Origin: Candidatus Schekmanbacteria bacterium
GTDB lineage: Bacteria > CSSED10-310 > JACPHN01
DNA: 64,000 bases
Reading direction: 5' to 3'
Assembly (NCBI GenBank): GCA_016188575.1
Contig: JACPHN010000118.1
Coordinates: forward strand, 14,347 to 78,346
A program made the position numbers and the translations under genes. This document shows positions 1 through 64,000 of the stretch, piece by piece; within the stretch, counting starts at the first letter, position 1; each line of letters opens with the position of its first letter. The notes under the pieces are model-generated. The model worked only from the letters and a program-made list of their open reading frames with translations, was not told the origin of the DNA and ran no database searches.

Positions 1-424
1 GGCGCTGATCCGCGGTCAGCCGATCGTCGCCGCGAAATCCTCCGGCCAGCGCGTGGAAGTTGCGCAGGACAGGTGGCGCTTGTCGTTTCATGGTGCGCAC
101 AAGCTGCAGGGTGGTGTACGGTTGAGCGGGCCATGCTCTGACGTGTCGCGAGTCATTGTCCATCGTGCACCTCAAGGGTTTTCCTGATCGGGAGCGTTAC
201 CGCGAGCGCCGCTTCATGGCCAGCGGGCGACCAGATCGCCGGGCGCCGCAGTGGCGTGCCCGCGGCCGACAGAGCATGGTAACGCGTCGCGTCATCGCCT
301 GCAAGCCCGCGACGCGGCCCTTGCACCCATACGGCCCGGCCAATTCAAGATCCGTCGCGCCGGAGTCGATAATTGATTTGGGGAAAACTCATATCACCCG
401 CGATCGCGCTCGGAGGCAGAGAAC
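1..424. other. Left edge, no confident complete gene
   Basis: No complete gene is convincing here. Two weak partial reading frames reach the left edge: a rightward frame open from base 2 to a stop at 187, which could be the 3' end of an upstream gene, and a leftward frame whose ATG is at 91-89 (reading MKRQAPPVLRNFHALAGGF) with no clear ribosome-binding site. They overlap, so at most one is real. Bases 188-411 hold nothing I recognise and probably carry the promoter of the gene starting at 425. Confidence 0.3.
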
Positions 425-1438
425 ATGGAGGTTCGGCGGCCCACCCTCACCCATCACCTGTTGCCGGCGTCCCCCGGCGGTAAGAAGCAGACGCGACTCG
501 ACGGCGACATGCGCCGCCCGGAGAAAGTGGGACGCATAGCCGCAGCTCCCGCCCGGTCGGAAGCGGTGCCCGACGGCGTCGACGAGAAGGCGCTCGCGGC
601 CGACCCCAAGCTGTATCGAACGTACCTCACCGTGCGTGCGCTCCTGATGGGCGACCGCGTAGGCGTTGCTCCAGACTCGCGCGGGGCGGAGAGCGGCGGA
701 TCTGAAGGCGACACGGCGAGACCCGCCGAAAGCCCTGCCCAAGATCTGCGCGACTTGCTCTCGGCAGCCTACGGTGCGAGCTCAGCCGCACCGGCGGCCA
801 CGGCACCGAGCAGCCCCGCGCCACCTGCCGCGCCTTCGCCGAGCGCAACTGAGAGCGCCACGCTCCAGCAATCGCGCTCGGCCGAGCGGGTCGAGCTCTC
901 GGTTCAGGTCAATCCCCAGCAACCACCGCAAGTCGCCGCCGCCGACCCGATCATTCTCGATCTGGACAACGACGGGATCGAGCTCACCACGGCGCAGGAC
1001 GGGGCCGCCTACGACCTTACGGGCGACGGCATGGCCGAGACCGCGGCGCTCGTCGCTCCCGACGACGGGCTGCTCGTCATGGACCGCGACGGCGATGGTG
1101 CGATCTCCTCGGGAGCCGAATTCTTTGGTGATCAGCACGGCGCGGTAAATGGCTTTGCGGAGCTCGCGCGCTTCGACGATAATCAGGACCGCGTCATCGA
1201 CGCTGCGGATGCCGTGTACGAACGGCTCCGGGTTTTTCAGGATCAGAACCAGGACGGAAATGCCGCCGCCGGCGAGCTGTCGTCCCTGGCCGAGCTTGGG
1301 ATCGCGTCGATCTCGCTCGCGTACTCGCAGGCGGACCAGGTCGTTGCCGGCAACCGCATCACCGAAACCGCGGCCTACACCAAGACCGACGGCTCCCAGG
1401 GCCAGGCGGCGGACGCCCACCTCAACTACCTGGTCTGA
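425..1438 (+). CDS. RTX/EF-hand-like calcium-binding repeat protein
   Basis: This 337-residue protein has an Ala/Pro/Ser-rich low-complexity N-terminal half (residues 1-170) and a C-terminal domain (about 174-330) dense in Asp-rich loops: DLDNDGIEL, LTGDGMAE, MDRDGDGAISSGAE, FDDNQDRVIDAAD and DQNQDGNAAAGEL. This series is typical of the calcium-binding domain found in the tails of RTX-type exoproteins. No hydrophobic signal peptide is visible, which fits type I secretion if it is secreted. The ATG at 425 has a GGAGG eight bases upstream. No type I exporter lies in the window. The fold call is confident; the role (calcium-dependent surface or secreted protein) is an inference. Confidence 0.75.
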   Translation: MEVRRPTLTHHLLPASPGGKKQTRLDGDMRRPEKVGRIAAAPARSEAVPDGVDEKALAADPKLYRTYLTVRALLMGDRVGVAPDSRGAESGGSEGDTARPAESPAQDLRDLLSAAYGASSAAPAATAPSSPAPPAAPSPSATESATLQQSRSAERVELSVQVNPQQPPQVAAADPIILDLDNDGIELTTAQDGAAYDLTGDGMAETAALVAPDDGLLVMDRDGDGAISSGAEFFGDQHGAVNGFAELARFDDNQDRVIDAADAVYERLRVFQDQNQDGNAAAGELSSLAELGIASISLAYSQADQVVAGNRITETAAYTKTDGSQGQAADAHLNYLV

Positions 1439-1550
1439 CAGCGCCGACATCGCCGCTGCGCTCCAGGCCATTCCCGGGACGTGCAGGGATTGCGCCACCG
1501 CCGGAGGGGCGCTATAGCCTCCCCATTCGTCGTCTTTTTCCTGATAAGGA

Positions 1551-1672
1551 TGCCGGCCTTCAGGCCGGGGTTCGGGAACCCTCCCACCGCCTGCGGCGGC
1601 GGGCGCCGCCCTAGACCTCGCTGCGCTCGGTTCCGTGGCGATTCCGCCCTGAAGGGCGGGGTTTCGGACCGG
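1551..1672. repeat. Paired GC-rich hairpins between genes
   Basis: Two perfect hairpins lie in the 277-base gap before fbp: CCGGCC-TTCA-GGCCGG at 1553-1568 and CCGCCC-TGAA-GGGCGG at 1644-1659. Their loops are reverse complements of each other and both are followed by GGTT(C/T)-CGG-like bases. A further GC palindrome lies between them. There is no T-run, so this looks more like a REP-type intergenic repeat than a classical intrinsic terminator, though it could stop transcription from the upstream gene. Confidence 0.5.
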
Positions 1673-1715
1673 CTGACGAAGGGATGAAACGTTCCCCAAA
1701 CCAGGAGTTGCAGCG

Positions 1716-2732
1716 ATGACGGCGGCACAGCCGATGACGATCGAAAGGTTCATTATCGAGCAGGAACAGCGGCATCCGGACGCCACGGGGGCGCTGTCAC
1801 AGATCCTGTACGACCTGGCCTTCGCCGGCAAGATCATTGCTCGGGAGGTCCGAAAGGCAGGGCTCGTAGACATTCTGGGCGGAACGGGGAGTGTAAACGT
1901 CCAGGGCGAGCTCGTGCAGAAGCTCGACGAATACGCCAACACCACGATCTTCAAGGCAATGGATCATACGGGGCGATTGTGTATCATGGGTAGCGAGGAG
2001 GTCGCCGACCCGATCGAGATTCCCGAGCGCTACCCGACGGGTCCGTATGTGCTCTTGTTCGACCCGCTGGACGGCTCCAGCAACATCGACTACAACGTCT
2101 CGATCGGTACCATCTTCTCTATTCACCGTAAGATTTCGCCAGGCCCTCGCGGTGACATTACAGACATCCTCCAGACTGGAAACTTGCAGGTTGCTGCAGG
2201 TTACATCCTGTACGGCTCAAGCACGATGATGGTCTACAGCACGGGAAACGGCGTGCACGGGTTCACGCTGGATCCGTCTATCGGTGAGTTCTTGCTTTCG
2301 CATCCCAATATCCACATGCCGGAAGCATCCCGCTACTACAGCGTCAACGAATCGTACTATACGCGGTGGACCCCCGCGATCCGCAAGCTCGTCGACCACC
2401 TGAAGGGCACATACGGAAAGCCGAGCGCCGCGCGCAGCGCTCGGTATATCGGATCTCTCGTTGCGGACTTCCACCGCAATCTGATCGGCGGCGGAATCTT
2501 CCTTTACCCGGCCGACGTTCGTGAGCCCGGCAAGCCGAAAGCCAAGCTGCGGCTGCTGTACGAGGCGGCGCCCTTGGCGTTTCTGGCGGAGGCCGCCGGC
2601 GGACGCGCCATCGACGGCGAGCGGCGCATCCTCGACGTCGTCCCCACGCAGTTGCATCAGCGCACTGCCCTTTTCGTCGGCAACTGCGACGACGTGGCGC
2701 TGGTGGAGCGCTTTATCGCGGCAGAGCGCTGA
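1716..2732 (+). CDS. fbp: Class I fructose-1,6-bisphosphatase
   Basis: The enzyme hydrolyses fructose 1,6-bisphosphate to fructose 6-phosphate in gluconeogenesis and in sugar-phosphate recycling of autotrophs. The 338-residue length is normal for the class I family. The metal/phosphate signature DPLDGSSN is at residues 116-123, followed by the typical [24 protein letters not shown] and [14 protein letters not shown] blocks that build the substrate site. The N-terminal region [12 protein letters not shown] is also family-like. Start ATG at 1716, with GGAG about nine bases upstream in CCAGGAGTTGCAGCG. It stands alone after a hairpin-rich gap, and the following lipoprotein gene begins 21 bases downstream, so the two may be co-transcribed. 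Confidence 0.96.
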
Positions 2733-2753
2733 CCCCATGAGCTCGGCCTCACC

Positions 2754-3581
2754 ATGACCAGCCGCGGGAGCACGCTCGTGGCCGGGCTTGTGCTGGCAGG
2801 TGCTGTCCTTGCCTGCGACGGCGACGAAAGCACCGAGCAGCCGCGCTCGCCGCTGTTTCCGGTGATCCCGGATGCGTGGGTCAACCGCGAGACCTACAAC
2901 ATCATGACCGGCATCTGGGCCGGCCACGGTGTGGATGCCGCGGGCACCAATCACTGGACGATTGCCCGGCCTCAGCGCCGAACTTTCGCCGAGCGCTTCG
3001 CTCCGGAGTCTCGCTATTTTCAGGCGTGGTTTGGCGCGTACACGGTTTTCGACACGGCGAAGGAGCGGTCGTGGGGAATCGGCCCGGCCGGTCCCGAGCT
3101 GCGGCTCATCGGCCTCTTTGCCGCGGATCAGCGCTCATGGCTTCAGGTCTATGGGGACCCGGTGCCGCTCGCCGAGGTGCGCGACGCCGCGAACCTGCCC
3201 ATGGAGGAAACAACCCGGCTCGGTCACCCCGCCTGGAGAGTGAGCGCCGAAATGATCACGCATCTCGACGTCGGCGACTACAATCCGACGCGACCCGAAG
3301 ACGTCGCGTTCGTGCTCGCCTATGAGTACGACGACGTGGAGTTTGACGCCAGCGGTCTCGTCGTGCCGAGGGCCGCGTGGGCCGCGGAGGTAGCATCGTA
3401 TCAACAGGTTACGCTCGTCGGTGAGCTCTGGGCGTGGTATTGTCCGGTCGTCGGCAAGACGCACGTGATCTACGGAAATGGCGTGCGCTTTGATCCTCGC
3501 AGCGGCGAGTCACGTGAAACGTATCCGCTCATCCGCGACGAGGTTCGCGCTCTGGCGGCGGGCATCCGCTGCCATCGCTGA
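2754..3581 (+). CDS. Putative lipoprotein of unknown function
   Basis: The 275-residue product starts with a lipoprotein signal peptide: a short polar head, a hydrophobic stretch and a lipobox ending VLAC with Cys21, followed by Asp/Glu residues. The rest is a soluble globular domain with many aromatic residues (YNIMTGIWAGHG, RYFQAWFGAYTVFDTA, WGIGPAGPELRLIG) that I do not recognise. The mature protein is probably anchored in the envelope and faces the periplasm. It follows fbp after 21 bases and converges with the leftward gene at 3612, with only 30 bases between. No function is proposed. Confidence 0.7.
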   Translation: MTSRGSTLVAGLVLAGAVLACDGDESTEQPRSPLFPVIPDAWVNRETYNIMTGIWAGHGVDAAGTNHWTIARPQRRTFAERFAPESRYFQAWFGAYTVFDTAKERSWGIGPAGPELRLIGLFAADQRSWLQVYGDPVPLAEVRDAANLPMEETTRLGHPAWRVSAEMITHLDVGDYNPTRPEDVAFVLAYEYDDVEFDASGLVVPRAAWAAEVASYQQVTLVGELWAWYCPVVGKTHVIYGNGVRFDPRSGESRETYPLIRDEVRALAAGIRCHR

Positions 3582-3611
3582 GCCACCCAACGCCTGCAGC
3601 CATCGCGATCA

Positions 3612-4343
3612 CTAGACCCCGCAGTACCCTCCGACCCACCGGGACAACAACGCGCGCAGCGCACCGAGCTCAATCGGCGTGTGCAGGTAGTCATCCATTC
3701 CCGCGACCAGACACCGGTCCCGATCAAAGGGATGGGTATGCGCTACGAGCGCGATTATCGGCGTGTGACGAAACTCGCCTTCGCGTCCGCGGATTCGCGC
3801 AGTCGCTTCGTAGCCGTCAAGCTCCGGCATTTCGCAGTCCATCAGGATGGCGTCGAACGCCGCGCACGCCACCAGCTCAAGGGCCTGGCGCCCGTCGGCC
3901 GCGCCGGTGACCTCGCAGCCGAGCTTTCTGAGGGCGGACTCGACCAGAAAGCGGCCGGTGGGGTTGTCTTCGGCCACCAGAATTCTCGGTGCATACGGAA
4001 GCGACGAGGCCGAAGGTCGGACCCCGGCTCCCCCCTCTGCTGCAACGGGCGTCTGGATCGCTTGGGTCCCCGCACCGGCCGAGGTCGCCGCGGGGATCTC
4101 GCCCAACAGCGCGAGCAGGTGCTCGGACGCAGCGGCGAGCATCGTGAGGCGTTCGCGGGCGAGATGAACCGATGGCGTCTGGAGCAGGCGCTGCGTGATG
4201 TCCAGAACGGCGGTCGCCGGCGCGCGCAGCGCCGCCACCGCGCTGCTGAGATCCGCCACTTGCTGCTCGAGCTGCACGTTGCACGCGCGAAGCTCGTCCA
4301 GCTCCCGCTCCGGTCTTCCCGCGGCGATCCCATGTTCCGACAC
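3612..4343 (-). CDS. Degenerate hybrid kinase remnant (DHp-like helices plus receiver)
   Basis: The protein has a coiled coil, a helical pair resembling a histidine-kinase dimerisation domain (about residues 25-90), a linker and a C-terminal receiver domain (about 115-240). The receiver keeps the acidic pocket (VAEDN) and the phospho-acceptor Asp169 in MDCEMP. However, the usual switch Thr is Val (IIALVAH) and the usual KP lysine is Thr (YLHTPIEL). In the helical pair, VAALRAPATAVL aligns with the classical SHEIRTPMTAIL block, but the His is Ala. No HATPase domain is present. I placed the start at GTG 4343 because GGAG lies seven bases upstream; a longer frame to 4391 lacks such a site. It may be a phosphate-independent adaptor or a decaying gene. 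Confidence 0.75.
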   Translation of the reverse strand: MSEHGIAAGRPERELDELRACNVQLEQQVADLSSAVAALRAPATAVLDITQRLLQTPSVHLARERLTMLAAASEHLLALLGEIPAATSAGAGTQAIQTPVAAEGGAGVRPSASSLPYAPRILVAEDNPTGRFLVESALRKLGCEVTGAADGRQALELVACAAFDAILMDCEMPELDGYEATARIRGREGEFRHTPIIALVAHTHPFDRDRCLVAGMDDYLHTPIELGALRALLSRWVGGYCGV

Positions 4344-4681
4344 GGCACAACTCCAGACGCCCGCGGCACTCGCGCGAGGGCAGTGACTCACCGGTCAGCA
4401 TCTCGGCGCCAAGTGAGCAGGCACACCTGCCCCTTCGCGCCGGCGCCAGAAACATCGCGCCGGGTAATTGTCTAGCGCTAATACCCGCTCGACACAAGGC
4501 CAGGCGCCCTCTCTGAATCCACCGCCTGCTCGCCGACAACCTGCGCGGGTAGCCCATCGCGAAGACCTCCCACCTCACCTCCCCCCGCAATCGGGGGCAG
4601 GGGGTGAACAGATACGTCTCCTCGACGTCGGACAGGGGGGCGATTCGGGCGGTCCACCCGTCCCGCGCGGCGCGGGCGCGC
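4344..4681. other. Intergenic gap carrying a dispersed repeat
   Basis: No gene is seen in this 338-base gap between two leftward genes. It contains a dispersed-repeat copy at about 4515-4599 (described separately), which includes the hairpin CCCCCG-CAAT-CGGGGG at 4582-4597. The hairpin may act as the 3' end of the outer-membrane barrel transcript. Confidence 0.5.
4515..4599 (+). repeat. Dispersed repeat, family B, copy 1
   Basis: About 85 bases starting GAATCCACCGCCTGCTCG and ending CACCTCACCTCCCCCCGC plus a G-run. It matches, in inverse orientation, the stretch at 44735-44819, with most positions identical by eye. The other copy reads as RIRRLFDCKLRG...THLTSPRE; here the same frame is broken by stops, so this copy looks like non-coding debris or an intergenic element rather than a gene. 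Confidence 0.55.
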
Positions 4682-6157
4682 TCAGTACGAGTACCTCATG
4701 CCAACGTGGACATTGGTGTTGTTTTCGAGCTGTCCGAAAAAAGTGTGGTCGTGAGCGCCGGCGAAGACGTTGGCGCCGCCGGTCACTTGCACGTGATCCG
4801 TGATACGGTAGCTCGCTTCGGGACGCACGTAGCCGTCATCGTCGCTTGGCGAATAGAACCCGAAGAGTGTCAAACGGAGGTTTTGACCGCGCAACAGCGC
4901 GGTCACACGCGTGGTCAGCACGTGCCGATCCGCGTCCATGCCCGGTTGACCCGGCGGCAAGGTCTCGCGGTACTGGTCGTGATTGCGCATGTGCTCCAGG
5001 TAGTACTGTACGCCGAGGGTGACGTTGCGGACGAGCTCCTGCTCGTACCCGCACAGCACGCGTAGCTCGCCGTTGCGGACCGCAAAATCCGTGCCTGCGA
5101 CATCGTCAGGCGAGGCGAAGTAGCCCAGCTCGGCGCTGGCGATCCCCCGTCCCAGCACGCCGCGCGCGCTCGCCCCATAAACCCGCAGCCGCGGATGCGT
5201 CGCATGCCCGGAGCCGGGGTCAAAACCCGCGGGGCTCTTCCAGTACCCGAGGTAGCCGTAGAGCGCCAGCTCATAGCCGGCCACGGTGCGATACAGGCGA
5301 GCAGCCGTCTCGGAGTCGCGGAACCAGCGATCGGGGACATCGGCCACAATGATGGCGTCCCGACCCGCCAGCCGCGCAAGCGCCGCGTCGTAGTAGGAGA
5401 GTCGCCTCCCGGTGATGCCGCGATCGGCATCGAACCGTGGGGTGTAGATCACGTCGAGATTCGCGGCGGGAGTAAATAGCGACAGCTTGGCCGCATCGGA
5501 TGGCGCCTTGAGATATTCCACGTCGCGGCCGAGCAGGAAGGCGCGCCAGTCCTTGGGGAAAAGGTCGTTGACGAAAAGCAGGTCTCCGGTACCCCACGTC
5601 AGGATCTGCCGGCCCAGCTTCGCGTCGACCGGGCCCGCCGGTCGGGCAGCGACAAAGGCCTCGCGCAAGTCGAGCCAGCCGCTGCCTGCCTCGAGGTCCA
5701 GGTCGAGAGAATCTTCGAGGTGGTCATACAGCAGGTCCGCGGCCGCGCGCACCGTGACGGCAGACCCGCTCTTCTCGATAACACCGCGCGCCCGCGCCTC
5801 GGCAAGCGAAAGCCGCTTCTCGTACGGGTCGTCGTGGACGCGTGCTCCCATGCGAACCTCCAGGAAACCGGACAGGGCGACAGGCCATGCTGCCGCTTCT
5901 GCCGGCGCCTCCTCTGCCGTGTCTTCCGCGGCCCGCTCAGCGGTTCCGTCGAGGCCCGTGGGCAGGACGGGCTCGTCGCCGTCGCCAAGGCCAGCGGGCA
6001 ACGCCGGCTCGTCCTGGTCAAGCAAACCCGGCGGCAACGGGGGCGCATCGCCTGCGCCGAAACCCGCCCGCGCCGCCGCCGACACCTCCCCGTACCCCAC
6101 GAGCGACGTGGCCAGCAGCAGCAGCCACGCCGCGTGACCGAACGCCCGTAGGGTCAT
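4682..6157 (-). CDS. Outer-membrane beta-barrel protein of an MMPL/LolA-type export cluster
   Basis: The 491-residue product has a signal peptide and then an acidic Pro-rich linker with three near-repeats of the form D-x-x-P-x-LPxGL (about residues 36-72). From about 95 to the final Tyr it has alternating aromatic/polar strands typical of an outer-membrane barrel, and it ends in Tyr (MRYSY), like many BamA-recognised barrels. The block LGRQILTWGTGD resembles DUF1302-type barrels. Its ATG overlaps the stop of the LolA-like gene in ATGA, so the two are translationally coupled, and both follow the MMPL transporter. This order suggests an envelope-spanning lipid or lipid-like export route with this protein as the outer-membrane part. 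The substrate is unknown. Confidence 0.78.
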   Translation of the reverse strand: MTLRAFGHAAWLLLLATSLVGYGEVSAAARAGFGAGDAPPLPPGLLDQDEPALPAGLGDGDEPVLPTGLDGTAERAAEDTAEEAPAEAAAWPVALSGFLEVRMGARVHDDPYEKRLSLAEARARGVIEKSGSAVTVRAAADLLYDHLEDSLDLDLEAGSGWLDLREAFVAARPAGPVDAKLGRQILTWGTGDLLFVNDLFPKDWRAFLLGRDVEYLKAPSDAAKLSLFTPAANLDVIYTPRFDADRGITGRRLSYYDAALARLAGRDAIIVADVPDRWFRDSETAARLYRTVAGYELALYGYLGYWKSPAGFDPGSGHATHPRLRVYGASARGVLGRGIASAELGYFASPDDVAGTDFAVRNGELRVLCGYEQELVRNVTLGVQYYLEHMRNHDQYRETLPPGQPGMDADRHVLTTRVTALLRGQNLRLTLFGFYSPSDDDGYVRPEASYRITDHVQVTGGANVFAGAHDHTFFGQLENNTNVHVGMRYSY

Positions 6158-6975
6158 CTCAGCAGCTCCGCGGGGGGATTGCGCAGGTAGCGCTCAGTGA
6201 AAACATCTTCGCCAAGTCCGATGTCATACGCGACCTTGGCGTAGCGCAGCAAGGTCGACACCCCTGTTCGCAAGTCCTTCATGCGCGCCTGGGTCACGGT
6301 TTGATAACCCTGCACCCCTTCTACTTTCAGTGCTTCATATTGTCTGTATGCTTCTCCTCCACTGTCATAATACTCTGCCTTGACTGGCAGGAAAGAGCTT
6401 TTGTGCACCCACATCCGAAAGAAGGCGAATTCCACGCTGTGCGCGTCCTTTGGCGTGTTCTTCAATACGTAGTAGGTGTCTGTCGTCTTCTCGAGCTCGT
6501 GCGTATCAGCCGCGAGGTCACGACCGGAGACGTCCTCGTAAAAGAAGCTCGACCCCATGAAGCTAGTGCGCTTGTCACTCGCCGCGATCCGCTTGACCAG
6601 ATCGAGGGCCGGCAGGAAGAGCCAGCGATCGTCTTCTCCACCGGGCTTTTTCCAGACCAGGAATGCCGTCTTGTTGACGTCGGCGGGGCGCGTGAAATAG
6701 ACGTAGTAACTCTGCGGGCCACCGCTTGCGCCCGTGTTACGCCGGAGTATTGTAAACTGCCGCGACTGCTCGCGACCCTGAGCATCTGCAATCGTCATCG
6801 CCACCTGAGCGCGACCGTCTTTTCCCTGGTAGTATGCCATCTCGTTCGTCTTGGCGACGATCTCCTCAACGCTCAACTCCTGACCGGCGACCGTAGTTCC
6901 TGCGCCGCCAACAAGAATCGCGAGCATCGCCGCATGCGAAAACAAGAGAGACAAAGCTGCGACTGACGGTTTCAC
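6154..6975 (-). CDS. Outer membrane lipoprotein-sorting protein (LolA-like)
   Basis: This is a periplasmic protein of the LolA-like family that usually accompanies MMPL transporters. After a signal peptide ending near TVAGQE, the mature part begins LSVEEIVAKTNEM. It contains the family blocks YYVYFTRPADVNKTAFLVWKK, DDRWLFLPALDLVKRI and SFMGSSFFYEDV, and ends with strand-rich sequence expected to form an open barrel that binds lipid. I chose GTG 6975 as the start: GAGGG lies five bases upstream, and it avoids overlapping the MMPL stop, which a longer reading to 7023 would do. It is 16 bases from the MMPL gene and overlaps the barrel gene by four bases. Confidence 0.85.
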   Translation of the reverse strand: MKPSVAALSLLFSHAAMLAILVGGAGTTVAGQELSVEEIVAKTNEMAYYQGKDGRAQVAMTIADAQGREQSRQFTILRRNTGASGGPQSYYVYFTRPADVNKTAFLVWKKPGGEDDRWLFLPALDLVKRIAASDKRTSFMGSSFFYEDVSGRDLAADTHELEKTTDTYYVLKNTPKDAHSVEFAFFRMWVHKSSFLPVKAEYYDSGGEAYRQYEALKVEGVQGYQTVTQARMKDLRTGVSTLLRYAKVAYDIGLGEDVFTERYLRNPPAELLR

Positions 6976-6991
6976 AAGATCCCTCGACTTT

Positions 6992-9868
6992 CTACGTAGT
7001 GGGTAACACATTCCGGCTCGCACCGCGGCCGCTGATCACCACAACGAACAAGGTGATTGCTGGCAGCCCGATGGCACACATGATGGTGAGCTCCCGGACA
7101 TCGAGACCCAGGAAGTGCGCACCGTTCAGGGCGATCACCCCGAGCACCGTGCCCGCCACCAGGAGTGCCGAAACCACGCGCGCCGCAAGGCCGCGAACCG
7201 CGCCGACCGGAAACAGCCAGGGCTCGAGCACCCCAATGAGCGCGGGCAGGAGCAGCAGCGTGGCGGCGCCGGCAGTAGCCAGAATCGCGGCGATGAACAT
7301 GCCGACCGTCTGGTAGGGAACGAGCGGCGCGAGCAGCAGCGGCAGGAACCCGACACCGATCACGATGACGTTGCGCGCGATCGCCCGCGAAGGCTCGCCA
7401 AAGAGCGCGGCGGACACTTGCGGCCAGCTCCCATAGCGGCCATGCAGCTCACGGGTTCGCGCCAGGAAGTGAATCGCGTAATCGATAGCGAGCCCCAGGC
7501 TCAGCGAGGATAGCACCGCAATCGGCATGTCATACTCCTTGCCCAGCAGGCCGATCGCGCCGTAGATCGTCGCGATCGATACCGAAAGCGGAACCATCGA
7601 AAGGATCCCCCAGAGCACTGAGCGGAACAGGCCCATCATCATCAACAGCACCACGAGCGCGCTGCCGGCCAGCGACGAGAGCATGCCGTGAACCATGCGC
7701 TGCTGCCAGACGACGTTGATGTAGGTCAGTCCAAACCAGTGGTGCAGCAGCGGAACCGGAGCGGGATGGCTCGCGATCCAGCGGTCGAGCGTCTCCACCA
7801 CGCGAACCATGTCCTCGTTGTCACCGCTCTTGAGCTGCACCCAAACGCTGGCAGTACCATAGTCGGGCGTGACGAAGTGCCACAGGTCTTGCGCGCGATG
7901 ACTGTTCTGGTAGGTGATCAGCGACTGCGCCACCGCGGCCGCCGAGTCGGGCACACGGAAGTCCTCGTCGCGCCCTTGCCGTAGCTCCCGATGCACGGTC
8001 TTGACGAGATCGACGAGCGAGCTGGTCTTGCCAACCACGGGTGAGAGCGCGAGCTGCTGCTGCAGCTCATCGATGTAGCGCAGCACCTCAGGTTGCTTCA
8101 TCAGCTCGCTGCGCTCCCGCTCCTGATCGATCATCGCCAGGAGCTTCCCCCAGCCGACGCCTTCGCCGCCCGCCGCCGCGAACGATCGATCGTCCGCCCA
8201 CGTTGCAAGCTGCGCAAGGACCGCCGCGTCACCGGCCCCGGCGCCTGCCGACCCAGCGCCGCCACGGATGCGAGCCGCCTCCTGGACGGCCTGCTCGAAC
8301 ACTCCGAGAACCGCGGGATCCTGGCCGGATAGCTCGCGCTGGCGAGCGCGGAGCCGCTGCTCCAGGCCTCCCGCGGGGGTCGCCGGTTCCAGCGCCAAGT
8401 ATGCCATGTACGTGCCGCCGAGGTGCTCATTCAACACGTCGGCAGCGCGGCGAATGGGGTGCGACGGCGTAAACCACTTCACGGGATTGTCGTTGATATG
8501 GATCTTTGAAATCCCGTATGCGGAGAGCACCCCGACGCCCAGAGTCAACGCCAGTATGGGCTTCGCGTGCGGCCCGACGAATCGACCCATGGCCGCCAGC
8601 AGACGTTCCATGAGCCCACCGCCAGCGATGTTGCCTGCCGCTCGTCGCGATCGCGCGCTCATCCCAAAGGTCGCGAGTTTCTTTTCGCGCAAGAACATGA
8701 CGTATGCTGGAATGAACGTGATCGTCCAGATCCATGCCAGCATCACCCCAAGCGCCACGAACGCGCCGAAAACCTGGACCGGCGGTATGGGCGTCAGGGC
8801 CAACGAGGCAAAGCCGGCTGCAGTAGTGAGCGAAGTGAACAGCATCGCCGTCCCCAGGCCGTTCATGACCTTCAGAATCGTCGCGCGCCGGTCGCGCGTT
8901 TCCTGGTACCGATCGAAAAACTCGCTCAGGATATGCACGGAATCGAGCACCGCGATCGGCATGATGAAAATGGGGATCATGGAGCTCATGATGTGCACGG
9001 TGTTGCCGGCAACGACCAGCAGTGACATCGTGGCGATGACGGTCACCATGGCCAGGATCATCGGGGAGAGCACCAGCGCGAGCTTGCGGAAGAACGCCAG
9101 CATCAGCACGAAGATGATGATCATGGCCAACGGCGCCGAAATCGCCATCTGTATGAACATTTCGACGCCAAACGTGTCCTCGGCGACCGGCAGCCCGGTG
9201 ATGAAGAACTGGTCATCACCCCCAAGCTCGGCGATTTTTGCGCGCAACGCCTCGGCAACCTGGTAGCTGACATCTTTGGAGGTCAATGGCACATAGAGCG
9301 CCAGCACCTTGCCATCATCGGAAAAGAGCGTTCCGCGGAGGAAGGGAACGCGCTCCGCACGCTGCCGAACGGCGGCCGCTTGCGCGTCGTCGGCTGGTGG
9401 GGCGGCCATCAGCCAGGAAAAGCTGACGGTCCCTTCCCCGGCCTGTTCGATGTGATCGACGGTCGATGGCGCGAGCAGGTCGGCGGCCACGACCCCGTGC
9501 TGCCCGCCGTTGGCCCCGCTCAAGGCAGCACCATGCAGGGTCTTGGCAAACTCGGCAAGCTCGTAGGCCCGCCCGAGCGTCCCGGCGTTGAACACGCCCT
9601 GGGGGTGCACGTCGTTGAGGACCCCGACGACGAGCATGTCGTGCAGGGAGAGCGCGTTTTTCATGCGATCGTGAAGGACACGGGCGGCCTCATCAGCCGG
9701 CAACATGTTCTCCGGATCGGTGTCCACGGTGACCCCATGAAGATACGGGAAGCGCTCCGGCCAGACGCTGGGGAGCACCGCAAGCAGTGCCAGAAGGGCA
9801 GTCGAGACCACCATGACGGCGGTTACGAGTCGCGGGTGGTCAACCGAAAAGAGGATGACGCGCTTCAT
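6992..9868 (-). CDS. RND-superfamily MMPL transporter
   Basis: This 958-residue inner-membrane transporter has the RND layout: a first membrane helix at about 12-35, a large periplasmic loop beginning with VDTDPENML, a five- to six-helix bundle at about 225-390, a second helix near 432, a second periplasmic loop, and a final helix bundle at about 735-950. The blocks MPIAVLDSVHILSEFFD and LGLAIDYAIHFLARTREL carry the membrane-embedded Asp residues expected for proton-driven RND pumps. The family exports lipids, hopanoid-like molecules or hydrophobic compounds. It is followed by LolA-like and barrel genes, and its ATG is three bases after the DUF2892 stop, so it belongs to one transcription unit headed by the ArsR-rhodanese gene or by DUF2892. 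Confidence 0.92.
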   Translation of the reverse strand: MKRVILFSVDHPRLVTAVMVVSTALLALLAVLPSVWPERFPYLHGVTVDTDPENMLPADEAARVLHDRMKNALSLHDMLVVGVLNDVHPQGVFNAGTLGRAYELAEFAKTLHGAALSGANGGQHGVVAADLLAPSTVDHIEQAGEGTVSFSWLMAAPPADDAQAAAVRQRAERVPFLRGTLFSDDGKVLALYVPLTSKDVSYQVAEALRAKIAELGGDDQFFITGLPVAEDTFGVEMFIQMAISAPLAMIIIFVLMLAFFRKLALVLSPMILAMVTVIATMSLLVVAGNTVHIMSSMIPIFIMPIAVLDSVHILSEFFDRYQETRDRRATILKVMNGLGTAMLFTSLTTAAGFASLALTPIPPVQVFGAFVALGVMLAWIWTITFIPAYVMFLREKKLATFGMSARSRRAAGNIAGGGLMERLLAAMGRFVGPHAKPILALTLGVGVLSAYGISKIHINDNPVKWFTPSHPIRRAADVLNEHLGGTYMAYLALEPATPAGGLEQRLRARQRELSGQDPAVLGVFEQAVQEAARIRGGAGSAGAGAGDAAVLAQLATWADDRSFAAAGGEGVGWGKLLAMIDQERERSELMKQPEVLRYIDELQQQLALSPVVGKTSSLVDLVKTVHRELRQGRDEDFRVPDSAAAVAQSLITYQNSHRAQDLWHFVTPDYGTASVWVQLKSGDNEDMVRVVETLDRWIASHPAPVPLLHHWFGLTYINVVWQQRMVHGMLSSLAGSALVVLLMMMGLFRSVLWGILSMVPLSVSIATIYGAIGLLGKEYDMPIAVLSSLSLGLAIDYAIHFLARTRELHGRYGSWPQVSAALFGEPSRAIARNVIVIGVGFLPLLLAPLVPYQTVGMFIAAILATAGAATLLLLPALIGVLEPWLFPVGAVRGLAARVVSALLVAGTVLGVIALNGAHFLGLDVRELTIMCAIGLPAITLFVVVISGRGASRNVLPTT

Positions 9869-9871
9869 GGA

Positions 9872-10117
9872 TCAGCGCTCCGCGGCGGAGGCGGTCGGTC
9901 CCCGCAAGCCGCCACATGCCGTCGCGGCGCTGTCGCTCAGCCCGGCATAGCGCAACAGCATCATCATGGGACACCAGTCGGTGAAGGCGGACTGCAGCAG
10001 GTTCAGCCCCACGAATCCGGTAAACAGCAGCCAGTAGGGCGTGTGAAAAACGGCCAGAGCGACCGAAAGCAGGACGAAGAAACCGGCGATACCTCGCAGA
10101 GCGCGTTCGATACTCAT
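9872..10117 (-). CDS. DUF2892 (YgaP-type) small membrane protein
   Basis: The 81-residue protein matches the DUF2892 family: IERALRGIAGFFVLLSVALA forms the first helix, followed by YWLLFTGFVGLNLLQSAFT and the conserved WCPMM motif with its Cys, with a second hydrophobic segment just before it. In Escherichia coli this domain is the membrane anchor of the rhodanese YgaP. Here it is a separate gene, and the rhodanese domain sits instead on the upstream regulator (10238-10915). It is three bases from the MMPL gene, which implies co-transcription. A role in sulfur-species handling at the membrane is an inference from family context. Confidence 0.88.
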   Translation of the reverse strand: MSIERALRGIAGFFVLLSVALAVFHTPYWLLFTGFVGLNLLQSAFTDWCPMMMLLRYAGLSDSAATACGGLRGPTASAAER

Positions 10118-10237
10118 CGATGTTCTCCAAGCGGGAAGTGAAGGTTGAATCTCACGACACGGCGTCGCGAAATCGGTGCCGGCGGGGGCACGGCGGGAGC
10201 GGTGAAGCGTGGCGAAGAGTGGCAGGGGGCACGCTGA

Positions 10238-10915
10238 TCATTCGGATCCTCCGACGGCTACGGACAAGCCGCGGGAGCGCCAATCGTGGATCGAGCTGTC
10301 GCAGCGGCGCGCGCGGAATCCTCTGGCGCGCAGCGCTTCGACGGCCTGCACCGCCATGACACAGTACGGCCCACGGCAGTAGGCGACGATCTCGCGGTCC
10401 TTTGGCAGCTCGGCCAGACGTCGGTCAAGCTCGGCCAGGGGAACGGAAAGCGCTCCGGGTATATGTCCGGCGGCAAACTCGGCAGTGGGGCGCACATCGA
10501 TGACACTCACTTCGCCGCGGTGCGCGCGGGTGCAAAGCGTGTCCAGGTCAACGGGCTCCATGTCGGATCGATCCGCAAAGAAGTCGCGAACGATGGCGTC
10601 GAGCTCGGTAAGACGACGTTCCGCGAGCCGGCGGAGCAGTCCGAGCAGGTCGACGACCAGCGGGTCGGCGAGGCTGTACGTGACGTGGAGTCCGGCCTTT
10701 TCGGTCTGGAGCAGGCGCGCCGCCCGGAGAATCTGCAGGTGCTGGGAGGCGTTGGCCACGGAGAGGCCGATTTCGGCGGCCAGCGTCTCCACAGTGCGGG
10801 GTCCTTGTGAGAGGACTTCGAGGAGGCGAAGGCGCTGAGGGCTGGCGACGGCTTTGCCGAGTCTGGCGATCTGGTCGAAGACGGCGATGCTGAACTGGCG
10901 TGGGGAGGCGGACAT
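10238..10915 (-). CDS. ArsR-family regulator fused to a rhodanese domain
   Basis: The 225-residue protein has an N-terminal ArsR-type winged helix (about 10-100: SPQRLRLLEVLSQGPRTVE, then the recognition-helix region LSVANASQHLQILRAARLL). A complete rhodanese domain follows at about 115-222, whose active loop is CRGPYC (Cys180 to Cys185). Family knowledge suggests sulfane-sulfur or redox sensing at the catalytic Cys coupled to DNA release. The ATG at 10915 has GGAG eight bases upstream. An AT-rich palindrome lies immediately upstream (10930-10955) and is the likely autoregulatory operator. The next gene downstream, after 120 bases, is DUF2892, which recreates the YgaV/YgaP parts list in a different fusion order. 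Confidence 0.92.
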   Translation of the reverse strand: MSASPRQFSIAVFDQIARLGKAVASPQRLRLLEVLSQGPRTVETLAAEIGLSVANASQHLQILRAARLLQTEKAGLHVTYSLADPLVVDLLGLLRRLAERRLTELDAIVRDFFADRSDMEPVDLDTLCTRAHRGEVSVIDVRPTAEFAAGHIPGALSVPLAELDRRLAELPKDREIVAYCRGPYCVMAVQAVEALRARGFRARRCDSSIHDWRSRGLSVAVGGSE

Positions 10916-10929
10916 GGCGCGCGGGCTCC

Positions 10930-10955
10930 ATTATTCTATTGAATACTTGAATAAT
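10930..10955. promoter_or_regulatory. Probable ArsR-type operator
   Basis: An AT-rich 26-base element in very GC-rich surroundings has outer arms ATTATTC and GAATAAT and a nested TATTC/GAATA pair. It lies 15 bases upstream of the ArsR-rhodanese start codon. ArsR/SmtB proteins bind imperfect AT-rich palindromes of this size, so autoregulation is likely. The element could also influence the divergent epimerase gene at 11068. Confidence 0.7.
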
Positions 10956-11067
10956 ACACGCCATGCGCTTGCCCGTCAAGCCCCATTGCCGCCTCGGCGC
11001 CGGACGCCTACACTCAGTCTTGGTTGTCCCCCCTCACCCGCAGCGAACACCTCGGGAGCGCCCTACG

Positions 11068-12072
11068 ATGCGAGTACTGGTTACCGGAGCGACAGGCTTC
11101 ATTGGCGGCAACGTGGTTCGGGCGGTATTGGCCGCCGGTCACCAGGTGCGCGCGATGATGCGCGTCGGATCGCGGCACGCTGGCATCGCCGACTTGCTCG
11201 CGGCGCCACCGCCCGGTTTCGAAACCGTCCTGGCAGACCTCAAGCGGCCGGAAACTTTGCCCGCCGCCGCAGCAGGGTGTGAGGCCATGGTGCACTGCGC
11301 TGGCTACTACCCCACGGTGAGCCTGCACTTCGCGGCCGAAGTGGAGCGCGCCGCACGACAGATGTCGGCCGTCCTGAGCGCCGCGCGTCACGCCGGGGTG
11401 CGGCGCTTCGTCTACACCAGCTCGCTCTCGACCATCGCCCGGGCGGCGGCGGGGAGACTCGCCAGCGAGAGCGATCAGTACCGCGAGGGGGCGGTCTGGG
11501 ATCCGTACTACGATGGGAAGCTGCGGATGGAAGAGCAGTGCCGGCGGGCGAGCGGCCCCGATTTTCAGACGGTGACGCTCTTGCCGACCCTCTGCGTCGG
11601 CCCCGGCGACGCCAACCGCACGACGTTCAAACCGTTCCAAGTCACGGCAGCGTTCCCGGTCGTCGGGTATTTTTCCGGGCGCGCGAACTTTGTCGACGTG
11701 CGCATCGTCGCGGCGGCTCACGCCGCAGCGCTCACCCGCGGCGCGCCGGGCGAGCGTTACGTGGTGAGCGGTGCCAACGTGACGTTCGCGGACTATCTGC
11801 GCCGCGTCGCCCGCGTGTTGGGAAAGCGCCGCCTGCTGATCCCGATTCCGGTCAGCGCCGCCTGGGTCGCGTCCTGGGTCAGCGAGCTTGCGGCTGTCTA
11901 CGTCACCGGGCGCCCGCCGCTTCTACCCATCGAGAATGTGAACATGGCGCTGCATGGACAGCACTTCGATGGCGACCGAGCGCGCCGAGAGCTAGGTATT
12001 GCCGCGACGGATCTCGACCGGGCGATCGCCGACGCGGCTGCCTGGTACCGCCAGGTCGGCTACCTGCGCTAA
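11068..12072 (+). CDS. NAD(P)-dependent epimerase/dehydratase (extended SDR)
   Basis: The 334-residue protein opens with a Rossmann fold, MRVLVTGATGFIG, whose glycine motif GATGFIG is at residues 7-13. The catalytic pair fits Tyr147 and Lys151 (YYDGK), preceded by YTSSLSTIA carrying the active-site Ser/Thr. This is the extended SDR group that includes nucleotide-sugar epimerases, dihydroflavonol-reductase-like enzymes and the hopanoid-associated HpnA; the substrate cannot be fixed from sequence. A longer frame runs back to 10963, but the ATG at 11068 is preferred because the glycine motif is then at the usual distance and GGGAG lies about ten bases upstream. The TAA stop is the first three bases of an 85-base palindromic repeat. 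Confidence 0.85.
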   Translation: MRVLVTGATGFIGGNVVRAVLAAGHQVRAMMRVGSRHAGIADLLAAPPPGFETVLADLKRPETLPAAAAGCEAMVHCAGYYPTVSLHFAAEVERAARQMSAVLSAARHAGVRRFVYTSSLSTIARAAAGRLASESDQYREGAVWDPYYDGKLRMEEQCRRASGPDFQTVTLLPTLCVGPGDANRTTFKPFQVTAAFPVVGYFSGRANFVDVRIVAAAHAAALTRGAPGERYVVSGANVTFADYLRRVARVLGKRRLLIPIPVSAAWVASWVSELAAVYVTGRPPLLPIENVNMALHGQHFDGDRARRELGIAATDLDRAIADAAAWYRQVGYLR

Positions 12073-12154
12073 GGACCCGTAACGCAATACCTGTTGCATT
12101 CGGCCGGCTGCGAAGGCCGCGGTGCTTGACACCGTTATTTCGCTCCGGGTCCTA
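12070..12154. repeat. 85-base palindromic repeat, family A, copy 1
   Basis: The element starts TAAGGACCCGTAACGCAAT and ends with the inverse of TAGGACCCGGAGCGAAAT, with the core AGCACCG/CGGCC between. It fills the whole gap between two convergent genes: its first three bases are the epimerase stop TAA, and its last three, read leftward, are the YceI stop TAG. A second 85-base copy is at 30045-30129 and a diverged, expanded copy begins at 61981. The long inverted arms could form a hairpin that ends both transcripts. Confidence 0.75.
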
Positions 12155-12712
12155 GTTGGAGCTGGTCTCCTCCCAGACCGCCTCGATGGTGAGCGCGACT
12201 TCGTCCTTGACCGCAACTCCGAGCAGCGACGGTCGCTCGACCTCGAAATCGCTGAGCTTGAGTGGAATCTCTCCGGTGACCGTCACCGCATCGGGCGTGC
12301 GGCTGACGACCGCGAGCGCGACCGCCCCATACGTCCTGGACCGACCCGCAAACGCAATCTCCAGCGATACCGTTAGTGGGCCTTCTTCGGGAGCGGATGC
12401 GAACCGCGCCTTCACGTCGATGAGCGGAAAGCTGGCGGCTCTGGTAATCTCCTGCATGTGCAAGTCGCGGTTCGAATCGCCCGATTCGAAGGTCTTTACG
12501 GGGACCGCAATGCGAAAGGCGCACCCCGGCCCGACGCCGCAGCTACCCTTGCCTTTCGCCGCCACGCTCACGCCTTCACTTTTGTGCAAGAGGTGGTCCA
12601 CATGGTAGGCGATCTTGGACTGTTTGAGCGTCCACGTCGTGGCGGCGGCGCCTGGCGCCGATGCGAACAGGGCAGTCGAGATGAGTAACAGCGTTGTTGC
12701 GAAAACGCGCAT
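12152..12712 (-). CDS. YceI-family periplasmic protein
   Basis: The product has a signal peptide (cleaved near GAAATTW) and the lipocalin-like YceI domain: WTLKQSKIAYHVDHLLHK near the mature N-terminus, then FRIAVPVKTFESGDSNRD, and GEIPLKLSDFEVERPSLLG toward the end. YceI proteins bind isoprenoid or other hydrophobic ligands in the periplasm. The ATG at 12712 gives a good signal peptide; a TTG at 12724 directly abuts the upstream stop and is possible. It directly follows a four-helix membrane protein, recalling the YceJ (cytochrome b561)-YceI pair of enterobacteria. Confidence 0.85.
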   Translation of the reverse strand: MRVFATTLLLISTALFASAPGAAATTWTLKQSKIAYHVDHLLHKSEGVSVAAKGKGSCGVGPGCAFRIAVPVKTFESGDSNRDLHMQEITRAASFPLIDVKARFASAPEEGPLTVSLEIAFAGRSRTYGAVALAVVSRTPDAVTVTGEIPLKLSDFEVERPSLLGVAVKDEVALTIEAVWEETSSN

Positions 12713-12724
12713 GGCCTTGTCCAA

Positions 12725-13546
12725 TCAGAAGTCGAAGACGATGACGAGCATTGCACCGGTGAACGTCACCGCTGCCGTGGTCGCTGCGGCGCTGTGATAC
12801 TTTGCGATGCCATGGGCTCTTTCGCCCTTGTCAGCCTGCTGCTTGGCGAGGTAGCCGAGCACAGGCGCGGCGATCATCGCGGGGAGGTGAACATAGGACA
12901 GAATCTTGTGCGTCCTGGTCAATCCTTTCTCCTTGACCCCCGCGACGGACGGCGCCCGGTATGCGAAGTAGGCCGTCGCGCCATAGAGCGCGGCGGCAGT
13001 CGTGCCGACGATCGTATGCAGATTGCGATCCGCGCGGCTGCCCTCGCCGGCCTTCTCGCCGAGCGCCAGCGCGCCGAGCATCGGCGCCAGTGTGACCAGG
13101 CCGAGGATCTGATGGGTCTTGAGCATTCGCGACCGCTTGTTCAGCCGTTGCTGCTGTTTCTCGTCCCCGCGCGCTTCGACCTCCTCGAATCCGAGCTCCT
13201 CCAGGCTCGGTTCCGTGGCATCGGGCGCCTGCGCCTCGGGTTCTTTCCCCGGCTCCGGGGGCGCGACCTGGGCAATCGCGATACCGTGGTCGCCCGCGGG
13301 ACTGAGCTCCATCCAGCCCCTGGGTCGTGGGGATGCTGCGGACACGCGGGGGAGCCGAAGGGCCACAAGGAGCGGTCCTGGAGAACCCGAGGCGGAAAAG
13401 TAACCCGCGACGGTACTGGGCCGCTCGCCTCCGCGAAGCAGCCGCAGCCCGGCGAGGGGTCCGGTGGTGCCCTCCGCGACGCCACCTTGAGCAATCCAGG
13501 CGATGGCGAATGCCGTCACCAGGCAGGCAGACCTATACGTGATCAT
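12725..13546 (-). CDS. Four-helix b561-like membrane protein with secretion signal
   Basis: The 273-residue product starts with a signal peptide and a long polar, acidic region rich in Pro and Glu. The C-terminal 145 residues contain four membrane helices with regularly placed His residues: KTHQILG, NLHTIVG, RTHKILSYVH and IAKYHSAA. His residues at helix ends in a four-helix bundle suggest a haem-binding cytochrome b561-like domain, though I cannot confirm the family. ATG 13546 has GGAGG five bases upstream. The gene ends exactly where the YceI gene may begin, so the two are co-translated; a joint role in membrane electron transfer or ligand binding is an inference. Confidence 0.7.
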   Translation of the reverse strand: MITYRSACLVTAFAIAWIAQGGVAEGTTGPLAGLRLLRGGERPSTVAGYFSASGSPGPLLVALRLPRVSAASPRPRGWMELSPAGDHGIAIAQVAPPEPGKEPEAQAPDATEPSLEELGFEEVEARGDEKQQQRLNKRSRMLKTHQILGLVTLAPMLGALALGEKAGEGSRADRNLHTIVGTTAAALYGATAYFAYRAPSVAGVKEKGLTRTHKILSYVHLPAMIAAPVLGYLAKQQADKGERAHGIAKYHSAAATTAAVTFTGAMLVIVFDF

Positions 13547-13929
13547 TGTGACCTCCGTCTCATGGAACATGGTGCCGGCGTAAACTCGCGCACGGCCGCC
13601 CTCTCGATCTTCGCGACGATTGTGTACCAGCGACTCATTAACCGCGGATTAACCCGGCGCCTTGGCCGCGCGCAGGACAAATTGCACGTCGACGAGTTTC
13701 GCGATCAGGCTCTTGACAAGGTTGGCCAAACGCGACAATAATACCGCCACCCGCGAAGTGCGCTCGTTGCCACGGACTGTGCTGACCCAGCGGAGCGTCG
13801 CCGTACTGGATACCATGGTGGCGCGTGCCCGAGTCGCAACTGAGGATTGCGGATAGACGTTTATCCGCTTGAGACAGTGGCTGCCGTGCGGGAATCGGAG
13901 CCAGGGACAATTCGACAAGGATGGAAAAG
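13547..13929. other. Divergent intergenic region
   Basis: This 383-base gap separates the leftward b561-like gene from a rightward small secreted protein gene. No convincing gene is present. It holds a sigma70-like promoter at 13713-13742 (listed separately). Confidence 0.5.
13713..13742 (+). promoter_or_regulatory. Sigma70-like promoter
   Basis: A consensus -35 box TTGACA (13713-13718) and an AATAAT -10-like box (13737-13742) are separated by 18 bases, in an otherwise GC-rich gap. The promoter points toward the small secreted protein gene about 190 bases downstream, implying a long leader. Confidence 0.45.
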
Positions 13930-14295
13930 ATGAGGCTCAAAGGCCTGGTCGCACTGATGTTGTCGCTCTTCGTGTTGGCTGGCGTGGCTCTTGCCGCCGG
14001 CGCTGCCGTGACCCTTACCAACAGCTCAGACTGGCAGCTCGATCACCTGTATCTGTCCGGTGACGAGAAGGACACCTGGGGCCCGGATCTGCTCGGTGAC
14101 GAGCTCGTCGCCGCTGGTGGCACCGCCAAGCTTGCTGACGTGGCGTGCGCTCCCCACGATGTGAAGATCGTGGACAACGCGGGTAAGGAATGCGTTCTGA
14201 AGGCCGTCGACGTGTGCGGCAAGGAGAACAAGTGGGAGCTCACCAAGGAGGCGGTGGCCGCCTGTGCAGCACCCGCTGAGGCGCCAGCCAAGTAG
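13930..14295 (+). CDS. Small secreted protein with DVKIVD/CVLKAVDVC motifs
   Basis: The product of about 121 residues has a clear signal peptide (MRLKGLVALMLSL start, cleaved after VALA) and a compact exported domain. Its features are LTNSSDWQLDHLYLS, WGPDLLGDELVAAGGTA, then DVACAPHDVKIVDNAGKEC and VDVCGKENKWELT. Four Cys in the mature part suggest disulfides. I know the motif only as a recurring exported domain of unknown function in delta-group bacteria. ATG 13930 is preferred over 13921 because AAGGA lies about eight bases upstream of it and would abut the other. A fragment of a second copy lies just downstream at 14469. Confidence 0.72.
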   Translation: MRLKGLVALMLSLFVLAGVALAAGAAVTLTNSSDWQLDHLYLSGDEKDTWGPDLLGDELVAAGGTAKLADVACAPHDVKIVDNAGKECVLKAVDVCGKENKWELTKEAVAACAAPAEAPAK

Positions 14296-14468
14296 AGGCG
14301 CACCCGATCCGAAAGCCTCTTCTTGACCGTCGACGCCGGTCCGAGAGGCCGTCTTCGTGAGCATGGAGTCGCTGCTGAGGCGCAAGCCGGGGCGGCGACT
14401 CCGTATTTTTTGGGGGGAGGGTTTGCGGCCGACGCCGACGGCCTGGATTCCGGCCGGCCGGTAGCCAC

Positions 14469-14618
14469 TTGACGGTTCCATGGAGTTGCGGCCACAATCT
14501 CAAGATCGTCGCCGCGGAGGGCGATGAGTGCGCCGTGGCTGGTGTCGACATCTGTGGGTCCGATCCAATGTGGGAGCTGACCAACGCGACCCTGGCGGCC
14601 TGCGCCGCGGCTACGTAA
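14469..14618 (+). pseudogene. C-terminal fragment of a second small secreted protein
   Basis: Bases 14469-14618 translate without a start codon to a stretch containing LTVPWSCGHNLKIV, EGDECAVAGVDICG and MWELTNATLAACA, ending at TAA. This aligns with the last 45 or so residues of the protein at 13930 (LADVACAPHDVKIV, KECVLKAVDVCG, KWELTKEAVAACA). The N-terminal half is missing: the preceding 170 bases give no matching signal peptide or WGPDLLG block in any frame I checked. It is a truncated tandem duplicate. Confidence 0.7.
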
Positions 14619-14848
14619 AGGAAGAGGCGGAGTGGAAGCCGAAGAGTAGCGAACCGCCGCCGGGTCATTCTCGCGCCAGCCGCCGACGCGGGCTGCGGGT
14701 GTGTGACCCCGTGACGGCCCGAAACTTGGAGCGCGGCGTGACCAAGGCGGCGCAAGCACCGCCGCGGCCGCCGTTGAATCCGCACCAGGGTCATGCTAGC
14801 CTCGGTACTGGGCATGATCGGTGCGCACTAACCGAAAAAGTGACGACC

Positions 14849-15646
14849 ATGGCCGTGCATCACTTCTCTTGGAGCACTGTCTACAGCTTTCTTCGGGCTG
14901 TATGCGGGATCTTTTTCCCCGCACCTGGCGTTTGTGCCTTGCTACTCGCTGGTGCGCTGGCAAGCGCGCAACAGACGGGCGATCGTCCCGCCGCCGCCCA
15001 ACCGCCGGGGGCGCCGACGGGTCAGTCTCTGACCCCAGGGCGGGCGGTCACTCTGCACGGCGTGCTGCGCGTGGGCGTCATGGCGATCGGCGGCGAGACT
15101 ACGGGCGTCATCTTGGTGTACAAGGAGCCCGCAGCAGGCGGCGATGCCAGGCACAGCACGATAGACGTCGAAGTCAGCGCGCTCAACGGGCTGACGCAAT
15201 TCAACGACAAGGCGGTCACCGTTACCGGAACCATTGTCGAGCATGCGTATGTCGAGCGCGGAAAGACACTCATCTTGAAGGCGTCCGCGATCGATCTCGA
15301 CGAGGCGGAGGTAAGCCCACCTGCGGCGCCGCGGCAGCTCACTTCCAGCTTTTCGCCAGGCCAGCGACTGGTGCTCACAGGAGTGCTGCGCGCCGCCAAA
15401 GCTGCGGACGGAAAGACGCAATACTCGCTGGTCCTTGGGGACAGACCAGCAAAGGAATCCAGAGCACTTGCAGTGGATGCAACAAAAGTTGAAGACATCG
15501 CAACTCTCGTCGGCAAGAAGGTGAATGTCACCGGGATCGTCGTCGAGGGAGCGCCGGCCGGCGGTGGGTCGGTGCTCACGCTGCAGCTCTCTGACGCGCG
15601 CGAGGCCCGGCCGGTGGGAAAGCAGATCAAGAACCGGCCCAACTAG
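14849..15646 (+). CDS. Exported protein with two tandem beta-rich domains
   Basis: The 265-residue protein has a signal peptide ending at ALASAQQ and two related domains. Domain one (about 65-160) reads VTLHGVLRVGVMAI and later KAVTVTGTIVEHAYVERGK; domain two (about 175-260) reads LVLTGVLRAAKAADGK and KKVNVTGIVVEGAPAGGG. The shared pattern G-V-L-R followed by V-x-V-T-G-x-I-V suggests duplicated OB-like beta-barrels. The frame is open far upstream, but ATG 14849 gives the signal peptide. It precedes the FHA gene by 39 bases. Function unknown. Confidence 0.72.
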   Translation: MAVHHFSWSTVYSFLRAVCGIFFPAPGVCALLLAGALASAQQTGDRPAAAQPPGAPTGQSLTPGRAVTLHGVLRVGVMAIGGETTGVILVYKEPAAGGDARHSTIDVEVSALNGLTQFNDKAVTVTGTIVEHAYVERGKTLILKASAIDLDEAEVSPPAAPRQLTSSFSPGQRLVLTGVLRAAKAADGKTQYSLVLGDRPAKESRALAVDATKVEDIATLVGKKVNVTGIVVEGAPAGGGSVLTLQLSDAREARPVGKQIKNRPN

Positions 15647-15685
15647 TCATGACCACAAGGCTTGCGATTCAGTGGGAGATTCGTG

Positions 15686-16378
15686 ATGCCATACCTCACA
15701 CTCAAGCTTCCGGGTGAAGGTGGTCTCGAGGCTGGCTTCCTGGTGAAGCAGGAGCTCACCATTGGCCGCGAGGCGGGCAACGAGATCGTGCTGCCGCACC
15801 GCGAGGTGTCAAGAAAGCACTGCGTCGTGCGCGTGGTCGGAGAGATGTTGTCGCTCGAGGATCTCGGCAGCTCCAACGGCACGCAAATCAACGGCAAGCT
15901 GGCGCCGGCACAAGGCGTGCAGCGGCTTGGTGAAGGCGATCAAATTCAGATCGGGCCGTTCTTGTTTCTCGTCAGTACCCGCCCCGGCAAGCGCTCGCAG
16001 TCCGCAGGGACGATGCTGGCCACCTCGGGTCTGCGGCAGGCAATTCGGGTGCGCGTGGTACATGGCGTCCAGGCGCGCCCCATGGAGTCCCGCGATCTGC
16101 AGATGAGTGAGGGGCTGGTAATAGGCAGCGACCCTTCCTGTGACCTCGTCGTCTCGCACCCGGATATCAGCGGCCGCCACTTGAGGATTGTGAACGCTCC
16201 GGACGGCCCGCGGGCGGAGGACCTCGGGAGTGCGCGCGGCACTTTTTTCGTCAGGCTGCAAGACGGAAACGTCGACCGCTTGCAGCGTCTCGTTCGCGCC
16301 AACGTGGAACCGGGGAGCCTGCTGCAGCTTGGTGAAGCCCCATTCATGATCGAGGTCGTGGGCCTGGGGCAGCGCTAG
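15686..16378 (+). CDS. Protein with two FHA domains
   Basis: The 230-residue cytoplasmic protein is essentially two forkhead-associated domains, which bind phosphothreonine. The first (about 8-105) has IGREAGNEIVLPHREVSRKH and DLGSSNGTQING, with all canonical Arg, Ser, His and Asn residues. The second (about 120-228) has IGSDPSCDLVVSHPDISGRH and DLGSARGTFF: the family Gly-Arg is replaced by Gly-Ser, and the Ser-Asn-Gly of the loop by Ser-Ala-Arg-Gly, so its phosphopeptide binding may be weakened. ATG 15686 follows GGGAG by about seven bases. Likely partners are the Ser/Thr kinases at 20764, 26051 and 36981. Confidence 0.9.
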   Translation: MPYLTLKLPGEGGLEAGFLVKQELTIGREAGNEIVLPHREVSRKHCVVRVVGEMLSLEDLGSSNGTQINGKLAPAQGVQRLGEGDQIQIGPFLFLVSTRPGKRSQSAGTMLATSGLRQAIRVRVVHGVQARPMESRDLQMSEGLVIGSDPSCDLVVSHPDISGRHLRIVNAPDGPRAEDLGSARGTFFVRLQDGNVDRLQRLVRANVEPGSLLQLGEAPFMIEVVGLGQR

Positions 16379-16400
16379 GGCGACCTGCCAAGCACCCCGG

Positions 16401-17633
16401 TCAGGAGCGGTGCGTGGTGCCTCCGGCACCCGCATCAACGCCTCCCGCTCGGGACGCGGTCGCAAGTCGATCCCGGAATGCCGCCACCACCGCGGCCCCG
16501 ACCTCGCTCGTCGTCGCGGTTCCGCCGATATCTGGCGTCATCACGGTGCCCGTCGCCAGCGTCTCCGCTACGGCGGACTCGAGAGCCGCCCCCGCCGCAA
16601 GGAGCTCACCGTCGGTGTGTCGTCTTCCCAACCACACCAGCATCATCGCTGTCGCCAGCAGACAGGCCAGCGGATTCGCCTCGTTCTTACCGGCGAGTGG
16701 GGGTGCCGACCCGTGGATGGGTTCGAACATCGCATGCCGGTCTCCGATATTGGCTCCGGCCGCCAGCCCCATGCCCCCTTGCAACGCGCTCCCAAGATCG
16801 GAGATTACATCTCCAGCAAAGTTCGGTGCCACAATGACGTCAAACCAGTTGGGATCGCGGATCATCCACTGGGTCAGCGCGTCCGTGTAGGCGTAGTCCA
16901 CCTGCACGTCGGGAAACTCGCGCGCAATCTCGGCACAGCGCGCGCGAAAAAAGCGATGTGCCTGGATGACATTTGCCTTGTCCGTGCACGTGACCTTTGA
17001 TCGCCTGCGGGTTCCGGCCTCGGAGCCATGAACGCCGCCGCGGTCACGCTCCGCCGCCCGCTCGCGCGCCAGCTCGAAAGCAAACCGCAGCACGCGGTCC
17101 GCACCCTTGCGGGTAATGATCGTGGGACTCGCAACGAGCTCCACCACACCACCGCGCTCCAGCGTGTGGCTCCCGTGGACGTATGCGTCCTCGGTGTTTT
17201 CGCGCACGACGACAAAGTCGACATGCTCCGGGCGCCATACCTGCTTGAGCTCGTTGACGATGCGGTGACGCACTCCGGGGTAGAGCCGCACCGGCCGCAC
17301 GTTGGCGTACAGGTCCAGCTTCATGCGCGTGCCGATGACCACGTCGTAGCCGGCGAGCTCGCCGTCCGCACGGGTCACCGTCTTGCCATCTGCGCCGACG
17401 TGCCCGACGGCGCCGAGCAGAATGGCGTCTGCCGCCTGGCAGCGCGCAAAGCTCCCCTCCGCCCACTCGCAGCCGTGCTCGGCATAGTATCTCCCCCCGC
17501 ACGGTATCTCCTGCAGATCCAACTGCGCCGCACGCAAGAACGGGCCGGCAGTGCGAAGCGCGAAGAGCGCCTGCTCGACTACCTCCGCTCCAATTCCATC
17601 GCCCGGCAAGACTGCAATCGCGTATCGCCTCAT
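16401..17633 (-). CDS. Isocitrate/isopropylmalate dehydrogenase family protein
   Basis: This 410-residue NAD(P)-dependent beta-decarboxylating dehydrogenase starts IAVLPGDGIGAEVVEQA. It has the substrate-loop block VVRENTEDAYVHGS, the catalytic Lys region VTCTDKANVIQAHR, the metal-binding Asp region APNFAGDVISDLGSALQGG, and the cofactor region EPIHGSAPPLAGKNEANP. The downstream half resembles NAD-type isocitrate dehydrogenases and archaeal isopropylmalate dehydrogenases, so substrate choice between isocitrate, isopropylmalate or a relative is open. An extra segment of about 15 residues (RDRGGVHGSEAGTRRR) is inserted just before the KVTCTDKANV block. ATG 17633 is chosen because the fold starts at once. 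It lies 13 bases after the prepilin peptidase gene. Confidence 0.85.
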   Translation of the reverse strand: MRRYAIAVLPGDGIGAEVVEQALFALRTAGPFLRAAQLDLQEIPCGGRYYAEHGCEWAEGSFARCQAADAILLGAVGHVGADGKTVTRADGELAGYDVVIGTRMKLDLYANVRPVRLYPGVRHRIVNELKQVWRPEHVDFVVVRENTEDAYVHGSHTLERGGVVELVASPTIITRKGADRVLRFAFELARERAAERDRGGVHGSEAGTRRRSKVTCTDKANVIQAHRFFRARCAEIAREFPDVQVDYAYTDALTQWMIRDPNWFDVIVAPNFAGDVISDLGSALQGGMGLAAGANIGDRHAMFEPIHGSAPPLAGKNEANPLACLLATAMMLVWLGRRHTDGELLAAGAALESAVAETLATGTVMTPDIGGTATTSEVGAAVVAAFRDRLATASRAGGVDAGAGGTTHRS

Positions 17634-17646
17634 ATTGCCACCCCAC

Positions 17647-18219
17647 TCAGCGCAACGGTCCCAGGCGCCCGAGCGCCGCAAGTATCCACGTAGCCACCGC
17701 GCCGCACCCGGCGCCAACGGCGAACGGAATCTTCGGCGAGTCCTCCTTGCTCGGCAGCTCCGTCGCCAGTCCCGGCACCACAAATGTGTACACCGTTCGG
17801 CCGATGCGGCGAAACGTCTCCAGCAGGCGACGTTCCGCGATCATCACCGCGACCGCCGTGACCCCCGCACCGAGGAGTGCATAGAAAATGGCCCACAGGG
17901 ATAGAGGGAAGGCAAAGAACGCGCCGACAACGGACATGAACTTCAGATCGCCGCCCCCCATGGCACCGACGATCCACAGCAGGATGAAGATGCCGAAGGT
18001 GGAACCGAAGCCGGCCGCGCTCACGCCGAGACCCGAGATCCCACCGTGGATTCCGTGCAACGCCACGGCGACGAAGAGCGCGGGAAATGTGAGCTTGTTG
18101 TAGATCTTGTGAGCACGGAAATCCGTGACGCCGCAGGCGAGGAGAAACGCGAAAAGCCCGACGTCTAGCAGCATTCCGGACACGCCGCGCCAGGCATACC
18201 ATTGCTGAGCAAGTTCCAT
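17647..18219 (-). CDS. A24-type prepilin peptidase (CpaA-like)
   Basis: The 190-residue integral membrane aspartic protease has the family's catalytic pair: Asp33 in CGVTDFRAHKI and Asp91 in GAMGGGDLK. About six hydrophobic helices surround them. It is short and lacks the N-terminal methyltransferase and Cys cluster of PilD, as in the CpaA/TadV class that processes Flp pilins. No Tad pilus genes lie beside it in the window, and it is transcribed with the dehydrogenase gene downstream, so its pilin substrate is elsewhere. The last third (after IGRTVYTFVVPGL) is an extra membrane segment. Confidence 0.88.
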   Translation of the reverse strand: MELAQQWYAWRGVSGMLLDVGLFAFLLACGVTDFRAHKIYNKLTFPALFVAVALHGIHGGISGLGVSAAGFGSTFGIFILLWIVGAMGGGDLKFMSVVGAFFAFPLSLWAIFYALLGAGVTAVAVMIAERRLLETFRRIGRTVYTFVVPGLATELPSKEDSPKIPFAVGAGCGAVATWILAALGRLGPLR

Positions 18220-18370
18220 GAGCTAGTCTCCGATCGGGGGCAGCGCTTCGCCGCCGGGTAGCGGGTGCGCGTGTCGCATGGCCGCCGCCCGCGCCACCCG
18301 GCAACGGCGCGAGCATGGGTCACCCGGCGACAACGCGTCTTCGCGCCTGGCTCGGCCGCCGCCGCCCACG

Positions 18371-20197
18371 TTACTTCTTCCCCTTCGCGCCGCCAGTATC
18401 GAACACGGCCAGGAACGCTTCCTGAGGGATCTCCACCTTACCCACCTGCTTCATGCGCCTCTTGCCTTCCTTTTGTTTCTCCAACAGCTTCCGCTTGCGC
18501 GTGATGTCACCGCCGTACAGCTTGGCCGTAACGTCCTTGCGGTACGGCCGAATCGATTCGCTGGCGATGACGCGGCGGCCGAGCGCCGCCTGAATGCGGA
18601 CCTCGTAGCTTTGGCGCGGGATGATCTCGCGGAGCCTGGCCACGAGGTCCTTGCCGCGAGCGTACGCGTTGTCCCGGTGAACAATGAGCGTTAGCGCGTC
18701 GACGGGCCGCGCATCGACCAGAATATCGAGGCGCACGAGATCCCCGGCCCGATAGCCCACGGGATGATAGTCCAGGGTGGCGTAGCCGCGCGAGCAACTC
18801 TTCAGCTTGTCGAAAAAGTCGAACACCACCTCGGCAAACGGCATGTCGTAATGAACGAGGACGCGATTCTTGGTCAGGTACCTGATATCCTTCTGGATCC
18901 CCCGGCGCTCCTCGCAGAGCTTGAGGATCGCTCCAACGTAGTCGGAGGGCGCGTGAATGGTGACATCCACGAACGGTTCCAGGAGCTGGTTCAGGCGGGT
19001 CGGCTCTGGCAGAGCGGCGGGGTTGTCGATGTCGACCGTCTCGCCGCTGGTCAGCTCGACGCGATAAACGACGGTCGGCGCGCTGGTAATCAAGTCGAGC
19101 GAGTATTCGCGCTCGAGCCGCTCCTGCACGATTTCCATGTGCAGCAGGCCGAGAAAACCGCAGCGAAACCCGAGTCCCAGCGCGAGGCTCGACTCGGGCT
19201 CGTAGCTGAAGGCCGCGTCGTTGAGTCGCAGGCGATCGAGGGCGTCGCGCAGCTCTTCGTAGGCGCCGCCATCAATAGGAAAGAGGCCGGCGAAGACCAC
19301 TGGACGGACTTGCTGAAACCCGGCGAGCGCGCCTTCGCAGCGCCTGCGGACGTGGGTAATCGTGTCGCCGATCTGGGTCTTGCGGACGTCTTTTACCCCG
19401 GTGATGATGAAACCGACCTCGCCGGCCGACAACGCCGCCACGGGCGTCGCGGCGGGCGTGAAGACGCCGAGATCCTGAATCTCCGCTTGCGTGCCCGTAG
19501 CCAGCATTTCGACGAGCTCGCCGGTCCGCATCGTGCCGTCCACGACGCGAATCAAGGTGACGACGCCGCGAAAGCTATCGAACCACGAATCGAAAATCAG
19601 GGCTTTCAGGGGCGCGGCCGGATCGCCGCCGGGTGCGGGGATGCGGCTGATAACCGCCTCCAAGACGTCCTGCACACCCTGCCCCGTCTTGGCACTACAC
19701 AGAATGGCCTGCCGACCCTCGATGCCGACAACCTCCTCGATCTCCGCCATCACCTCGGTCGGTCGCGCGGCAGGGAGGTCGATCTTGTTGAGCACGGGGA
19801 CGATTTCCAGGTTGTTGTCGATGGCGAGGTAGGCATTGGCGAGCGTCTGGGCCTCGACTCCCTGAACGGCGTCGACCACCAGCAGCGCGCCCTCACAGGC
19901 GGCCAATGATCGGGACACCTCGTAGTTGAAATCGACGTGGCCGGGGGTATCGATGAGATTGAGCACGTGCGCTTCGCCGCTGCGGGCCTCGTAGCGCAAC
20001 CGAACGGCGGCGGCCTTGATCGTGATGCCGCGCTCTCGCTCCAGGTCCATCGAGTCGAGATATTGCTCCTTGGCGTCGCGCGCGCTGATCGCGTGCGTCA
20101 GCTCCAAGACGCGATCGGCAAGCGTCGACTTTCCGTGGTCGATGTGCGCGATAATGGAAAAGTTGCGAATGAACCGTTGTTGATCGGATGGCGTCAT
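18371..20197 (-). CDS. lepA: Elongation factor 4 (LepA)
   Basis: This translational GTPase of 608 residues, close to the usual 600, back-translocates or remodels ribosomes. The N-terminus [15 protein letters not shown] contains the G1 motif (residues 17-25), followed by [22 protein letters not shown] and LNKIDLPAA. The LepA-specific C-terminal domain with [12 protein letters not shown] and [17 protein letters not shown] is complete, and the Lys-rich end is typical. ATG 20197 (MTPSDQQRF) is chosen; a longer frame to 20293 adds unrelated residues. It is divergent from the small winged-helix gene at 20420. A 151-base gap without features separates it from the prepilin peptidase gene. Confidence 0.96.
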
Positions 20198-20419
20198 GAA
20201 TGGCGTCAATCCTCTGCAGGGGAGCGCAGGCGTGGGAGCGGTTTCTCGTTCGTGTAGCGAGCGAGTATAACGGCGCGCCGGAAGGTTCGCCACGCGCCTG
20301 CGCCGCGGTGAGCGCGGCGCAAGCCGTTGCGATCGCGCGCGGTGGCGCTATGATGAATCGGCGGATGGCCGTCGGTTGTCGTTGTGCGGCGGCGTTACTC
20401 ATTCACAAGTAGGTGGCGA

Positions 20420-20605
20420 ATGGATGACAAGTCGGCGGTAGTGCTGGAGGCCATGAAGCAGGCCGGGAAGCCGGTCAAGGCCGGAGACGTGGCGGAATCT
20501 ACGGGGCTTTCGAAGGATGAGGTCGGCAAGATCATCTCGGCACTCAAGAAGGCGGGCAAGGTGATCTCGCCCAAGAACTGCTTCTACGCGCCGGCCGAAA
20601 GTTAG
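20420..20605 (+). CDS. Small winged-helix-like protein
   Basis: The 61-residue protein reads MDDKSAVVLEAMKQAGKPV, then GDVAESTGLSKDEVGKII and ALKKAGKVISPKNCFYAP. This is a minimal winged helix: helix, helix-turn-helix with a recognition-helix-like ALKKAGK, then a short wing ending in YAP. Similar short proteins occur widely in delta-group bacteria. ATG 20420 has AGGTGG upstream. It is divergent from lepA with a 222-base gap. Confidence 0.75.
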   Translation: MDDKSAVVLEAMKQAGKPVKAGDVAESTGLSKDEVGKIISALKKAGKVISPKNCFYAPAES

Positions 20606-20763
20606 GGCCACGGTCGGGCTTCGGGTGAGGCACTGCTCCCGGGAGCCCGACCACCTGATGGGCAGGCGCCGGGCGGCGCACCAGGTCGGCCGCGAGGCGG
20701 CCTGGCCAGGGCGGTTCCCTTGCCCCGCATGAGCTCGCGCTCATCTACGGACGCGGTGCAGCG

Positions 20764-23700
20764 GTGACGGAAACATCTGAAGCAGATCAATACATTGGAC
20801 CCTACCTGCTCGGCGAACCGCTTGGCGAAGGAGGAATGGGGATCGTCTACCGCGCCGTGCAGACGCAGACGTCGCGAAAGGTGGCGCTGAAGACGGTGCG
20901 ACTCGGCGATCCGAGTCGAGTATTTGGCCTACGACGCGAGATTCGCGCCCTGACCTCGCTTCGTCACCCCGGGATCGTGCGTTTCGTGGACGAAGGGATG
21001 CACGCGGGCCTGCCGTGGTACGCCATGGAGCTCCTGCATGGCGCGACGCTGGACATCTTTTTTGGCGATCGCCAAAGCACGGCAGAAACGCGCGACGCCT
21101 TTCCCAGCGAGACCGTGCCGATCAATCGCGAGCTCGTGGCGGAGCTGCTGCAGGAAGATTCCGCCGCAGAAGTTTCCGAGTGGTGGACGCGGTCGCTGGC
21201 GGACCTGTCGGCGGAGTCTCTGGAATCGCCGACCGATCCACCAGCGAGTCTCGAGCCGGACGTTTCGCAGAGCGAGGACGACGAAGTCGCGGGCGCGGCG
21301 TCCGAATCGACGCGTGGCGGAGCGCCGCGCCCCCCCGCGGCTGGCGGACGTTTGCAGGAAGTCGTGGATGTGATGCACGCCCTGTGCCTGACCCTGGCCT
21401 ACATCCATGGCGAGGGTGTGGTGCATCGAGATCTCAAGCCCGAGAACATCCTCGGGCGGGCGAATGGGCAGCCGGTGATCATGGATTTCGGCCTGTTCTC
21501 TCAGGTCCGAGCCAAGACGGGAAGGGAAACTCTGGACCTGGCGGGCCGCATCGTTGGGACCGCCGCGTACATGTCGCCCGAGCAGGTCAGCGGCGCGCCG
21601 CTGGACCCGCGCGCCGACCTCTACGGGCTCGGCTGCATTTTCTACGAGCTGGTGACGGGGCTGCGGCCCTTCCGCGGCACCGTCGGCCAGATCCTCGCAC
21701 AGCAGCTCGACAAGGAGCCGATGCCTCCGTCCTACCTGGTGGAGATCCCCGCGGTTGTGGAGGAGCTCATCCTGGCGATGCTGCTCAAGGATCCGAAGGA
21801 CCGGCCGGCCTATGCCGAGGACGTCGCGGCGACCCTGCGCGAGCTCGGGGCGGCGGATATTCCTTCCTATCACAAGCCGGCGCCGCGGCCGTATCTTTAC
21901 CGTGCCGAAGCTCGGGGGCGTGACAACCAGCTCTTCGCGCTCCGTCGGGTGCTGGCCCGGGCCGGAGATGGTGAGGGCCGAGTCGTGCTGGTCCACGGCG
22001 AGAGTGGCATTGGCAAGACACGCCTGCTGCGCGAGCTCGGCGAAGAGGCGGGTCGGGCCGGATACCGCGTGCTGGTCGGCGAATGCTCGCACTTGCCAGG
22101 AGGCCTGCTGGAACCGCTGCGTAGGCCTCTGCGAGGCATCGCGGAGCGGTGCCTGACGCGGCGCTCGGAAGCAACCGAGCGGTTCCTGGCAGAGCATGGC
22201 CCGGCACTTGCAGCAATCGAACCGGCTTTTCTTACCGCCTCGGCCGCAAGCAAGGATCAGACCAGGGCGGAGCCTTCGCAACTGCGCGACCCGTCGGAGG
22301 TCAGACTCTTTGCCGCGCTGCGCGCGGCCCTGCTGGCCGCGGGCTCGGGCCGCACCACGCTGCTGGTCCTTGACGACCTCCAGTGGGCGGACGAAGGCAC
22401 GCTGCAGTTTCTGGCGTACCTGGCGGCTCCCGAACGACTGCGCGGCTGTCGCCTTCTGGTCGCCGGCGCTTACCGCACGGATGAGCTTCCTGACGGCCTG
22501 TTTGGCGCCAGTGCCGTGACCGACGCCGAGCTTGTCCCGCTGCACCGGCTCTCGGCGAAAGCGGTGCGCCGCATGGTTGGCGACATGCTGGCGGTGCCCA
22601 AGCCGCCAAGCGCATTTCTGGCCTTCATACTCAGGCAATCGGAGGGCAATCCCTACTTCATCTCGGAGTACCTCCGCCTGGCACTCGAGGAAGAGGTGCT
22701 GGTGCGCGACGACCGCGGGCGCTGGCGGGTTTCGCCGGAGGGGGCAACGGACGCGACGCAGGCGAGATTTCTCGCGTTGCGTTTTCCGCCGACCTTGCAT
22801 CAGCTCATGGTACGGCGCCTGGAGCGGCTCGAGGCGGACGCGGTCACCGTCTTGGAGATTACGGCGCTCGCCGGAAGAGAAGTTCCGATCGCGGTCCTGG
22901 CGGACGCTTCGGGGCTGGATGACCTCGCCTTTCTGACGGCGCTCGAGCAGCTCTACAAGCGGCATCTGCTGGAGGATGGGGAGCTCGGGCGGACGCGTTT
23001 TACGCATGGCGCGATGCGCGATGTCGCGCTGAACAGAGCGCCATCGGACCAGCAAACTTCGTGGCACGAGGCGATAGCGCTCGCCATCGAGCACCGTGCG
23101 GGGCAGGAGCTCGACGCCGAGACGCTCGGCGGGGTGGCCGTGCACTGGGAGAAAGCGGGTTGCCTGCCGCAGGCGCGGTTTTACTACGCCGCGGCGGCTC
23201 GCCGGGCCCGCGACCGCTACGCGCTCGATGAGGCGGGCCGCCTGTTCGGCGCCTGCCTGGCGCTGGCAGAGCAACCGACGCCGGCGACGATCGATGTGCG
23301 CCTGGAGATGGCCCGCACGGCCCTGCTTCCAGCGGGCAATTTGCGCGCCGCACAGGCCTCTCTGGAGCTGTCCTTGAGCGAGGCGCATCACCTCAACGAC
23401 GACGTCCGATCGACCGTCAGCCTGTGCTGGCTGGCGAGAGCGCTGGAGGAGATGGGGCATATCGAAAAGGCCAGGACCGGGGCGGAGCAGGCGTTGGCCG
23501 CAGCGCTGTCGCAGCAGCAACTCGGGACCGCGGGACACGCCACGGAGACTCTGTGCCGTGTCCACCGCGCCAGCGGTGACCTCGATCGCGCGATCTTCTG
23601 CGGAGAGCGCGCGATCTCGCTGTTCGAGGAGGCGAAGAAGAACCACGAGGTCTGTTCGGCGCGCGTCGACCTCGGCGAGGTGTATTTGCATCGCGGCGCC

Positions 23701-24540
23701 TATCAGCAGGCGCTCGCCCAGTTGGATGCGGCACGGGCGCACGCATGTCTGTCCGGGAGCTGGCGAGCGGAGGCGCAGGCATTGGCGGCGAGCGCCTTGC
23801 TCTCCTATCGCCGCGGGCGGCTGGCGGAATCGGACCAGGCAGTCAGTCGCGGCCTGGCGCTGGCGACGGAGGTCGGCGATCGCCGCACGGAGGCGGAGCT
23901 ACTCTGGATCGCCGCGTGCTTGCGCCGGATCGAGGGTGACACCGACAAGGCGCGCGGCCTGCTCGACCGCTCCGTGCGACTGTTTCGCTTCGCCGCGGAT
24001 CGCCGCGGCCTCGGTCGCGCCCAGCTCGTAGTGGCCGACCTCGCCCATGAACGCGGCGATTTCGCCATCTGCGACCACGCCCTGGCAGAGGCCGGGGAGT
24101 CGCTGGATGACACCGGCGACCTCGCGCTCAACGCCATCTTCCTCTGCCAGCGCGCCATGATCGCGCGCCGCCTGGGCCGACCGCGCGCCGAGATCAAGCG
24201 CACCATTCAGCGGTCCGTAGATCTTGCGCGCCGCGCCGGCGACCCCGTATTTCTCGCCAGATCGCTGTGCGAGTCGGGACACCTCGAGATCCTCCGCAAT
24301 CAGCCGGCGGCGGAGCTTCTGGCCGAGGCTCAGGCCCTCGCCGCGGCCTTGCGCTTCGAGCCTGGTGACCCCAATGACACCATGGCCGCAATCAACCGGC
24401 TCGTCCGCGCCGAGCAGGCGCTGCACGACGGTCGCGGCGATCGGCTCTTCCGCGGTGAAGCTCGGGACACCCTCGCGCCTGCGCTGCTGCGCAAGATCCT
24501 CCCCGGCGCGCCGCCTACTGCGCCTCCAGTACCGGCATGA
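20764..24540 (+). CDS. PknK-like Ser/Thr kinase with ATPase and helical-repeat sensor
   Basis: The 1258-residue cytoplasmic protein has three parts. The kinase (about 10-360) has GEGGMG at 21-26, the ATP-binding Lys43 (VALK), HRDLKPEN from His221, DFG from Asp241 and SPEQ in the activation segment. An acidic, low-complexity insert of roughly 95 residues sits between the hinge and the catalytic loop. A STAND/AAA-type ATPase follows, with Walker A GESGIGKT at 412-419 and LVLDDLQWADE near 537. The remaining 500 residues are TPR-like helices. This architecture matches PknK-type regulators that couple ligand sensing to kinase output. The GTG start at 20764 immediately gives the fold. Its last 26 bases overlap the opposite ATP-grasp gene. 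Confidence 0.9.
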   Translation: MTETSEADQYIGPYLLGEPLGEGGMGIVYRAVQTQTSRKVALKTVRLGDPSRVFGLRREIRALTSLRHPGIVRFVDEGMHAGLPWYAMELLHGATLDIFFGDRQSTAETRDAFPSETVPINRELVAELLQEDSAAEVSEWWTRSLADLSAESLESPTDPPASLEPDVSQSEDDEVAGAASESTRGGAPRPPAAGGRLQEVVDVMHALCLTLAYIHGEGVVHRDLKPENILGRANGQPVIMDFGLFSQVRAKTGRETLDLAGRIVGTAAYMSPEQVSGAPLDPRADLYGLGCIFYELVTGLRPFRGTVGQILAQQLDKEPMPPSYLVEIPAVVEELILAMLLKDPKDRPAYAEDVAATLRELGAADIPSYHKPAPRPYLYRAEARGRDNQLFALRRVLARAGDGEGRVVLVHGESGIGKTRLLRELGEEAGRAGYRVLVGECSHLPGGLLEPLRRPLRGIAERCLTRRSEATERFLAEHGPALAAIEPAFLTASAASKDQTRAEPSQLRDPSEVRLFAALRAALLAAGSGRTTLLVLDDLQWADEGTLQFLAYLAAPERLRGCRLLVAGAYRTDELPDGLFGASAVTDAELVPLHRLSAKAVRRMVGDMLAVPKPPSAFLAFILRQSEGNPYFISEYLRLALEEEVLVRDDRGRWRVSPEGATDATQARFLALRFPPTLHQLMVRRLERLEADAVTVLEITALAGREVPIAVLADASGLDDLAFLTALEQLYKRHLLEDGELGRTRFTHGAMRDVALNRAPSDQQTSWHEAIALAIEHRAGQELDAETLGGVAVHWEKAGCLPQARFYYAAAARRARDRYALDEAGRLFGACLALAEQPTPATIDVRLEMARTALLPAGNLRAAQASLELSLSEAHHLNDDVRSTVSLCWLARALEEMGHIEKARTGAEQALAAALSQQQLGTAGHATETLCRVHRASGDLDRAIFCGERAISLFEEAKKNHEVCSARVDLGEVYLHRGAYQQALAQLDAARAHACLSGSWRAEAQALAASALLSYRRGRLAESDQAVSRGLALATEVGDRRTEAELLWIAACLRRIEGDTDKARGLLDRSVRLFRFAADRRGLGRAQLVVADLAHERGDFAICDHALAEAGESLDDTGDLALNAIFLCQRAMIARRLGRPRAEIKRTIQRSVDLARRAGDPVFLARSLCESGHLEILRNQPAAELLAEAQALAAALRFEPGDPNDTMAAINRLVRAEQALHDGRGDRLFRGEARDTLAPALLRKILPGAPPTAPPVPA

Positions 24541-26008
24541 TGCCCCCGCCGGCGGCCACGTTGATCACCTTCGAGTCAGACGTCCGGCACACCGAGCCCA
24601 CATACTTCCCGTCGAACACGTACGGGTTGAGATTCACGTTCTTCTTCTCCAGGACGACCTTGGAGTCCTTCAGCACCGGCAGCTCGAACTCGGGGACGTC
24701 GCACGCTTCCTGTACGATCCACCACGACATTCCGGAGACCGAGTCGACGAGGTCGTGCCACTGACCTTCTTCCTCGGCCTTGCCAACGTGCACGTCCTGG
24801 CCTCCGGCACCGCTGGCGATCTTCAACACCAGACGGTCCTTGTTCTTGTACACAAAGTCGATGAGCGCGATGTCGCGACCGTCGGGCGAAATCGTGATGG
24901 TCTCGTCGAGGCGTCGCGTCCAGGGTATGTGCGCCTTGATCGCCTCCACCTCTTCTTCCGTGAAGTGGTGATGATTGTCCGGGTTGGTCAGGAAGGACAT
25001 GATTTCCTTCTGCGAGCCAACCGAGGCCCGGAACGGGTTGATCGACAGTACCGCGCGGTCGCGAATCGCGCCGTAGAAATCCTGGTGCTCGCGCGGGAAG
25101 CGCTTGAAGAACACGAACCGCAGACACAGGTGCAGGAAGTCGAGGCGGACGTTGCCGGAGTAGAGCTTGCCGTTGCGGTATTCGAACTCGCGGCTGTCGA
25201 TGAAGTTAGCCTCCATGCCATGTTCGATGAGGAAATCCCGGAGAATCTCCCATTCGGATCCTGGAAGGTATTCCTTGAAGCTGGTGAGCGCGACTCGCGG
25301 CGCGCCAGTGCCACCTCCACCGTAGTCCTTCCAGTAGCGGCGGAAGATCTCGAGCAACGCGTGCATCTGGCGCCGGTCGTAGCGCTTGGTGTGGCTGAAC
25401 AGGTCCGCATACATGGGCATGGTGCGGTACACTTCCTCGTACGTGTCTGCCCACACCCGGGCACCGGGATTGTCGGTGTTGAACTCCAAAAACTTCAGCG
25501 TCTTGCCATCGAAGAAGGCGTCGTGGCGGCTGACCACGGTTGGCTTGGGGTAGCCCGGGTCCCATTCGACCCACTCCTTTGGAATCTCCAGGCACGGAAT
25601 CTGCTCGCGCACTGCCGGATCACGCAGGTATGCGTTGATTGCCTTATCGATGCAGCGGTCGAGAATCTCCGTAGCCTTGGCGATGAAATCAACGGACTGG
25701 CGGGTGAGGATCATCGGGGTCAGCATCAGCGGCAACGCGCCACCGCTGCGGCCATAGGCGCAGCGCCGCTTCATGAGCAGGCGCAAGCAGGCCTGTCTCT
25801 GGTCCAGGAGCTCCTTCGGATTGCGGCGCATCCATTCGATCAGGTCCTCGTCGGCAAACCGCAGGGCTTGCTCCAGATGGCGGCTTTGCCGCGTTTCTCG
25901 AGGCATCTCGGCGGGGAGGCTCGGCGGCGTCTCTGCTGATGCCGGATTGGCACTGGCAAGCTCGGGGGCGGTGGTAGAGGGGCTACCAGCGACTTCGTCG
26001 GTGATCAT
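24515..26008 (-). CDS. Circularly permuted ATP-grasp family protein
   Basis: The 497-residue cytoplasmic protein contains the blocks of circularly permuted ATP-grasp proteins: KFLEFNTDNPGA (about 165-180), a central SINPFRASVGSQKEIMSFL, then DRLVLKIASGAGGQDVHVGK (nucleotide-binding Lys loop) and the terminal SDSKVINVAAGGGIMPV. This group ligates carboxylates to amines or peptides, as glutathionylspermidine synthase does; the substrates here cannot be assigned. ATG 26008 has GAGG five bases upstream. It is 42 bases from the sensor-kinase gene, likely the same transcript, and converges on the PknK-like gene with a 26-base overlap of coding sequence. Confidence 0.8.
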   Translation of the reverse strand: MITDEVAGSPSTTAPELASANPASAETPPSLPAEMPRETRQSRHLEQALRFADEDLIEWMRRNPKELLDQRQACLRLLMKRRCAYGRSGGALPLMLTPMILTRQSVDFIAKATEILDRCIDKAINAYLRDPAVREQIPCLEIPKEWVEWDPGYPKPTVVSRHDAFFDGKTLKFLEFNTDNPGARVWADTYEEVYRTMPMYADLFSHTKRYDRRQMHALLEIFRRYWKDYGGGGTGAPRVALTSFKEYLPGSEWEILRDFLIEHGMEANFIDSREFEYRNGKLYSGNVRLDFLHLCLRFVFFKRFPREHQDFYGAIRDRAVLSINPFRASVGSQKEIMSFLTNPDNHHHFTEEEVEAIKAHIPWTRRLDETITISPDGRDIALIDFVYKNKDRLVLKIASGAGGQDVHVGKAEEEGQWHDLVDSVSGMSWWIVQEACDVPEFELPVLKDSKVVLEKKNVNLNPYVFDGKYVGSVCRTSDSKVINVAAGGGIMPVLEAQ

Positions 26009-26050
26009 GAAAACCTCGTGTTGAGTGACAGAGGAGCGGATTCGCAGGGG

Positions 26051-28237
26051 TCAAGGCGCCGGCTGAGGGAGCACGCGGTTCAGGGCGTACTCGAGGGTCT
26101 CTACCGTCTGTGGACGCGCGCTTGGGTTCTTGTCAAGGCAGCTCAGAATGAGAGATTCCATGCGCGGAGGCATGGTCGGGCGCAACAAGGTGGGTGCTGG
26201 CGCGCTCTCTCGCAGGTGCTTGGCAATAAGCGCGAGCGGATCGGCGGCAGTGAAAGGCGGGGCACCGCAGAAAATCTCGTACATGACGACACCGAGACTA
26301 TAGATGTCACTGCGAGCGTCTTCACGGTTATGCGAGCAGTGCTCCGGGCTCATGTAGGTCGGTGTTCCCGAAATTGATAGCTTTTCCTCGTAGATGAGAG
26401 GCCGCTGCAGCTTGGAGATTCCGAAGTCCATGATCTTGGCGACACCATTGGGCAGCACCATGATGTTTTGCGGCTTGACGTCGAGATGGAGCACGCCGGT
26501 AGCGTGGATTGCGCTCAGCCCGCGGCAAATTTGCTTGAGAATCTGCAGGCCCGGAGCGAAGCCCAACTGGCCGCGCTGCGCTAGCAGCTCGTGCAGCGTG
26601 GTCCCGGCGGCATACTCCATGGTGATGAAGCGCAAACCCCCGTGCTCTCCGAGATCGTGCACGCGAATCACGTTTGGGTGGGTGATGCGGCGAGCGAGGC
26701 GAATCTCGTGCTTGAGCGCTTCGGTATTGGTGGTGTCGATGGATTCGCCGCCAAAGTCGTCATGTGTCCGCAGGAACTTGAGCGCGACGTCTTCCTCGAG
26801 CTCGAGGTCGGTGGCGCGAAACACCGCCGCCGAGCCGCCCTGGCCGAGGCGCGCCAGGATGCGATAGCGGCCCGCGAATACGTCACCGCGCTCCGGCAGG
26901 AGCACGTCACCGGTCGCGGGAACCCGGCTTTCGTCCAGCGTCGCCATTGCCGTAGCCGGGACTTCCGCTGACTTTTGGTGTTGCATGACGAGAGCTTCGA
27001 GCTCTTCCTTTTCTCGGAGCTCCGCCACCATGGCCTGGAATGCCGATGCGAGGAAGCCGACCTCACCCCGTCGCGCAGTCGGCAGGTCGACGTCGAGCGC
27101 CCCCCTGCGGATCGACTCGGCGCTGTCGGCGAGTTGGCGAAGCGGCCGCGCGAGGCGCCTGCCCAGCGTGAAGGCGAGTGGAGTCGCGACCAGAAAAGCG
27201 AGCGCGCCCGCCATGAGCAGGGTGTTGCGGATGTCGCGAAAGGCCGCGGTTTCCTCGAAGATGGATCGCGAAACGATGACAGCACCCATCGTTTCATGGC
27301 GAGACCCGAACAGGGGGACAGCAGCGACCAGTCGGAGATCACCGGCGAAGGACACCGTCGCGGGGCCGAACACCTCACCCGTGCGAAAGACCGTCCTGGT
27401 GAAATCGGGCAGCTCCGCCAGGCGCCGAACGAAGTCCGCGCCGCCAAAATCGGCGGTTCCCACGCTGAATCCCGGGCTTGGCGGCTCATCGCGCCTGGCG
27501 CTATCTACAATCAATCCCACCTCGCCGCGCGTATAGCTCTGGATCATGGACACGTTCTTTTCATCGAGCGCGAACGTGAGCGCGATCACGCCGAAAAGCT
27601 CCATCTCCTGGCCGGCGGGCAGCAGGATGGGCGCGGCAGCCACGACCGAGAGAGAATCACCTTCGCGAATAACCGCGGTTGCCGGGCGCGCCTGCTCCAG
27701 AACGTCGGAAACCCATTGCACCGCGCCGAATGGGCGGCCAACTCCTTCGCCCTCGGCCTTGTCGGTGCGCACGAGAACGAGGCTGGCCTTGTCGAACATG
27801 AATAGCGTGTGCGCGCGCGTCACCTCAACCTTGCTTTTTGCCCAGTCGTAGCGCGTGAAGCTGCTGACGTCGTCCATGGCCAATGCCTTGGCACCCGGTT
27901 CTTCGGCCAGAGCCATGGCCTGCATGAGCGCCCGACTGAGCTGATCGTCCACGTAGCCGCGCGTCTGGTCCGGGACGCGGCGGAGATCTTCGGCGATCGT
28001 ACGTTCCGCGATGGCCCCTGCCCGCCAACTGGTGAGCGCGACGGCCACCAAGAGAGTCAGAGCAAGAAGCGCCGCTGCCGCCGCCGAGAACTGGGCCGCC
28101 AGCCCCCAGCCCTGCCGCTGCGATCGCCAGCGGTCGGTTCTCCAGGAGACTCCAGGGCTGTTCGGCACAGCCTTCGAGGGCAAGGCGAAAAGTCCGGTCG
28201 TCGCGCTTTCGGCCGGGTCAGTAGCGGTTTTCTTCAT
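26051..28237 (-). CDS. Transmembrane Ser/Thr kinase with periplasmic sensor and HAMP
   Basis: The 728-residue protein has a membrane helix at about 50-72, an extracytoplasmic sensor of 270 residues with CACHE-like features, a second helix near 345-365 and a HAMP segment (RRLARPLRQLADSAESIRRG). A short coiled coil leads to a kinase domain at about 455-720 with LGQGGSAAVFRA and VALKFLR. The catalytic loop is HLDVKPQN (Asp586): the usual Arg before Asp is Leu, as in non-RD kinases, so activation-loop phosphorylation may not be needed. DFG and SPEH are present. The domain order mimics a chemoreceptor or histidine kinase with a eukaryotic-type output. Its start overlaps the cupredoxin stop by 20 bases. 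Confidence 0.9.
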   Translation of the reverse strand: MKKTATDPAESATTGLFALPSKAVPNSPGVSWRTDRWRSQRQGWGLAAQFSAAAAALLALTLLVAVALTSWRAGAIAERTIAEDLRRVPDQTRGYVDDQLSRALMQAMALAEEPGAKALAMDDVSSFTRYDWAKSKVEVTRAHTLFMFDKASLVLVRTDKAEGEGVGRPFGAVQWVSDVLEQARPATAVIREGDSLSVVAAAPILLPAGQEMELFGVIALTFALDEKNVSMIQSYTRGEVGLIVDSARRDEPPSPGFSVGTADFGGADFVRRLAELPDFTRTVFRTGEVFGPATVSFAGDLRLVAAVPLFGSRHETMGAVIVSRSIFEETAAFRDIRNTLLMAGALAFLVATPLAFTLGRRLARPLRQLADSAESIRRGALDVDLPTARRGEVGFLASAFQAMVAELREKEELEALVMQHQKSAEVPATAMATLDESRVPATGDVLLPERGDVFAGRYRILARLGQGGSAAVFRATDLELEEDVALKFLRTHDDFGGESIDTTNTEALKHEIRLARRITHPNVIRVHDLGEHGGLRFITMEYAAGTTLHELLAQRGQLGFAPGLQILKQICRGLSAIHATGVLHLDVKPQNIMVLPNGVAKIMDFGISKLQRPLIYEEKLSISGTPTYMSPEHCSHNREDARSDIYSLGVVMYEIFCGAPPFTAADPLALIAKHLRESAPAPTLLRPTMPPRMESLILSCLDKNPSARPQTVETLEYALNRVLPQPAP

Positions 28238-29225
28238 CGTCGGGGTATTCCTCGCCGTACTTGTTCAGGTGCGGCTGCCGCTTCCAGGTGCTGGCGTCGT
28301 ACTCGGCCTCAACCGCGGTTGCGCCACCCGGTCGAATGACTGCGGTCACTTCGCGCTCCTGACCCTGTGGATGCCAGACTACGAAGCGGGCCGTCTGGGC
28401 CGGGAGCCCCGTAAACGTCACGCTACCGCTTGGGCCCGTGACGCCGAACACGGTGTTGGGCAGGACCTTGACGTGAGCTGCCATCTGCTCGTGGATATTG
28501 CAGAAGACCTGGACCGCCCCCTGCTTGTCGAAGGTGACAGACCGCGTAGCGCCGTTTCGGTACAGACCCAGGTCAAAGGCTTTCGTGTCCGAAAGCGAGA
28601 ATACGTTGTGATGGACGCGGTCGTAGTTCGGGAATTCGACGGCGTTCCCGGCAACCACGGCGACGACCGCTGGCACGAAAGTTTTCGCGTTCTGGGAAAG
28701 GACGGGAGGTGCCGGAGAGGGCTCGACGCGCACGCCGGCCGGTGCCGGCGGCACGAGGTAGACGACGGCTCCTTCGGCGGCCTGGCGCCCTCCGCTCGTA
28801 CGCACATAGACGGTGACAGCGGCAGATCCCGCCGGCGCCTCAGGGGAGCTCGCCGCCGGCGATGGCGCCGGGGTGCCCTCCGGTGCTCCCGGCGGCGCCG
28901 GCAAGGTGGCGGTGGGGGGAATGCTCGGCGGCGATGGCGGCGGGGGCGGGGTCTGCGGCGCGGGAATGGTGGGTGCTGGGGACGCCGGGATCGACGGGCG
29001 CGGCGACGGCGTGGAGGTCACGCCCGTGGGGGTGGGAGTCGGCGTCGGTGAAGACGATGTGAGCACTGGCGCGGACGCCGGTGGCGGCGTTGCCGGCCGT
29101 GCCCGGTCAGACGCGGCCGCCGCCGGCAGAGGTGGCGACGCCATGGGCTCTCTCGCGGCAGCGGCTGAGGCAACTGCCGCGACACACGTAAGCGCTGTCG
29201 CCAGGCGCAAAGTTCGCTGTTTCAC
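28218..29225 (-). CDS. Exported cupredoxin with Pro/Ser/Thr-rich linker
   Basis: The product of about 335 residues has a signal peptide (KQRTLRLATALTCVAAVA start), an extended Pro/Ser/Thr-rich linker up to about residue 130, and a C-terminal beta-sandwich. The copper site of a plastocyanin-like fold is visible: His in DRVHHNVFS, then Cys, His and Met in VFCNIHEQMAAH. The final part (VTFTGLPAQTARFVVWHPQGQ) looks like a carboxypeptidase-regulatory-like strand pair. The GTG at 29225 gives the best signal peptide; a TTG at 29270 is possible. Co-transcribed with the sensor kinase, whose 5' end it overlaps. The pairing suggests copper- or redox-related sensing, which is an inference. Confidence 0.78.
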   Translation of the reverse strand: MKQRTLRLATALTCVAAVASAAAAREPMASPPLPAAAASDRARPATPPPASAPVLTSSSPTPTPTPTGVTSTPSPRPSIPASPAPTIPAPQTPPPPPSPPSIPPTATLPAPPGAPEGTPAPSPAASSPEAPAGSAAVTVYVRTSGGRQAAEGAVVYLVPPAPAGVRVEPSPAPPVLSQNAKTFVPAVVAVVAGNAVEFPNYDRVHHNVFSLSDTKAFDLGLYRNGATRSVTFDKQGAVQVFCNIHEQMAAHVKVLPNTVFGVTGPSGSVTFTGLPAQTARFVVWHPQGQEREVTAVIRPGGATAVEAEYDASTWKRQPHLNKYGEEYPDDEENRY

Positions 29226-29534
29226 GGGTTTGCTCGTTCTCTTGGGCGCGGCGACCGCGATTTTCGGCAAGCGTGGGCCGCGGCGTGATTCTCCTCCGAG
29301 CCGTCCAAATACGAAGACACTCTAGCAAGATCGACAGGAAAGACCAAGCGAGGCACCGGGACCGGATCCTCCGCCTGCCTGACGGCACGCGCGGGAGGGA
29401 CGGAGGGAGGCACGGTCGCGGCGACGTCGAACCGGGGGTGGGCTCAGATCATGCGCGGGCAGGTGAAACGCGATCGTTACGGCTGTATACCAACGGAGAC
29501 GTCCAGCCAGATCCGCCCGTTCCGGAGGTGAGGG
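29226..29534. other. Divergent gap
   Basis: About 309 bases between the leftward cupredoxin gene and rightward small membrane-protein genes. No gene or repeat is seen; promoters for both directions are expected here but none is distinct. Confidence 0.4.
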
Positions 29535-29705
29535 GTGTCGAAGTCGGACAAGGTCTTTTTCGTCTGCTTTTTCGTATTCCTGGTGATCCTGTTGCTTCCA
29601 TTCCCGGCGCGGCTGCTTGGCCTGCAGCCTCCGGCCCGCCTCGCGATGCTGGGTCCGCTCGCGGCGCTGGTTGCGTTCATCTTGACGGCGGTACAGAAAG
29701 ACTGA
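29535..29705 (+). CDS. Small two-helix membrane protein
   Basis: The 56-residue product begins SKSDKVFFVCFFVFLVILLL and later has a second hydrophobic stretch (MLGPLAALVAFILTAV), ending QKD. The GTG start at 29535 has a strong GGAGGTGAGG just upstream. It ends 11 bases before the next membrane-protein gene, so they form a two-gene unit. No family is recognised; such pairs sometimes assist respiratory or transport complexes, but nothing here shows that. Confidence 0.55.
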   Translation: MSKSDKVFFVCFFVFLVILLLPFPARLLGLQPPARLAMLGPLAALVAFILTAVQKD

Positions 29706-29716
29706 AAGGTCATCCC

Positions 29717-30037
29717 ATGCTTGAAGCTTCCAGTGGACAGTTCTATTACCACGCATTCGCCTACACCTTGGTCGGGCTGGCGTTCTGGTCGATACTGTGG
29801 CGTTGGCGCCGCTGGTGGATACGGCAGACGGAACGGCGGCTCGCGGGGCTCGCGGGGCCCGCGGGTCTCACGCTCGTTTTCCTCGGCATGTGGCTGGTGT
29901 GCGGCGTCGTTGCCGTTGGCGACAAGGACGCCACCGCTCTTGCGCCCGCGGTTTTCCTGGCCGGCTTCGGTCTGCTTGCCGCGGACGCACGCCATCGCTA
30001 CGCCGTCGCCTCAACAGACGCGAAGTCCCCGCGCTGA
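29717..30037 (+). CDS. Small membrane protein, second in pair
   Basis: The 106-residue protein has three hydrophobic segments: YHAFAYTLVGLAFWSILW, GLTLVFLGMWLVCGVVAV and LAPAVFLAGFGLLA, separated by a Trp/Arg-rich cytoplasmic loop (WRWRRWWIRQTERR). ATG 29717 is in frame with a longer open stretch to 29273, but that stretch covers the small gene before it and lacks hydrophobic sequence. Eight bases after its stop, an 85-base palindromic repeat begins. Confidence 0.6.
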   Translation: MLEASSGQFYYHAFAYTLVGLAFWSILWRWRRWWIRQTERRLAGLAGPAGLTLVFLGMWLVCGVVAVGDKDATALAPAVFLAGFGLLAADARHRYAVASTDAKSPR

Positions 30038-30044
30038 CTGCTGG

Positions 30045-30129
30045 TAAGGACCTGTAACGAAATAACTTTGTCAAGCACCGAGGCCGAGCGAGAAGGCCGA
30101 ACGCAACAGTTATTTCGTTACGAGTCCCA
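30045..30129. repeat. 85-base palindromic repeat, family A, copy 2
   Basis: Starts TAAGGACCTGTAACGAAAT and ends with the inverse CGTAACGAAATAACTG arm; between them is GTCAAGCACCGAGGCCGAG. It has exactly the same length as copy 1 at 12070-12154. The arms pair over about 20 bases, so the transcript can form a long hairpin. It sits between the small membrane-protein pair and the convergent dienelactone-hydrolase gene. Confidence 0.75.
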
Positions 30130-30255
30130 AGGCGCACGACGTGCGCATCGGGCGCGCGATGCACCGTCACCGGGCCGATCGGCGGCCGCGGCAACGGAGG
30201 TTCTGACCCGGCATGTCGATGGCGCGGTCAAACGCGGGTCATTCCTGAAGCGGCG

Positions 30256-31161
30256 TCAAGATGGCGGAGTCTTCGGCGCAAGGTGGCGCGCGAAAAACGC
30301 GAGAGTACGTTCCCAGGCATCGGTCGCCGCGGGGGCGTTGAATCTGTTGCCCGATGGATTCGCGAAGGCGTGATCCACTCCGGGGTACACCTTGATCTCG
30401 GCGGTCTTGCCGAGCTTCCCGAGCGCGGCCTCAAAGCGGCGGACAGCGGCGACGGGGATGCCGCCGTCCTGCTCGGCAAAAACGCCGAGCAGCGGCGCCT
30501 GCATACCGGCCAGTGTCGCCTCATCGTCGACCAACCGTCCGTAGTACATGACCACCGCGCTCGCCTGGCTGCCGAGCGAAAGGCCGGTGCGGAGCGCCCA
30601 CCCGCCGCCAAAGCACCATCCAATCACGCCGAGGCGCTCGACGCCCCGCTGCTCTCGCAGCAGCTCGGCGGCCGCTTGCAGCCGCGCCAGCGTCTTGCTC
30701 TCGTCGGCCATCGCCGCCGCCATAAGCGACTTGGCCTCCTCCGGCGCCGTGGCCGTCTTGCCCCCATACAGGTCGACGGCGAGCGCCCCGTATCCGTGCT
30801 GTGCGAGCGCTCGCGCCATCACCCGGATGTGGTCATTCAGCCCCCACCACTCATGAATTACGATAATTCCACTTCGCACCGGCGCACCCGCCGGCCAGAC
30901 GAGGTACCCCGAGACTTGCGCGCCTCCCTTGGCATCCCCAAAGGTGATCGCCTTCTCCTCCGCAATCGCGAACCCGGAATCGGCGTGGAGGTCATCGGCA
31001 GCGCTCCGCGAGGCTCCGGCTACCGGGCTATCGGTAGCGTGCTCCTTCATCATCGCTTCGACGTAGGCGTCCGTAGCGGCCTCGTCCGCTCGGACCAGCG
31101 CCGGAAGGGCCAGGTAGGTGGCAATCGCAAACGCGCTCAGCGCTACGCGCCAGATGGTCAT
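30256..31161 (-). CDS. Exported dienelactone hydrolase family protein
   Basis: The 301-residue protein has a signal peptide (cleaved near ALVRADEA) and an alpha/beta-hydrolase of the dienelactone hydrolase family. The nucleophile elbow is GWCFGGG (Cys), the acid is the Asp in FAEQDGGIP, and the His is in GVDHAFAN. The oxyanion region IIVIHEWWGLND is also typical. Such enzymes open lactone rings or cleave small esters; the export signal is unusual for the catabolic enzymes and more common in the periplasmic relatives of delta-group bacteria. It is 33 bases after the radical SAM gene. Confidence 0.88.
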   Translation of the reverse strand: MTIWRVALSAFAIATYLALPALVRADEAATDAYVEAMMKEHATDSPVAGASRSAADDLHADSGFAIAEEKAITFGDAKGGAQVSGYLVWPAGAPVRSGIIVIHEWWGLNDHIRVMARALAQHGYGALAVDLYGGKTATAPEEAKSLMAAAMADESKTLARLQAAAELLREQRGVERLGVIGWCFGGGWALRTGLSLGSQASAVVMYYGRLVDDEATLAGMQAPLLGVFAEQDGGIPVAAVRRFEAALGKLGKTAEIKVYPGVDHAFANPSGNRFNAPAATDAWERTLAFFARHLAPKTPPS

Positions 31162-31194
31162 GATGTCCTGTCTCCTCTCGAGAAGATTCGGAGC

Positions 31195-32070
31195 TCATGG
31201 GTCGGCTCCGGGAAAAACCTCTGCGCTGACTCCCAGGTGCCGCACGCGATCGGCAATCTCGGCCAGGACCTCCGCCTCGAGCGGCGAAACCGCGGGATCC
31301 GCGGGAACGCGCGCCACCGAATAGACCTGCACCTGGCTGATTTGCCCGCCGGCAGCCCGTATTTCCCGTATTCGGTCGCAGTAGGCGTCGAGCTCCTGCG
31401 GCGCCGGTGGCACGCCTCCGTAGCGCATGAACATGGACTGCAGGACGATCGGCTGCCGCACCGCGATGTCTAGCAAGTTGCGCAGGATCCGCTGAAAAGG
31501 AACGTGCGATCGATTGACCAGAGCGTAGTACTCGGGCGTTCCTGCGTCCAACTTCGCCCAGACCTCCCCGCCGCACCGCTGAAGGCGCTCCAGCGCCTCG
31601 CGCACCGCCGGGCGATGCAACAGAGTCGCGTTGGTGAGGACGACGATCCTGGTGTCCAGGAGCCCGTGCCGGCGGAGCAGGCGTTCGCAAATATCGATAA
31701 CCGCGCCGAAATACCGGCTCGAGGTTGGTTCTCCATCACCAGCAAGTGCGGTGTCACTGACGCGCCGGAGGTCAGGCGCAACGGTGTCGAACGGCGGAAT
31801 GGCCCAGATGGCGCCGGAAGCGGCCAGCCCGAGCAGCTCGTTCAGCTCTGCTTCGACGCGCTCTGGAGCTACCCGGGACGCACGGCCCGGCACGGTGCGA
31901 TCGACCTGGCAGTAGGGACAGGCAAAGTTGCAGCGCTTGTCGGGGTTCAAGTTGATGCCGACAGACACCCCGTGGGATCGGCGCGATAGCACGGGGTAAA
32001 CGTAGGTGTAGGTCCCTAGCTCCCGGCGGTGATCCCGAAAATCGAGTCTTCTTGGAGCTGGTTGCTGCAT
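31195..32070 (-). CDS. Radical SAM protein (COG0731-like)
   Basis: The 291-residue protein has the 4Fe-4S/SAM motif CNFACPYC in KRCNFACPYCQVDRTV near residue 45-55, followed by GDGEPTSS (SAM-binding glycine region) and LTNATLLHRPAVREAL. The layout resembles the group of tRNA wybutosine-like radical SAM proteins known only by similarity (COG0731), for which many bacterial members have no known reaction. The N-terminus DHRRELGTYTYVYPVLSRRSHG is family-like. It is the first gene of a two-gene leftward unit with the hydrolase. Confidence 0.82.
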   Translation of the reverse strand: MQQPAPRRLDFRDHRRELGTYTYVYPVLSRRSHGVSVGINLNPDKRCNFACPYCQVDRTVPGRASRVAPERVEAELNELLGLAASGAIWAIPPFDTVAPDLRRVSDTALAGDGEPTSSRYFGAVIDICERLLRRHGLLDTRIVVLTNATLLHRPAVREALERLQRCGGEVWAKLDAGTPEYYALVNRSHVPFQRILRNLLDIAVRQPIVLQSMFMRYGGVPPAPQELDAYCDRIREIRAAGGQISQVQVYSVARVPADPAVSPLEAEVLAEIADRVRHLGVSAEVFPGADP

Positions 32071-32511
32071 GGGCGACGGCGGGACACAGGAAGCGGAAGC
32101 GGCTCCCCGGTCGCAAAGGTGATGAAAGCAGGGCGCCGCGCGGAGGCGAGCGCCGCGCGAGGCTCACTCTCAGGGTATCCCGGATTGGCCGGCGTCGCAA
32201 TGCAGAGAGGCGCCCAGGATCCACCGCCGGTTCGGCTGAAAGCTGTGCGCACGTTCGCGGTCGTGCGCACAGGCCCGCTCGGCACACGCCGCGTCCTTCT
32301 GGATACGGTCGCGCCGCCACGGCCTCTCAAGCAACTTCCGCGCATCTGATCCTCTGGCACAGCGCTTGCTTGGTCTGGGCTCGGGGTCACCGCCGAGCGG
32401 CGAGCCGACCAGCCCAGATCGGGCACCGCTCGGGTCATTTCCCCCAATGGTCCGCGCATGCGGAGCGAATGCTCCAGCATGACCTTACAAACTCAGTGGA
32501 GGGAGGCTTGG
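32071..32511. other. Divergent gap
   Basis: 441 bases between the radical SAM gene and the PAN-domain exoprotein gene. I see no gene or repeat. Promoters for both genes should be here. GGAGGGAGG just before 32512 is the ribosome-binding site of the exoprotein. Confidence 0.4.
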
Positions 32512-35052
32512 ATGACGAAGCAGGTAGCCGGAAGCTGCGGAGCGATGATGATTGCGGCAATGATCTTCGGTGCGGTGGCGCCCGCCGGCGCTGACTGGCC
32601 GGAGGCCCTGGCGGCAGCCGAGTACGGGGACATCTACGTGCACAGAGTAGACGAGCCCGGAGAACCAGTTGTCAGCATCCTGCCCGGCTACTTCACGCAC
32701 ACGGGCATCAAGAGCACCGATGTGAGCGGAGCCTGGCTCGACGCCCGCGGATGGGAGCATGATTCGGTTACCGGCTGCCCCTGGGGTCTGTACGGAGGAA
32801 TTTTGAAAACGGCTGATCCCGCGAAGCAGTATGAGCCTGACCCCGACTGGGAGGCGGGAGATCCTGGCCCTACCGGAATGTCCACGGATGAATACGACGG
32901 GATGGAGACAAAGGCAATCTTTCATGTTACCAACAAGGGTCCTTTTGTAAAATTTGATGCCGCCAACTTCGCATACGATTGGTTCTATACAAGATACAGC
33001 TTTGGCTTTGAGCAAGGGGCGACACCTGTACCTTCTTGGCTTGGCGGTACATGCACACAAGTGCCAAGTCCCTCAACATCGGTTTCTAGCTACGATTGGG
33101 GGTGGGCTGACACGAGCGCCGACGAGCATCCTGCTTGTTCAACAATGATATACTGGTCTTATGCCAGCGATCAAAAAGTGGACTCGTGCGGGAAAACATA
33201 CTACGGCGGCGGTATTTCAAGCATTCCTCTCCGTGATTATACGCGCCAGATAGCAAACGGATGCAATGTCCTTATAGATCTTTACGATGATACTTTCGGC
33301 GAGGACCTGTGCGAGCTAAACCACCTGGCAGTTATCGGACACATGTTAGGATGGATTCAAGGAGATGAGGGAGAGGGTGATGGTTACATGGGAGATGACC
33401 AGGTAGTTCTTGACTTTTGCGACGCTCTCAACGCCCCATCTGCTCCAGACTGCACAAACAGCACGTATTGCTACCAGAACGTGTCTGCTACTGATCTTGT
33501 CGAATATCATGTAGACGAGGGCTACACCCAAGGGTATTTCGTGTATTCTACTTCCAACTGGAGCGACTACACAATGGGAATAGAATACGACACGGATCGG
33601 CCCGGAGGCGACAGCACGTGGAGCTACCAGGACGATCCGGATCCGGACACCTGCGCCACCGCGTGCACCTCCGACACGAGCTGTTGGGCGTACACGTTCA
33701 CACCTCCCGGGCACTTCGGGGCGGGCTCGAAGGCGCGCTGCTACCACAAGAGCCGGATTCCCGATGCCGTCGACATGCCGAGCTCGGGGCTCGTGTCCGG
33801 GGTTCGCCAGGCGCCTGTGTTCATGGGGTACCGGCGGACAGGAACGGTTATCCTGTCAACGGTGTACAAGACGTACTATGCCAACGAGTTTTCCTGGCAG
33901 GCTTCGAGCAACGGCCTCGAAAATTGCCGTGACGCATGCTCCGGTGACGCCGCGTGCATCGCGTACGACTTTGACACCAAAGGCGGCACCTGCGAGCTGT
34001 TCAGCCACCTCGACCCGCTGGGCTGGATCCCTGACGACGATTGGGCATACGGCATGCTCAGTAATCGCCTTTCGGTGACGGCACCGACCAACGGTCAGAC
34101 GTTGGAGTACGGTATTCCAGTGACGTTGAGCGTCTCGGCCGAATACACGGCCATTCCCTCGGGATGCGGGGTGTACTGGAAAAGCGATGTCGACGGCAAC
34201 ATGGGCGGAGCACTCAGTCTGTTTGGGTCGACGTCGTGGACCAAGAGCTACACTTTCTTGTCTCCGGGAACGAGATACATAACATCGTATATAAGTTGTG
34301 ACGGCGGAGCATCATCATATATTAATCCAGAATCTGATATTGCGCATCCCCACTATAATCCATCAAATCGTACACTTAACATAACGGCACATAATAGCCA
34401 GCCTAACACACCTGTTATTACCTCTCCCGCGCACAACAGCCAGGTCGCGCAAACATTCGTTGCCACCAATAGTGCGACGGATCCGAACGAGACGCTCTCC
34501 TGCTCCCAGCGGAGCACCAAGCTCTGTCGAAAGCTGCTGCAACTACTCGGCGGCTACACGACGAGCTGTTCGAGCGCCGTTACCGGCTGCTCCCCGACGC
34601 TGACCACCGCAAACCTCGGCTGGCACTGGCTGGAAGTGACGGCTACCGACGACTACGGGTTGAGCACCAAGAACACCGTTGCACTGTTGCCGGCGCCGAC
34701 GGACGTATACATTACGACAGGCTCCGCCCCTGTGGTCAGCATCAGTCAACCGGCAGCGGACGCGACGCTGAACGTGGGCACCAGCTACACGCTCACCGGC
34801 TCCGTTAGCGGCCGGAGCATCATCTCCACCTACAAGTGGTACTACACGCTCGGCCCGGAGGCGAGCTACAGCCAGGTGTACATAGGCGCCGGCAGCTCGC
34901 TGTCGTGGACGCCGACATCGTCCATATTCACCGGCACTGGTAACGGTGGCTTCTACCTGTTCCTGCGATTCTACGCTACGGACAGCTTGGGAAAGACCGG
35001 CGTCCAGGTGCGGCGCGTGTGGATTTCGGATCCGAACAACGTCCCGAGCTGA
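32512..35052 (+). CDS. Secreted PAN/apple-domain and Ig-like protein
   Basis: The 846-residue product has a signal peptide (cleaved near APAGADW) and a Cys-rich N-terminal module of unknown fold (about 30-345). Two apple/PAN-like domains follow: about 360-430 (with DTCATACTSDTSCWAYTF) and about 446-521 (with ENCRDACSGDAACIAYDF). The rest is Ig-like or PKD-like beta-sandwiches. PAN domains bind proteins or carbohydrates. Base composition is a mosaic: about 32.9-33.6 kb and 34.27-34.43 kb are AT-rich by local standards, with high-GC sequence between. ATG 32512 with GGAGGGAGG upstream is the start; the frame is open to 32458. It probably stands apart from the regulator gene downstream. Confidence 0.72.
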   Translation: MTKQVAGSCGAMMIAAMIFGAVAPAGADWPEALAAAEYGDIYVHRVDEPGEPVVSILPGYFTHTGIKSTDVSGAWLDARGWEHDSVTGCPWGLYGGILKTADPAKQYEPDPDWEAGDPGPTGMSTDEYDGMETKAIFHVTNKGPFVKFDAANFAYDWFYTRYSFGFEQGATPVPSWLGGTCTQVPSPSTSVSSYDWGWADTSADEHPACSTMIYWSYASDQKVDSCGKTYYGGGISSIPLRDYTRQIANGCNVLIDLYDDTFGEDLCELNHLAVIGHMLGWIQGDEGEGDGYMGDDQVVLDFCDALNAPSAPDCTNSTYCYQNVSATDLVEYHVDEGYTQGYFVYSTSNWSDYTMGIEYDTDRPGGDSTWSYQDDPDPDTCATACTSDTSCWAYTFTPPGHFGAGSKARCYHKSRIPDAVDMPSSGLVSGVRQAPVFMGYRRTGTVILSTVYKTYYANEFSWQASSNGLENCRDACSGDAACIAYDFDTKGGTCELFSHLDPLGWIPDDDWAYGMLSNRLSVTAPTNGQTLEYGIPVTLSVSAEYTAIPSGCGVYWKSDVDGNMGGALSLFGSTSWTKSYTFLSPGTRYITSYISCDGGASSYINPESDIAHPHYNPSNRTLNITAHNSQPNTPVITSPAHNSQVAQTFVATNSATDPNETLSCSQRSTKLCRKLLQLLGGYTTSCSSAVTGCSPTLTTANLGWHWLEVTATDDYGLSTKNTVALLPAPTDVYITTGSAPVVSISQPAADATLNVGTSYTLTGSVSGRSIISTYKWYYTLGPEASYSQVYIGAGSSLSWTPTSSIFTGTGNGGFYLFLRFYATDSLGKTGVQVRRVWISDPNNVPS

Positions 35053-35200
35053 TTGCAAGTAGGGCGGAAAGAACTTCACAAAGACGCCCCACCTCCCCTC
35101 CCCCCGCTTGCAGGGGGAGGGACGCGCAGGATGCCTTCGCCGCCTGACAAGTACACACTTCCCCCCGCCCGCGGGGGGAGGGACGGAGGGGGTGGTAGCT
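35053..35200. repeat. C/G-rich palindromic repeats upstream of regulator
   Basis: Two hairpins: CCTCCCCC...GGGGGAGG at 35097-35120 and a perfect CCCCCCGC-CC-GCGGGGGG at 35161-35178. The leading CCCACCTCCCCTCCCCCCGC resembles the tail of repeat family B at 4560-4590 and 44740-44770. They lie between the exoprotein stop and the regulator start, and could act as terminator or as REP-like sites. Confidence 0.55.
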
Positions 35201-35292
35201 TCAGGGGCGATGGCTCCCTTGCAGTCCGAGCAGTCTACGCGCTAGATGTGCTGACACTAGTCAAGCGCGCACCCTCGGGCCGGGAGCAGGGC

Positions 35293-36912
35293 GTGAAGGA
35301 GTGGACATCGTCGGACCGTCATCACCTGCGGATGCTCCGCGAGCTGCTGCGCCGCGACCACCTGACAGGAGCCTCCTGGTCCTACGCGCTGCGCGATCTG
35401 GCGGCGATGGTCGGCGAGGCATTGAACGCAAGTGAGGCGATGGTCGCCCTTTACAGCGGCTCTGAACGCGGGTGGTCGGCATGGGCGCGCAATGGGGACC
35501 GAGTGGAGCAGAGAGATATCGCCCGCCACGGCTCTCTCTCAGTTCTCGAGCGCGTGCGCGAAACCTCCGAGCCGGTGCTGCTCACCAGGATGGCGGACGG
35601 GGATCTTGCCAGCGAGAGTATCCTGCGGCATCGCGTTACCAGCGTGCTGGCCGTGCCGATTTGGTTCTGGGACGTTGCTGAGGACAGGCCGACCCGCTAC
35701 GTCGGCGGCTGTCTTTACGTACATCGTTCGGACGACGTTCCGCCGTTCTCGGAAAGCGACATCGACCTGGTTGTCGACCTGACGGAGATTTCCCAGCGGA
35801 CGCTGAATGTTCTTCGCCACCTCAGCGAGGTGAAGAGCGACTTGGAGGAGGCGCGTTACGAGCTCAGGGAATTGCGCCGCGCTGCCGCAGATCGCTTTGC
35901 GCTCGGCAAGTTCGAGACCCAGGAGCCATGGTTCGCGCGGCATGTGATCGCCACGTTGGCGCGGATCAGCCATGCGGACAAGGTGGGGATCATGATCCTG
36001 GGGCCCACGGGTTCGGGAAAGTCATTTCTGGCGCAGGCGTATCACTACGAGTGCCCACGCCGAACGGGGCCTTTTGTGGTCTTCGATTGCTCGCAGGTTA
36101 CTTCTTCGGAGACGCTGGCAGCGGAGCTTTTCGGGTATGCTGAGCGTTCGGGATTCGCGAACGCGCCGGAAAAGGGCCGCCATGGTGCGGCGCAACGGGC
36201 GCATCGCGGCACACTCTTCATTGACGAGGTCGGTCTGCTGCCTCCCGAGCTCCAGGCGCGGCTACTGAGCCTCATTCAGACCGGCTCGTTTGCTCCCTTG
36301 GGCCAGAGCGAGCGCGCACAGGTAGACGTACAGATAATTGCCGCCACCAATGAGCATCTGGAAGCGTTGGTGCGCCAGGGCCGGTTTCGCGAGGATCTCT
36401 ACTGGCGGCTCGGGGAAGTGGTGATTCGTTTGCCGCATCTGAACGAGCGGGCCGCGGATATCCCGCTGCTCGCGGAGAAATTCCTGCGGAGCGCCTGCCA
36501 GCGCTTTCGGCGTGACGATATCGCGGGGCTTTCCGACGCCGCAGTGCGGGTTCTCGTGCGGCAGGACTGGTCGCGCATGGGCAACGTGCGGGGGCTCGAG
36601 CACACCCTCAATCGGGCGGTACTGCTGGCTCCGGCCGGCGCAACCCGCCTCGATGCATCCGATCTGCAGCTCTCCGCGCTCTCCCTGGCGCCGCCGCCGG
36701 AAAGCGCGCAAACCGCGCCGCGCCAGCTCGACGCGGAGCAAGGTGAGCTCTCGTCGCGAGAGCTGAGCTCCCTGCTGGCGGCGATCCGCGAGACCGGGTC
36801 GGGAACAGCGGCGGCGAAGCGTCTCGGGATTTCCCGCGGCGTCCTGGTGTGGCAGCTTCGCAAGGCCGGGCTTACTATAAGAGAGCTCCTCCGCGATAGC
36901 TCGGCATCGTAG
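35293..36912 (+). CDS. GAF-AAA+-Fis regulator with divergent GAFTGA loop
   Basis: The 539-residue protein has an N-terminal GAF-like sensor (about 30-170), a coiled-coil linker, an AAA+ ATPase (Walker A GPTGSGKS at 237-244; Walker B LFIDEV with Asp311, Glu312; R-finger-like RFREDLYWRL) and a Fis-type HTH at the C-terminus (GTAAAKRLGISRGVLVW). This is the bacterial enhancer-binding protein layout. The sigma54-contacting loop is unusual: where GAFTGA is expected, residues 285-291 read RSGFANA. Either it contacts sigma54 atypically or it acts without it. GTG 35293, with GGGAG and GCAGGGC upstream, is preferred over the frame running back to 35053, which crosses the repeats. A 68-base gap leads to the second PknK-like kinase. 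Confidence 0.85.
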   Translation: MKEWTSSDRHHLRMLRELLRRDHLTGASWSYALRDLAAMVGEALNASEAMVALYSGSERGWSAWARNGDRVEQRDIARHGSLSVLERVRETSEPVLLTRMADGDLASESILRHRVTSVLAVPIWFWDVAEDRPTRYVGGCLYVHRSDDVPPFSESDIDLVVDLTEISQRTLNVLRHLSEVKSDLEEARYELRELRRAAADRFALGKFETQEPWFARHVIATLARISHADKVGIMILGPTGSGKSFLAQAYHYECPRRTGPFVVFDCSQVTSSETLAAELFGYAERSGFANAPEKGRHGAAQRAHRGTLFIDEVGLLPPELQARLLSLIQTGSFAPLGQSERAQVDVQIIAATNEHLEALVRQGRFREDLYWRLGEVVIRLPHLNERAADIPLLAEKFLRSACQRFRRDDIAGLSDAAVRVLVRQDWSRMGNVRGLEHTLNRAVLLAPAGATRLDASDLQLSALSLAPPPESAQTAPRQLDAEQGELSSRELSSLLAAIRETGSGTAAAKRLGISRGVLVWQLRKAGLTIRELLRDSSAS

Positions 36913-36980
36913 CGGGTTACCTGCCGGCTACTTCTCCTGTGGGAGCCCGTTCTGGAGCTCTCGAATCGGGCAACGCGATC

Positions 36981-39900
36981 ATGTCTGGCGTCTCAGCCGC
37001 CCCGTACGCTGGTTCCGCCGAGCACATCGGCCCCTATCGGCTTGCAGGAATGCTCGGCCGGGGTGGGTTTGGTATCGTGTACCGGGGCGTTCACGCGCAA
37101 ACCGGGCAGGCGGTGGCGCTGAAGACGCTGCTGCGCGTCGAAGCAGTCGGGCTATGGACGCTGCGGCGCGAGATCCACGCACTGATGGGACTGCGTCACC
37201 CCGCCATTGTGCGCATCCTCGACCAGGGAGTCGACGGCAACACTCCGTGGTATGCCATGGAGTTGCTTGACGGAGAGCCCCTCAATCGCCATTGTGCCTC
37301 GCTCAACCCCCTCGCTTTCTCGGGGAGCAATGCTGGTGAGCCGGATTCTTCGCGTGAACACGGCGGCTCCCAGCTCGCGGCCGAGCCAGTTGCGCCAGCG
37401 GCACCGGCGCGTGGCGCACCACCGCTCCCCCCCGAAATCCTCGACAGCATCGCCGTGCTCGGCATTCGTCTTGCCGAGGCGCTGTCCTATCTCCACGGCG
37501 AGGGCATCGTCCACCGCGACCTGAAGCCCGGGAACATCGTCATTCGACCAGATGGGACGCCGGTGCTGGTCGACTTCGGATTTGCCGCACACTTCGCCAC
37601 CGGCCTTAGCCGTGAGCGGCTCGAGGTCGACGGTCTCGGAAGCGGCTCGATTCTGTACATGGCGCCCGAGCAGATCCGGGCCGAGCTCTCCGATACGCGT
37701 GCGGACCTCTATTCGCTCGGGTGCATTCTGCACGAGCTGATCGTCGGGCAGTGTCCGTTTGTGGGTCGCCGTATCTCCGAGGTCCTGGACCAGCATCTGC
37801 ACCACAAGCCGGAGCCGCTGTCGGTGAGGCGTCAGGGGATACCGCAAGAGCTCGACGAGGTGGTCGCACGCTTGCTGGCCAAGAACCCACGAGATCGTTA
37901 CGGCTATGCGGAAGACGTCGCCTTGGCGCTCGCAGCTTGCCGTGGCGCTGCCGCGCCGCTCATCAGTAGGGGCAAGCTGTTCCTGCATCGCACGACGCTG
38001 GTGGGCCGCGAGCAGGTTCTCATCTCGCTGTCGCAGCGCGTCGCGCAGCTCCGGGGATCGGGTGGAGGTGTAGGGCTGCTCCTTGGCGAATGCGGCGTGG
38101 GCAAGACCCGCATGCTGATGGAGCTTGCGCGTCACGAGCAGCAGCGATTCGACCGTATCCTCACGGCATCGTGTCCGGCTCCTGCAGATGACGCGCCGCC
38201 AGGGAGTGAGCGGCCGGTGCCGCTCGGCGTGTGGCGCGAGATCTTTCGGCGGGTCAGAGAGCAGCTCGACCACGGGGAAGATCGGCTGCCGGTGCGATCG
38301 GAAGAGGAGGAGTGGGTATTGAGCATCCTGGCACCGCGGACCCGGTCCGCGGAGCTTCAGTATGATGCAGCGCATCGCCCGGAGAGCTTGCCGCCGGGCA
38401 GCGCGCGGATGCGGTTGTTTTTCGCGATGTCGGGGCTCCTTGCGCGTGCGGCCGAGGGGTGCTGCCTGCTGGTATTGCTTGATGATCTGCAATGGGCGGA
38501 TGAAGTCAGCATCGACTTCCTGCGGTTTCTCATCCGTTCCACCCCGCCGGTCGCCCGGGACGTGACGGTGTTGGCGGCAGTGCGCACGGAGAGCCTGAAC
38601 CCATCGCTGGAGGAACTGATCGCCAGCCGCCACCATGTCGCGGTCCAGCTTGATCGCCTCGACCAGGAGTCGGTCTGTGCTCTCGTCGCGGACATGCTCT
38701 CCGTGACGGCGCCACCGCCTCCACTGGTGGCGTATTTGCACCGCCATTCGGAGGGGAACCCGTTCTTTGTCGCGGAGTACCTGCGCGCGGCGGTGGAATC
38801 GCGGCTTATCGATCGCGCGGCAGGGGCGTGGAATTTCGCGAGCGCGCTCGCGGTGGTGTTGGGCAGTGACGAAGGGGCTGCGGCCCAACCTGCGTTACTG
38901 CCGGTCTCCGTGCGCGAGATCATCGAGCGTCGCCTGCGTGGACTGGGCTCGCGAGCGCTCGAAGTAGCGCGCGCCGCGGCGGTGCTTGGCCGGGAAGTCT
39001 GGCTCCACGATCTCTCCTACCTCGTGGCTCTCGACGAGGGCCAGCTCCATGAGGCGATTACGGAGCTCCTGCGACGCTCCGTGCTCGAGCAGCTCGACCC
39101 CGAGCGCCTGGGGTTCGCTCATGAGACGATTCGCGAGATCGCGTATGAGGCGGTCGCCGGCGATCGAAAGCGCGAGCTGCACCGCCTCGCGGCGGCACAC
39201 CTGGAAGTCGCTGAAGGGCGTCCGGCCGCAGTTCCCGGCGGCCTGATCGCGCACCATTGGGAGCTCGCGGGTGAGCGGGAACGGGCCAGCGAGGCCTTTG
39301 CCCGGGCGGCGCGCGAGGCGGAGTCGGTGACGGCCATTGCGGACGCGATTGGTGCGTTGACGCACGCCATACGCCTGCGCGAGGACGGGAGCGGAGCGCG
39401 TTGCCTCGAGCTTCTCCAGCATCGCGCGAGGTTGCGCGATCTCTTGGGGGAGGCGGCAGAGGCGGCCAGCGACCTCCGTGCGGCCGTGCGGAATGCCGCC
39501 GCCGCCGGCCTGCCGGATGCCGCGCTGCGGGCGCAACTGGAGCTGGCAAACGTGCTGCTGCGGGCGGACGATCGGGATGGCGCCCGCGCCGTGCTGGAGG
39601 CAGCGTCGCCGCGCGCCCGCGCCTGTGGAGGTGACGAGGCGGTGAGCTGGCTGACCTTGTCGGCGCGTCGCGCCTGGAAGGACGGCGATGTCGCGAGCGC
39701 GGAAGCTCAGCTCGTCGAGGCGCTCGCTTTCGCGCGCGGGCGCGAGTCCAGGCATTTGCTGTGTCGGGTGCAGCACGACCTCGCCCTGGTTCTTCAGGAG
39801 CGCGGGCGATTCGCGGACGCGGTGCGCTGCTACCGCGAGGCGGCCGGCCTGGGGAGGAGCTGCAACGACGCGTATCGGACTGCGATCGTGCTCGGCAACA

Positions 39901-40925
39901 TGGGAACCCTCTTCCTGCGCCGCGGCATGCTGGACCGGGCCGAGAGATGCCATCAGCAGGCGCTGCGCATGCACGTCAAGAGTGGCGACCGGTTCCACTA
40001 TGCGGTGGTGCTCGGCAATATCGGCACCGTGGCGCTGGACCGGGGCGAACCGGACCGCGCGCGCACAAACTATGACGAGGCCCTGAAGCTGTGCCGGCAG
40101 ATGGGGAACGATGCCGGCGTCGTCCAAAACACCATCAATATCGCGTTCGTCGACCATGAAAAAGGCGAGATCGGCAGTGCCTTGCAGCGCCTGACGCCGG
40201 TTGTCGAGCAGGCGCGCACGCGCGGCAGCGCGCAGCTTCTCATCGTTGCGCTCTACAATCGCGGCAGCGTGCTTGCCGACTTGGGGCGCTTCGACCTTGC
40301 CCGCCAACTGCTCGCCGAAGCGGCCGAGCTCTGCCGCAAGGGGGGTGATCGGTTCCATCTCGCCGAGGCACAGACAAGGCTCGGCGAGATCTCGTGGCTG
40401 CAGGGCCGTTTCGCCGAGGCGCGAGCGCTGCTTGGCGAGGCGCACGCCGAATGTCGGGAAATCGGCTATGACACGCTGGAGTTGCTTACGCGAGTCTGGT
40501 TGTTGTTGGCGGAGCCCGCGGGACGGGGTGCCGCGGACACGGGCGTCGCCGTCGACACCGCAGGCTTGATCGCGGCCTGCCGTGAGCATGGCCGCACAGA
40601 CGTCACGGTCGCCGTTGCTCTCGTCCTGGCCGAGCTGGCCGTGGCGCGGCCAGCGGATGCGCCGCTAGCCCACGCAGCGCGCGACCTGGTAGCACAGGCG
40701 GCGCTGCTCGCCGACCAGCGCGGCATGCGGCGCGAGCGCTTCCCGCTACAGGTCGCCGCCGCTCAGCTCGCCCGCCTCGCTGGCGATCACCGGCGCGCAG
40801 ACGAGGCGATATCGAGAGCCACCGACGAACTGGCATGGCTTTTGCAGCAAATCCCTGAGGAATACCTCGCCGACTTCCGCCGGCACCCCCGCGTACTCGC
40901 CTTCGCGGCCGCCACCATGAGGTGA
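36981..40925 (+). CDS. PknK-like Ser/Thr kinase with ATPase and TPR sensor
   Basis: The 1314-residue protein is a paralogue of the one at 20764. The kinase (about 15-320) has GRGGFGIVYRG, Lys in VALKTL, HRDLKPGN from His178, DFG from Asp198 and APEQ, with a roughly 50-residue Ala/Pro-rich insert before the catalytic loop. The ATPase carries Walker A GECGVGKT at 369-376 and LLVLLDDLQWADE. The C-terminal 500 residues contain clear TPRs (AIVLGNMGTLFLRRGML, VVLGNIGTVALDRGEPDRA, VALYNRGSVLADLGRFDLA). It follows the AAA+ regulator by 68 bases and its stop overlaps a GTG of the protease frame, so all three are probably one operon. ATG 36981 is chosen. Confidence 0.9.
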   Translation: MSGVSAAPYAGSAEHIGPYRLAGMLGRGGFGIVYRGVHAQTGQAVALKTLLRVEAVGLWTLRREIHALMGLRHPAIVRILDQGVDGNTPWYAMELLDGEPLNRHCASLNPLAFSGSNAGEPDSSREHGGSQLAAEPVAPAAPARGAPPLPPEILDSIAVLGIRLAEALSYLHGEGIVHRDLKPGNIVIRPDGTPVLVDFGFAAHFATGLSRERLEVDGLGSGSILYMAPEQIRAELSDTRADLYSLGCILHELIVGQCPFVGRRISEVLDQHLHHKPEPLSVRRQGIPQELDEVVARLLAKNPRDRYGYAEDVALALAACRGAAAPLISRGKLFLHRTTLVGREQVLISLSQRVAQLRGSGGGVGLLLGECGVGKTRMLMELARHEQQRFDRILTASCPAPADDAPPGSERPVPLGVWREIFRRVREQLDHGEDRLPVRSEEEEWVLSILAPRTRSAELQYDAAHRPESLPPGSARMRLFFAMSGLLARAAEGCCLLVLLDDLQWADEVSIDFLRFLIRSTPPVARDVTVLAAVRTESLNPSLEELIASRHHVAVQLDRLDQESVCALVADMLSVTAPPPPLVAYLHRHSEGNPFFVAEYLRAAVESRLIDRAAGAWNFASALAVVLGSDEGAAAQPALLPVSVREIIERRLRGLGSRALEVARAAAVLGREVWLHDLSYLVALDEGQLHEAITELLRRSVLEQLDPERLGFAHETIREIAYEAVAGDRKRELHRLAAAHLEVAEGRPAAVPGGLIAHHWELAGERERASEAFARAAREAESVTAIADAIGALTHAIRLREDGSGARCLELLQHRARLRDLLGEAAEAASDLRAAVRNAAAAGLPDAALRAQLELANVLLRADDRDGARAVLEAASPRARACGGDEAVSWLTLSARRAWKDGDVASAEAQLVEALAFARGRESRHLLCRVQHDLALVLQERGRFADAVRCYREAAGLGRSCNDAYRTAIVLGNMGTLFLRRGMLDRAERCHQQALRMHVKSGDRFHYAVVLGNIGTVALDRGEPDRARTNYDEALKLCRQMGNDAGVVQNTINIAFVDHEKGEIGSALQRLTPVVEQARTRGSAQLLIVALYNRGSVLADLGRFDLARQLLAEAAELCRKGGDRFHLAEAQTRLGEISWLQGRFAEARALLGEAHAECREIGYDTLELLTRVWLLLAEPAGRGAADTGVAVDTAGLIAACREHGRTDVTVAVALVLAELAVARPADAPLAHAARDLVAQAALLADQRGMRRERFPLQVAAAQLARLAGDHRRADEAISRATDELAWLLQQIPEEYLADFRRHPRVLAFAAATMR

Positions 40926-40969
40926 GATTTCCGCCCCATCCCGCGCCTTTCAACAGACAGAGGACTCCG

Positions 40970-43900
40970 GTGACCAGATCAAGGACCCACACGACAGACA
41001 GCGACCTCGCTTCGCTTGCCAACCTCGGGCCGCGCCACCCCCTCGTCGTGATCGCCGCCGCCATGCTTCTCGGCGCGCTCACCATCTGTGCCGCGGCTCC
41101 CGCCGCGGCGAGCGATCGGCGCATCATCGCCCAGTTGCGCCCCGTCGACGGCGCGCCTACCGTCCCCGCCGGCGCGCGCCTCGGCGCCGAAGCCCGGTGG
41201 GCGCAGTCGCTGGCTGAGCGCCTTCCAGGCACGCACGCCGCCCGCCCGCTCGCCACCGACCTCGCGCAGCTCGAGAGGCGTTTTTCGGGTCCCGTCGCCG
41301 ACGGTATGGCGCTGACCTCGCCACCGCTCCGCCGCCTGGCGCGCACCGTCGTCATCGAGCTCGACCCGTTCGTCCAGGCCGACGCGTACCTCGCGACCCT
41401 AAAGACCCGGGCGGACGTCGCCTGGGCGGAGCTCGATGGCAATGTGCGCGCATTGACGGCCGTGCGCACACCCAATGACCCATCCTTTGTCACGCAGTGG
41501 GGCCTGAGCAATGACGGCAGCGCGGGCAGCCTCGACGTCGACGTTGATGGCCCCGAGGCGTGGAGCTCGAGCGTGGGCGACCCGGACATCATCATCGCCA
41601 TTCTCGATTCCGGCCTGGACCTGGACGACCCGGAATTCGCCGGTCGACTGGTCCTGGTTCCGGCGGCGGACGCCGTCAACGGCGATGATGACCCCAGCGA
41701 CGACGCCGGCCACGGCACCGCGGTCGCCGCCGTCGCCGCCGCGGCAGGTGACAACGGCGTTGGGATCGCAGGGATGTGCTGGCGCTGCTCCATCCTACCC
41801 ATCAAGGTGCTCGACAGTGAAGGAATCGGTTCCTATGCGACCATCGCCGACAGCATTCAGGTCGCAGCGGCGGCCGGCGCTCGCGTGATCAACCTCTCGG
41901 TCGGTGGTACGACCAGCTCTGAGGCCATCGCCGCCGCCGTCGATGCGGTTACTGCCCTGGGCGTCCTGGTCGTTGCGGCGGCTGGAAATGAGTCCACCAC
42001 CGCGCCTGTGTATCCCGCCGCGCTGCCATCGGCGCTGGCCGTCGGGGCGATCGACCGCAATGGACAGACCGCGTCGTTTTCCAACCACGGCTCCTGGGTA
42101 GACCTGGGAGCACCCGGCGAGGACATTACCACTCTACTTCCCGACGGTGCCGTGGCCTCGTGGCGCGGCACGAGCCTCGCGACCGCGTTTGTGTCGGGAG
42201 CCGCGGCGCTCGTCCTGGCGACCCATCCCGACTGGAACGGCAACGAGGTGCAGCAGCACCTCAGGCGCACTGCCAAGTCGCTGGACGCGGGTGGCCCGAT
42301 CAGCACGATCGTGTCCGCCGGCCACGCCCTGTCCGCCGACACGACCGCGGAGGCGCGCGTCGCCGGCCATCGCATTGATGATGCGGCGCAGGGCAGCGGG
42401 GACGGCAGAATCGATCCCGGGGAAACCTTCTCGCTCTATGTCACCGTAAGCGCTGATTACGCATCACTGGGGCCATTATCCGGTACGCTCTCGGTCCTGA
42501 ACCAGGCCGCGTCACTCGACCAAGGCATCGCTTCCTGGCCCGCGATCCCTTCCGGCCGGGCGGCGGAAAATGTCACGCCCTTTGTGCTGACTGTTCCCGG
42601 GACGATCAGCGGCGCCTGGGACATCGAGCTCGAGGTGGCATTGAGCAGCGGGGAACAGAGCTTGGGGACCGCGGCGATCACACTCGACATTGCCGGCGGC
42701 AAGGAGCTGCCGGCCACTGAATTCTGCGAGGACACGACCCTGGAGGCAACTGCCTATCTGGTGCGCTCGACGATTACGGTCTGCCCCGGAGCTACGCTGA
42801 CGTTGCCCCCGGGCAGCTCGCTTCACGTGCTCCCTCGTGAGCCCCGGGGTACCCCATCAGAGATCCAGGTTTTCGGAACCCTCATGGCGGTGGGGACCGC
42901 TGACAAGAAGATCGGCTTCTCCGCAAGCTCCTCGGCCCCCCAGCCCGGTGACTGGGGACCCATTCGCTTTCTGTCGACCAGCTCGCCGAGCTCGGTCATT
43001 CAGCACGCCGAAATCCGCTACGGCACCGGCATTGCCATCCAATCCGCAGGGCCGACGATTGCCGACACCAAGCTCCGCGACAACACCGAGACCATCGCGG
43101 GGGACACCGACTCGTTCGCCAGGCTCGAGCGCCTGGACGTGGTTCAACCCATGAGCAGCACAGTTTCCGGCGGACCGGACAGCCTGCTATCGGATAGCAT
43201 CGTGGTTGGTGGCTTCGTCGACGTCGGCACGATCGAGGGCGGCACGCACATCTGGGACTGCGCCGGTGTTCGCGCGACGAACCTCCGGGGAAAGTCGGAG
43301 GTGCGGTCGTGCGGAGACGACGCCACCGCGTTTCGTCTGGATGCGGAAACGATCGAGCAGGCCACGGTGCGGGCAAACCGCGGCCCGACGTACGCCTCAA
43401 CCGTCACCGAGTCCATGATCGCGCAGAACAAGGAGGGCCTTTTTGTCAGCTCCGGCGCGGTTACCAACAGCCTGATCTTCGGGAATGGGGGGTTCGGGAT
43501 CACGGGGGCACCGGTAATCATCGACAGCGTCATTGCGCAGAGCACCCTGGGGGGCGTGGACTGCCGGGGTGACTGCACCGCCACCGGCAGCATCATCGAC
43601 AACGCCGGCACCAACCGCTACGCGGTGCGCGCGGGTGCCGATCCCGGGGTCACGCTCGACTTTGGGTCCAATTATTGGGGTGTCGGGCAGACCAGTCAGA
43701 TGGACCTACTTGGCGCGGACGCGAACATGACGGGAATCTGGGACGATCGCGATGAAAGCGGGCTGGCGCGCGTGGGCTACAGCGGCTGGCTGCCGGAAGC
43801 GCCTGAGCTGGTGAGCTCTCCAGGATATGTTCAGTCAGTGACGCTCGACCCCGCAAGCCCGGTGAGCTCCGGCGTGGTCACCTTCGCGATTCAGTTCAGC

Positions 43901-44533
43901 CTGGCGATGGATCGGACGGTGATGCCTGCGATCACCTTCGGGAGCCAATCCCCATTCGACACCTACGCGGTGGTGGACGGCGAGGCAACGTGGACGACCG
44001 TAGCGAATGTGGATGATCACCTCGAGGCTCGCTTCGCCTTCTCGTCGGCGATTCCGAACGGCACGTATCGCATAGCGATCAGCGACGCCGAGGATTCCCT
44101 GGGGCGGGGCCTCGCCGATCATCGCTACACGACCTTCACGCTCGACGCGCCCATCGGCATCGCTCGAGGGATAGCCGTCGGTTTCGGCTCGTTCAGAGCG
44201 GGACCACAGGGCGCGGCGGCGAGCGTGTGCTGGCAGCGGGATTCCGACGCCGACATTGCCGGCTTTCGGCTGCGGTGGGGAGAAAGTCCCGAGCAGCTTG
44301 GCAATGAGGTTGACACGGGTCTGGCCACGCTGCACACGGTGACTGGCCTGGAGTGGGGCAGAGACTACTTCTTCGCGGTGCAAACCTACGACGCGGAAGG
44401 AAGCGGCGGCGGTCTGTCGGAGATCGTGAAGGCGTCGGCCCCGCCGCGCGTGCCCTTGTTTGGCGACGGTGCTGGCCTGCTGGCGCTGCTGGTGGGGGGC
44501 GGAGCACCGCTGGTCAGGGCGCGGCGACGCTGA
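40970..44533 (+). CDS. Secreted subtilase (S8) with beta-helix and Fn3-like modules
   Basis: The 1187-residue exported protease has the complete S8 triad: Asp213 in AILDSGLDL, His248 in GHGTAVAA, Ser402 in GTSLATAF. A prodomain-like stretch precedes it. After the protease come a CARDB-like strand region, a block starting KELPATEFCEDTT, a right-handed beta-helix (about 640-920), and a C-terminal Fn3-like module (GFRLRWGESPEQLGN...YFFAVQTYDAEG). The tail VPLFGDGAGLLALL...RARRR is a proline, hydrophobic stretch and Arg cluster resembling a PEP-CTERM-type sorting signal. GTG 40970 follows AGAGGA; an earlier GTG at 40922 overlaps the kinase stop. Its module order matches the paralogue at 49304. 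Confidence 0.9.
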   Translation: MTRSRTHTTDSDLASLANLGPRHPLVVIAAAMLLGALTICAAAPAAASDRRIIAQLRPVDGAPTVPAGARLGAEARWAQSLAERLPGTHAARPLATDLAQLERRFSGPVADGMALTSPPLRRLARTVVIELDPFVQADAYLATLKTRADVAWAELDGNVRALTAVRTPNDPSFVTQWGLSNDGSAGSLDVDVDGPEAWSSSVGDPDIIIAILDSGLDLDDPEFAGRLVLVPAADAVNGDDDPSDDAGHGTAVAAVAAAAGDNGVGIAGMCWRCSILPIKVLDSEGIGSYATIADSIQVAAAAGARVINLSVGGTTSSEAIAAAVDAVTALGVLVVAAAGNESTTAPVYPAALPSALAVGAIDRNGQTASFSNHGSWVDLGAPGEDITTLLPDGAVASWRGTSLATAFVSGAAALVLATHPDWNGNEVQQHLRRTAKSLDAGGPISTIVSAGHALSADTTAEARVAGHRIDDAAQGSGDGRIDPGETFSLYVTVSADYASLGPLSGTLSVLNQAASLDQGIASWPAIPSGRAAENVTPFVLTVPGTISGAWDIELEVALSSGEQSLGTAAITLDIAGGKELPATEFCEDTTLEATAYLVRSTITVCPGATLTLPPGSSLHVLPREPRGTPSEIQVFGTLMAVGTADKKIGFSASSSAPQPGDWGPIRFLSTSSPSSVIQHAEIRYGTGIAIQSAGPTIADTKLRDNTETIAGDTDSFARLERLDVVQPMSSTVSGGPDSLLSDSIVVGGFVDVGTIEGGTHIWDCAGVRATNLRGKSEVRSCGDDATAFRLDAETIEQATVRANRGPTYASTVTESMIAQNKEGLFVSSGAVTNSLIFGNGGFGITGAPVIIDSVIAQSTLGGVDCRGDCTATGSIIDNAGTNRYAVRAGADPGVTLDFGSNYWGVGQTSQMDLLGADANMTGIWDDRDESGLARVGYSGWLPEAPELVSSPGYVQSVTLDPASPVSSGVVTFAIQFSLAMDRTVMPAITFGSQSPFDTYAVVDGEATWTTVANVDDHLEARFAFSSAIPNGTYRIAISDAEDSLGRGLADHRYTTFTLDAPIGIARGIAVGFGSFRAGPQGAAASVCWQRDSDADIAGFRLRWGESPEQLGNEVDTGLATLHTVTGLEWGRDYFFAVQTYDAEGSGGGLSEIVKASAPPRVPLFGDGAGLLALLVGGGAPLVRARRR

Positions 44534-44923
44534 CTGCAGCAGGGCGCGCCGGGCCGCGGGTGCGGCGTGCGGCGCTGGTGTGCGCACATTCGCGACGGTG
44601 CGCACAACGCACGCGACCTCGCTCGAGGAGGGACGCGAGGCGACAGAGCCCCTTCCGTCTCCCCCCCCTTGCTTAGGGAGGGAGGTGCCTCCGTCCCTTC
44701 CCCCGCAAGACGGGAGGTGATCTGCCTCCGGCCCTCCCTCCGCTCGCGGGGGGAGGTGAGGTGGGTGATCTTCGTGAGGCGCATTCCGCGCAGCTTGCAG
44801 TCGAACAGGCGGCGGATTCTGGCTCGGCACGCCTCTTGCTCCTCAGCTTTCATGGTCCACTCCGGTCCCGAGCAGAGTCCACCGCCTCCGTCGTCGATTC
44901 GCCTTCCGCAAGGAGCCACTCGC
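44534..44923. other. Repeat-rich gap inside the surface locus
   Basis: 390 bases between the S8 protease and the next gene. Most is C/G-rich repeat sequence: hairpin-like pairs around 44665-44760 and the inverted family-B repeat at 44735-44819. On the minus strand, a short frame from ATG 44853 reads KAEEQEACRARIRRLFDCKL and runs into the repeats; I do not call it a gene. An AGGAG at 44911-44915 serves the gene at 44924. Confidence 0.5.
44735..44819 (-). repeat. Dispersed repeat, family B, copy 2
   Basis: The reverse complement begins GAATCCGCCGCCTGTTCG and ends CACCTCACCTCCCCCCGC, matching 4515-4599 closely in opposite orientation. Here the minus strand is open and encodes RIRRLFDCKLRGMRLTKITH. 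Because the other copy is broken by stops, this is more likely mobile or recombination-derived sequence than a gene. Confidence 0.55.
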
Positions 44924-46243
44924 ATGGTTGACCCCACGAGCACACCGCGTCGCTTCACTACCCCCAGGCACGCTCACCCCTCCCCGCATACCAGGGCGCG
45001 CGTTGCTTCGCGGGACCTCCGGGCCCCCGCCATCGCGGCCGCCGCCGCCATCTTGGTCGGCCTGCTGCTCGCCGCCTGGTTACTGCCCCCCGCTCGCCGC
45101 GTGGCAGGCGCCGAGCCTCCTGCCAGGCTGGCCGCTACGGCGGCTCTCGCGCCTGCACCGGCAAACGGCGCCCGCGGCGATCTCGAGGACGGCGAGGCGA
45201 AGCCCGCAAGACCGGAGGCGCCACGTCCCGTGACCATTACCCATATCGAAGTGGAGAAGCCGGTGATCTGTCAGGGCGAGTCCACCTTTGTCAACGTGTC
45301 GGCGACCGGCGGACGCGGCGGAGACCTGCGATATCAGACGATGTACGCACGGAACGGTTTCCCGCGATACGATTTTGGCCGGTGGACCCGCTTCACCGGC
45401 GCGGACCGACCCGGCAAGCGCAAGCTCATGGTATTCGTCGAGGATGGGACCAACGGCCCCGACGCGCGCGACGAGCAGGAGGTCGAGATCACCGTTGACG
45501 ATTGCGCGCTGCCGGCGAACGAAATCCACCCGTACGAGCTCGCGATTCGCCACCGGGAGATCGACTCGCTGGTCCACGAATTCAGCGTCTCGGAAGCGGC
45601 CGACCGCGTCCGCCGCCTCGGCAAGACGCTCCAGGTGCAGCGCTGGGATTTCGGTGACGGGGCGGAGCTCGAGAGCGGCCTACCCACGGCGCGGCACGCC
45701 TACGATCCGGTCCTGGAGCATCGCTATAACTACTACCTCGTCAAGGCCCACGTCGACATCGATGGGGAGCCGTTCGAGCTGCGATACGGCTTCACGTTCT
45801 ACAGCCTGGCGGGCGCCAATCTCAAGGCCGGCTACGTGGTCATGGCGGTCACGAGCCATGCTGCCCCCGAGACGGATGCGGAAGCGAGCTTCTTGACGCG
45901 ATTCACTAACCTGGTGCCCTTCGATGCGGTGATCACCGGGCTTCAGAAGGACTGTCTAGGGAAGGAAGGCTTGCCGATCAGGCGAGAGCGGCAGGCGGTG
46001 ACCTGGGAGGTCCCGGGAAGCGGCAAGCTGCTGCAGCGTCTGACCGTCGACAAGACGGCGTGTCCGGCAGGGGTGCGGTACGAGCTTTTCGGTAAGACGA
46101 AAGATCGCAGGTACGATGTCGGCGGCGTTTTCGCGCATCGCCTCAACATCGAGCTCCCGAAGCTGACGCGCGAAGAGACGCAGGAGCGCATGAGGAAGTT
46201 TCTGGAGTCCGCCGCAGCCGAAGGCGACCGGGAGGACACTTGA
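44924..46243 (+). CDS. Membrane-anchored protein with PKD-like domain
   Basis: The 439-residue protein has an N-terminal membrane anchor or signal (AIAAAAAILVGLLLAAWLL, about 35-55), a Pro/Ala-rich linker and extracytoplasmic beta-rich domains. The segment ITHIEVEKPVICQGESTFVNV begins the first; a PKD-like WDFGDG motif lies at about 245, followed by a cell-surface type ARHAYDPVLEHRY. Two Cys lie near VICQG and VDDC. No enzyme motif is seen. ATG 44924 has AGGAG eight bases upstream; the frame is open further but without sense. Placed between the S8 protease and a propeller-type protein, it may act as an envelope adaptor. Confidence 0.72.
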   Translation: MVDPTSTPRRFTTPRHAHPSPHTRARVASRDLRAPAIAAAAAILVGLLLAAWLLPPARRVAGAEPPARLAATAALAPAPANGARGDLEDGEAKPARPEAPRPVTITHIEVEKPVICQGESTFVNVSATGGRGGDLRYQTMYARNGFPRYDFGRWTRFTGADRPGKRKLMVFVEDGTNGPDARDEQEVEITVDDCALPANEIHPYELAIRHREIDSLVHEFSVSEAADRVRRLGKTLQVQRWDFGDGAELESGLPTARHAYDPVLEHRYNYYLVKAHVDIDGEPFELRYGFTFYSLAGANLKAGYVVMAVTSHAAPETDAEASFLTRFTNLVPFDAVITGLQKDCLGKEGLPIRRERQAVTWEVPGSGKLLQRLTVDKTACPAGVRYELFGKTKDRRYDVGGVFAHRLNIELPKLTREETQERMRKFLESAAAEGDREDT

Positions 46244-46339
46244 GTCGACCGCGAGCTCGGTGTCGCACCGATGTGAATGTCTCCTCAGGAAGTTGAAGAG
46301 CCTCTGCTTGTCTCGCCTCGTAACCCGGAGATTCTTTCC

Positions 46340-49150
46340 ATGCCACGCTTGCCCTTCGCCCTCGCCATCGTCGCCGCGGCGGTTTACTTGCTCGGCCTGT
46401 CCGGCGCCTGGGGAACGGTCACCTCTATCCCAACGGCGGGACGCAGCATCTTTCGCTTGACCTCGGCCCGCCTGGATACCGCGACCGCCGCACCCGACCT
46501 CGTCGGCGGCACATCCGATGGCCGCGTCAGTGCTATCAAGTCGACGGGGGAGCTGCGCTGGGATGTGCAGACGGGCGGCTTCGCCTTCGACGTGACCGCC
46601 GGAAACCTCGACGCCGACACCGCAGACGAGGTGGTTGCCGCGTGTGCCGACGGCAAGATCTACGCGATCGACAACGACGGGCGCGTCTTGTGGACGCACG
46701 ACCTCGGAATCGTGGCGGTGGCGGTCGCGATCGCCCGGCTCGATGGGGTATCGCCTGTCGTCGTGGCGGGTGGAGCAGGCAGGGATCTCGTGGCGATTCC
46801 CGCCAGCGGCCCGCCAGCTAGCGCGACGCTCGGCCTGGGCCGTTACGTGTCATTGCTGCGCAGCGGCAACTTCGATGCAGATACCGCCGATGAGGTGCTC
46901 GCGCTCAGTCTGGTGTATTCCCCACCGGGTGGCGCCTATACGCTGGAGTTGGTGGACGGACCCGCGCTCGATCTGGCGATTCCGGCAACCGCCGGTGTGC
47001 AGATCGTTTCCGACTATCTCGGCCTCATGCCGAACGGCAGCGCGCCACAAACGATGACGGGTCAGGGGTTTGATGTCGCCACGGAGGACACGGACGGCGA
47101 TGGATCCGACGAGATGGTGACCGCCCGCGGCCGGTATGCCGTCGCCGCGCCGCTCACGCAGCTCATATCGTTCGCCCCCGGCTCCTACTTGCCGACGACG
47201 CTCGACTTTTTCTATCGCGTTCCGCAGCTTGCCGTCGGCGATTTTGACGCTGGCTCGCCCGGGCTCGAGACCTTTATCGTCAACGGTCCCGACGCCGTAT
47301 TGTACGATGCCGGGGGCGCAATCCTGGGGCAGGTGCGCGGCACCCAGGGATTCAGCGACGTCACCGCCGTAACGGTAGGCGGCAGCACCGCAGCCTACCT
47401 GGCGAGCGCTCCGAACGGCGACGATACTCTCTATCGCGTGACCTTCGAGCCCGGCTGGGAAGGCAGCTTCGCCGCACTCGCCCGCACCGGCAGAGTGGCG
47501 GCGATCGGCAGCACGATCGGCGACATAACGGATAGCCTCGAGCTGGCCGCCGGCGGCTCGCAGCTCGCCGGCCAACCGGGGCCATTTCCGTATGGGGTTT
47601 TCTACCAGGTGATCGATTCACCCAGCCGCGCCGCGGCGATCGCCAACTCGGTCAATGCGGTGAGCACCTATCGGGGCCTTTTCCCGACCTACACCAATCT
47701 GCTCTACTTTGCCACGGTCGGCTTGCTGGAACCTCCTGGTAACCGCCCGGATGGCAAGCCATGGCCGCTCGATCCCAGGTATAGATTCCAGCTTGCCCAC
47801 GCTGATGTCATGTCTCTGGCGCAACAGCTCGAAGTCACCGGCACGCCATTTGTGCTCCAGGTCGGCCACGGCAACAGCCCGTTCCTGCCGCTACAGAGTG
47901 CCCTCGATGTCCTGGACGCCGCGCCCACGGCGTGTCTCGGCTTCTCCACGGCAGAGGACCTCGTCGATCTGACGCCGAACAGCACGCGTAACCTCTCCTA
48001 CTACATCGACAACTTCATGGTGCCGCTGCTCGATGCCGCGGCGACCCGCGGAAAGATGTTTATCATGGAGGAGAAGGGTACGTTCTGGCTGACGGCACCG
48101 GCGGAGCCGACGGTGCGTGCTGCCCTGTTCGGTGGGAGCTACAAGCACGTCATCGTCCCTTCCGTCGAGGACAGCAACTCCCGCAGCCCCGATCTCAATC
48201 GCGCCGCGCGCTTCGCGCTGTGGATGAACGGTGACGTCGAGCGGTGGGCGAGTCGGATGATTGCCGACAACTTCTCGTTCAACCGCGCCTGGGACTGGGA
48301 GTATCCGTTCAGCGGCCATGCACATTTGCGCTACAACGTCACGGATCTGGCGCTGGGTGCCAGTGTGTTCATGAATCAGATGGGCCAGACGGATTGGACC
48401 CACGCCTTCACGACAGTGGGTCGGGAAGCAGTCGTTCCGTTTCTGCGCCTGCTGGGAAAGGGCATCGCGGCACCGCCTACGCGCGAGCAGATGCGTGGGG
48501 TTTCGCCGGTGGTGCTGACGCTGACGTCACCGACGAGCCGGTACGTGGCCGAGAGCCAAAATGGGCACCGGTTGAATGGTTTTGGCGGCGATCTTGCGCC
48601 CTACGCGCTGGGGCAGCTCGATGCCTTTTGGGGCATGGCGCCGACGCGCAGCACCGATCTCAGCTCCTACTTGTGGCAGCGGCGTGTCCAGTATGGGAAT
48701 CACCTGCCGGCGACACCGTTCGGCTTCGTGGCGGCGCTCGGGGGTGCCACCCCTGCACTGGACGATGCGCCCTGGTCGTCGCTGTGGAACACCGACGGCG
48801 ACACGATCTTCCGGGATGGCGTCGCAGTGCCTCTGGATCAGGCGCGGGTGGCGATCACCGCGGATCTCGTGGCGGGAGCAGCGGCCATGCCCATCGAGGT
48901 TACGGGCGAGGTCTTCGCCCAGGTGGCGGAGATCGCTCCGGGGCAGTACGTGGTCTATCTCGTCGACCCCGCGTGGCAGGACCCGAGCGACCGCGAGGTG
49001 ACGATCACCCCTCGGGCTGGGGGTGTCTGGACGGTGGCTGACCGGATTGCAGGAAGAATCCTGGCCGATGGCGTGATGACGCACGCAGTAACGGTTCCCG
49101 CAGGAGCGTTTCGGATTATCGAGCTGACGGCGTCGACACTCGACGAGTAG
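46340..49150 (+). CDS. Secreted beta-propeller protein, possible polysaccharide hydrolase
   Basis: The 936-residue product has a signal peptide (PFALAIVAAAVYLLGL) and a long N-terminal beta-propeller with VCBS/PQQ-like blades: TADEVVAACADGKIYAIDND, GNFDADTADEVLAL and VGDFDAGSPGLETFIV. The C-terminal 500 residues look like a distinct catalytic-type domain with WDWEYPFSGHAHLRY, QVGHGNSPFLPLQ and MEEKGTFWLTAP. A propeller joined to such a domain at this total length recalls lambda-carrageenases of family GH150, but I cannot verify that; treat as a weak lead. ATG 46340 has CGGAG about ten bases upstream. Last gene of the rightward surface run, ending before a perfect hairpin. Confidence 0.65.
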   Translation: MPRLPFALAIVAAAVYLLGLSGAWGTVTSIPTAGRSIFRLTSARLDTATAAPDLVGGTSDGRVSAIKSTGELRWDVQTGGFAFDVTAGNLDADTADEVVAACADGKIYAIDNDGRVLWTHDLGIVAVAVAIARLDGVSPVVVAGGAGRDLVAIPASGPPASATLGLGRYVSLLRSGNFDADTADEVLALSLVYSPPGGAYTLELVDGPALDLAIPATAGVQIVSDYLGLMPNGSAPQTMTGQGFDVATEDTDGDGSDEMVTARGRYAVAAPLTQLISFAPGSYLPTTLDFFYRVPQLAVGDFDAGSPGLETFIVNGPDAVLYDAGGAILGQVRGTQGFSDVTAVTVGGSTAAYLASAPNGDDTLYRVTFEPGWEGSFAALARTGRVAAIGSTIGDITDSLELAAGGSQLAGQPGPFPYGVFYQVIDSPSRAAAIANSVNAVSTYRGLFPTYTNLLYFATVGLLEPPGNRPDGKPWPLDPRYRFQLAHADVMSLAQQLEVTGTPFVLQVGHGNSPFLPLQSALDVLDAAPTACLGFSTAEDLVDLTPNSTRNLSYYIDNFMVPLLDAAATRGKMFIMEEKGTFWLTAPAEPTVRAALFGGSYKHVIVPSVEDSNSRSPDLNRAARFALWMNGDVERWASRMIADNFSFNRAWDWEYPFSGHAHLRYNVTDLALGASVFMNQMGQTDWTHAFTTVGREAVVPFLRLLGKGIAAPPTREQMRGVSPVVLTLTSPTSRYVAESQNGHRLNGFGGDLAPYALGQLDAFWGMAPTRSTDLSSYLWQRRVQYGNHLPATPFGFVAALGGATPALDDAPWSSLWNTDGDTIFRDGVAVPLDQARVAITADLVAGAAAMPIEVTGEVFAQVAEIAPGQYVVYLVDPAWQDPSDREVTITPRAGGVWTVADRIAGRILADGVMTHAVTVPAGAFRIIELTASTLDE

Positions 49151-49260
49151 GTGGCGGAGCCGAGGGCGGCAGGCTTGGCAGCCCGAGCGTGCCGGGGCAT
49201 CCGGGATGCCGGTAATCGGGGCGGATCATTCTCGGCCCGATGATCCCCGGCCCGGCATTT

Positions 49261-49282
49261 GGGGCGCGATGAATCGCGCCCC
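49261..49282. terminator. Bidirectional hairpin between convergent genes
   Basis: A perfect hairpin with ten-base arms GGGGCGCGAT and ATCGCGCCCC and loop GA lies between the stop of the rightward gene (49150) and the stop of the leftward S8 protease (49304). There is no T-run, but the stability and the convergent position fit a two-way terminator. Confidence 0.65.
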
Positions 49283-49303
49283 TCCGAAGCGCCCGCTCCG
49301 TTT

Positions 49304-52300
49304 TCACGAATCCATCGTCCCTCGCGAACGACGCGCCATCGAGCGCCGCCATGTCATCGGGAGGCGAATGCCAAGAGCGGCGCCGAGCATCGCGATCAGG
49401 AGCCCGAGCGCGCCTGGCGTGCCAAGCGGAACCGGTCCCGACACCGGTGTTGCGGTACCGGTGGGCGTCCCCGTTGCGGTGGCCGTGGGTGTCGTGGTTG
49501 CACTCGCAGTCGGCGTGGTCGTCGGAGTCGCCGTAGACGTTGCTGTCGCGGTGGGTGTCGTGGCCGTCGGCGTCGCTGTGGCCGTCGGCGTGGTCGTGGG
49601 CGTCGGCGTCAGTTGCGCCGGGACGGCCAGGCTCACGACTTCCGAGATGGGCCCTGGGAGCCCGCTCGCTTCTCGGGCCTGAACCGCAAAGTAATACGTC
49701 ATGCCGTAGTCGAGCGGCGAAACGGAAGCCGTCGTGGCGAGCCCCGCGTCCCTACTACTCGTGAGCTGACCGGGGCTCGTTCCCCACAAGACCGTGTACC
49801 CCCCGAGATCGTTCTCCTCGACGGCCTGCCACGAAACTACCGCGACCGGCGCGCCCTGTCGCCGGGTTCCGCCCTCCGGTGCCGGCCCGCCGAAAGCCCC
49901 GAGCCCGACGGCGATGCCGCGCGCGATACCGACGGGCGTGTCGATCACGAAGCTCGCCGGCACCTCGTCCGGCAGGTCGCGCCCGCCCGCCTCTCGCACC
50001 CCGCTCACGCGCAGCCAGCACAGCCCATCCGGGGTCTCCGTCTGGATCACGTAGGTCATCGTCAGCGTGTCATCGGTGGCGACAGTGGACCCCCACCGGG
50101 CATCCGACAGCGCGAAGTCCGTGAACGGCGAGTCGACTCCGAACGTCACCGTCGGAGGCGCGCTGGAATCCATCGCCCCGCTGAACAGGAACGTGAAGTC
50201 CACCTCCTGAGCGCCGACGGGGCTCGCGGGGTCGAGCGTCACGCTCTGCACGTAGGCAGGAGCTCCCGGCGGCGGGCCATCGCGCCAGTCGTCATAGCCC
50301 ACGGTGCCGAGACCGCTGATCGTGGCGTCGTACCAGTCGTAGATCGCGGCGATGTTCGCCCCTTCGTCGTTGCTGCGATCGCCGTTCGTGTCCGCCGCAG
50401 CCATCTGCTGAGACGCTGCGCCTCCCCAGAAGCTCCCGGTGAAGGCGGAGGCACCCGCCGCGGTGTGGCGCACGGCGTATCGGCCTCCGCTGCCGCCATC
50501 GTAGTTGTCGATGATCGAGCCCGTGGCCGAGCCCGCGCCGGTCAGCACGACGCCGGAGCCGGTGTTCCCCGCGATGGTGGACGACGAAATCTCGGCCGTT
50601 CCCGACACCCCGTCCCCGGCGTTGCGCAGCACGAGCGTCTGCTCGATCGACCCCGTGGCCGTCGAGACGCCTCCGCCGTTATTGGCGATGATCGAGCTCG
50701 AAATGTACCGCGTCCCGCTCACCCCGCCAGCGTTTTCGGTGATCGCGCTGCCGGAAACGCTCGTGGAGGCGACCGACTGACTGCGGGTAACGGTGGCGCG
50801 AAGCAGCGACCCGGTCACATTTCCGGAGTCGGCGACGGAGGAATCCAGGAGGAAGGCGTTGACATCGCCGCAGGAGTCAACATCCGTCGCCGTGATGAAG
50901 AGCGCGGTGAGGTTGCCGCACGACGAGAGGTTGGACCCGATGACGGCCCCCACGGACAGCACGCCCGCGCTCACGGTGCTGTCCTTCAAGGTGGCGCCGG
51001 CACCGGCGGACACCGCGGTGCCGGCCACGCGCGCGAGGTCGAGCCGTTCCAGGAGCGGGTGCGAGGCGGCGTCTCCCAGGATGCCGTCGGTGGTGTCGCC
51101 GAGAGTGAGGTCGGCGAGGTACGGGCTGGCGCCGGTGAGCGCGAATCCGGCACCGTACTGAACGACGGCGTGCGCGACTCGCGAGCCGCCGAGCGGAGAG
51201 AGCGGCACGTAGCTCTCGACGGCATCGGTAGACGAGCTGGCCAGCGCGATGTTACCCAGGCTGCCATCGCCAACGGCGCCGATCGCGACCCCCATTGGCA
51301 CCGACCCCACGGCGACGTCGCGGCGGGCTCCTCCCCAGGTAAGAATGCTGGCAGTCGCCGCGCCGCTGTTGGTGACCACGATCTCGCTGGACCCGTCGCC
51401 ATCGAGGTCACCGATGGCGATGCCGAACGGCGAAGCTCCTGCCGCCAGCGTGTAGCGAGCATGACCGCTGCTCGTCAACCGCAGCACCGTGACGTCGTTG
51501 GTCTCTTCATTGGCAGTCGCGATGTCGTTCTTGCCGTCGCCGTCCACGTCTGCGATGGCGACCCGCCACGGTCCCCACCCCACCGCGATCTCCTCGGCGG
51601 TCCAGTCCGCTCCGTCCCAGCGGAACAGGGTCACGCTGTCGCTCCATCCGTTCGCCACCGCGAAGTCGAGGTCACCGTCGTCGTCCGCATCCCCGATGGC
51701 GACCCCTCGCGGCCATGAACCCGCCGGCAGGTCCTTGCGCACCCAGCCGGATCCGGACCAGCGGAAGACGCTGGCGGAGCCGAACCAGCCGTTGGCCACG
51801 ACGATGTCGTTGTCTCCGTCGTTGTCCACGTCCCCGACCGCGACCGCCTGCGGGCCAGGCTGCGAAGCCAGATCCTCGCGCACCCAGGCGGATCCATCTC
51901 TCTCCAGCACCGTCACGTCATCCGTGGCCTCGTTGGCCGTCACGATGTCGAGGTCGCCGTCGTTGTCCGCATCTCCTACCGCGATCCCCGCCGGGCGCTC
52001 GCCGACGCTTTCGGTGTGCTCATCCCAACCGGAGCCCGTCCACGTCAAGATCGTGGCCGCGTTGCTGTAATAGCTGGCGGCGACCATGTCCAGGCTCCCC
52101 GAACCGTCCACATCGCCGAGCGCGACATCCTGCGGCTGGGTGCCCGCGGGCACGGAAACGGCGCGCTGCCAGCCGATCGCGTCGTCGCTGGAATCGCGAA
52201 AGCTGATCGCGCCCCAGTCCCCGGCCTGCGCATCGGGTGCCGCCGACGTGAAGAGAATCGGCTCGTCCTCGGTGCCGGCGGCGACGAGCCGGCCGTCGAT

Positions 52301-54178
52301 GGCGATCTCGATGGGCGGCGTCTGTCTTTCGACTTTCAGCGTCGTGCCCGGTGCGATCGCCAGCGTCGAGCCCGCGCAGACGTGGACGTCCTCGCGAACC
52401 ATGTAGACGTTTTTGGCCAGAGCAGTGTCCACGCAAAACTCTGACGCGGGCAGCTCCACGCCGCCGTCGATCGCCAGCGCCAGCGACACCTGCGCCGCAA
52501 ACCCCGCGCTCCCCGTGAGGTCGAGCGTGAAGGAAAGGTCGCTGCCCGCCTCCGCCCCGGGCGCCACCTCGACCGCGAAGGTGTCCGCGCTGTTGGTGAC
52601 CGACTCTCCGGACTCGAGGTCCGGCCAGGTGGCCGTGTCATCGGCGAGGGTCACGCCGGCCGCCGCCGTGGAGAGCGTGCCCGACAGGTTGGCGACATTG
52701 CCGTAGTCGCTCCGCAAGGTGATCGCGAGCGTGACGCTCTCGCCGGTGTCGATGCGGCCGTCGCCGTCGCCGGGTGCCGGATCGCTCACGGCCGTGGTGG
52801 CGATCGCAACTTCTGGCGCTACCGGCGTGGCAAGCGCCAGGTACGCGCTCGGCATGCCCGCTCCGACCCCGATGGCCGGCAGCGCTTTGGCAGTCCGGGT
52901 GAGCTGCTGCATGATGAGATGCGCGTTCCAGGTGGGATGCTCGGAAAGGAGCAGACCCGCGACACCGCTCATGAAGGGCGCCGCCATGCTGGTTCCTTGC
53001 CAGCTCGCGTAGGCGTTTCCGGGGAGCGCGCTCCAGATGGCGACCCCGGGCGCGCCGGCATCGACCCAGTCGCCGTAGCTCGAGAAGCTGGCGCGAGCGC
53101 CGGTGCGATCGATCGCGGCGACCGCGAAGACGTTGTCGTTGGCCGCCGGGTAGAACGGAGCGTCGGTCCCGGCGTTGCCCGTCGCGGCGATGACCACGGC
53201 GCCTGCCGCCGTCGCCAGGTCGATGGCGTCCTGGATGGCCGGCGAGGAAGTGGCGGCGCCGAGCGACAGATTCAGCACCCGGGCGCCATTCGCCACCGCC
53301 CGCGAAATCCCGGTGGCGATGTCCGAGAAGGTGCCGGTCCCCTGCGCGTCGAGCACCTTGATCGGCATGACCCGGCAGGCCCAGCAGACCCCCGCGATTC
53401 CCGCGGCGTCGTCGCCCTCGGCGACGCCGATCCCCGTGACGTGGGTCCCGTGACCGGCGTCATCGGTCGGGTCGTCGTCGCCGTTCACCAGGTCCGCGCC
53501 CGCGACCAGGTCGATGCGATCCAGCACGTCGCGGTTGCCCAGGTCGAGGCCCGAGTCCAGAATCGCCACCTGCACGGTGGCGCTGCCGGTCGTGACCTCC
53601 CAGGCGGCCGGTGCGTCGATGTCCACGTCCGCAGCACCGCCGTCCTGGCCCGTATTGTTCAGTCCCCACTCCTCGCTCATCTTGGGGTCGTCGGGCATGA
53701 TGTCCGTAGCGTGAACGAGGCCGTCGCGTGCCACCCACGCGACGTCGCGGCGCTGCTCCAGGCGGCGCCGGATGGTCTCGGCCTCCGAAGAAGTCGAAGC
53801 GGTGATGGCAAGCGTTCGGGCGAGGTCCGCGGCCAGGGTGCGGGCGCGCGCGAGGCGGGCAGGGTGCGACGCGCCGAGGCGGGCCGCCGCGACCGCGGCG
53901 AGCTGGTGGTGCTCAGGATGGAGCGGTCGGACGAACACCGTATCCGGGAGATCGAACGCGCTGGCCGAAAACGAACCGGTCTCGAGCGCAAGTCCTGCCG
54001 CGGAACCAGGCGTGAGCTTCACCAGCAGCGTCGCACCGGCGGCCGCCACCCCGCGCGTGCAGCTGGCAGCGGGGTCAGCGGCCCGGGCCAGGCGATGCGC
54101 ACCGCCGAGGTGGGCTGCCAGCGTGAGGAAAACGAATAGCGCGGCCGGCCCCAAGAAGTGTCTACCGTTGATGCTCAC
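49304..54178 (-). CDS. Secreted subtilase (S8) with nested beta-propeller and Thr/Pro linker
   Basis: The 1624-residue exported protease carries Asp208 (AILDSGLDL), His243 (GHGTHVTG) and Ser397 (GTSMAAPF). It then parallels the paralogue at 40970: a block starting VELPASEFCVDTA, a beta-helix, and an Fn3-like module (GGYTVLWGTSPGQLT). Inside the beta-helix part, residues about 670-990 are an inserted VCBS/FG-GAP propeller of at least six repeats (GDVDGSGSLDMVAA, GDADNDGDLDIVTA, ADVDGDGKNDIATA). A Thr/Pro-rich stretch (about 1540-1585) leads to the tail VPLGTPGALGLLIAMLG and Arg-rich end, a sorting-signal-like anchor. It is 24 bases downstream of the beta-helix/dockerin gene, same strand. Confidence 0.92.
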   Translation of the reverse strand: MSINGRHFLGPAALFVFLTLAAHLGGAHRLARAADPAASCTRGVAAAGATLLVKLTPGSAAGLALETGSFSASAFDLPDTVFVRPLHPEHHQLAAVAAARLGASHPARLARARTLAADLARTLAITASTSSEAETIRRRLEQRRDVAWVARDGLVHATDIMPDDPKMSEEWGLNNTGQDGGAADVDIDAPAAWEVTTGSATVQVAILDSGLDLGNRDVLDRIDLVAGADLVNGDDDPTDDAGHGTHVTGIGVAEGDDAAGIAGVCWACRVMPIKVLDAQGTGTFSDIATGISRAVANGARVLNLSLGAATSSPAIQDAIDLATAAGAVVIAATGNAGTDAPFYPAANDNVFAVAAIDRTGARASFSSYGDWVDAGAPGVAIWSALPGNAYASWQGTSMAAPFMSGVAGLLLSEHPTWNAHLIMQQLTRTAKALPAIGVGAGMPSAYLALATPVAPEVAIATTAVSDPAPGDGDGRIDTGESVTLAITLRSDYGNVANLSGTLSTAAAGVTLADDTATWPDLESGESVTNSADTFAVEVAPGAEAGSDLSFTLDLTGSAGFAAQVSLALAIDGGVELPASEFCVDTALAKNVYMVREDVHVCAGSTLAIAPGTTLKVERQTPPIEIAIDGRLVAAGTEDEPILFTSAAPDAQAGDWGAISFRDSSDDAIGWQRAVSVPAGTQPQDVALGDVDGSGSLDMVAASYYSNAATILTWTGSGWDEHTESVGERPAGIAVGDADNDGDLDIVTANEATDDVTVLERDGSAWVREDLASQPGPQAVAVGDVDNDGDNDIVVANGWFGSASVFRWSGSGWVRKDLPAGSWPRGVAIGDADDDGDLDFAVANGWSDSVTLFRWDGADWTAEEIAVGWGPWRVAIADVDGDGKNDIATANEETNDVTVLRLTSSGHARYTLAAGASPFGIAIGDLDGDGSSEIVVTNSGAATASILTWGGARRDVAVGSVPMGVAIGAVGDGSLGNIALASSSTDAVESYVPLSPLGGSRVAHAVVQYGAGFALTGASPYLADLTLGDTTDGILGDAASHPLLERLDLARVAGTAVSAGAGATLKDSTVSAGVLSVGAVIGSNLSSCGNLTALFITATDVDSCGDVNAFLLDSSVADSGNVTGSLLRATVTRSQSVASTSVSGSAITENAGGVSGTRYISSSIIANNGGGVSTATGSIEQTLVLRNAGDGVSGTAEISSSTIAGNTGSGVVLTGAGSATGSIIDNYDGGSGGRYAVRHTAAGASAFTGSFWGGAASQQMAAADTNGDRSNDEGANIAAIYDWYDATISGLGTVGYDDWRDGPPPGAPAYVQSVTLDPASPVGAQEVDFTFLFSGAMDSSAPPTVTFGVDSPFTDFALSDARWGSTVATDDTLTMTYVIQTETPDGLCWLRVSGVREAGGRDLPDEVPASFVIDTPVGIARGIAVGLGAFGGPAPEGGTRRQGAPVAVVSWQAVEENDLGGYTVLWGTSPGQLTSSRDAGLATTASVSPLDYGMTYYFAVQAREASGLPGPISEVVSLAVPAQLTPTPTTTPTATATPTATTPTATATSTATPTTTPTASATTTPTATATGTPTGTATPVSGPVPLGTPGALGLLIAMLGAALGIRLPMTWRRSMARRSRGTMDS

Positions 54179-54202
54179 GTCTGTGCTCGCCTTCTTGATG
54201 GG

Positions 54203-57200
54203 CTACTGGGTCAGGCGCTTCCGAGAGCGCAGGGCAACCGCAACACCGACGCCGGCGCATGCCGCCAGGGTCAGCACCCACGCGGCGCCACCCAACGGCA
54301 CGCCGGCGCTCGGCGTGACGATCCACCCGTCGGCTGCGCTCACCTCGTCGCGCCACGCCAGATCTTCCCCATATTGACCGTAGAGGTGGATCTCGCCGAA
54401 GAAGACATCGATCTTGTTCACGTTGGCGATGGCGTCGTGATCCACTGCAAACACCAGGGTCGCCAGAGTGGTCGGGCCGAGCGTTTCCGCGACCGCCCGA
54501 CTCAGGACGATGCTGCTGCCGTTGCCCTCGACGCGCCAGCCCTCGAGAAAACCGTCATGCCCGCGCACATCGGTCAGGCTGACCGAGCTGCACGACCACC
54601 CGATGAGGAGCTGCGCCCCGGCGAGCCCGTCGGTGTTGTCGATCGTCACCGGCAGGGTGACTTCGCTTTCGCCCGCCCACGCCGCCTTGCCGATCTCGAC
54701 GGCATAGCGGCGCGGTTCCGTGCGGTGAGCCGCCTGGCTGCCTTGCTCCGGGTTGACGGCCAGGCCGACGGCGAGCCGCTGAATCCCGATGGCGTCACCC
54801 GCCGTGATGGCGCCATCGCCATTGACGTCACCCGCAACGAGCTGCTCTGCCGTCGGCTCGACGCGACCCGCCGCGATGATCAAGGCGGTGATCGCATCGC
54901 CGCTCGTCACCGCTCCCTCGCCCGTCAAATCGCCTCGCCGGTAGGCATCCGTCGCGGTGAAGCTGCCGCCTTCGAGCACCATGGTCACCTCCTCCACCGC
55001 GTCCCCGACGATGATGTAGGGGAGAAATTCGCTGAAGGTCAGCTCATGGGTCGCATCCGGAGGCAGCCCGGGGAGCACGGAGAAGACCAGGTCGAGGAAT
55101 CGGCCGCGGCCGAGCAGCTCGATCGGCTGATCGATGTCGGGGCTGAGCACGGACACGGCCAGCAGCCCGGGAGAGCTGTCGATGACCGAGATGTTGTCGA
55201 CGACCTGCAAGCCCGCGGCGAGCGCCGAGAGCTCGATGCGCACGGGGCGCAGCGCTGCCGGGTCGTAGCCTACCCAGATGTCCATGCTTTGGAGCGCCAG
55301 ATCTTCCGTGCTGTCCAGTGTGAGCGGCACGTACGCTTCGACAGGCAGGGCTCTGCCGGCGCCGCCGTCAGGTGAAGCGGACGCCCGATGCACGTGGCCG
55401 AGCTGACTGTGCCCCTGGAAGACGCGGACGTTGCGGAAGGGCTCGGACCACGGGCCCAGCTCGCCGTTGTGGACCGCGGCCACGGCGTAGTCGTAAAGCT
55501 TCGCCCGGTCGTGGTCGCGCAGATCGTCGCGGTAGTAACCCCACAGGGCATGACTGGTGTCGCCGATAGCCGCCCAGGGCGCGGTGTCCGGCGGGTGAGC
55601 GCGCCGGAAGACGCGATAGAAGTCGGGTCGCAGTGTTTGCCAGCCGAACGGCGGGTTCCAGTAGAGTTGCACGACGGGGCCGGGGGCGAAGGCTTTGAGC
55701 TGCTGGGGCGCGCCGAGCTGGGGAGTGGGGGTGAGGGTCGGGGAGGGGGATGGGGACGGCGAGGGCGGCCGGGTGGAGGAGGGAGTGGCCGAGGGGGAGG
55801 CTGAGGGCTTCGGTGTCGTGGAGGAAGGTGATGCGGTTGGCGTCGCGGTGCGGGTGGGCGATGGGAATGGCAGCGTCGCGGTTCGCGTTGGCGTGGCGGA
55901 TGGCGTGGTGGAGGGGAAACGCGACGGTGAAGGAGAGGGAGACGGAGATGTCGACGTGACGGTAGGCGTATGGGTCGACGTGGCCCCCGGTGGCGCGGTG
56001 TCGGATGGGGTTGCCGTAGGTGTGTGCGTTGGCGTTGTGGTACCGGAAGGCGTTTCGGTGGGTATTGGGGATGCGGTCGGCGTGTCGGTATTGGTGGACG
56101 TTGCGGTCTGGGTCGGGGCGGTTTGCGGGGTTTCGGTTGGTGTGCCCGAGGGTGTTTCCGTAGAAGTCGCGGTCGGCACCTGCGTGTGGGTAGCAGACGC
56201 GCTGGCGGTGGTTGTTGGCGTCGGTGGCACGGTGTCGGTTGGCGTTGGCGTCACGGAAGGCGGGGGCGACGTGGCGGTGGGCGTCCGGGTAACCGTGGGC
56301 GTGCGCGTTTCGGTTGGGGTTCCGGTTTGCGTTGGGGTTGAGGAAGGCGTGCCGCAGAGGCCGGAGCGGGTGGCGTCTGTCGTGTTGCCGTAGTTGCCCA
56401 TGTTGATGCGTCCACCGTTGGGGGCGGGCTCGGCGGCGTAGGCATCGGCCGGATCGCCTGCGTCTATCGCCGGTGAGCATACGTCAAGATGGTAGTCACC
56501 GTTGGCGGCGTCGACGAAAAGGGGATCGGCGACGATGTTGCCAACGTTGGTGCCGGGAGGGTTGATGGCGTTAATTTCGTTTGCGGTGTTCAAAACAACA
56601 GGTGGCCAATTCCAGTATTGTCCTGATGCATTTTCATGGAGAATGTTATACGAAAAAAATATAGTTGAGACGCCATTACCCTTTACACCATAACCACCGC
56701 TATTAGATATGATATTGTTCTTGATAGTTGGAGACCCTGCCATCGTAAAATCTATTCCAGATCCTTCGTTATTGAAAATGACATTATTTGTCAAGGTCGG
56801 AGAACCCTGGAAACCTACTCCACTGTTGCCTGCAACCACATTCCTATCATAGGATCCACCACAACATATTGCAGTACCGTTGTTATCAATAATTTTGCTA
56901 TCCACCATTACCACAGAAGAATACCCGCCTGTCCATATAACAGCGACATCAGCACTGTTTTCTGTTACTAATAATTTTCGTAGTAGCACATTATTGCAAT
57001 AATTGAGATACGCAGCGGCGCCGTTTCCATAACCAGTTGCCAATCCGCCAGTAATCGTAACGTTTTCTATCGCAAAATTACCAACAAATTCGCCGATCAT
57101 AGCAGGACCAGTATTTTCTGCATCGATGACACTGCCAATGTTGTCTTGGCCTTCCAAAGATACGCCTTCCTTTAATATTATTGGAAATAACTCAACGGAT

Positions 57201-58126
57201 GCATCATATATTCCAGACATAATAAATATGGTACTACCACCAGCAACACGCCTTAGTGCATAGACGATGCTTTGCCATGGAGATCCGACTGTGCCGCTTC
57301 CAGACACATGGAGGCTGGGATCAAAAGCAAAGTGGCTATTTGCAGATCCACCTGTTACCTGAATATTCGGTGCGACCAATTCGTTTGAAAGCATCTGAAC
57401 ATACGCCCCGAACCGCTTTTTGTGAGAGGCCGCAGTCTGGGATGGAATGTCTCTGTTGAGCACCTCGCTAACCTCCGAGGCGCTAGCTGCTGCGATGTTG
57501 GCAAAATCCCCCGTCCCAGCGTACGTCTTCGGCGCCGCCACGCCAAAAATGACAGACGTCGCATCAAAGATCGGCGGTGCCAACAACTGAAACGACGAAC
57601 CCGTTCCCGTCGGCCCGACCGCAATGAGCACCTGCCCGCCTCCGCCAACGCTTGCAATCGTCCCCAGCCCTGCGGCATTGATATTGGCCACGACCGTTTC
57701 GGCACTTACCGCAGCGTTGTCACCGGCTCCATTCCGGCAGTTGATCGTGATAGCAGTGCCACCGTTGACGGAAAGGCGGATGTTGTAGTTGACGCTCAAG
57801 TCGTAAGGCCCAGCCACCCAATCCGTATTCTGCGCCGGCGCCGCGTTGAACGTCGCGGTCTGTTCGGTCCCACCGTCGACCTTGACCGTCAGTGTGGATC
57901 CCGGAGTCAGGTTGTAGGGTTCAGGATTGCCCGAAATGACAACCGGGTCCGCGCCCGTCGACGCACTCACATAGTAGTAGGCGGCCTCACCCGCAACGGG
58001 AAGTCCAAACACGATTGCCGTCAAACCTAGAGCAATCACATAGCAGCGTCGCAGTAACCGAGTCCATTGAGACTGCCACACCTCACGCATCCCCATACCA
58101 TCGCCTGTCATACCTGTTCGCATCAT
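54203..58126 (-). CDS. Beta-helix, cohesin-like and dockerin-like surface protein
   Basis: The 1307-residue product has a signal peptide (YVIALGLTAIVFGLPVAGEA), an N-terminal beta domain and a right-handed beta-helix (about 210-560) with DPLFVDAANGDYHLDVCSPA at its end. A very long Thr/Pro/Ser-rich linker (about 595-805) and an Fn3-like module follow. Next come a cohesin-like beta-sandwich (about 925-1045), a dockerin-type pair of F-hand repeats (GDLTGEGAVTSGDA and GDVNGDGAITAGDA) and a second cohesin-like sandwich. The tail GVPLGGAAWVLTLAACAG plus RSRKR is sorting-signal-like. The beta-helix portion (about 56.6-57.4 kb) is clearly AT-richer than the rest. ATG 58126 overlaps the stop of the upstream truncated copy in ATGA. 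Confidence 0.85.
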   Translation of the reverse strand: MMRTGMTGDGMGMREVWQSQWTRLLRRCYVIALGLTAIVFGLPVAGEAAYYYVSASTGADPVVISGNPEPYNLTPGSTLTVKVDGGTEQTATFNAAPAQNTDWVAGPYDLSVNYNIRLSVNGGTAITINCRNGAGDNAAVSAETVVANINAAGLGTIASVGGGGQVLIAVGPTGTGSSFQLLAPPIFDATSVIFGVAAPKTYAGTGDFANIAAASASEVSEVLNRDIPSQTAASHKKRFGAYVQMLSNELVAPNIQVTGGSANSHFAFDPSLHVSGSGTVGSPWQSIVYALRRVAGGSTIFIMSGIYDASVELFPIILKEGVSLEGQDNIGSVIDAENTGPAMIGEFVGNFAIENVTITGGLATGYGNGAAAYLNYCNNVLLRKLLVTENSADVAVIWTGGYSSVVMVDSKIIDNNGTAICCGGSYDRNVVAGNSGVGFQGSPTLTNNVIFNNEGSGIDFTMAGSPTIKNNIISNSGGYGVKGNGVSTIFFSYNILHENASGQYWNWPPVVLNTANEINAINPPGTNVGNIVADPLFVDAANGDYHLDVCSPAIDAGDPADAYAAEPAPNGGRINMGNYGNTTDATRSGLCGTPSSTPTQTGTPTETRTPTVTRTPTATSPPPSVTPTPTDTVPPTPTTTASASATHTQVPTATSTETPSGTPTETPQTAPTQTATSTNTDTPTASPIPTETPSGTTTPTHTPTATPSDTAPPGATSTHTPTVTSTSPSPSPSPSRFPSTTPSATPTRTATLPFPSPTRTATPTASPSSTTPKPSASPSATPSSTRPPSPSPSPSPTLTPTPQLGAPQQLKAFAPGPVVQLYWNPPFGWQTLRPDFYRVFRRAHPPDTAPWAAIGDTSHALWGYYRDDLRDHDRAKLYDYAVAAVHNGELGPWSEPFRNVRVFQGHSQLGHVHRASASPDGGAGRALPVEAYVPLTLDSTEDLALQSMDIWVGYDPAALRPVRIELSALAAGLQVVDNISVIDSSPGLLAVSVLSPDIDQPIELLGRGRFLDLVFSVLPGLPPDATHELTFSEFLPYIIVGDAVEEVTMVLEGGSFTATDAYRRGDLTGEGAVTSGDAITALIIAAGRVEPTAEQLVAGDVNGDGAITAGDAIGIQRLAVGLAVNPEQGSQAAHRTEPRRYAVEIGKAAWAGESEVTLPVTIDNTDGLAGAQLLIGWSCSSVSLTDVRGHDGFLEGWRVEGNGSSIVLSRAVAETLGPTTLATLVFAVDHDAIANVNKIDVFFGEIHLYGQYGEDLAWRDEVSAADGWIVTPSAGVPLGGAAWVLTLAACAGVGVAVALRSRKRLTQ

Positions 58127-59268
58127 CTCACTCCCCCGCTCAGTCCCAAGGATCGACGCGACACCCGCCCAGCGACCACGGCGACCACAAGCACCAACAA
58201 CGCCGCCGCAAGGCCTTCGCCAACGGGTACTCCGTCCGCGGACGCGACGACCCAGCCATCCACGGCTGTGACGGGCTCCGTCCACGACAGATCGTTCCCG
58301 TACTCCCCGTAGAGCGCCAGCTTGCCGAGGACAAGGTCTGCTCGTCCTTGCGCAGCGAAGTCTGCTTCATCCACCGCGAACGTCAACACCGCCACGAGCG
58401 CTGGCCCGGTGGGCAGGGGTTCGGTCCGGCTCAAGACCACCTGCACGGCCGTGCCGACAGCATTGCTCTGCACCGTGAACGAGGTGTTCCCGACGACACC
58501 CACAAGCGAGAGCGCCTCGGAGGTCCAGCCGAGCTCGAGCTGCACGCCCGCCACGCCTCCGGCATCGGCGAGCTCGATCGCGATCTCGACTTGGTCCTCG
58601 CCCCGGCAGGTGGATCGTTGGACCGTGACCTGGTAACGACTCGGTTCCGCATGTCTCGTCCCTGCAGGGCGGGCATCCGGCGGATCGATGGGAAGGCCAA
58701 CGGAGAGACGCTGGACGCCGATGACGTCACCGGCGGTGATCCGCCCATCGCCATCGACGTCGCCGGCCGTGAGCTGTTCCTCCGTCGCCTGCGATCGCCC
58801 GCTGGCGATGACGAGCGCACTCAGGGCGTCGGCGCTGGTGAGGTCCGCGTCACCGTCGAGGTCACCTCGTCGGTAGGCGTCTGAAGCGTAATACGCGCCC
58901 GGCGCTACTTCCATCTCGATCGCCACGGGAGCATCGTCAATCAGAATGAACGCCTTGAACCGCTCAAAGTCCACGGGATATTCGGTGTTGCCAACCGCGC
59001 CCGGCAAGACCTCGAAGACCGCGTCCAAGAAACGGCCGCGTCCAATCAACTCGATAGGCAGCTCCAAGTTGGGGCTCAGGATCGACAGCTTCAGAGCTCC
59101 AGGGGATGCGTCAATGATGTCGATGTTGTGCACGATCTGAAGGCCAGTCGCCAGAATGGAGCGCTCGTGCCGCACGGGGCGAAGCGCCAGGACGTCGTAG
59201 GTGATCCAGATGTCCATACTGTGCAGCACGAGGCCACCCGCGCTTCCCAACTCGATCGGAACGGCCAC
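58123..59268 (-). pseudogene. 5'-truncated duplicate of the cohesin/dockerin-like module
   Basis: Up to 381 codons align along their whole length with the C-terminal third of the neighbour at 54203. LVLHSMDIWITYDVLALRPV matches LALQSMDIWVGYDPAALRPV; YRRGDLDGDADLTSADA and GDVDGDGRITAGDV match the dockerin repeats; GVPVGEGLAAALLVLVVAVV is the tail. No signal peptide or beta-helix precedes it: the frame runs into sequence antisense to the coiled-coil gene. The first GTG inside homology is at 59268, with no good ribosome-binding site. It is either a truncated duplicate kept for its translational coupling (ATGA) or a gene remnant. Intact frame over 1.1 kb argues for recent origin or selection. Confidence 0.7.
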
Positions 59269-59430
59269 CTCGGTCGCGGTGTCGCGGGCAGAGGAAATCG
59301 GGCGTCGGCCGAATCTCTGCCGCTGTCTTGCCAACGCCGATCCACAATCGCTATGCTTAAGGAAACAGCAATCGATCCGGCGGCCGGACCGCGGCTGCAG
59401 CCATCGCACGGTACACACGGAGTCCAGGTC

Positions 59431-60123
59431 ATGACCGAGGAGGATCTCGCGATCGCCAGCATGGAGCGCCGGCTCAGGCTCGAGCACGACGACGCGCGCG
59501 AGCCTTTTGACGACATGTGCCGCGGGTTCTCGGAGCGGTTCCGGGAAGACGGCGTCATCCGCGTGGCAACCGCCGTGGCGACGGAAGCCGCGAAGAAGGC
59601 CATCGCCGAGTCGCCCGAGATCCGCTCGATGCGCGCGGACATCGGCGTGCTGAAGAGCGACATGGGCGCGGTGAAAAACCGGCTTGTAAAGCTCGAAGAC
59701 GGTCAAGCCACGCTGAAGGCCGATGTCGCCGAGCTCAAGGACGGTCAAGCCACGCTGAAGGCCGACGTCAGCACGCTGAAGGCCGACGTCAGCACGCTGA
59801 AGTCTGATGTCGCCGAGCTCAAGGACGGTCAGGCCGTGCTGAAGGCCGACGTCACCACGTTGAAGGCCGACGTCACCACGTTGAAGGCCGACGTCAGCAC
59901 GTTGAAGGCCGACGTCAGCACGTTGAAGGCCGACGTCACCACGTTGAAGGCCGACGTCAGCACGCTGAAGTCTGATGTCGCCGAGCTCAAGGACGGTCAG
60001 GCCGCCTTGAAGGTCGACTTCGGCGAGCTGAAGTCCGCGCGCAAGGCAGACCGCAAGCGCATCCTCGCGCTTCTCGATCACTTCGGCGTCAAGGACCCGG
60101 CGGCGGACGAGGATCGCGACTGA
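59431..60123 (+). CDS. Coiled-coil protein with tandem heptad repeats
   Basis: The 230-residue protein has an N-terminal helical segment (EDLAIASMERRLRLEHDDAR) and a coiled coil of exact 7- and 14-residue repeats: LKADVST, LKADVTT and LKADVAELKDGQAT, repeated over about residues 90-195. It ends KADRKRILALLDHFGVKD. No signal peptide or membrane helix is seen, so it is cytoplasmic, and it resembles small coiled-coil proteins of unknown role that accompany mobile or defence loci. ATG 59431 follows GGAG by about nine bases. It is divergent from the truncated dockerin-like gene. Confidence 0.78.
   Translation: MTEEDLAIASMERRLRLEHDDAREPFDDMCRGFSERFREDGVIRVATAVATEAAKKAIAESPEIRSMRADIGVLKSDMGAVKNRLVKLEDGQATLKADVAELKDGQATLKADVSTLKADVSTLKSDVAELKDGQAVLKADVTTLKADVTTLKADVSTLKADVSTLKADVTTLKADVSTLKSDVAELKDGQAALKVDFGELKSARKADRKRILALLDHFGVKDPAADEDRD
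59695..60015 (+). repeat. 21-base tandem repeats encoding heptads
   Basis: DNA units of the form CTGAAGGCCGACGTCAGCACG and close variants (ACC for AGC, TTG for CTG, TCTGATGTC for GCCGACGTC) are repeated about ten times, mixed with a 42-base unit (ELKDGQ version). Identity at synonymous sites indicates recent expansion, and copy number is likely variable between strains. Confidence 0.8.
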
Positions 60124-60976
60124 GCGCGAGCCATTTGCGCCATCGACCCGGCCTCGGGGCAGTTGTCCGGTGGGCACTTTGCGTCTGACGGCGCCCGCGT
60201 CCCTGCTCGAGTCCCCCCCGAGACCGTCCGTGGCCGCCCCACAGGCGCGGCCAGCACCATCGACGTCGCTCTCGTGGCAGCAGGCGCGGCTGACATCGCT
60301 CGCCAGGGAAGCGCGGACCACACGTGGACGCCTGCTCCTCTGGTCGACCGCATGAGCTTCAAGGAAGCTGCGGATGGCGCCCTTCAGCGTGCTTGTAGGT
60401 AACAGCGGGAGCTCTCGGCCGGCCAGGATCTCGGCGGGAGCGGTGGCGTCGCAGACCCAGTCGAGCTCGATTAGCCTGTGCCGGCCCGCGGTCATCCGGT
60501 TGCGGGGCGCGCCAGTCGAGCCGACCGCGCGGCGCCTTGGCCCCTCGTTGGAGTCCATCGGGACGCCGCTCCGGCTCGGAAGCGCCGCCCGCGCCGAGCA
60601 TTCCTCGCCTCTCCCTGCCCTGGCTTGCATGAATGGTCCCCTCCCTGAGATTCAGCCATCGTCCCGTGCGAAATCCTCTCCCGGTTGACCGCCGGCCCCT
60701 CCTCGGCCACTGCCGGCAGCCCGCGAGCGCTTCGGTGGCGCCGTGAAGCCTGCACCGCCGCAGCCCGACCTTGCGACCCGTACCGAACGCAACACCCCTC
60801 CAGGCGACTCCCGCAGATGCTCATCTGGGGCCCGCCCACCGGCCGTGTCGCCGGACGAATTACCCACCAGGTGCTCGCACCGGCGCCTCCCACCGGAGGG
60901 CGCTTCGTCCCCACGCCCTCTCATCTTTCCCCGTGCAATCCACCGCGGCAAGTGTTTCCACAAGACCGTCGACACG
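60124..60976. other. Gene-poor stretch
   Basis: 853 bases without a convincing gene. The leftward frame through here is open, but continues antisense to the coiled-coil gene and has no family features I trust. A short stretch of it reads LPTSTLKGAIRSFLE, mildly reminiscent of RAMP glycine loops, but no RAMP partner is present. Confidence 0.4.
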
Positions 60977-61522
60977 TCACTCCCCATCTGTCGTCGCCTC
61001 CCCGGACCTGGCGGAGATCCAACGCAGGCTCCAGTCGCACACGTAACGGGTGGGGCCGCCCGGTTGGCCGTAGGCATGGATCACCTGGGTCAGCCCGGCT
61101 TCCGCGAGCCGCCGGTTCAGCCTCGCGACGAGGGCGGACGCGCTGCTTCGCGACACGCGCTGGCCCTGCCAGACGACCGCCTCGAGGCCGGCGCGGTCAA
61201 CGGTGCCACGCTCCAGCATCGTGCGCAGCGCCGCGGCTGCGCGTGATCCAAGCGGCACTTCGACCCCGCGCACGAACAGGCGGTCGTCGACGAGCGCCAC
61301 GTCCCAGGCGTCGAGATCGGCCCGCAGCGCCTCGAAGGCCTCGTGCGTAAGCACGCTCCCGCTCTCGCCCCGACGTTCCACGTGCCATCTCTGCCGGCCA
61401 CCGCGCGCGAGCTCGTCAGCGAGCAGCTCCTTGACCAGAGCCGCGCATGCCGAGGTCACCTGCGAGAGCTCTCCGAGGTGCTGTTGAAGCAATCGCAACC
61501 TATGTTCCGCCTTCAAGCTCAT
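60977..61522 (-). CDS. Winged-helix-like protein of unknown function
   Basis: The 181-residue protein starts with a helical segment (SLKAEHRLRLLQQHLGELSQ), a middle part of strands (DAWDVALVDDRLFVRGVEVPL) and a C-terminal segment resembling an OmpR-type winged helix: LERGTVDRAGLEAVVWQGQR, then SSASALVARLNRRLAEAGL and a wing ending TRYVCDWSL. It would be a DNA-binding protein if that reading is right. The frame is open to 62311, but the part before ATG 61522 translates repeat sequence and is not believed. No clear ribosome-binding site. Confidence 0.55.
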   Translation of the reverse strand: MSLKAEHRLRLLQQHLGELSQVTSACAALVKELLADELARGGRQRWHVERRGESGSVLTHEAFEALRADLDAWDVALVDDRLFVRGVEVPLGSRAAAALRTMLERGTVDRAGLEAVVWQGQRVSRSSASALVARLNRRLAEAGLTQVIHAYGQPGGPTRYVCDWSLRWISARSGEATTDGE

Positions 61523-61858
61523 GCTGGCTGCTATTGCACGCGGTATGCCACCCCCAAGGAGCAGCGGAACCGGTCGAGCGCTTGCGGACCGAGACCCTGG
61601 CCTCGCCCATGGTTTCGGCCGGACTCGCGTGGGCCAGGAGTGGGACTTCCCAGGCGTGGCCGAAACGATGGACGAGGCCGAGCCCCTCATGACCCGTGCC
61701 GCCCGACAGACAGCGGCAACAAGAGGACTCCACGGCTGTGAACAGGCCGCCAACGCCCGCACACGGTTCTCGATGCCAGGGCAGGATCGCACGAATACGC
61801 CTCCATGAATCGATGATAACCCGAGCGGACGCGATGTCAACGCGCAAGCAAATGTTGC

Positions 61859-61885
61859 AGGGGTGCAAGGTTTGCTTGCTCCCCT
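61859..61885. terminator. Imperfect hairpin
   Basis: Arms AGGGG-T-GCAAG and CTTGC-T-CCCCT face each other across a short GTTTG loop, with one T/T mismatch. It lies in gene-free sequence and could be a terminator of an unseen small transcript or a remnant of a mobile element end. Confidence 0.4.
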
Positions 61886-61980
61886 GATAGACCCGACCGC
61901 GGCGCGAGGTAAAGATTCGCGTTGATCCTTGTACAAATACTTGCCCGCAATTCCCGGTCGGCCGCCCTGGCGAAGAACGC

Positions 61981-62121
61981 TTAGGACCCGTAACGAAATA
62001 GCTGTGTCAAGCACCGAGGCCGAGCGAGAAGGCCGCTGGCGAGGAACGACGACGAAGCGTATCAATGGAGCGATACGGTGAGGAGGAGAGACGAAGCCGG
62101 CGGCCTTCGCAGCCGGCCGAA
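61981..62121. repeat. Palindromic repeat, family A, copy 3 (expanded)
   Basis: Starts TTAGGACCCGTAACGAAATA, then GTGTCAAGCACCGAGGCCGA as in copy 2. After GAAGGCCG it carries about 70 extra bases, then CGGCCTTCGCAGCCGGCCGA, the core seen inverted in copy 1. The right terminal arm is eroded. So this copy unites the features of both others around an insertion. Confidence 0.65.
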
Positions 62122-62380
62122 GAGGGTTATCGGCCTGAGCACCCAATATCCGCATGGCTGAGCGATCTGGCGCGACGAGAGGGTAATTGTCTGTGCGCGG
62201 CACGCTGTAAGAGGTGCCCGTAACCCGCGGAAGGTAGGTGGGCGGTGCCGTTGCCCGAGCAAAAAGGCGAAAAATGGCCTCCGGAACGCGGTTTTGGGCG
62301 GTGAAGAGCATGCTTCTCCCGCCCGGCTCACGGTTGCCGGTATTTCGCGGTGCGCTTAGGGCCCTGCGGGGGCCCTCGGC

Positions 62381-63310
62381 TCAGGCCACTTTGGCGGCGC
62401 GAGCACCTCGCTGCCGGAAGAGAACGGAGAGAATCCCGGCGTTGCCCGACGAGTCGTCCGCCTTTCGCTCTTGCTTCAGCCACACCCGTGCGTGCGCGAC
62501 CAACGCGTGTCCCAGCAACGCCAGCAGATAGCGGTGCTTTCTCCTGTAGGGTCGCTTGCCGAGCTTCCCGGCGTCGGTGGCCGGCGAGAAGAATCGTTCG
62601 ACACTGTGCGGTTCGCAAAAAGCTCTTTATGGAGCTCGCTGTCTCGGGCCATGGGTGGATTCAGCCGCGGATTCTCCAGGATCGGCAAATAGGGCAGCGG
62701 TCCCATCTTGCTCTCAGGTTCGCACAGCGCACCAAGTGGGCATTCCGCTCGGTGGGTCACCAGCACCGGCCGTCCTTGCGCGTGGGTCGGGCGCTTTATG
62801 GGGCAGTTGTACACGAGCCGGCCCTTCGTCTTGTCGAAGCCATCGCGACGCATCGGCAGCGCGCCCGCGCACAGCGGCGTCCCCTGGGCGTCGCGCGGAA
62901 TCCCCGCCGCGTCCGCCGGGGTCATGCTGTGCCTCGATGGCGGAATCACCGGCGTCGCCTTGAGCTCCAGAAGAAACCGGTAAAAGGCCGTGGCGTCGCA
63001 GCCCTTGTCGAAGATTCCGGCGCGTACGTGGGGCTCGGGCAGAACGTTTTGCCGCAACTTTTCCAGACGTTCCATCGCCTCCACGCCCGCCAGCACATCA
63101 GGAGCATTCGCTGCCGCGATCGCCCTATGCACCGGCAGGTCGGCACCGGCGATGGGTGCCATGAGCGCATGGATGCGAAAGCCGAAAATGAATCGCTCTT
63201 CGTGCGAATCCCATCCCCAGCGGGCTTCGGGATCCGCATAGTACCGGTCACACGAGTTTTCCACCGGCATCGCCGACCCGCGCCGGATGAAACGAACGAC
63301 CTCGCAACCT
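62381..63310 (-). pseudogene. Frameshifted DDE transposase remnant
   Basis: Leftward sequence encodes the middle and end of an IS1182/IS4-like transposase: DPEARWGWDSHEERFIFGF, AGIFDKGCDATAFYRFLLEL, GRLVYNCPIKRPTHAQGRP, AECPLGALCEPESKMGPLPY, then ELHKELFANRT. Just after NRT (near 62,600) the frame breaks: the expected continuation VERFFSPATDAGKLGKRPYR lies in another frame and runs to a stop at 62381 with YLLALLGHALVAHARVW. One inserted base would restore RT-x-VER, the usual Glu-containing motif of this family. The N-terminal catalytic part is missing. The gene is dead. Confidence 0.75.
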
Positions 63311-63320
63311 GAGTTTCCTA

Positions 63321-63428
63321 CTAGAGCCGGCGCCGGCTGTCTCCGGGATTGGCGGCGATCAGCTCCCGGATGAACGCGATGTCGGCGGCGCTGACGGCGC
63401 GCCCGCGATATGTCAGCACGGTGTCCAT
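63321..63428 (-). pseudogene. N-terminal fragment of a DUF4338-like protein
   Basis: A 35-codon frame reads MDTVLTYRGRAVSAADIAF, IRELIAANPGDSRRRL, then TAG. This is the start of the DUF4338-type domain (pattern YRGR...DIxFIRxLIAxNPxxSRRxL) that occurs in mobile-element and DruA-like proteins. It stops at a perfect palindrome AGCCGG/CGCCGGCT (63325-63338), beyond which the transposase remnant begins. It looks like a gene cut short by insertion or deletion. Confidence 0.6.
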
Positions 63429-64000
63429 GACGCACGCACGATAGCACATTGCGATACGGAACGCTCGTACCACCCGTGGCACCCCTGCCTGGATGCACCG
63501 CTTCGAAGCAATCGACATGATAAGGGAAAGACGAGCCGATCTGCGATGCTGACGGGCCGTGCCCGATCATATCGCGCTCAGATAAAATATCCCAGTCAGA
63601 TATGAGCGCCCGTGAAGGCCAAAACCGATCATTACTCCTCCAGATGCCCGTATCTGAGCGCGATATGATCGGTCATGGGCACTTTCCGCGATCATATCGC
63701 GCGCAGATGTTTTATCTGAACGAGATATGATCGCTCGATGAGCCGAACGTCGATGAGGAGGAACGCAGCTCGAGCGGAATGACTGCTCCGGCTGGCCCGC
63801 TTCTCAACGGGCTGCCGCGGAAGGCTTGCTCGAAGTGCTCGAAAGCATGGAGCTCAGCGCGGTTCCCCAGGTGGAACGTCCCGGTCTCCGCCAGCGGCAG
63901 CGACGGCAGTGATAGCAGCGGCGTTGCGGGCGCGGGGCAAGGCATCGCCCCTCCTCGTCTTCTCATTTCCGCCTTCGGCAGCCCTCCCCAAGTATGCCCC
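63429..64000. other. Right edge, repeats and no supported gene
   Basis: 572 bases. Bases 63565-63732 hold nested inverted repeats, listed separately. A leftward frame of 84 codons at 63712-63966 has no family features and ends inside a repeat, so I do not call it. Confidence 0.4.
63565..63732. repeat. Nested inverted repeats with GATCATATCGCGC core
   Basis: GATCATATCGCGCTCAGATA at 63565-63584 is repeated exactly in inverse orientation at 63651-63670. A variant with GCGCGCAGAT is at 63690-63708, and its diverged inverse at 63714-63732. Each half-site is itself partly palindromic (CGCGAT-CAT-ATCGCG). Arrangement: direct, inverse, direct, inverse within 168 bases. This fits ends of small insertion elements or a multi-site operator upstream of the DUF4338 fragment. 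Confidence 0.75.

Follow-up and report, generated by a model that had tools for sequence, protein, structure and literature searches.

A described precedent for the locus analysed here is PknK of M. tuberculosis, a Ser/Thr kinase that phosphorylates the transcription regulator VirS (PMC9045387, citing PMID 19251699). bEBPs, such as NifA, NorR, and RtcR, combine a GAF-like N-terminus, a Sigma54_activat AAA+ domain, and a C-terminal HTH, and the GAFTGA motif is the element interacting with sigma-54 (PMC4641369). STAND regulators such as MalT carry an AAA_16 NTPase followed by MalT-like TPR, with a DNA-binding output. Large expansions of TPR kinases occur in Sorangium and 'Ca. Uabimicrobium', those of the latter being mostly membrane proteins, with no regulator-protease linkage reported in the part of the paper available (PMC11032199). 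Large bacterial kinase families usually give no clue to the target of each kinase. In the literature, of which our coverage was incomplete, we found no described system joining a STAND kinase to an exported subtilase, in agreement with the initial annotation, which named none joining such a kinase to paired modular surface subtilases.

Our analysis of a 64,000-nucleotide stretch of a Candidatus Schekmanbacteria genome (the window) reveals genes for an AAA+ regulator, a STAND Ser/Thr kinase, and an S8 protease, identified by ORF listing and Pfam, that are co-directional on the plus strand in that order. Like PknK-VirS, the locus pairs a Ser/Thr kinase with a transcription regulator, the counterpart in the window being adjacency of genes only; unlike it, the locus includes an exported protease. 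VirS is not known to be a GAF-AAA+ protein. The window regulator has the domain order of bEBPs but belongs to a set of paralogues in which an SG[FY]-type sequence replaces GAFTGA in 14 of 14. The kinase shares with MalT the AAA_16 NTPase and the TPR that follows it, but in place of a DNA-binding output has an N-terminal protein kinase; in G002, a second genome from the phylum, a cyclase takes that place. The genome shares with Sorangium and 'Ca. Uabimicrobium' a lineage-specific expansion of TPR-bearing Ser/Thr kinases. The window S8 proteins share with S8A subtilases (mycosin-like, TIGR03921) the triad, the propeptide region, and the export signal, with a TIGR03921 score of 182, below the cut-off of 278.75, and differ from them in having extra beta-helix, FG-GAP, fn3, and VP-tail elements.

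Organization of the AAA+-kinase-S8 unit

The features of the unit and the gap that follows it are:

35293-36912, plus strand: AAA+ regulator, 539 aa, GAF-AAA+-HTH
36939 (GTG) or 36981 (ATG)-40925, plus strand: STAND-type Ser/Thr kinase, PknK-like, 1328 aa, Pkinase, AAA_16, and TPR array
40922 or 40970-44533, plus strand: exported S8 subtilase S8a, Pfam S8 and fn3
44534-44923: intergenic gap of 390 bp after S8a, with GC-rich palindromic repeats at 44650-44765

The AAA+ and kinase genes are separated by 26 bp or 68 bp, depending on whether the kinase starts at the GTG at 36939 or the ATG at 36981. The first possible S8a start, the GTG at 40922, overlaps the kinase stop at 40925 by 4 bp, while a later GTG at 40970, 44 bp after the kinase and with an AGAGGA ribosome-binding-like sequence, is better placed. 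These distances bear out the initial annotation, which had the three genes following each other with little or no spacing and had named a strong terminator and promoter between kinase and protease as evidence against the linkage; the junction has no space for a terminator. After the S8a stop at 44533, the next credible start lies near 44924, and a repeat related to those in the intervening gap also occurs 5' of the AAA+ gene (about 35096-35190). An Rfam search found no RNA family. The gap is probably a break in the transcription unit. The single 24-kb kinase-controlled surface protease and adhesin unit that had been proposed is not supported, given the repeat-bearing 390-bp gap, the lambda-carrageenase-like nature of the "propeller" protein, the reduction of the "truncated copy" to a remnant, the occurrence of the C-terminal tails genome-wide, the non-protease neighbours of most kinases of the family, and the 80 S8 loci of other phyla without a STAND kinase in their flanks; direct support for the label "adhesin" is likewise absent. 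The unit should be cut to AAA+-kinase-S8 (35293-44533).

The kinase combines Pkinase (4e-40), AAA_16, and TPR matches in one protein, and its motifs are intact: GRGGFGIVYRG, HRDLKPGN, and DFG, together with GECGVGKT and LLVLLDDLQW. S8a, with Pfam matches to Peptidase_S8 (1.4e-48) and fn3 (1.1e-7), comprises a signal peptide, a propeptide region, the S8 domain, a beta-helix-like region, fn3, and a VP-tail with TM and RRR. Its triad, D229/H264/S418, is intact and is invariant in 10 relatives. S8b, the exported subtilase encoded on the opposite strand, likewise has an invariant triad and falls in the same S8 clade as S8a in our tree.

A GAF-AAA+ family without the GAFTGA motif

The AAA+ regulator has a GAF-like N-terminus, a Sigma54_activat domain (8.2e-45; 152.9 bits against a cut-off of 20.2), and a C-terminal HTH. 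Specifically, Walker A (GPTGSGKS), Walker B (LFIDE), and FREDL are present, and SGFANA stands in place of GAFTGA. The genome encodes 14 full AAA+ paralogues of this GAF-AAA+-HTH type. In an alignment of 13 sequences reaching the AAA+ domain and one ending before it, Walker A, Walker B, and the arginine-finger region are retained, while the GAFTGA loop has become an SG[FY]-type sequence. A motif check found the GAFTGA sigma-54 contact motif absent from 14/14 AAA+-bearing paralogues; other activators of the same genome have GAFTGA or a GAYTGA/GAFTDA form in all 13 cases in which the motif was extractable. A promoter scan found no sigma-54-like promoter upstream of 13 AAA+ paralogues, and a k-mer search upstream of the AAA+ genes returned only a G-rich repeat. 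The scores of this family were unmatched in the other genomes of the phylum and in 385 other sampled genomes, three candidates per genome being scored there. Together with the pairing with STAND kinases, these results suggest that an activator fold may be used sigma-54-independently under Ser/Thr kinase control.

Association with STAND kinases recurs. At no fewer than nine loci, including the window, the AAA+ gene lies directly upstream of a STAND kinase gene, and across the pairs the AAA+ distances are correlated with the kinase distances (r=0.53, Mantel p=0.009). In most AAA+-kinase pairs, neither gene adjoins a protease, and the AAA+ genes at C256, C150, and C53 are orphans.

A clade of nine STAND kinases enriched in protease neighbours

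The genome is a 9.2-Mb MAG (275 contigs, 93.8% complete) with 78 homologues of the window kinase at E<=1e-80; the counts for seven further genomes from this small phylum are 26, 11, 7, 1, 0, 0, and 0. To survey gene context, we applied a codon-usage gene caller to about 110 stretches of the genome and classified the neighbours; the surveyed set comprises 1,517 called genes, at least 81 of which encode STAND kinases. A co-directional downstream neighbour is present for 28 of 75 STAND kinases, and most adjoin unrelated genes.

The window kinase belongs to a clade of nine with a support of 99 in a FastTree tree of 80 proteins and 100/98 in an IQ-TREE tree of 31. With the window left out, and in a post hoc test with small counts in which the clade is made up of the window kinase's nearest relatives, the share of kinases with an S8 gene no more than 5 genes/8 kb away is 4/8 in the clade and 2/72 among the other STAND kinases (p=6e-4). 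Under the same terms, S8 genes plus other protease-like secreted genes (HExxH-type, pseudo-S8) are found at 6/8 and 7/72 (p=1e-4), and strictly adjacent S8 genes at 2/8 and 1/72 (p=0.025, weak taken alone). The sample underlying these counts is a fragmented MAG with heuristic gene and signal-peptide calls, and some of its loci were fetched because of their S8 or AAA+ genes. The initial annotation had named kinase homologues of other genomes sitting consistently beside unrelated genes as evidence against the linkage: in this genome, such a pattern describes the family as a whole but not the clade of nine, which is enriched in proteases.

Three loci with an S8 gene directly adjacent to the kinase all fall within this clade: the window; C158, where the S8 gene precedes the kinase with a 4-bp overlap; and C219, where the order is kinase, S8, AAA+. 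Four further clade kinases have protease-like secreted or pseudo-subtilase genes nearby, so that the AAA+-kinase-subtilase linkage extends beyond a one-off. The S8 genes of C219 and C158 are sisters, while among the kinases that of C158 groups as sister with that of the window; the disagreement between the two trees indicates that the pairing arose more than once or that its parts were exchanged, and it rules out block duplication of kinase plus S8. Further protease-like neighbours of clade kinases include:

L121:4521-6143 (C54), minus strand: FHA-FHA-TM protein encoded immediately 5' of a clade STAND kinase, its extracytoplasmic domain being pseudo-subtilase/propeptide-like
L026:6302-8151 and L018:7638-9431: conserved HELGH/192-195-aa protein pair near sister STAND kinases, the HELGH protein having no confident Pfam peptidase family

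The C233 kinase has near it a secreted S8 fragment of 164 aa, to which the C-terminal domain of the C54 protein is related; the fragment aligns to S8a residues 282-343 with 39% identity. The sister kinases of the HELGH pair are those of C29 and C219-68539, each near a secreted HELGH protein and a secreted protein of 192-195 aa. At C78, an unrelated short S8 gene is in divergent orientation to the kinase.

In another genome of the phylum (G002, C156, L036), an S8 gene of S8a's clade lies 491 bp downstream of a gene for a cyclase-AAA_16-TPR protein, in which the same STAND part is joined to another output domain. With a cyclase-STAND protein as partner, this locus was rejected as a second kinase-S8 pair. 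The flanks of 80 S8 loci from many other phyla contain no STAND kinase or STAND protein (0/80).

Two further kinase genes lie elsewhere in the window. One, at 20764-24540 (plus strand), encodes another STAND Ser/Thr kinase, which shares 31% identity with the window kinase and falls outside the protease-linked clade; the other, at 26051-28237 (minus strand), encodes a HAMP-domain Ser/Thr kinase. A predicted tRNA-Arg (gcg) at 28084-28181 (plus strand) overlaps the opposite-strand HAMP-kinase coding region and is probably a false call.

Proposed mechanism and alternative explanations

We consider the AAA+-kinase-S8 linkage to be real, and for the nine-kinase clade an origin by chance is unlikely. 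The best explanation, to which we give an even chance, is that a STAND kinase acts through a sigma-54-independent AAA+ regulator on expression of a secreted protease. The window kinase would be a member of a small cytosolic STAND Ser/Thr kinase lineage repeatedly coupled to exported proteases. Its TPR array would sense a signal and switch the AAA_16 NTPase, and this would activate the N-terminal kinase, which would in turn phosphorylate the GAF-AAA+-HTH protein encoded just upstream. The AAA+ protein, having no sigma-54 contact loop, could then serve as a sigma-54-independent DNA-binding switch that adjusts transcription across its own operon, with S8a as a putative co-transcribed member, and S8a, sorted by its signal peptide and VP-TM-Arg tail, would act at or beyond the cell surface. 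The model builds on the order of the genes and their domains, on active-site motifs that are intact, on the missing GAFTGA, on a recurrence beside proteases that is specific to the clade, and on co-variation of AAA+ and kinase; the phosphotransfer, the DNA targets, the direction of control, and the substrate are its putative elements. This small kinase lineage probably helps to decide when exported proteases are made. An extended form, in which STAND kinase and sigma-54-independent GAF-AAA+ switch make up a dedicated circuit controlling exported subtilases, and in which at some loci (C54) the FHA-FHA-TM pseudo-subtilase protein reports protease state back to the kinase, seems to us quite unlikely.

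Among rival explanations, a lineage-expanded STAND-kinase family and an expanded modular-subtilase family may have met by chance, the kinase having cytosolic targets unrelated to the protease, as might be expected with at least 81 STAND kinases among the 1,517 called genes and 46 S8 matches in the genome, and as the many kinases without S8 neighbours and the 80 S8 loci of other phyla without a nearby STAND kinase would allow. We regard this as rather doubtful, since the enrichment centres on the nine closest kinases (p=6e-4, window left out), the loci show 4-bp overlaps at two sites and mixed gene orders, and a protein encoded before another clade kinase joins FHA domains to a pseudo-subtilase domain in one chain. 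Alternatively, the AAA+-kinase pair may be a general module for large surface or secreted proteins, with the subtilase as one cargo and proteolysis not the point. Large predicted-secreted proteins do lie beside STAND kinases more often than elsewhere (17/146 versus 52/1289, p=3e-4), 7/14 AAA+ paralogues have a VP-tail protein no more than 5 genes away (permutation p=0.0096), and BNR/Big, SBBP/fn3, and FG-GAP/cohesin giants are found near AAA+-kinase pairs. The large neighbours, however, are heterogeneous (TamB, TonB receptor, RHS, hybrid histidine kinase), so that part of the large-secreted signal is not surface-protein biology, and the association with proteases is particular to the clade of the window kinase. 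We accordingly judge a general module unlikely, and rejected large secreted neighbours as a general rule: the enrichment is real but heterogeneous.

An anti-phage defence operon, its kinase comparable to those of MADS or PD-T4-6 and its protease to the IetS type, is very improbable. PADLOC kinase models match the Pkinase domain and a PADLOC subtilase model matches S8a, but these matches are at domain level only and assemble no complete named system, and signal peptides and putative sorting tails at the C-terminus of the S8 proteins indicate that they act outside. On the preferred reading, kinase control of protease expression through the AAA+ switch, the nine-kinase clade and the 14-member AAA+ family without the sigma-54 loop provide testable sets of kinase, substrate, and target.

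Neighbouring genes and C-terminal tails

The genes flanking the unit are:

44924-46243, plus strand: PKD-like protein of 439 aa, anchored in the membrane and matching no family
46277-49150, plus strand: secreted lambda-carrageenase-like (GH150-type) protein, Pfam
49304-54178, minus strand: S8b, an exported S8 subtilase that also carries a nested FG-GAP propeller, an fn3 domain, a Thr/Pro linker, and a VP-tail
54203-58285, minus strand: beta-helix/cohesin-like/dockerin protein carrying a VP-tail, followed by S8b after 24 bp
about 58123-59290, minus strand: cohesin-dockerin-tail remnant ("truncated copy"); from there to 60630, the ORF is mostly opposite a plus-strand ORF
59431-60123, plus strand: coiled-coil protein facing the "truncated copy" ORF on the other strand and made of LKADV/ELKDGQA units, encoded by an array of 21-base repeats

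The PKD-like and propeller genes that the initial annotation had placed after the protease are present and co-directional with it; the 390-bp repeat-bearing gap, however, precedes them, and the "propeller" protein is lambda-carrageenase-like. Specifically, CGLA_M (2.8e-31; 109.5 versus 27 bits) and Beta-prop_CGLA (3.3e-16; 60.1 versus 26.8) match above cut-off, and CGLA_C (8.4e-5) at 23.0 bits falls under its cut-off of 27. The gene is the sole match in its genome, where it is single-copy. For GH150, the available part of the source describes structures as modelled only and catalytic residues as presumed from conservation (PMC12549532). A single-sequence AlphaFold model of the PKD-like protein has a pLDDT of 39.5, too poor for use. 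The two genes are neighbours of the AAA+-kinase-S8 unit and candidate members at most.

The facing run described earlier is likewise present, with S8, FG-GAP, and fn3 in one minus-strand gene and beta-helix, cohesin, and dockerin in the other by Pfam, the cohesin match, at 17.2 bits, being below its cut-off of 24.1 and the dockerin match, at 23.2, just over 22.9. At C210, the same C-terminal cassette precedes a relative of S8b with a 26-bp gap and no kinase, indicating that the beta-helix cassette and S8 pair is conserved on its own. The S8b/beta-helix pair is a neighbour of AAA+-kinase-S8 and at most a candidate member.

The VP-(TM)-Arg-rich C-terminal tail, exemplified by window 44453-44530 and 49304-49480, occurs in 47/1,517 genes (about 3%). 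Being genome-wide, it does not tie the plus and minus runs to each other, and shared tails were rejected as evidence that the two belong together. The tails have no PEP motif and no CTERM model match, and one exosortase-family gene was matched (C106, 35 bits); the VP-TM-Arg tail is possibly an undescribed sorting tail.

At window 56501-57500, the beta-helix part of the gene, GC drops to 42-47% in a region of about 66% GC, which suggests a recently acquired beta-helix module. What had been called a truncated copy of the beta-helix protein proves to be the cohesin-dockerin-tail remnant only. The upstream part of that ORF (window about 60300-60630, minus strand), which contains LPLLPTSTLKGAIRSFLEA, has a weak type III CRISPR RAMP resemblance (E about 0.09, below cut-off), and a DDE-transposase-like ORF lies at window 62476-63570.
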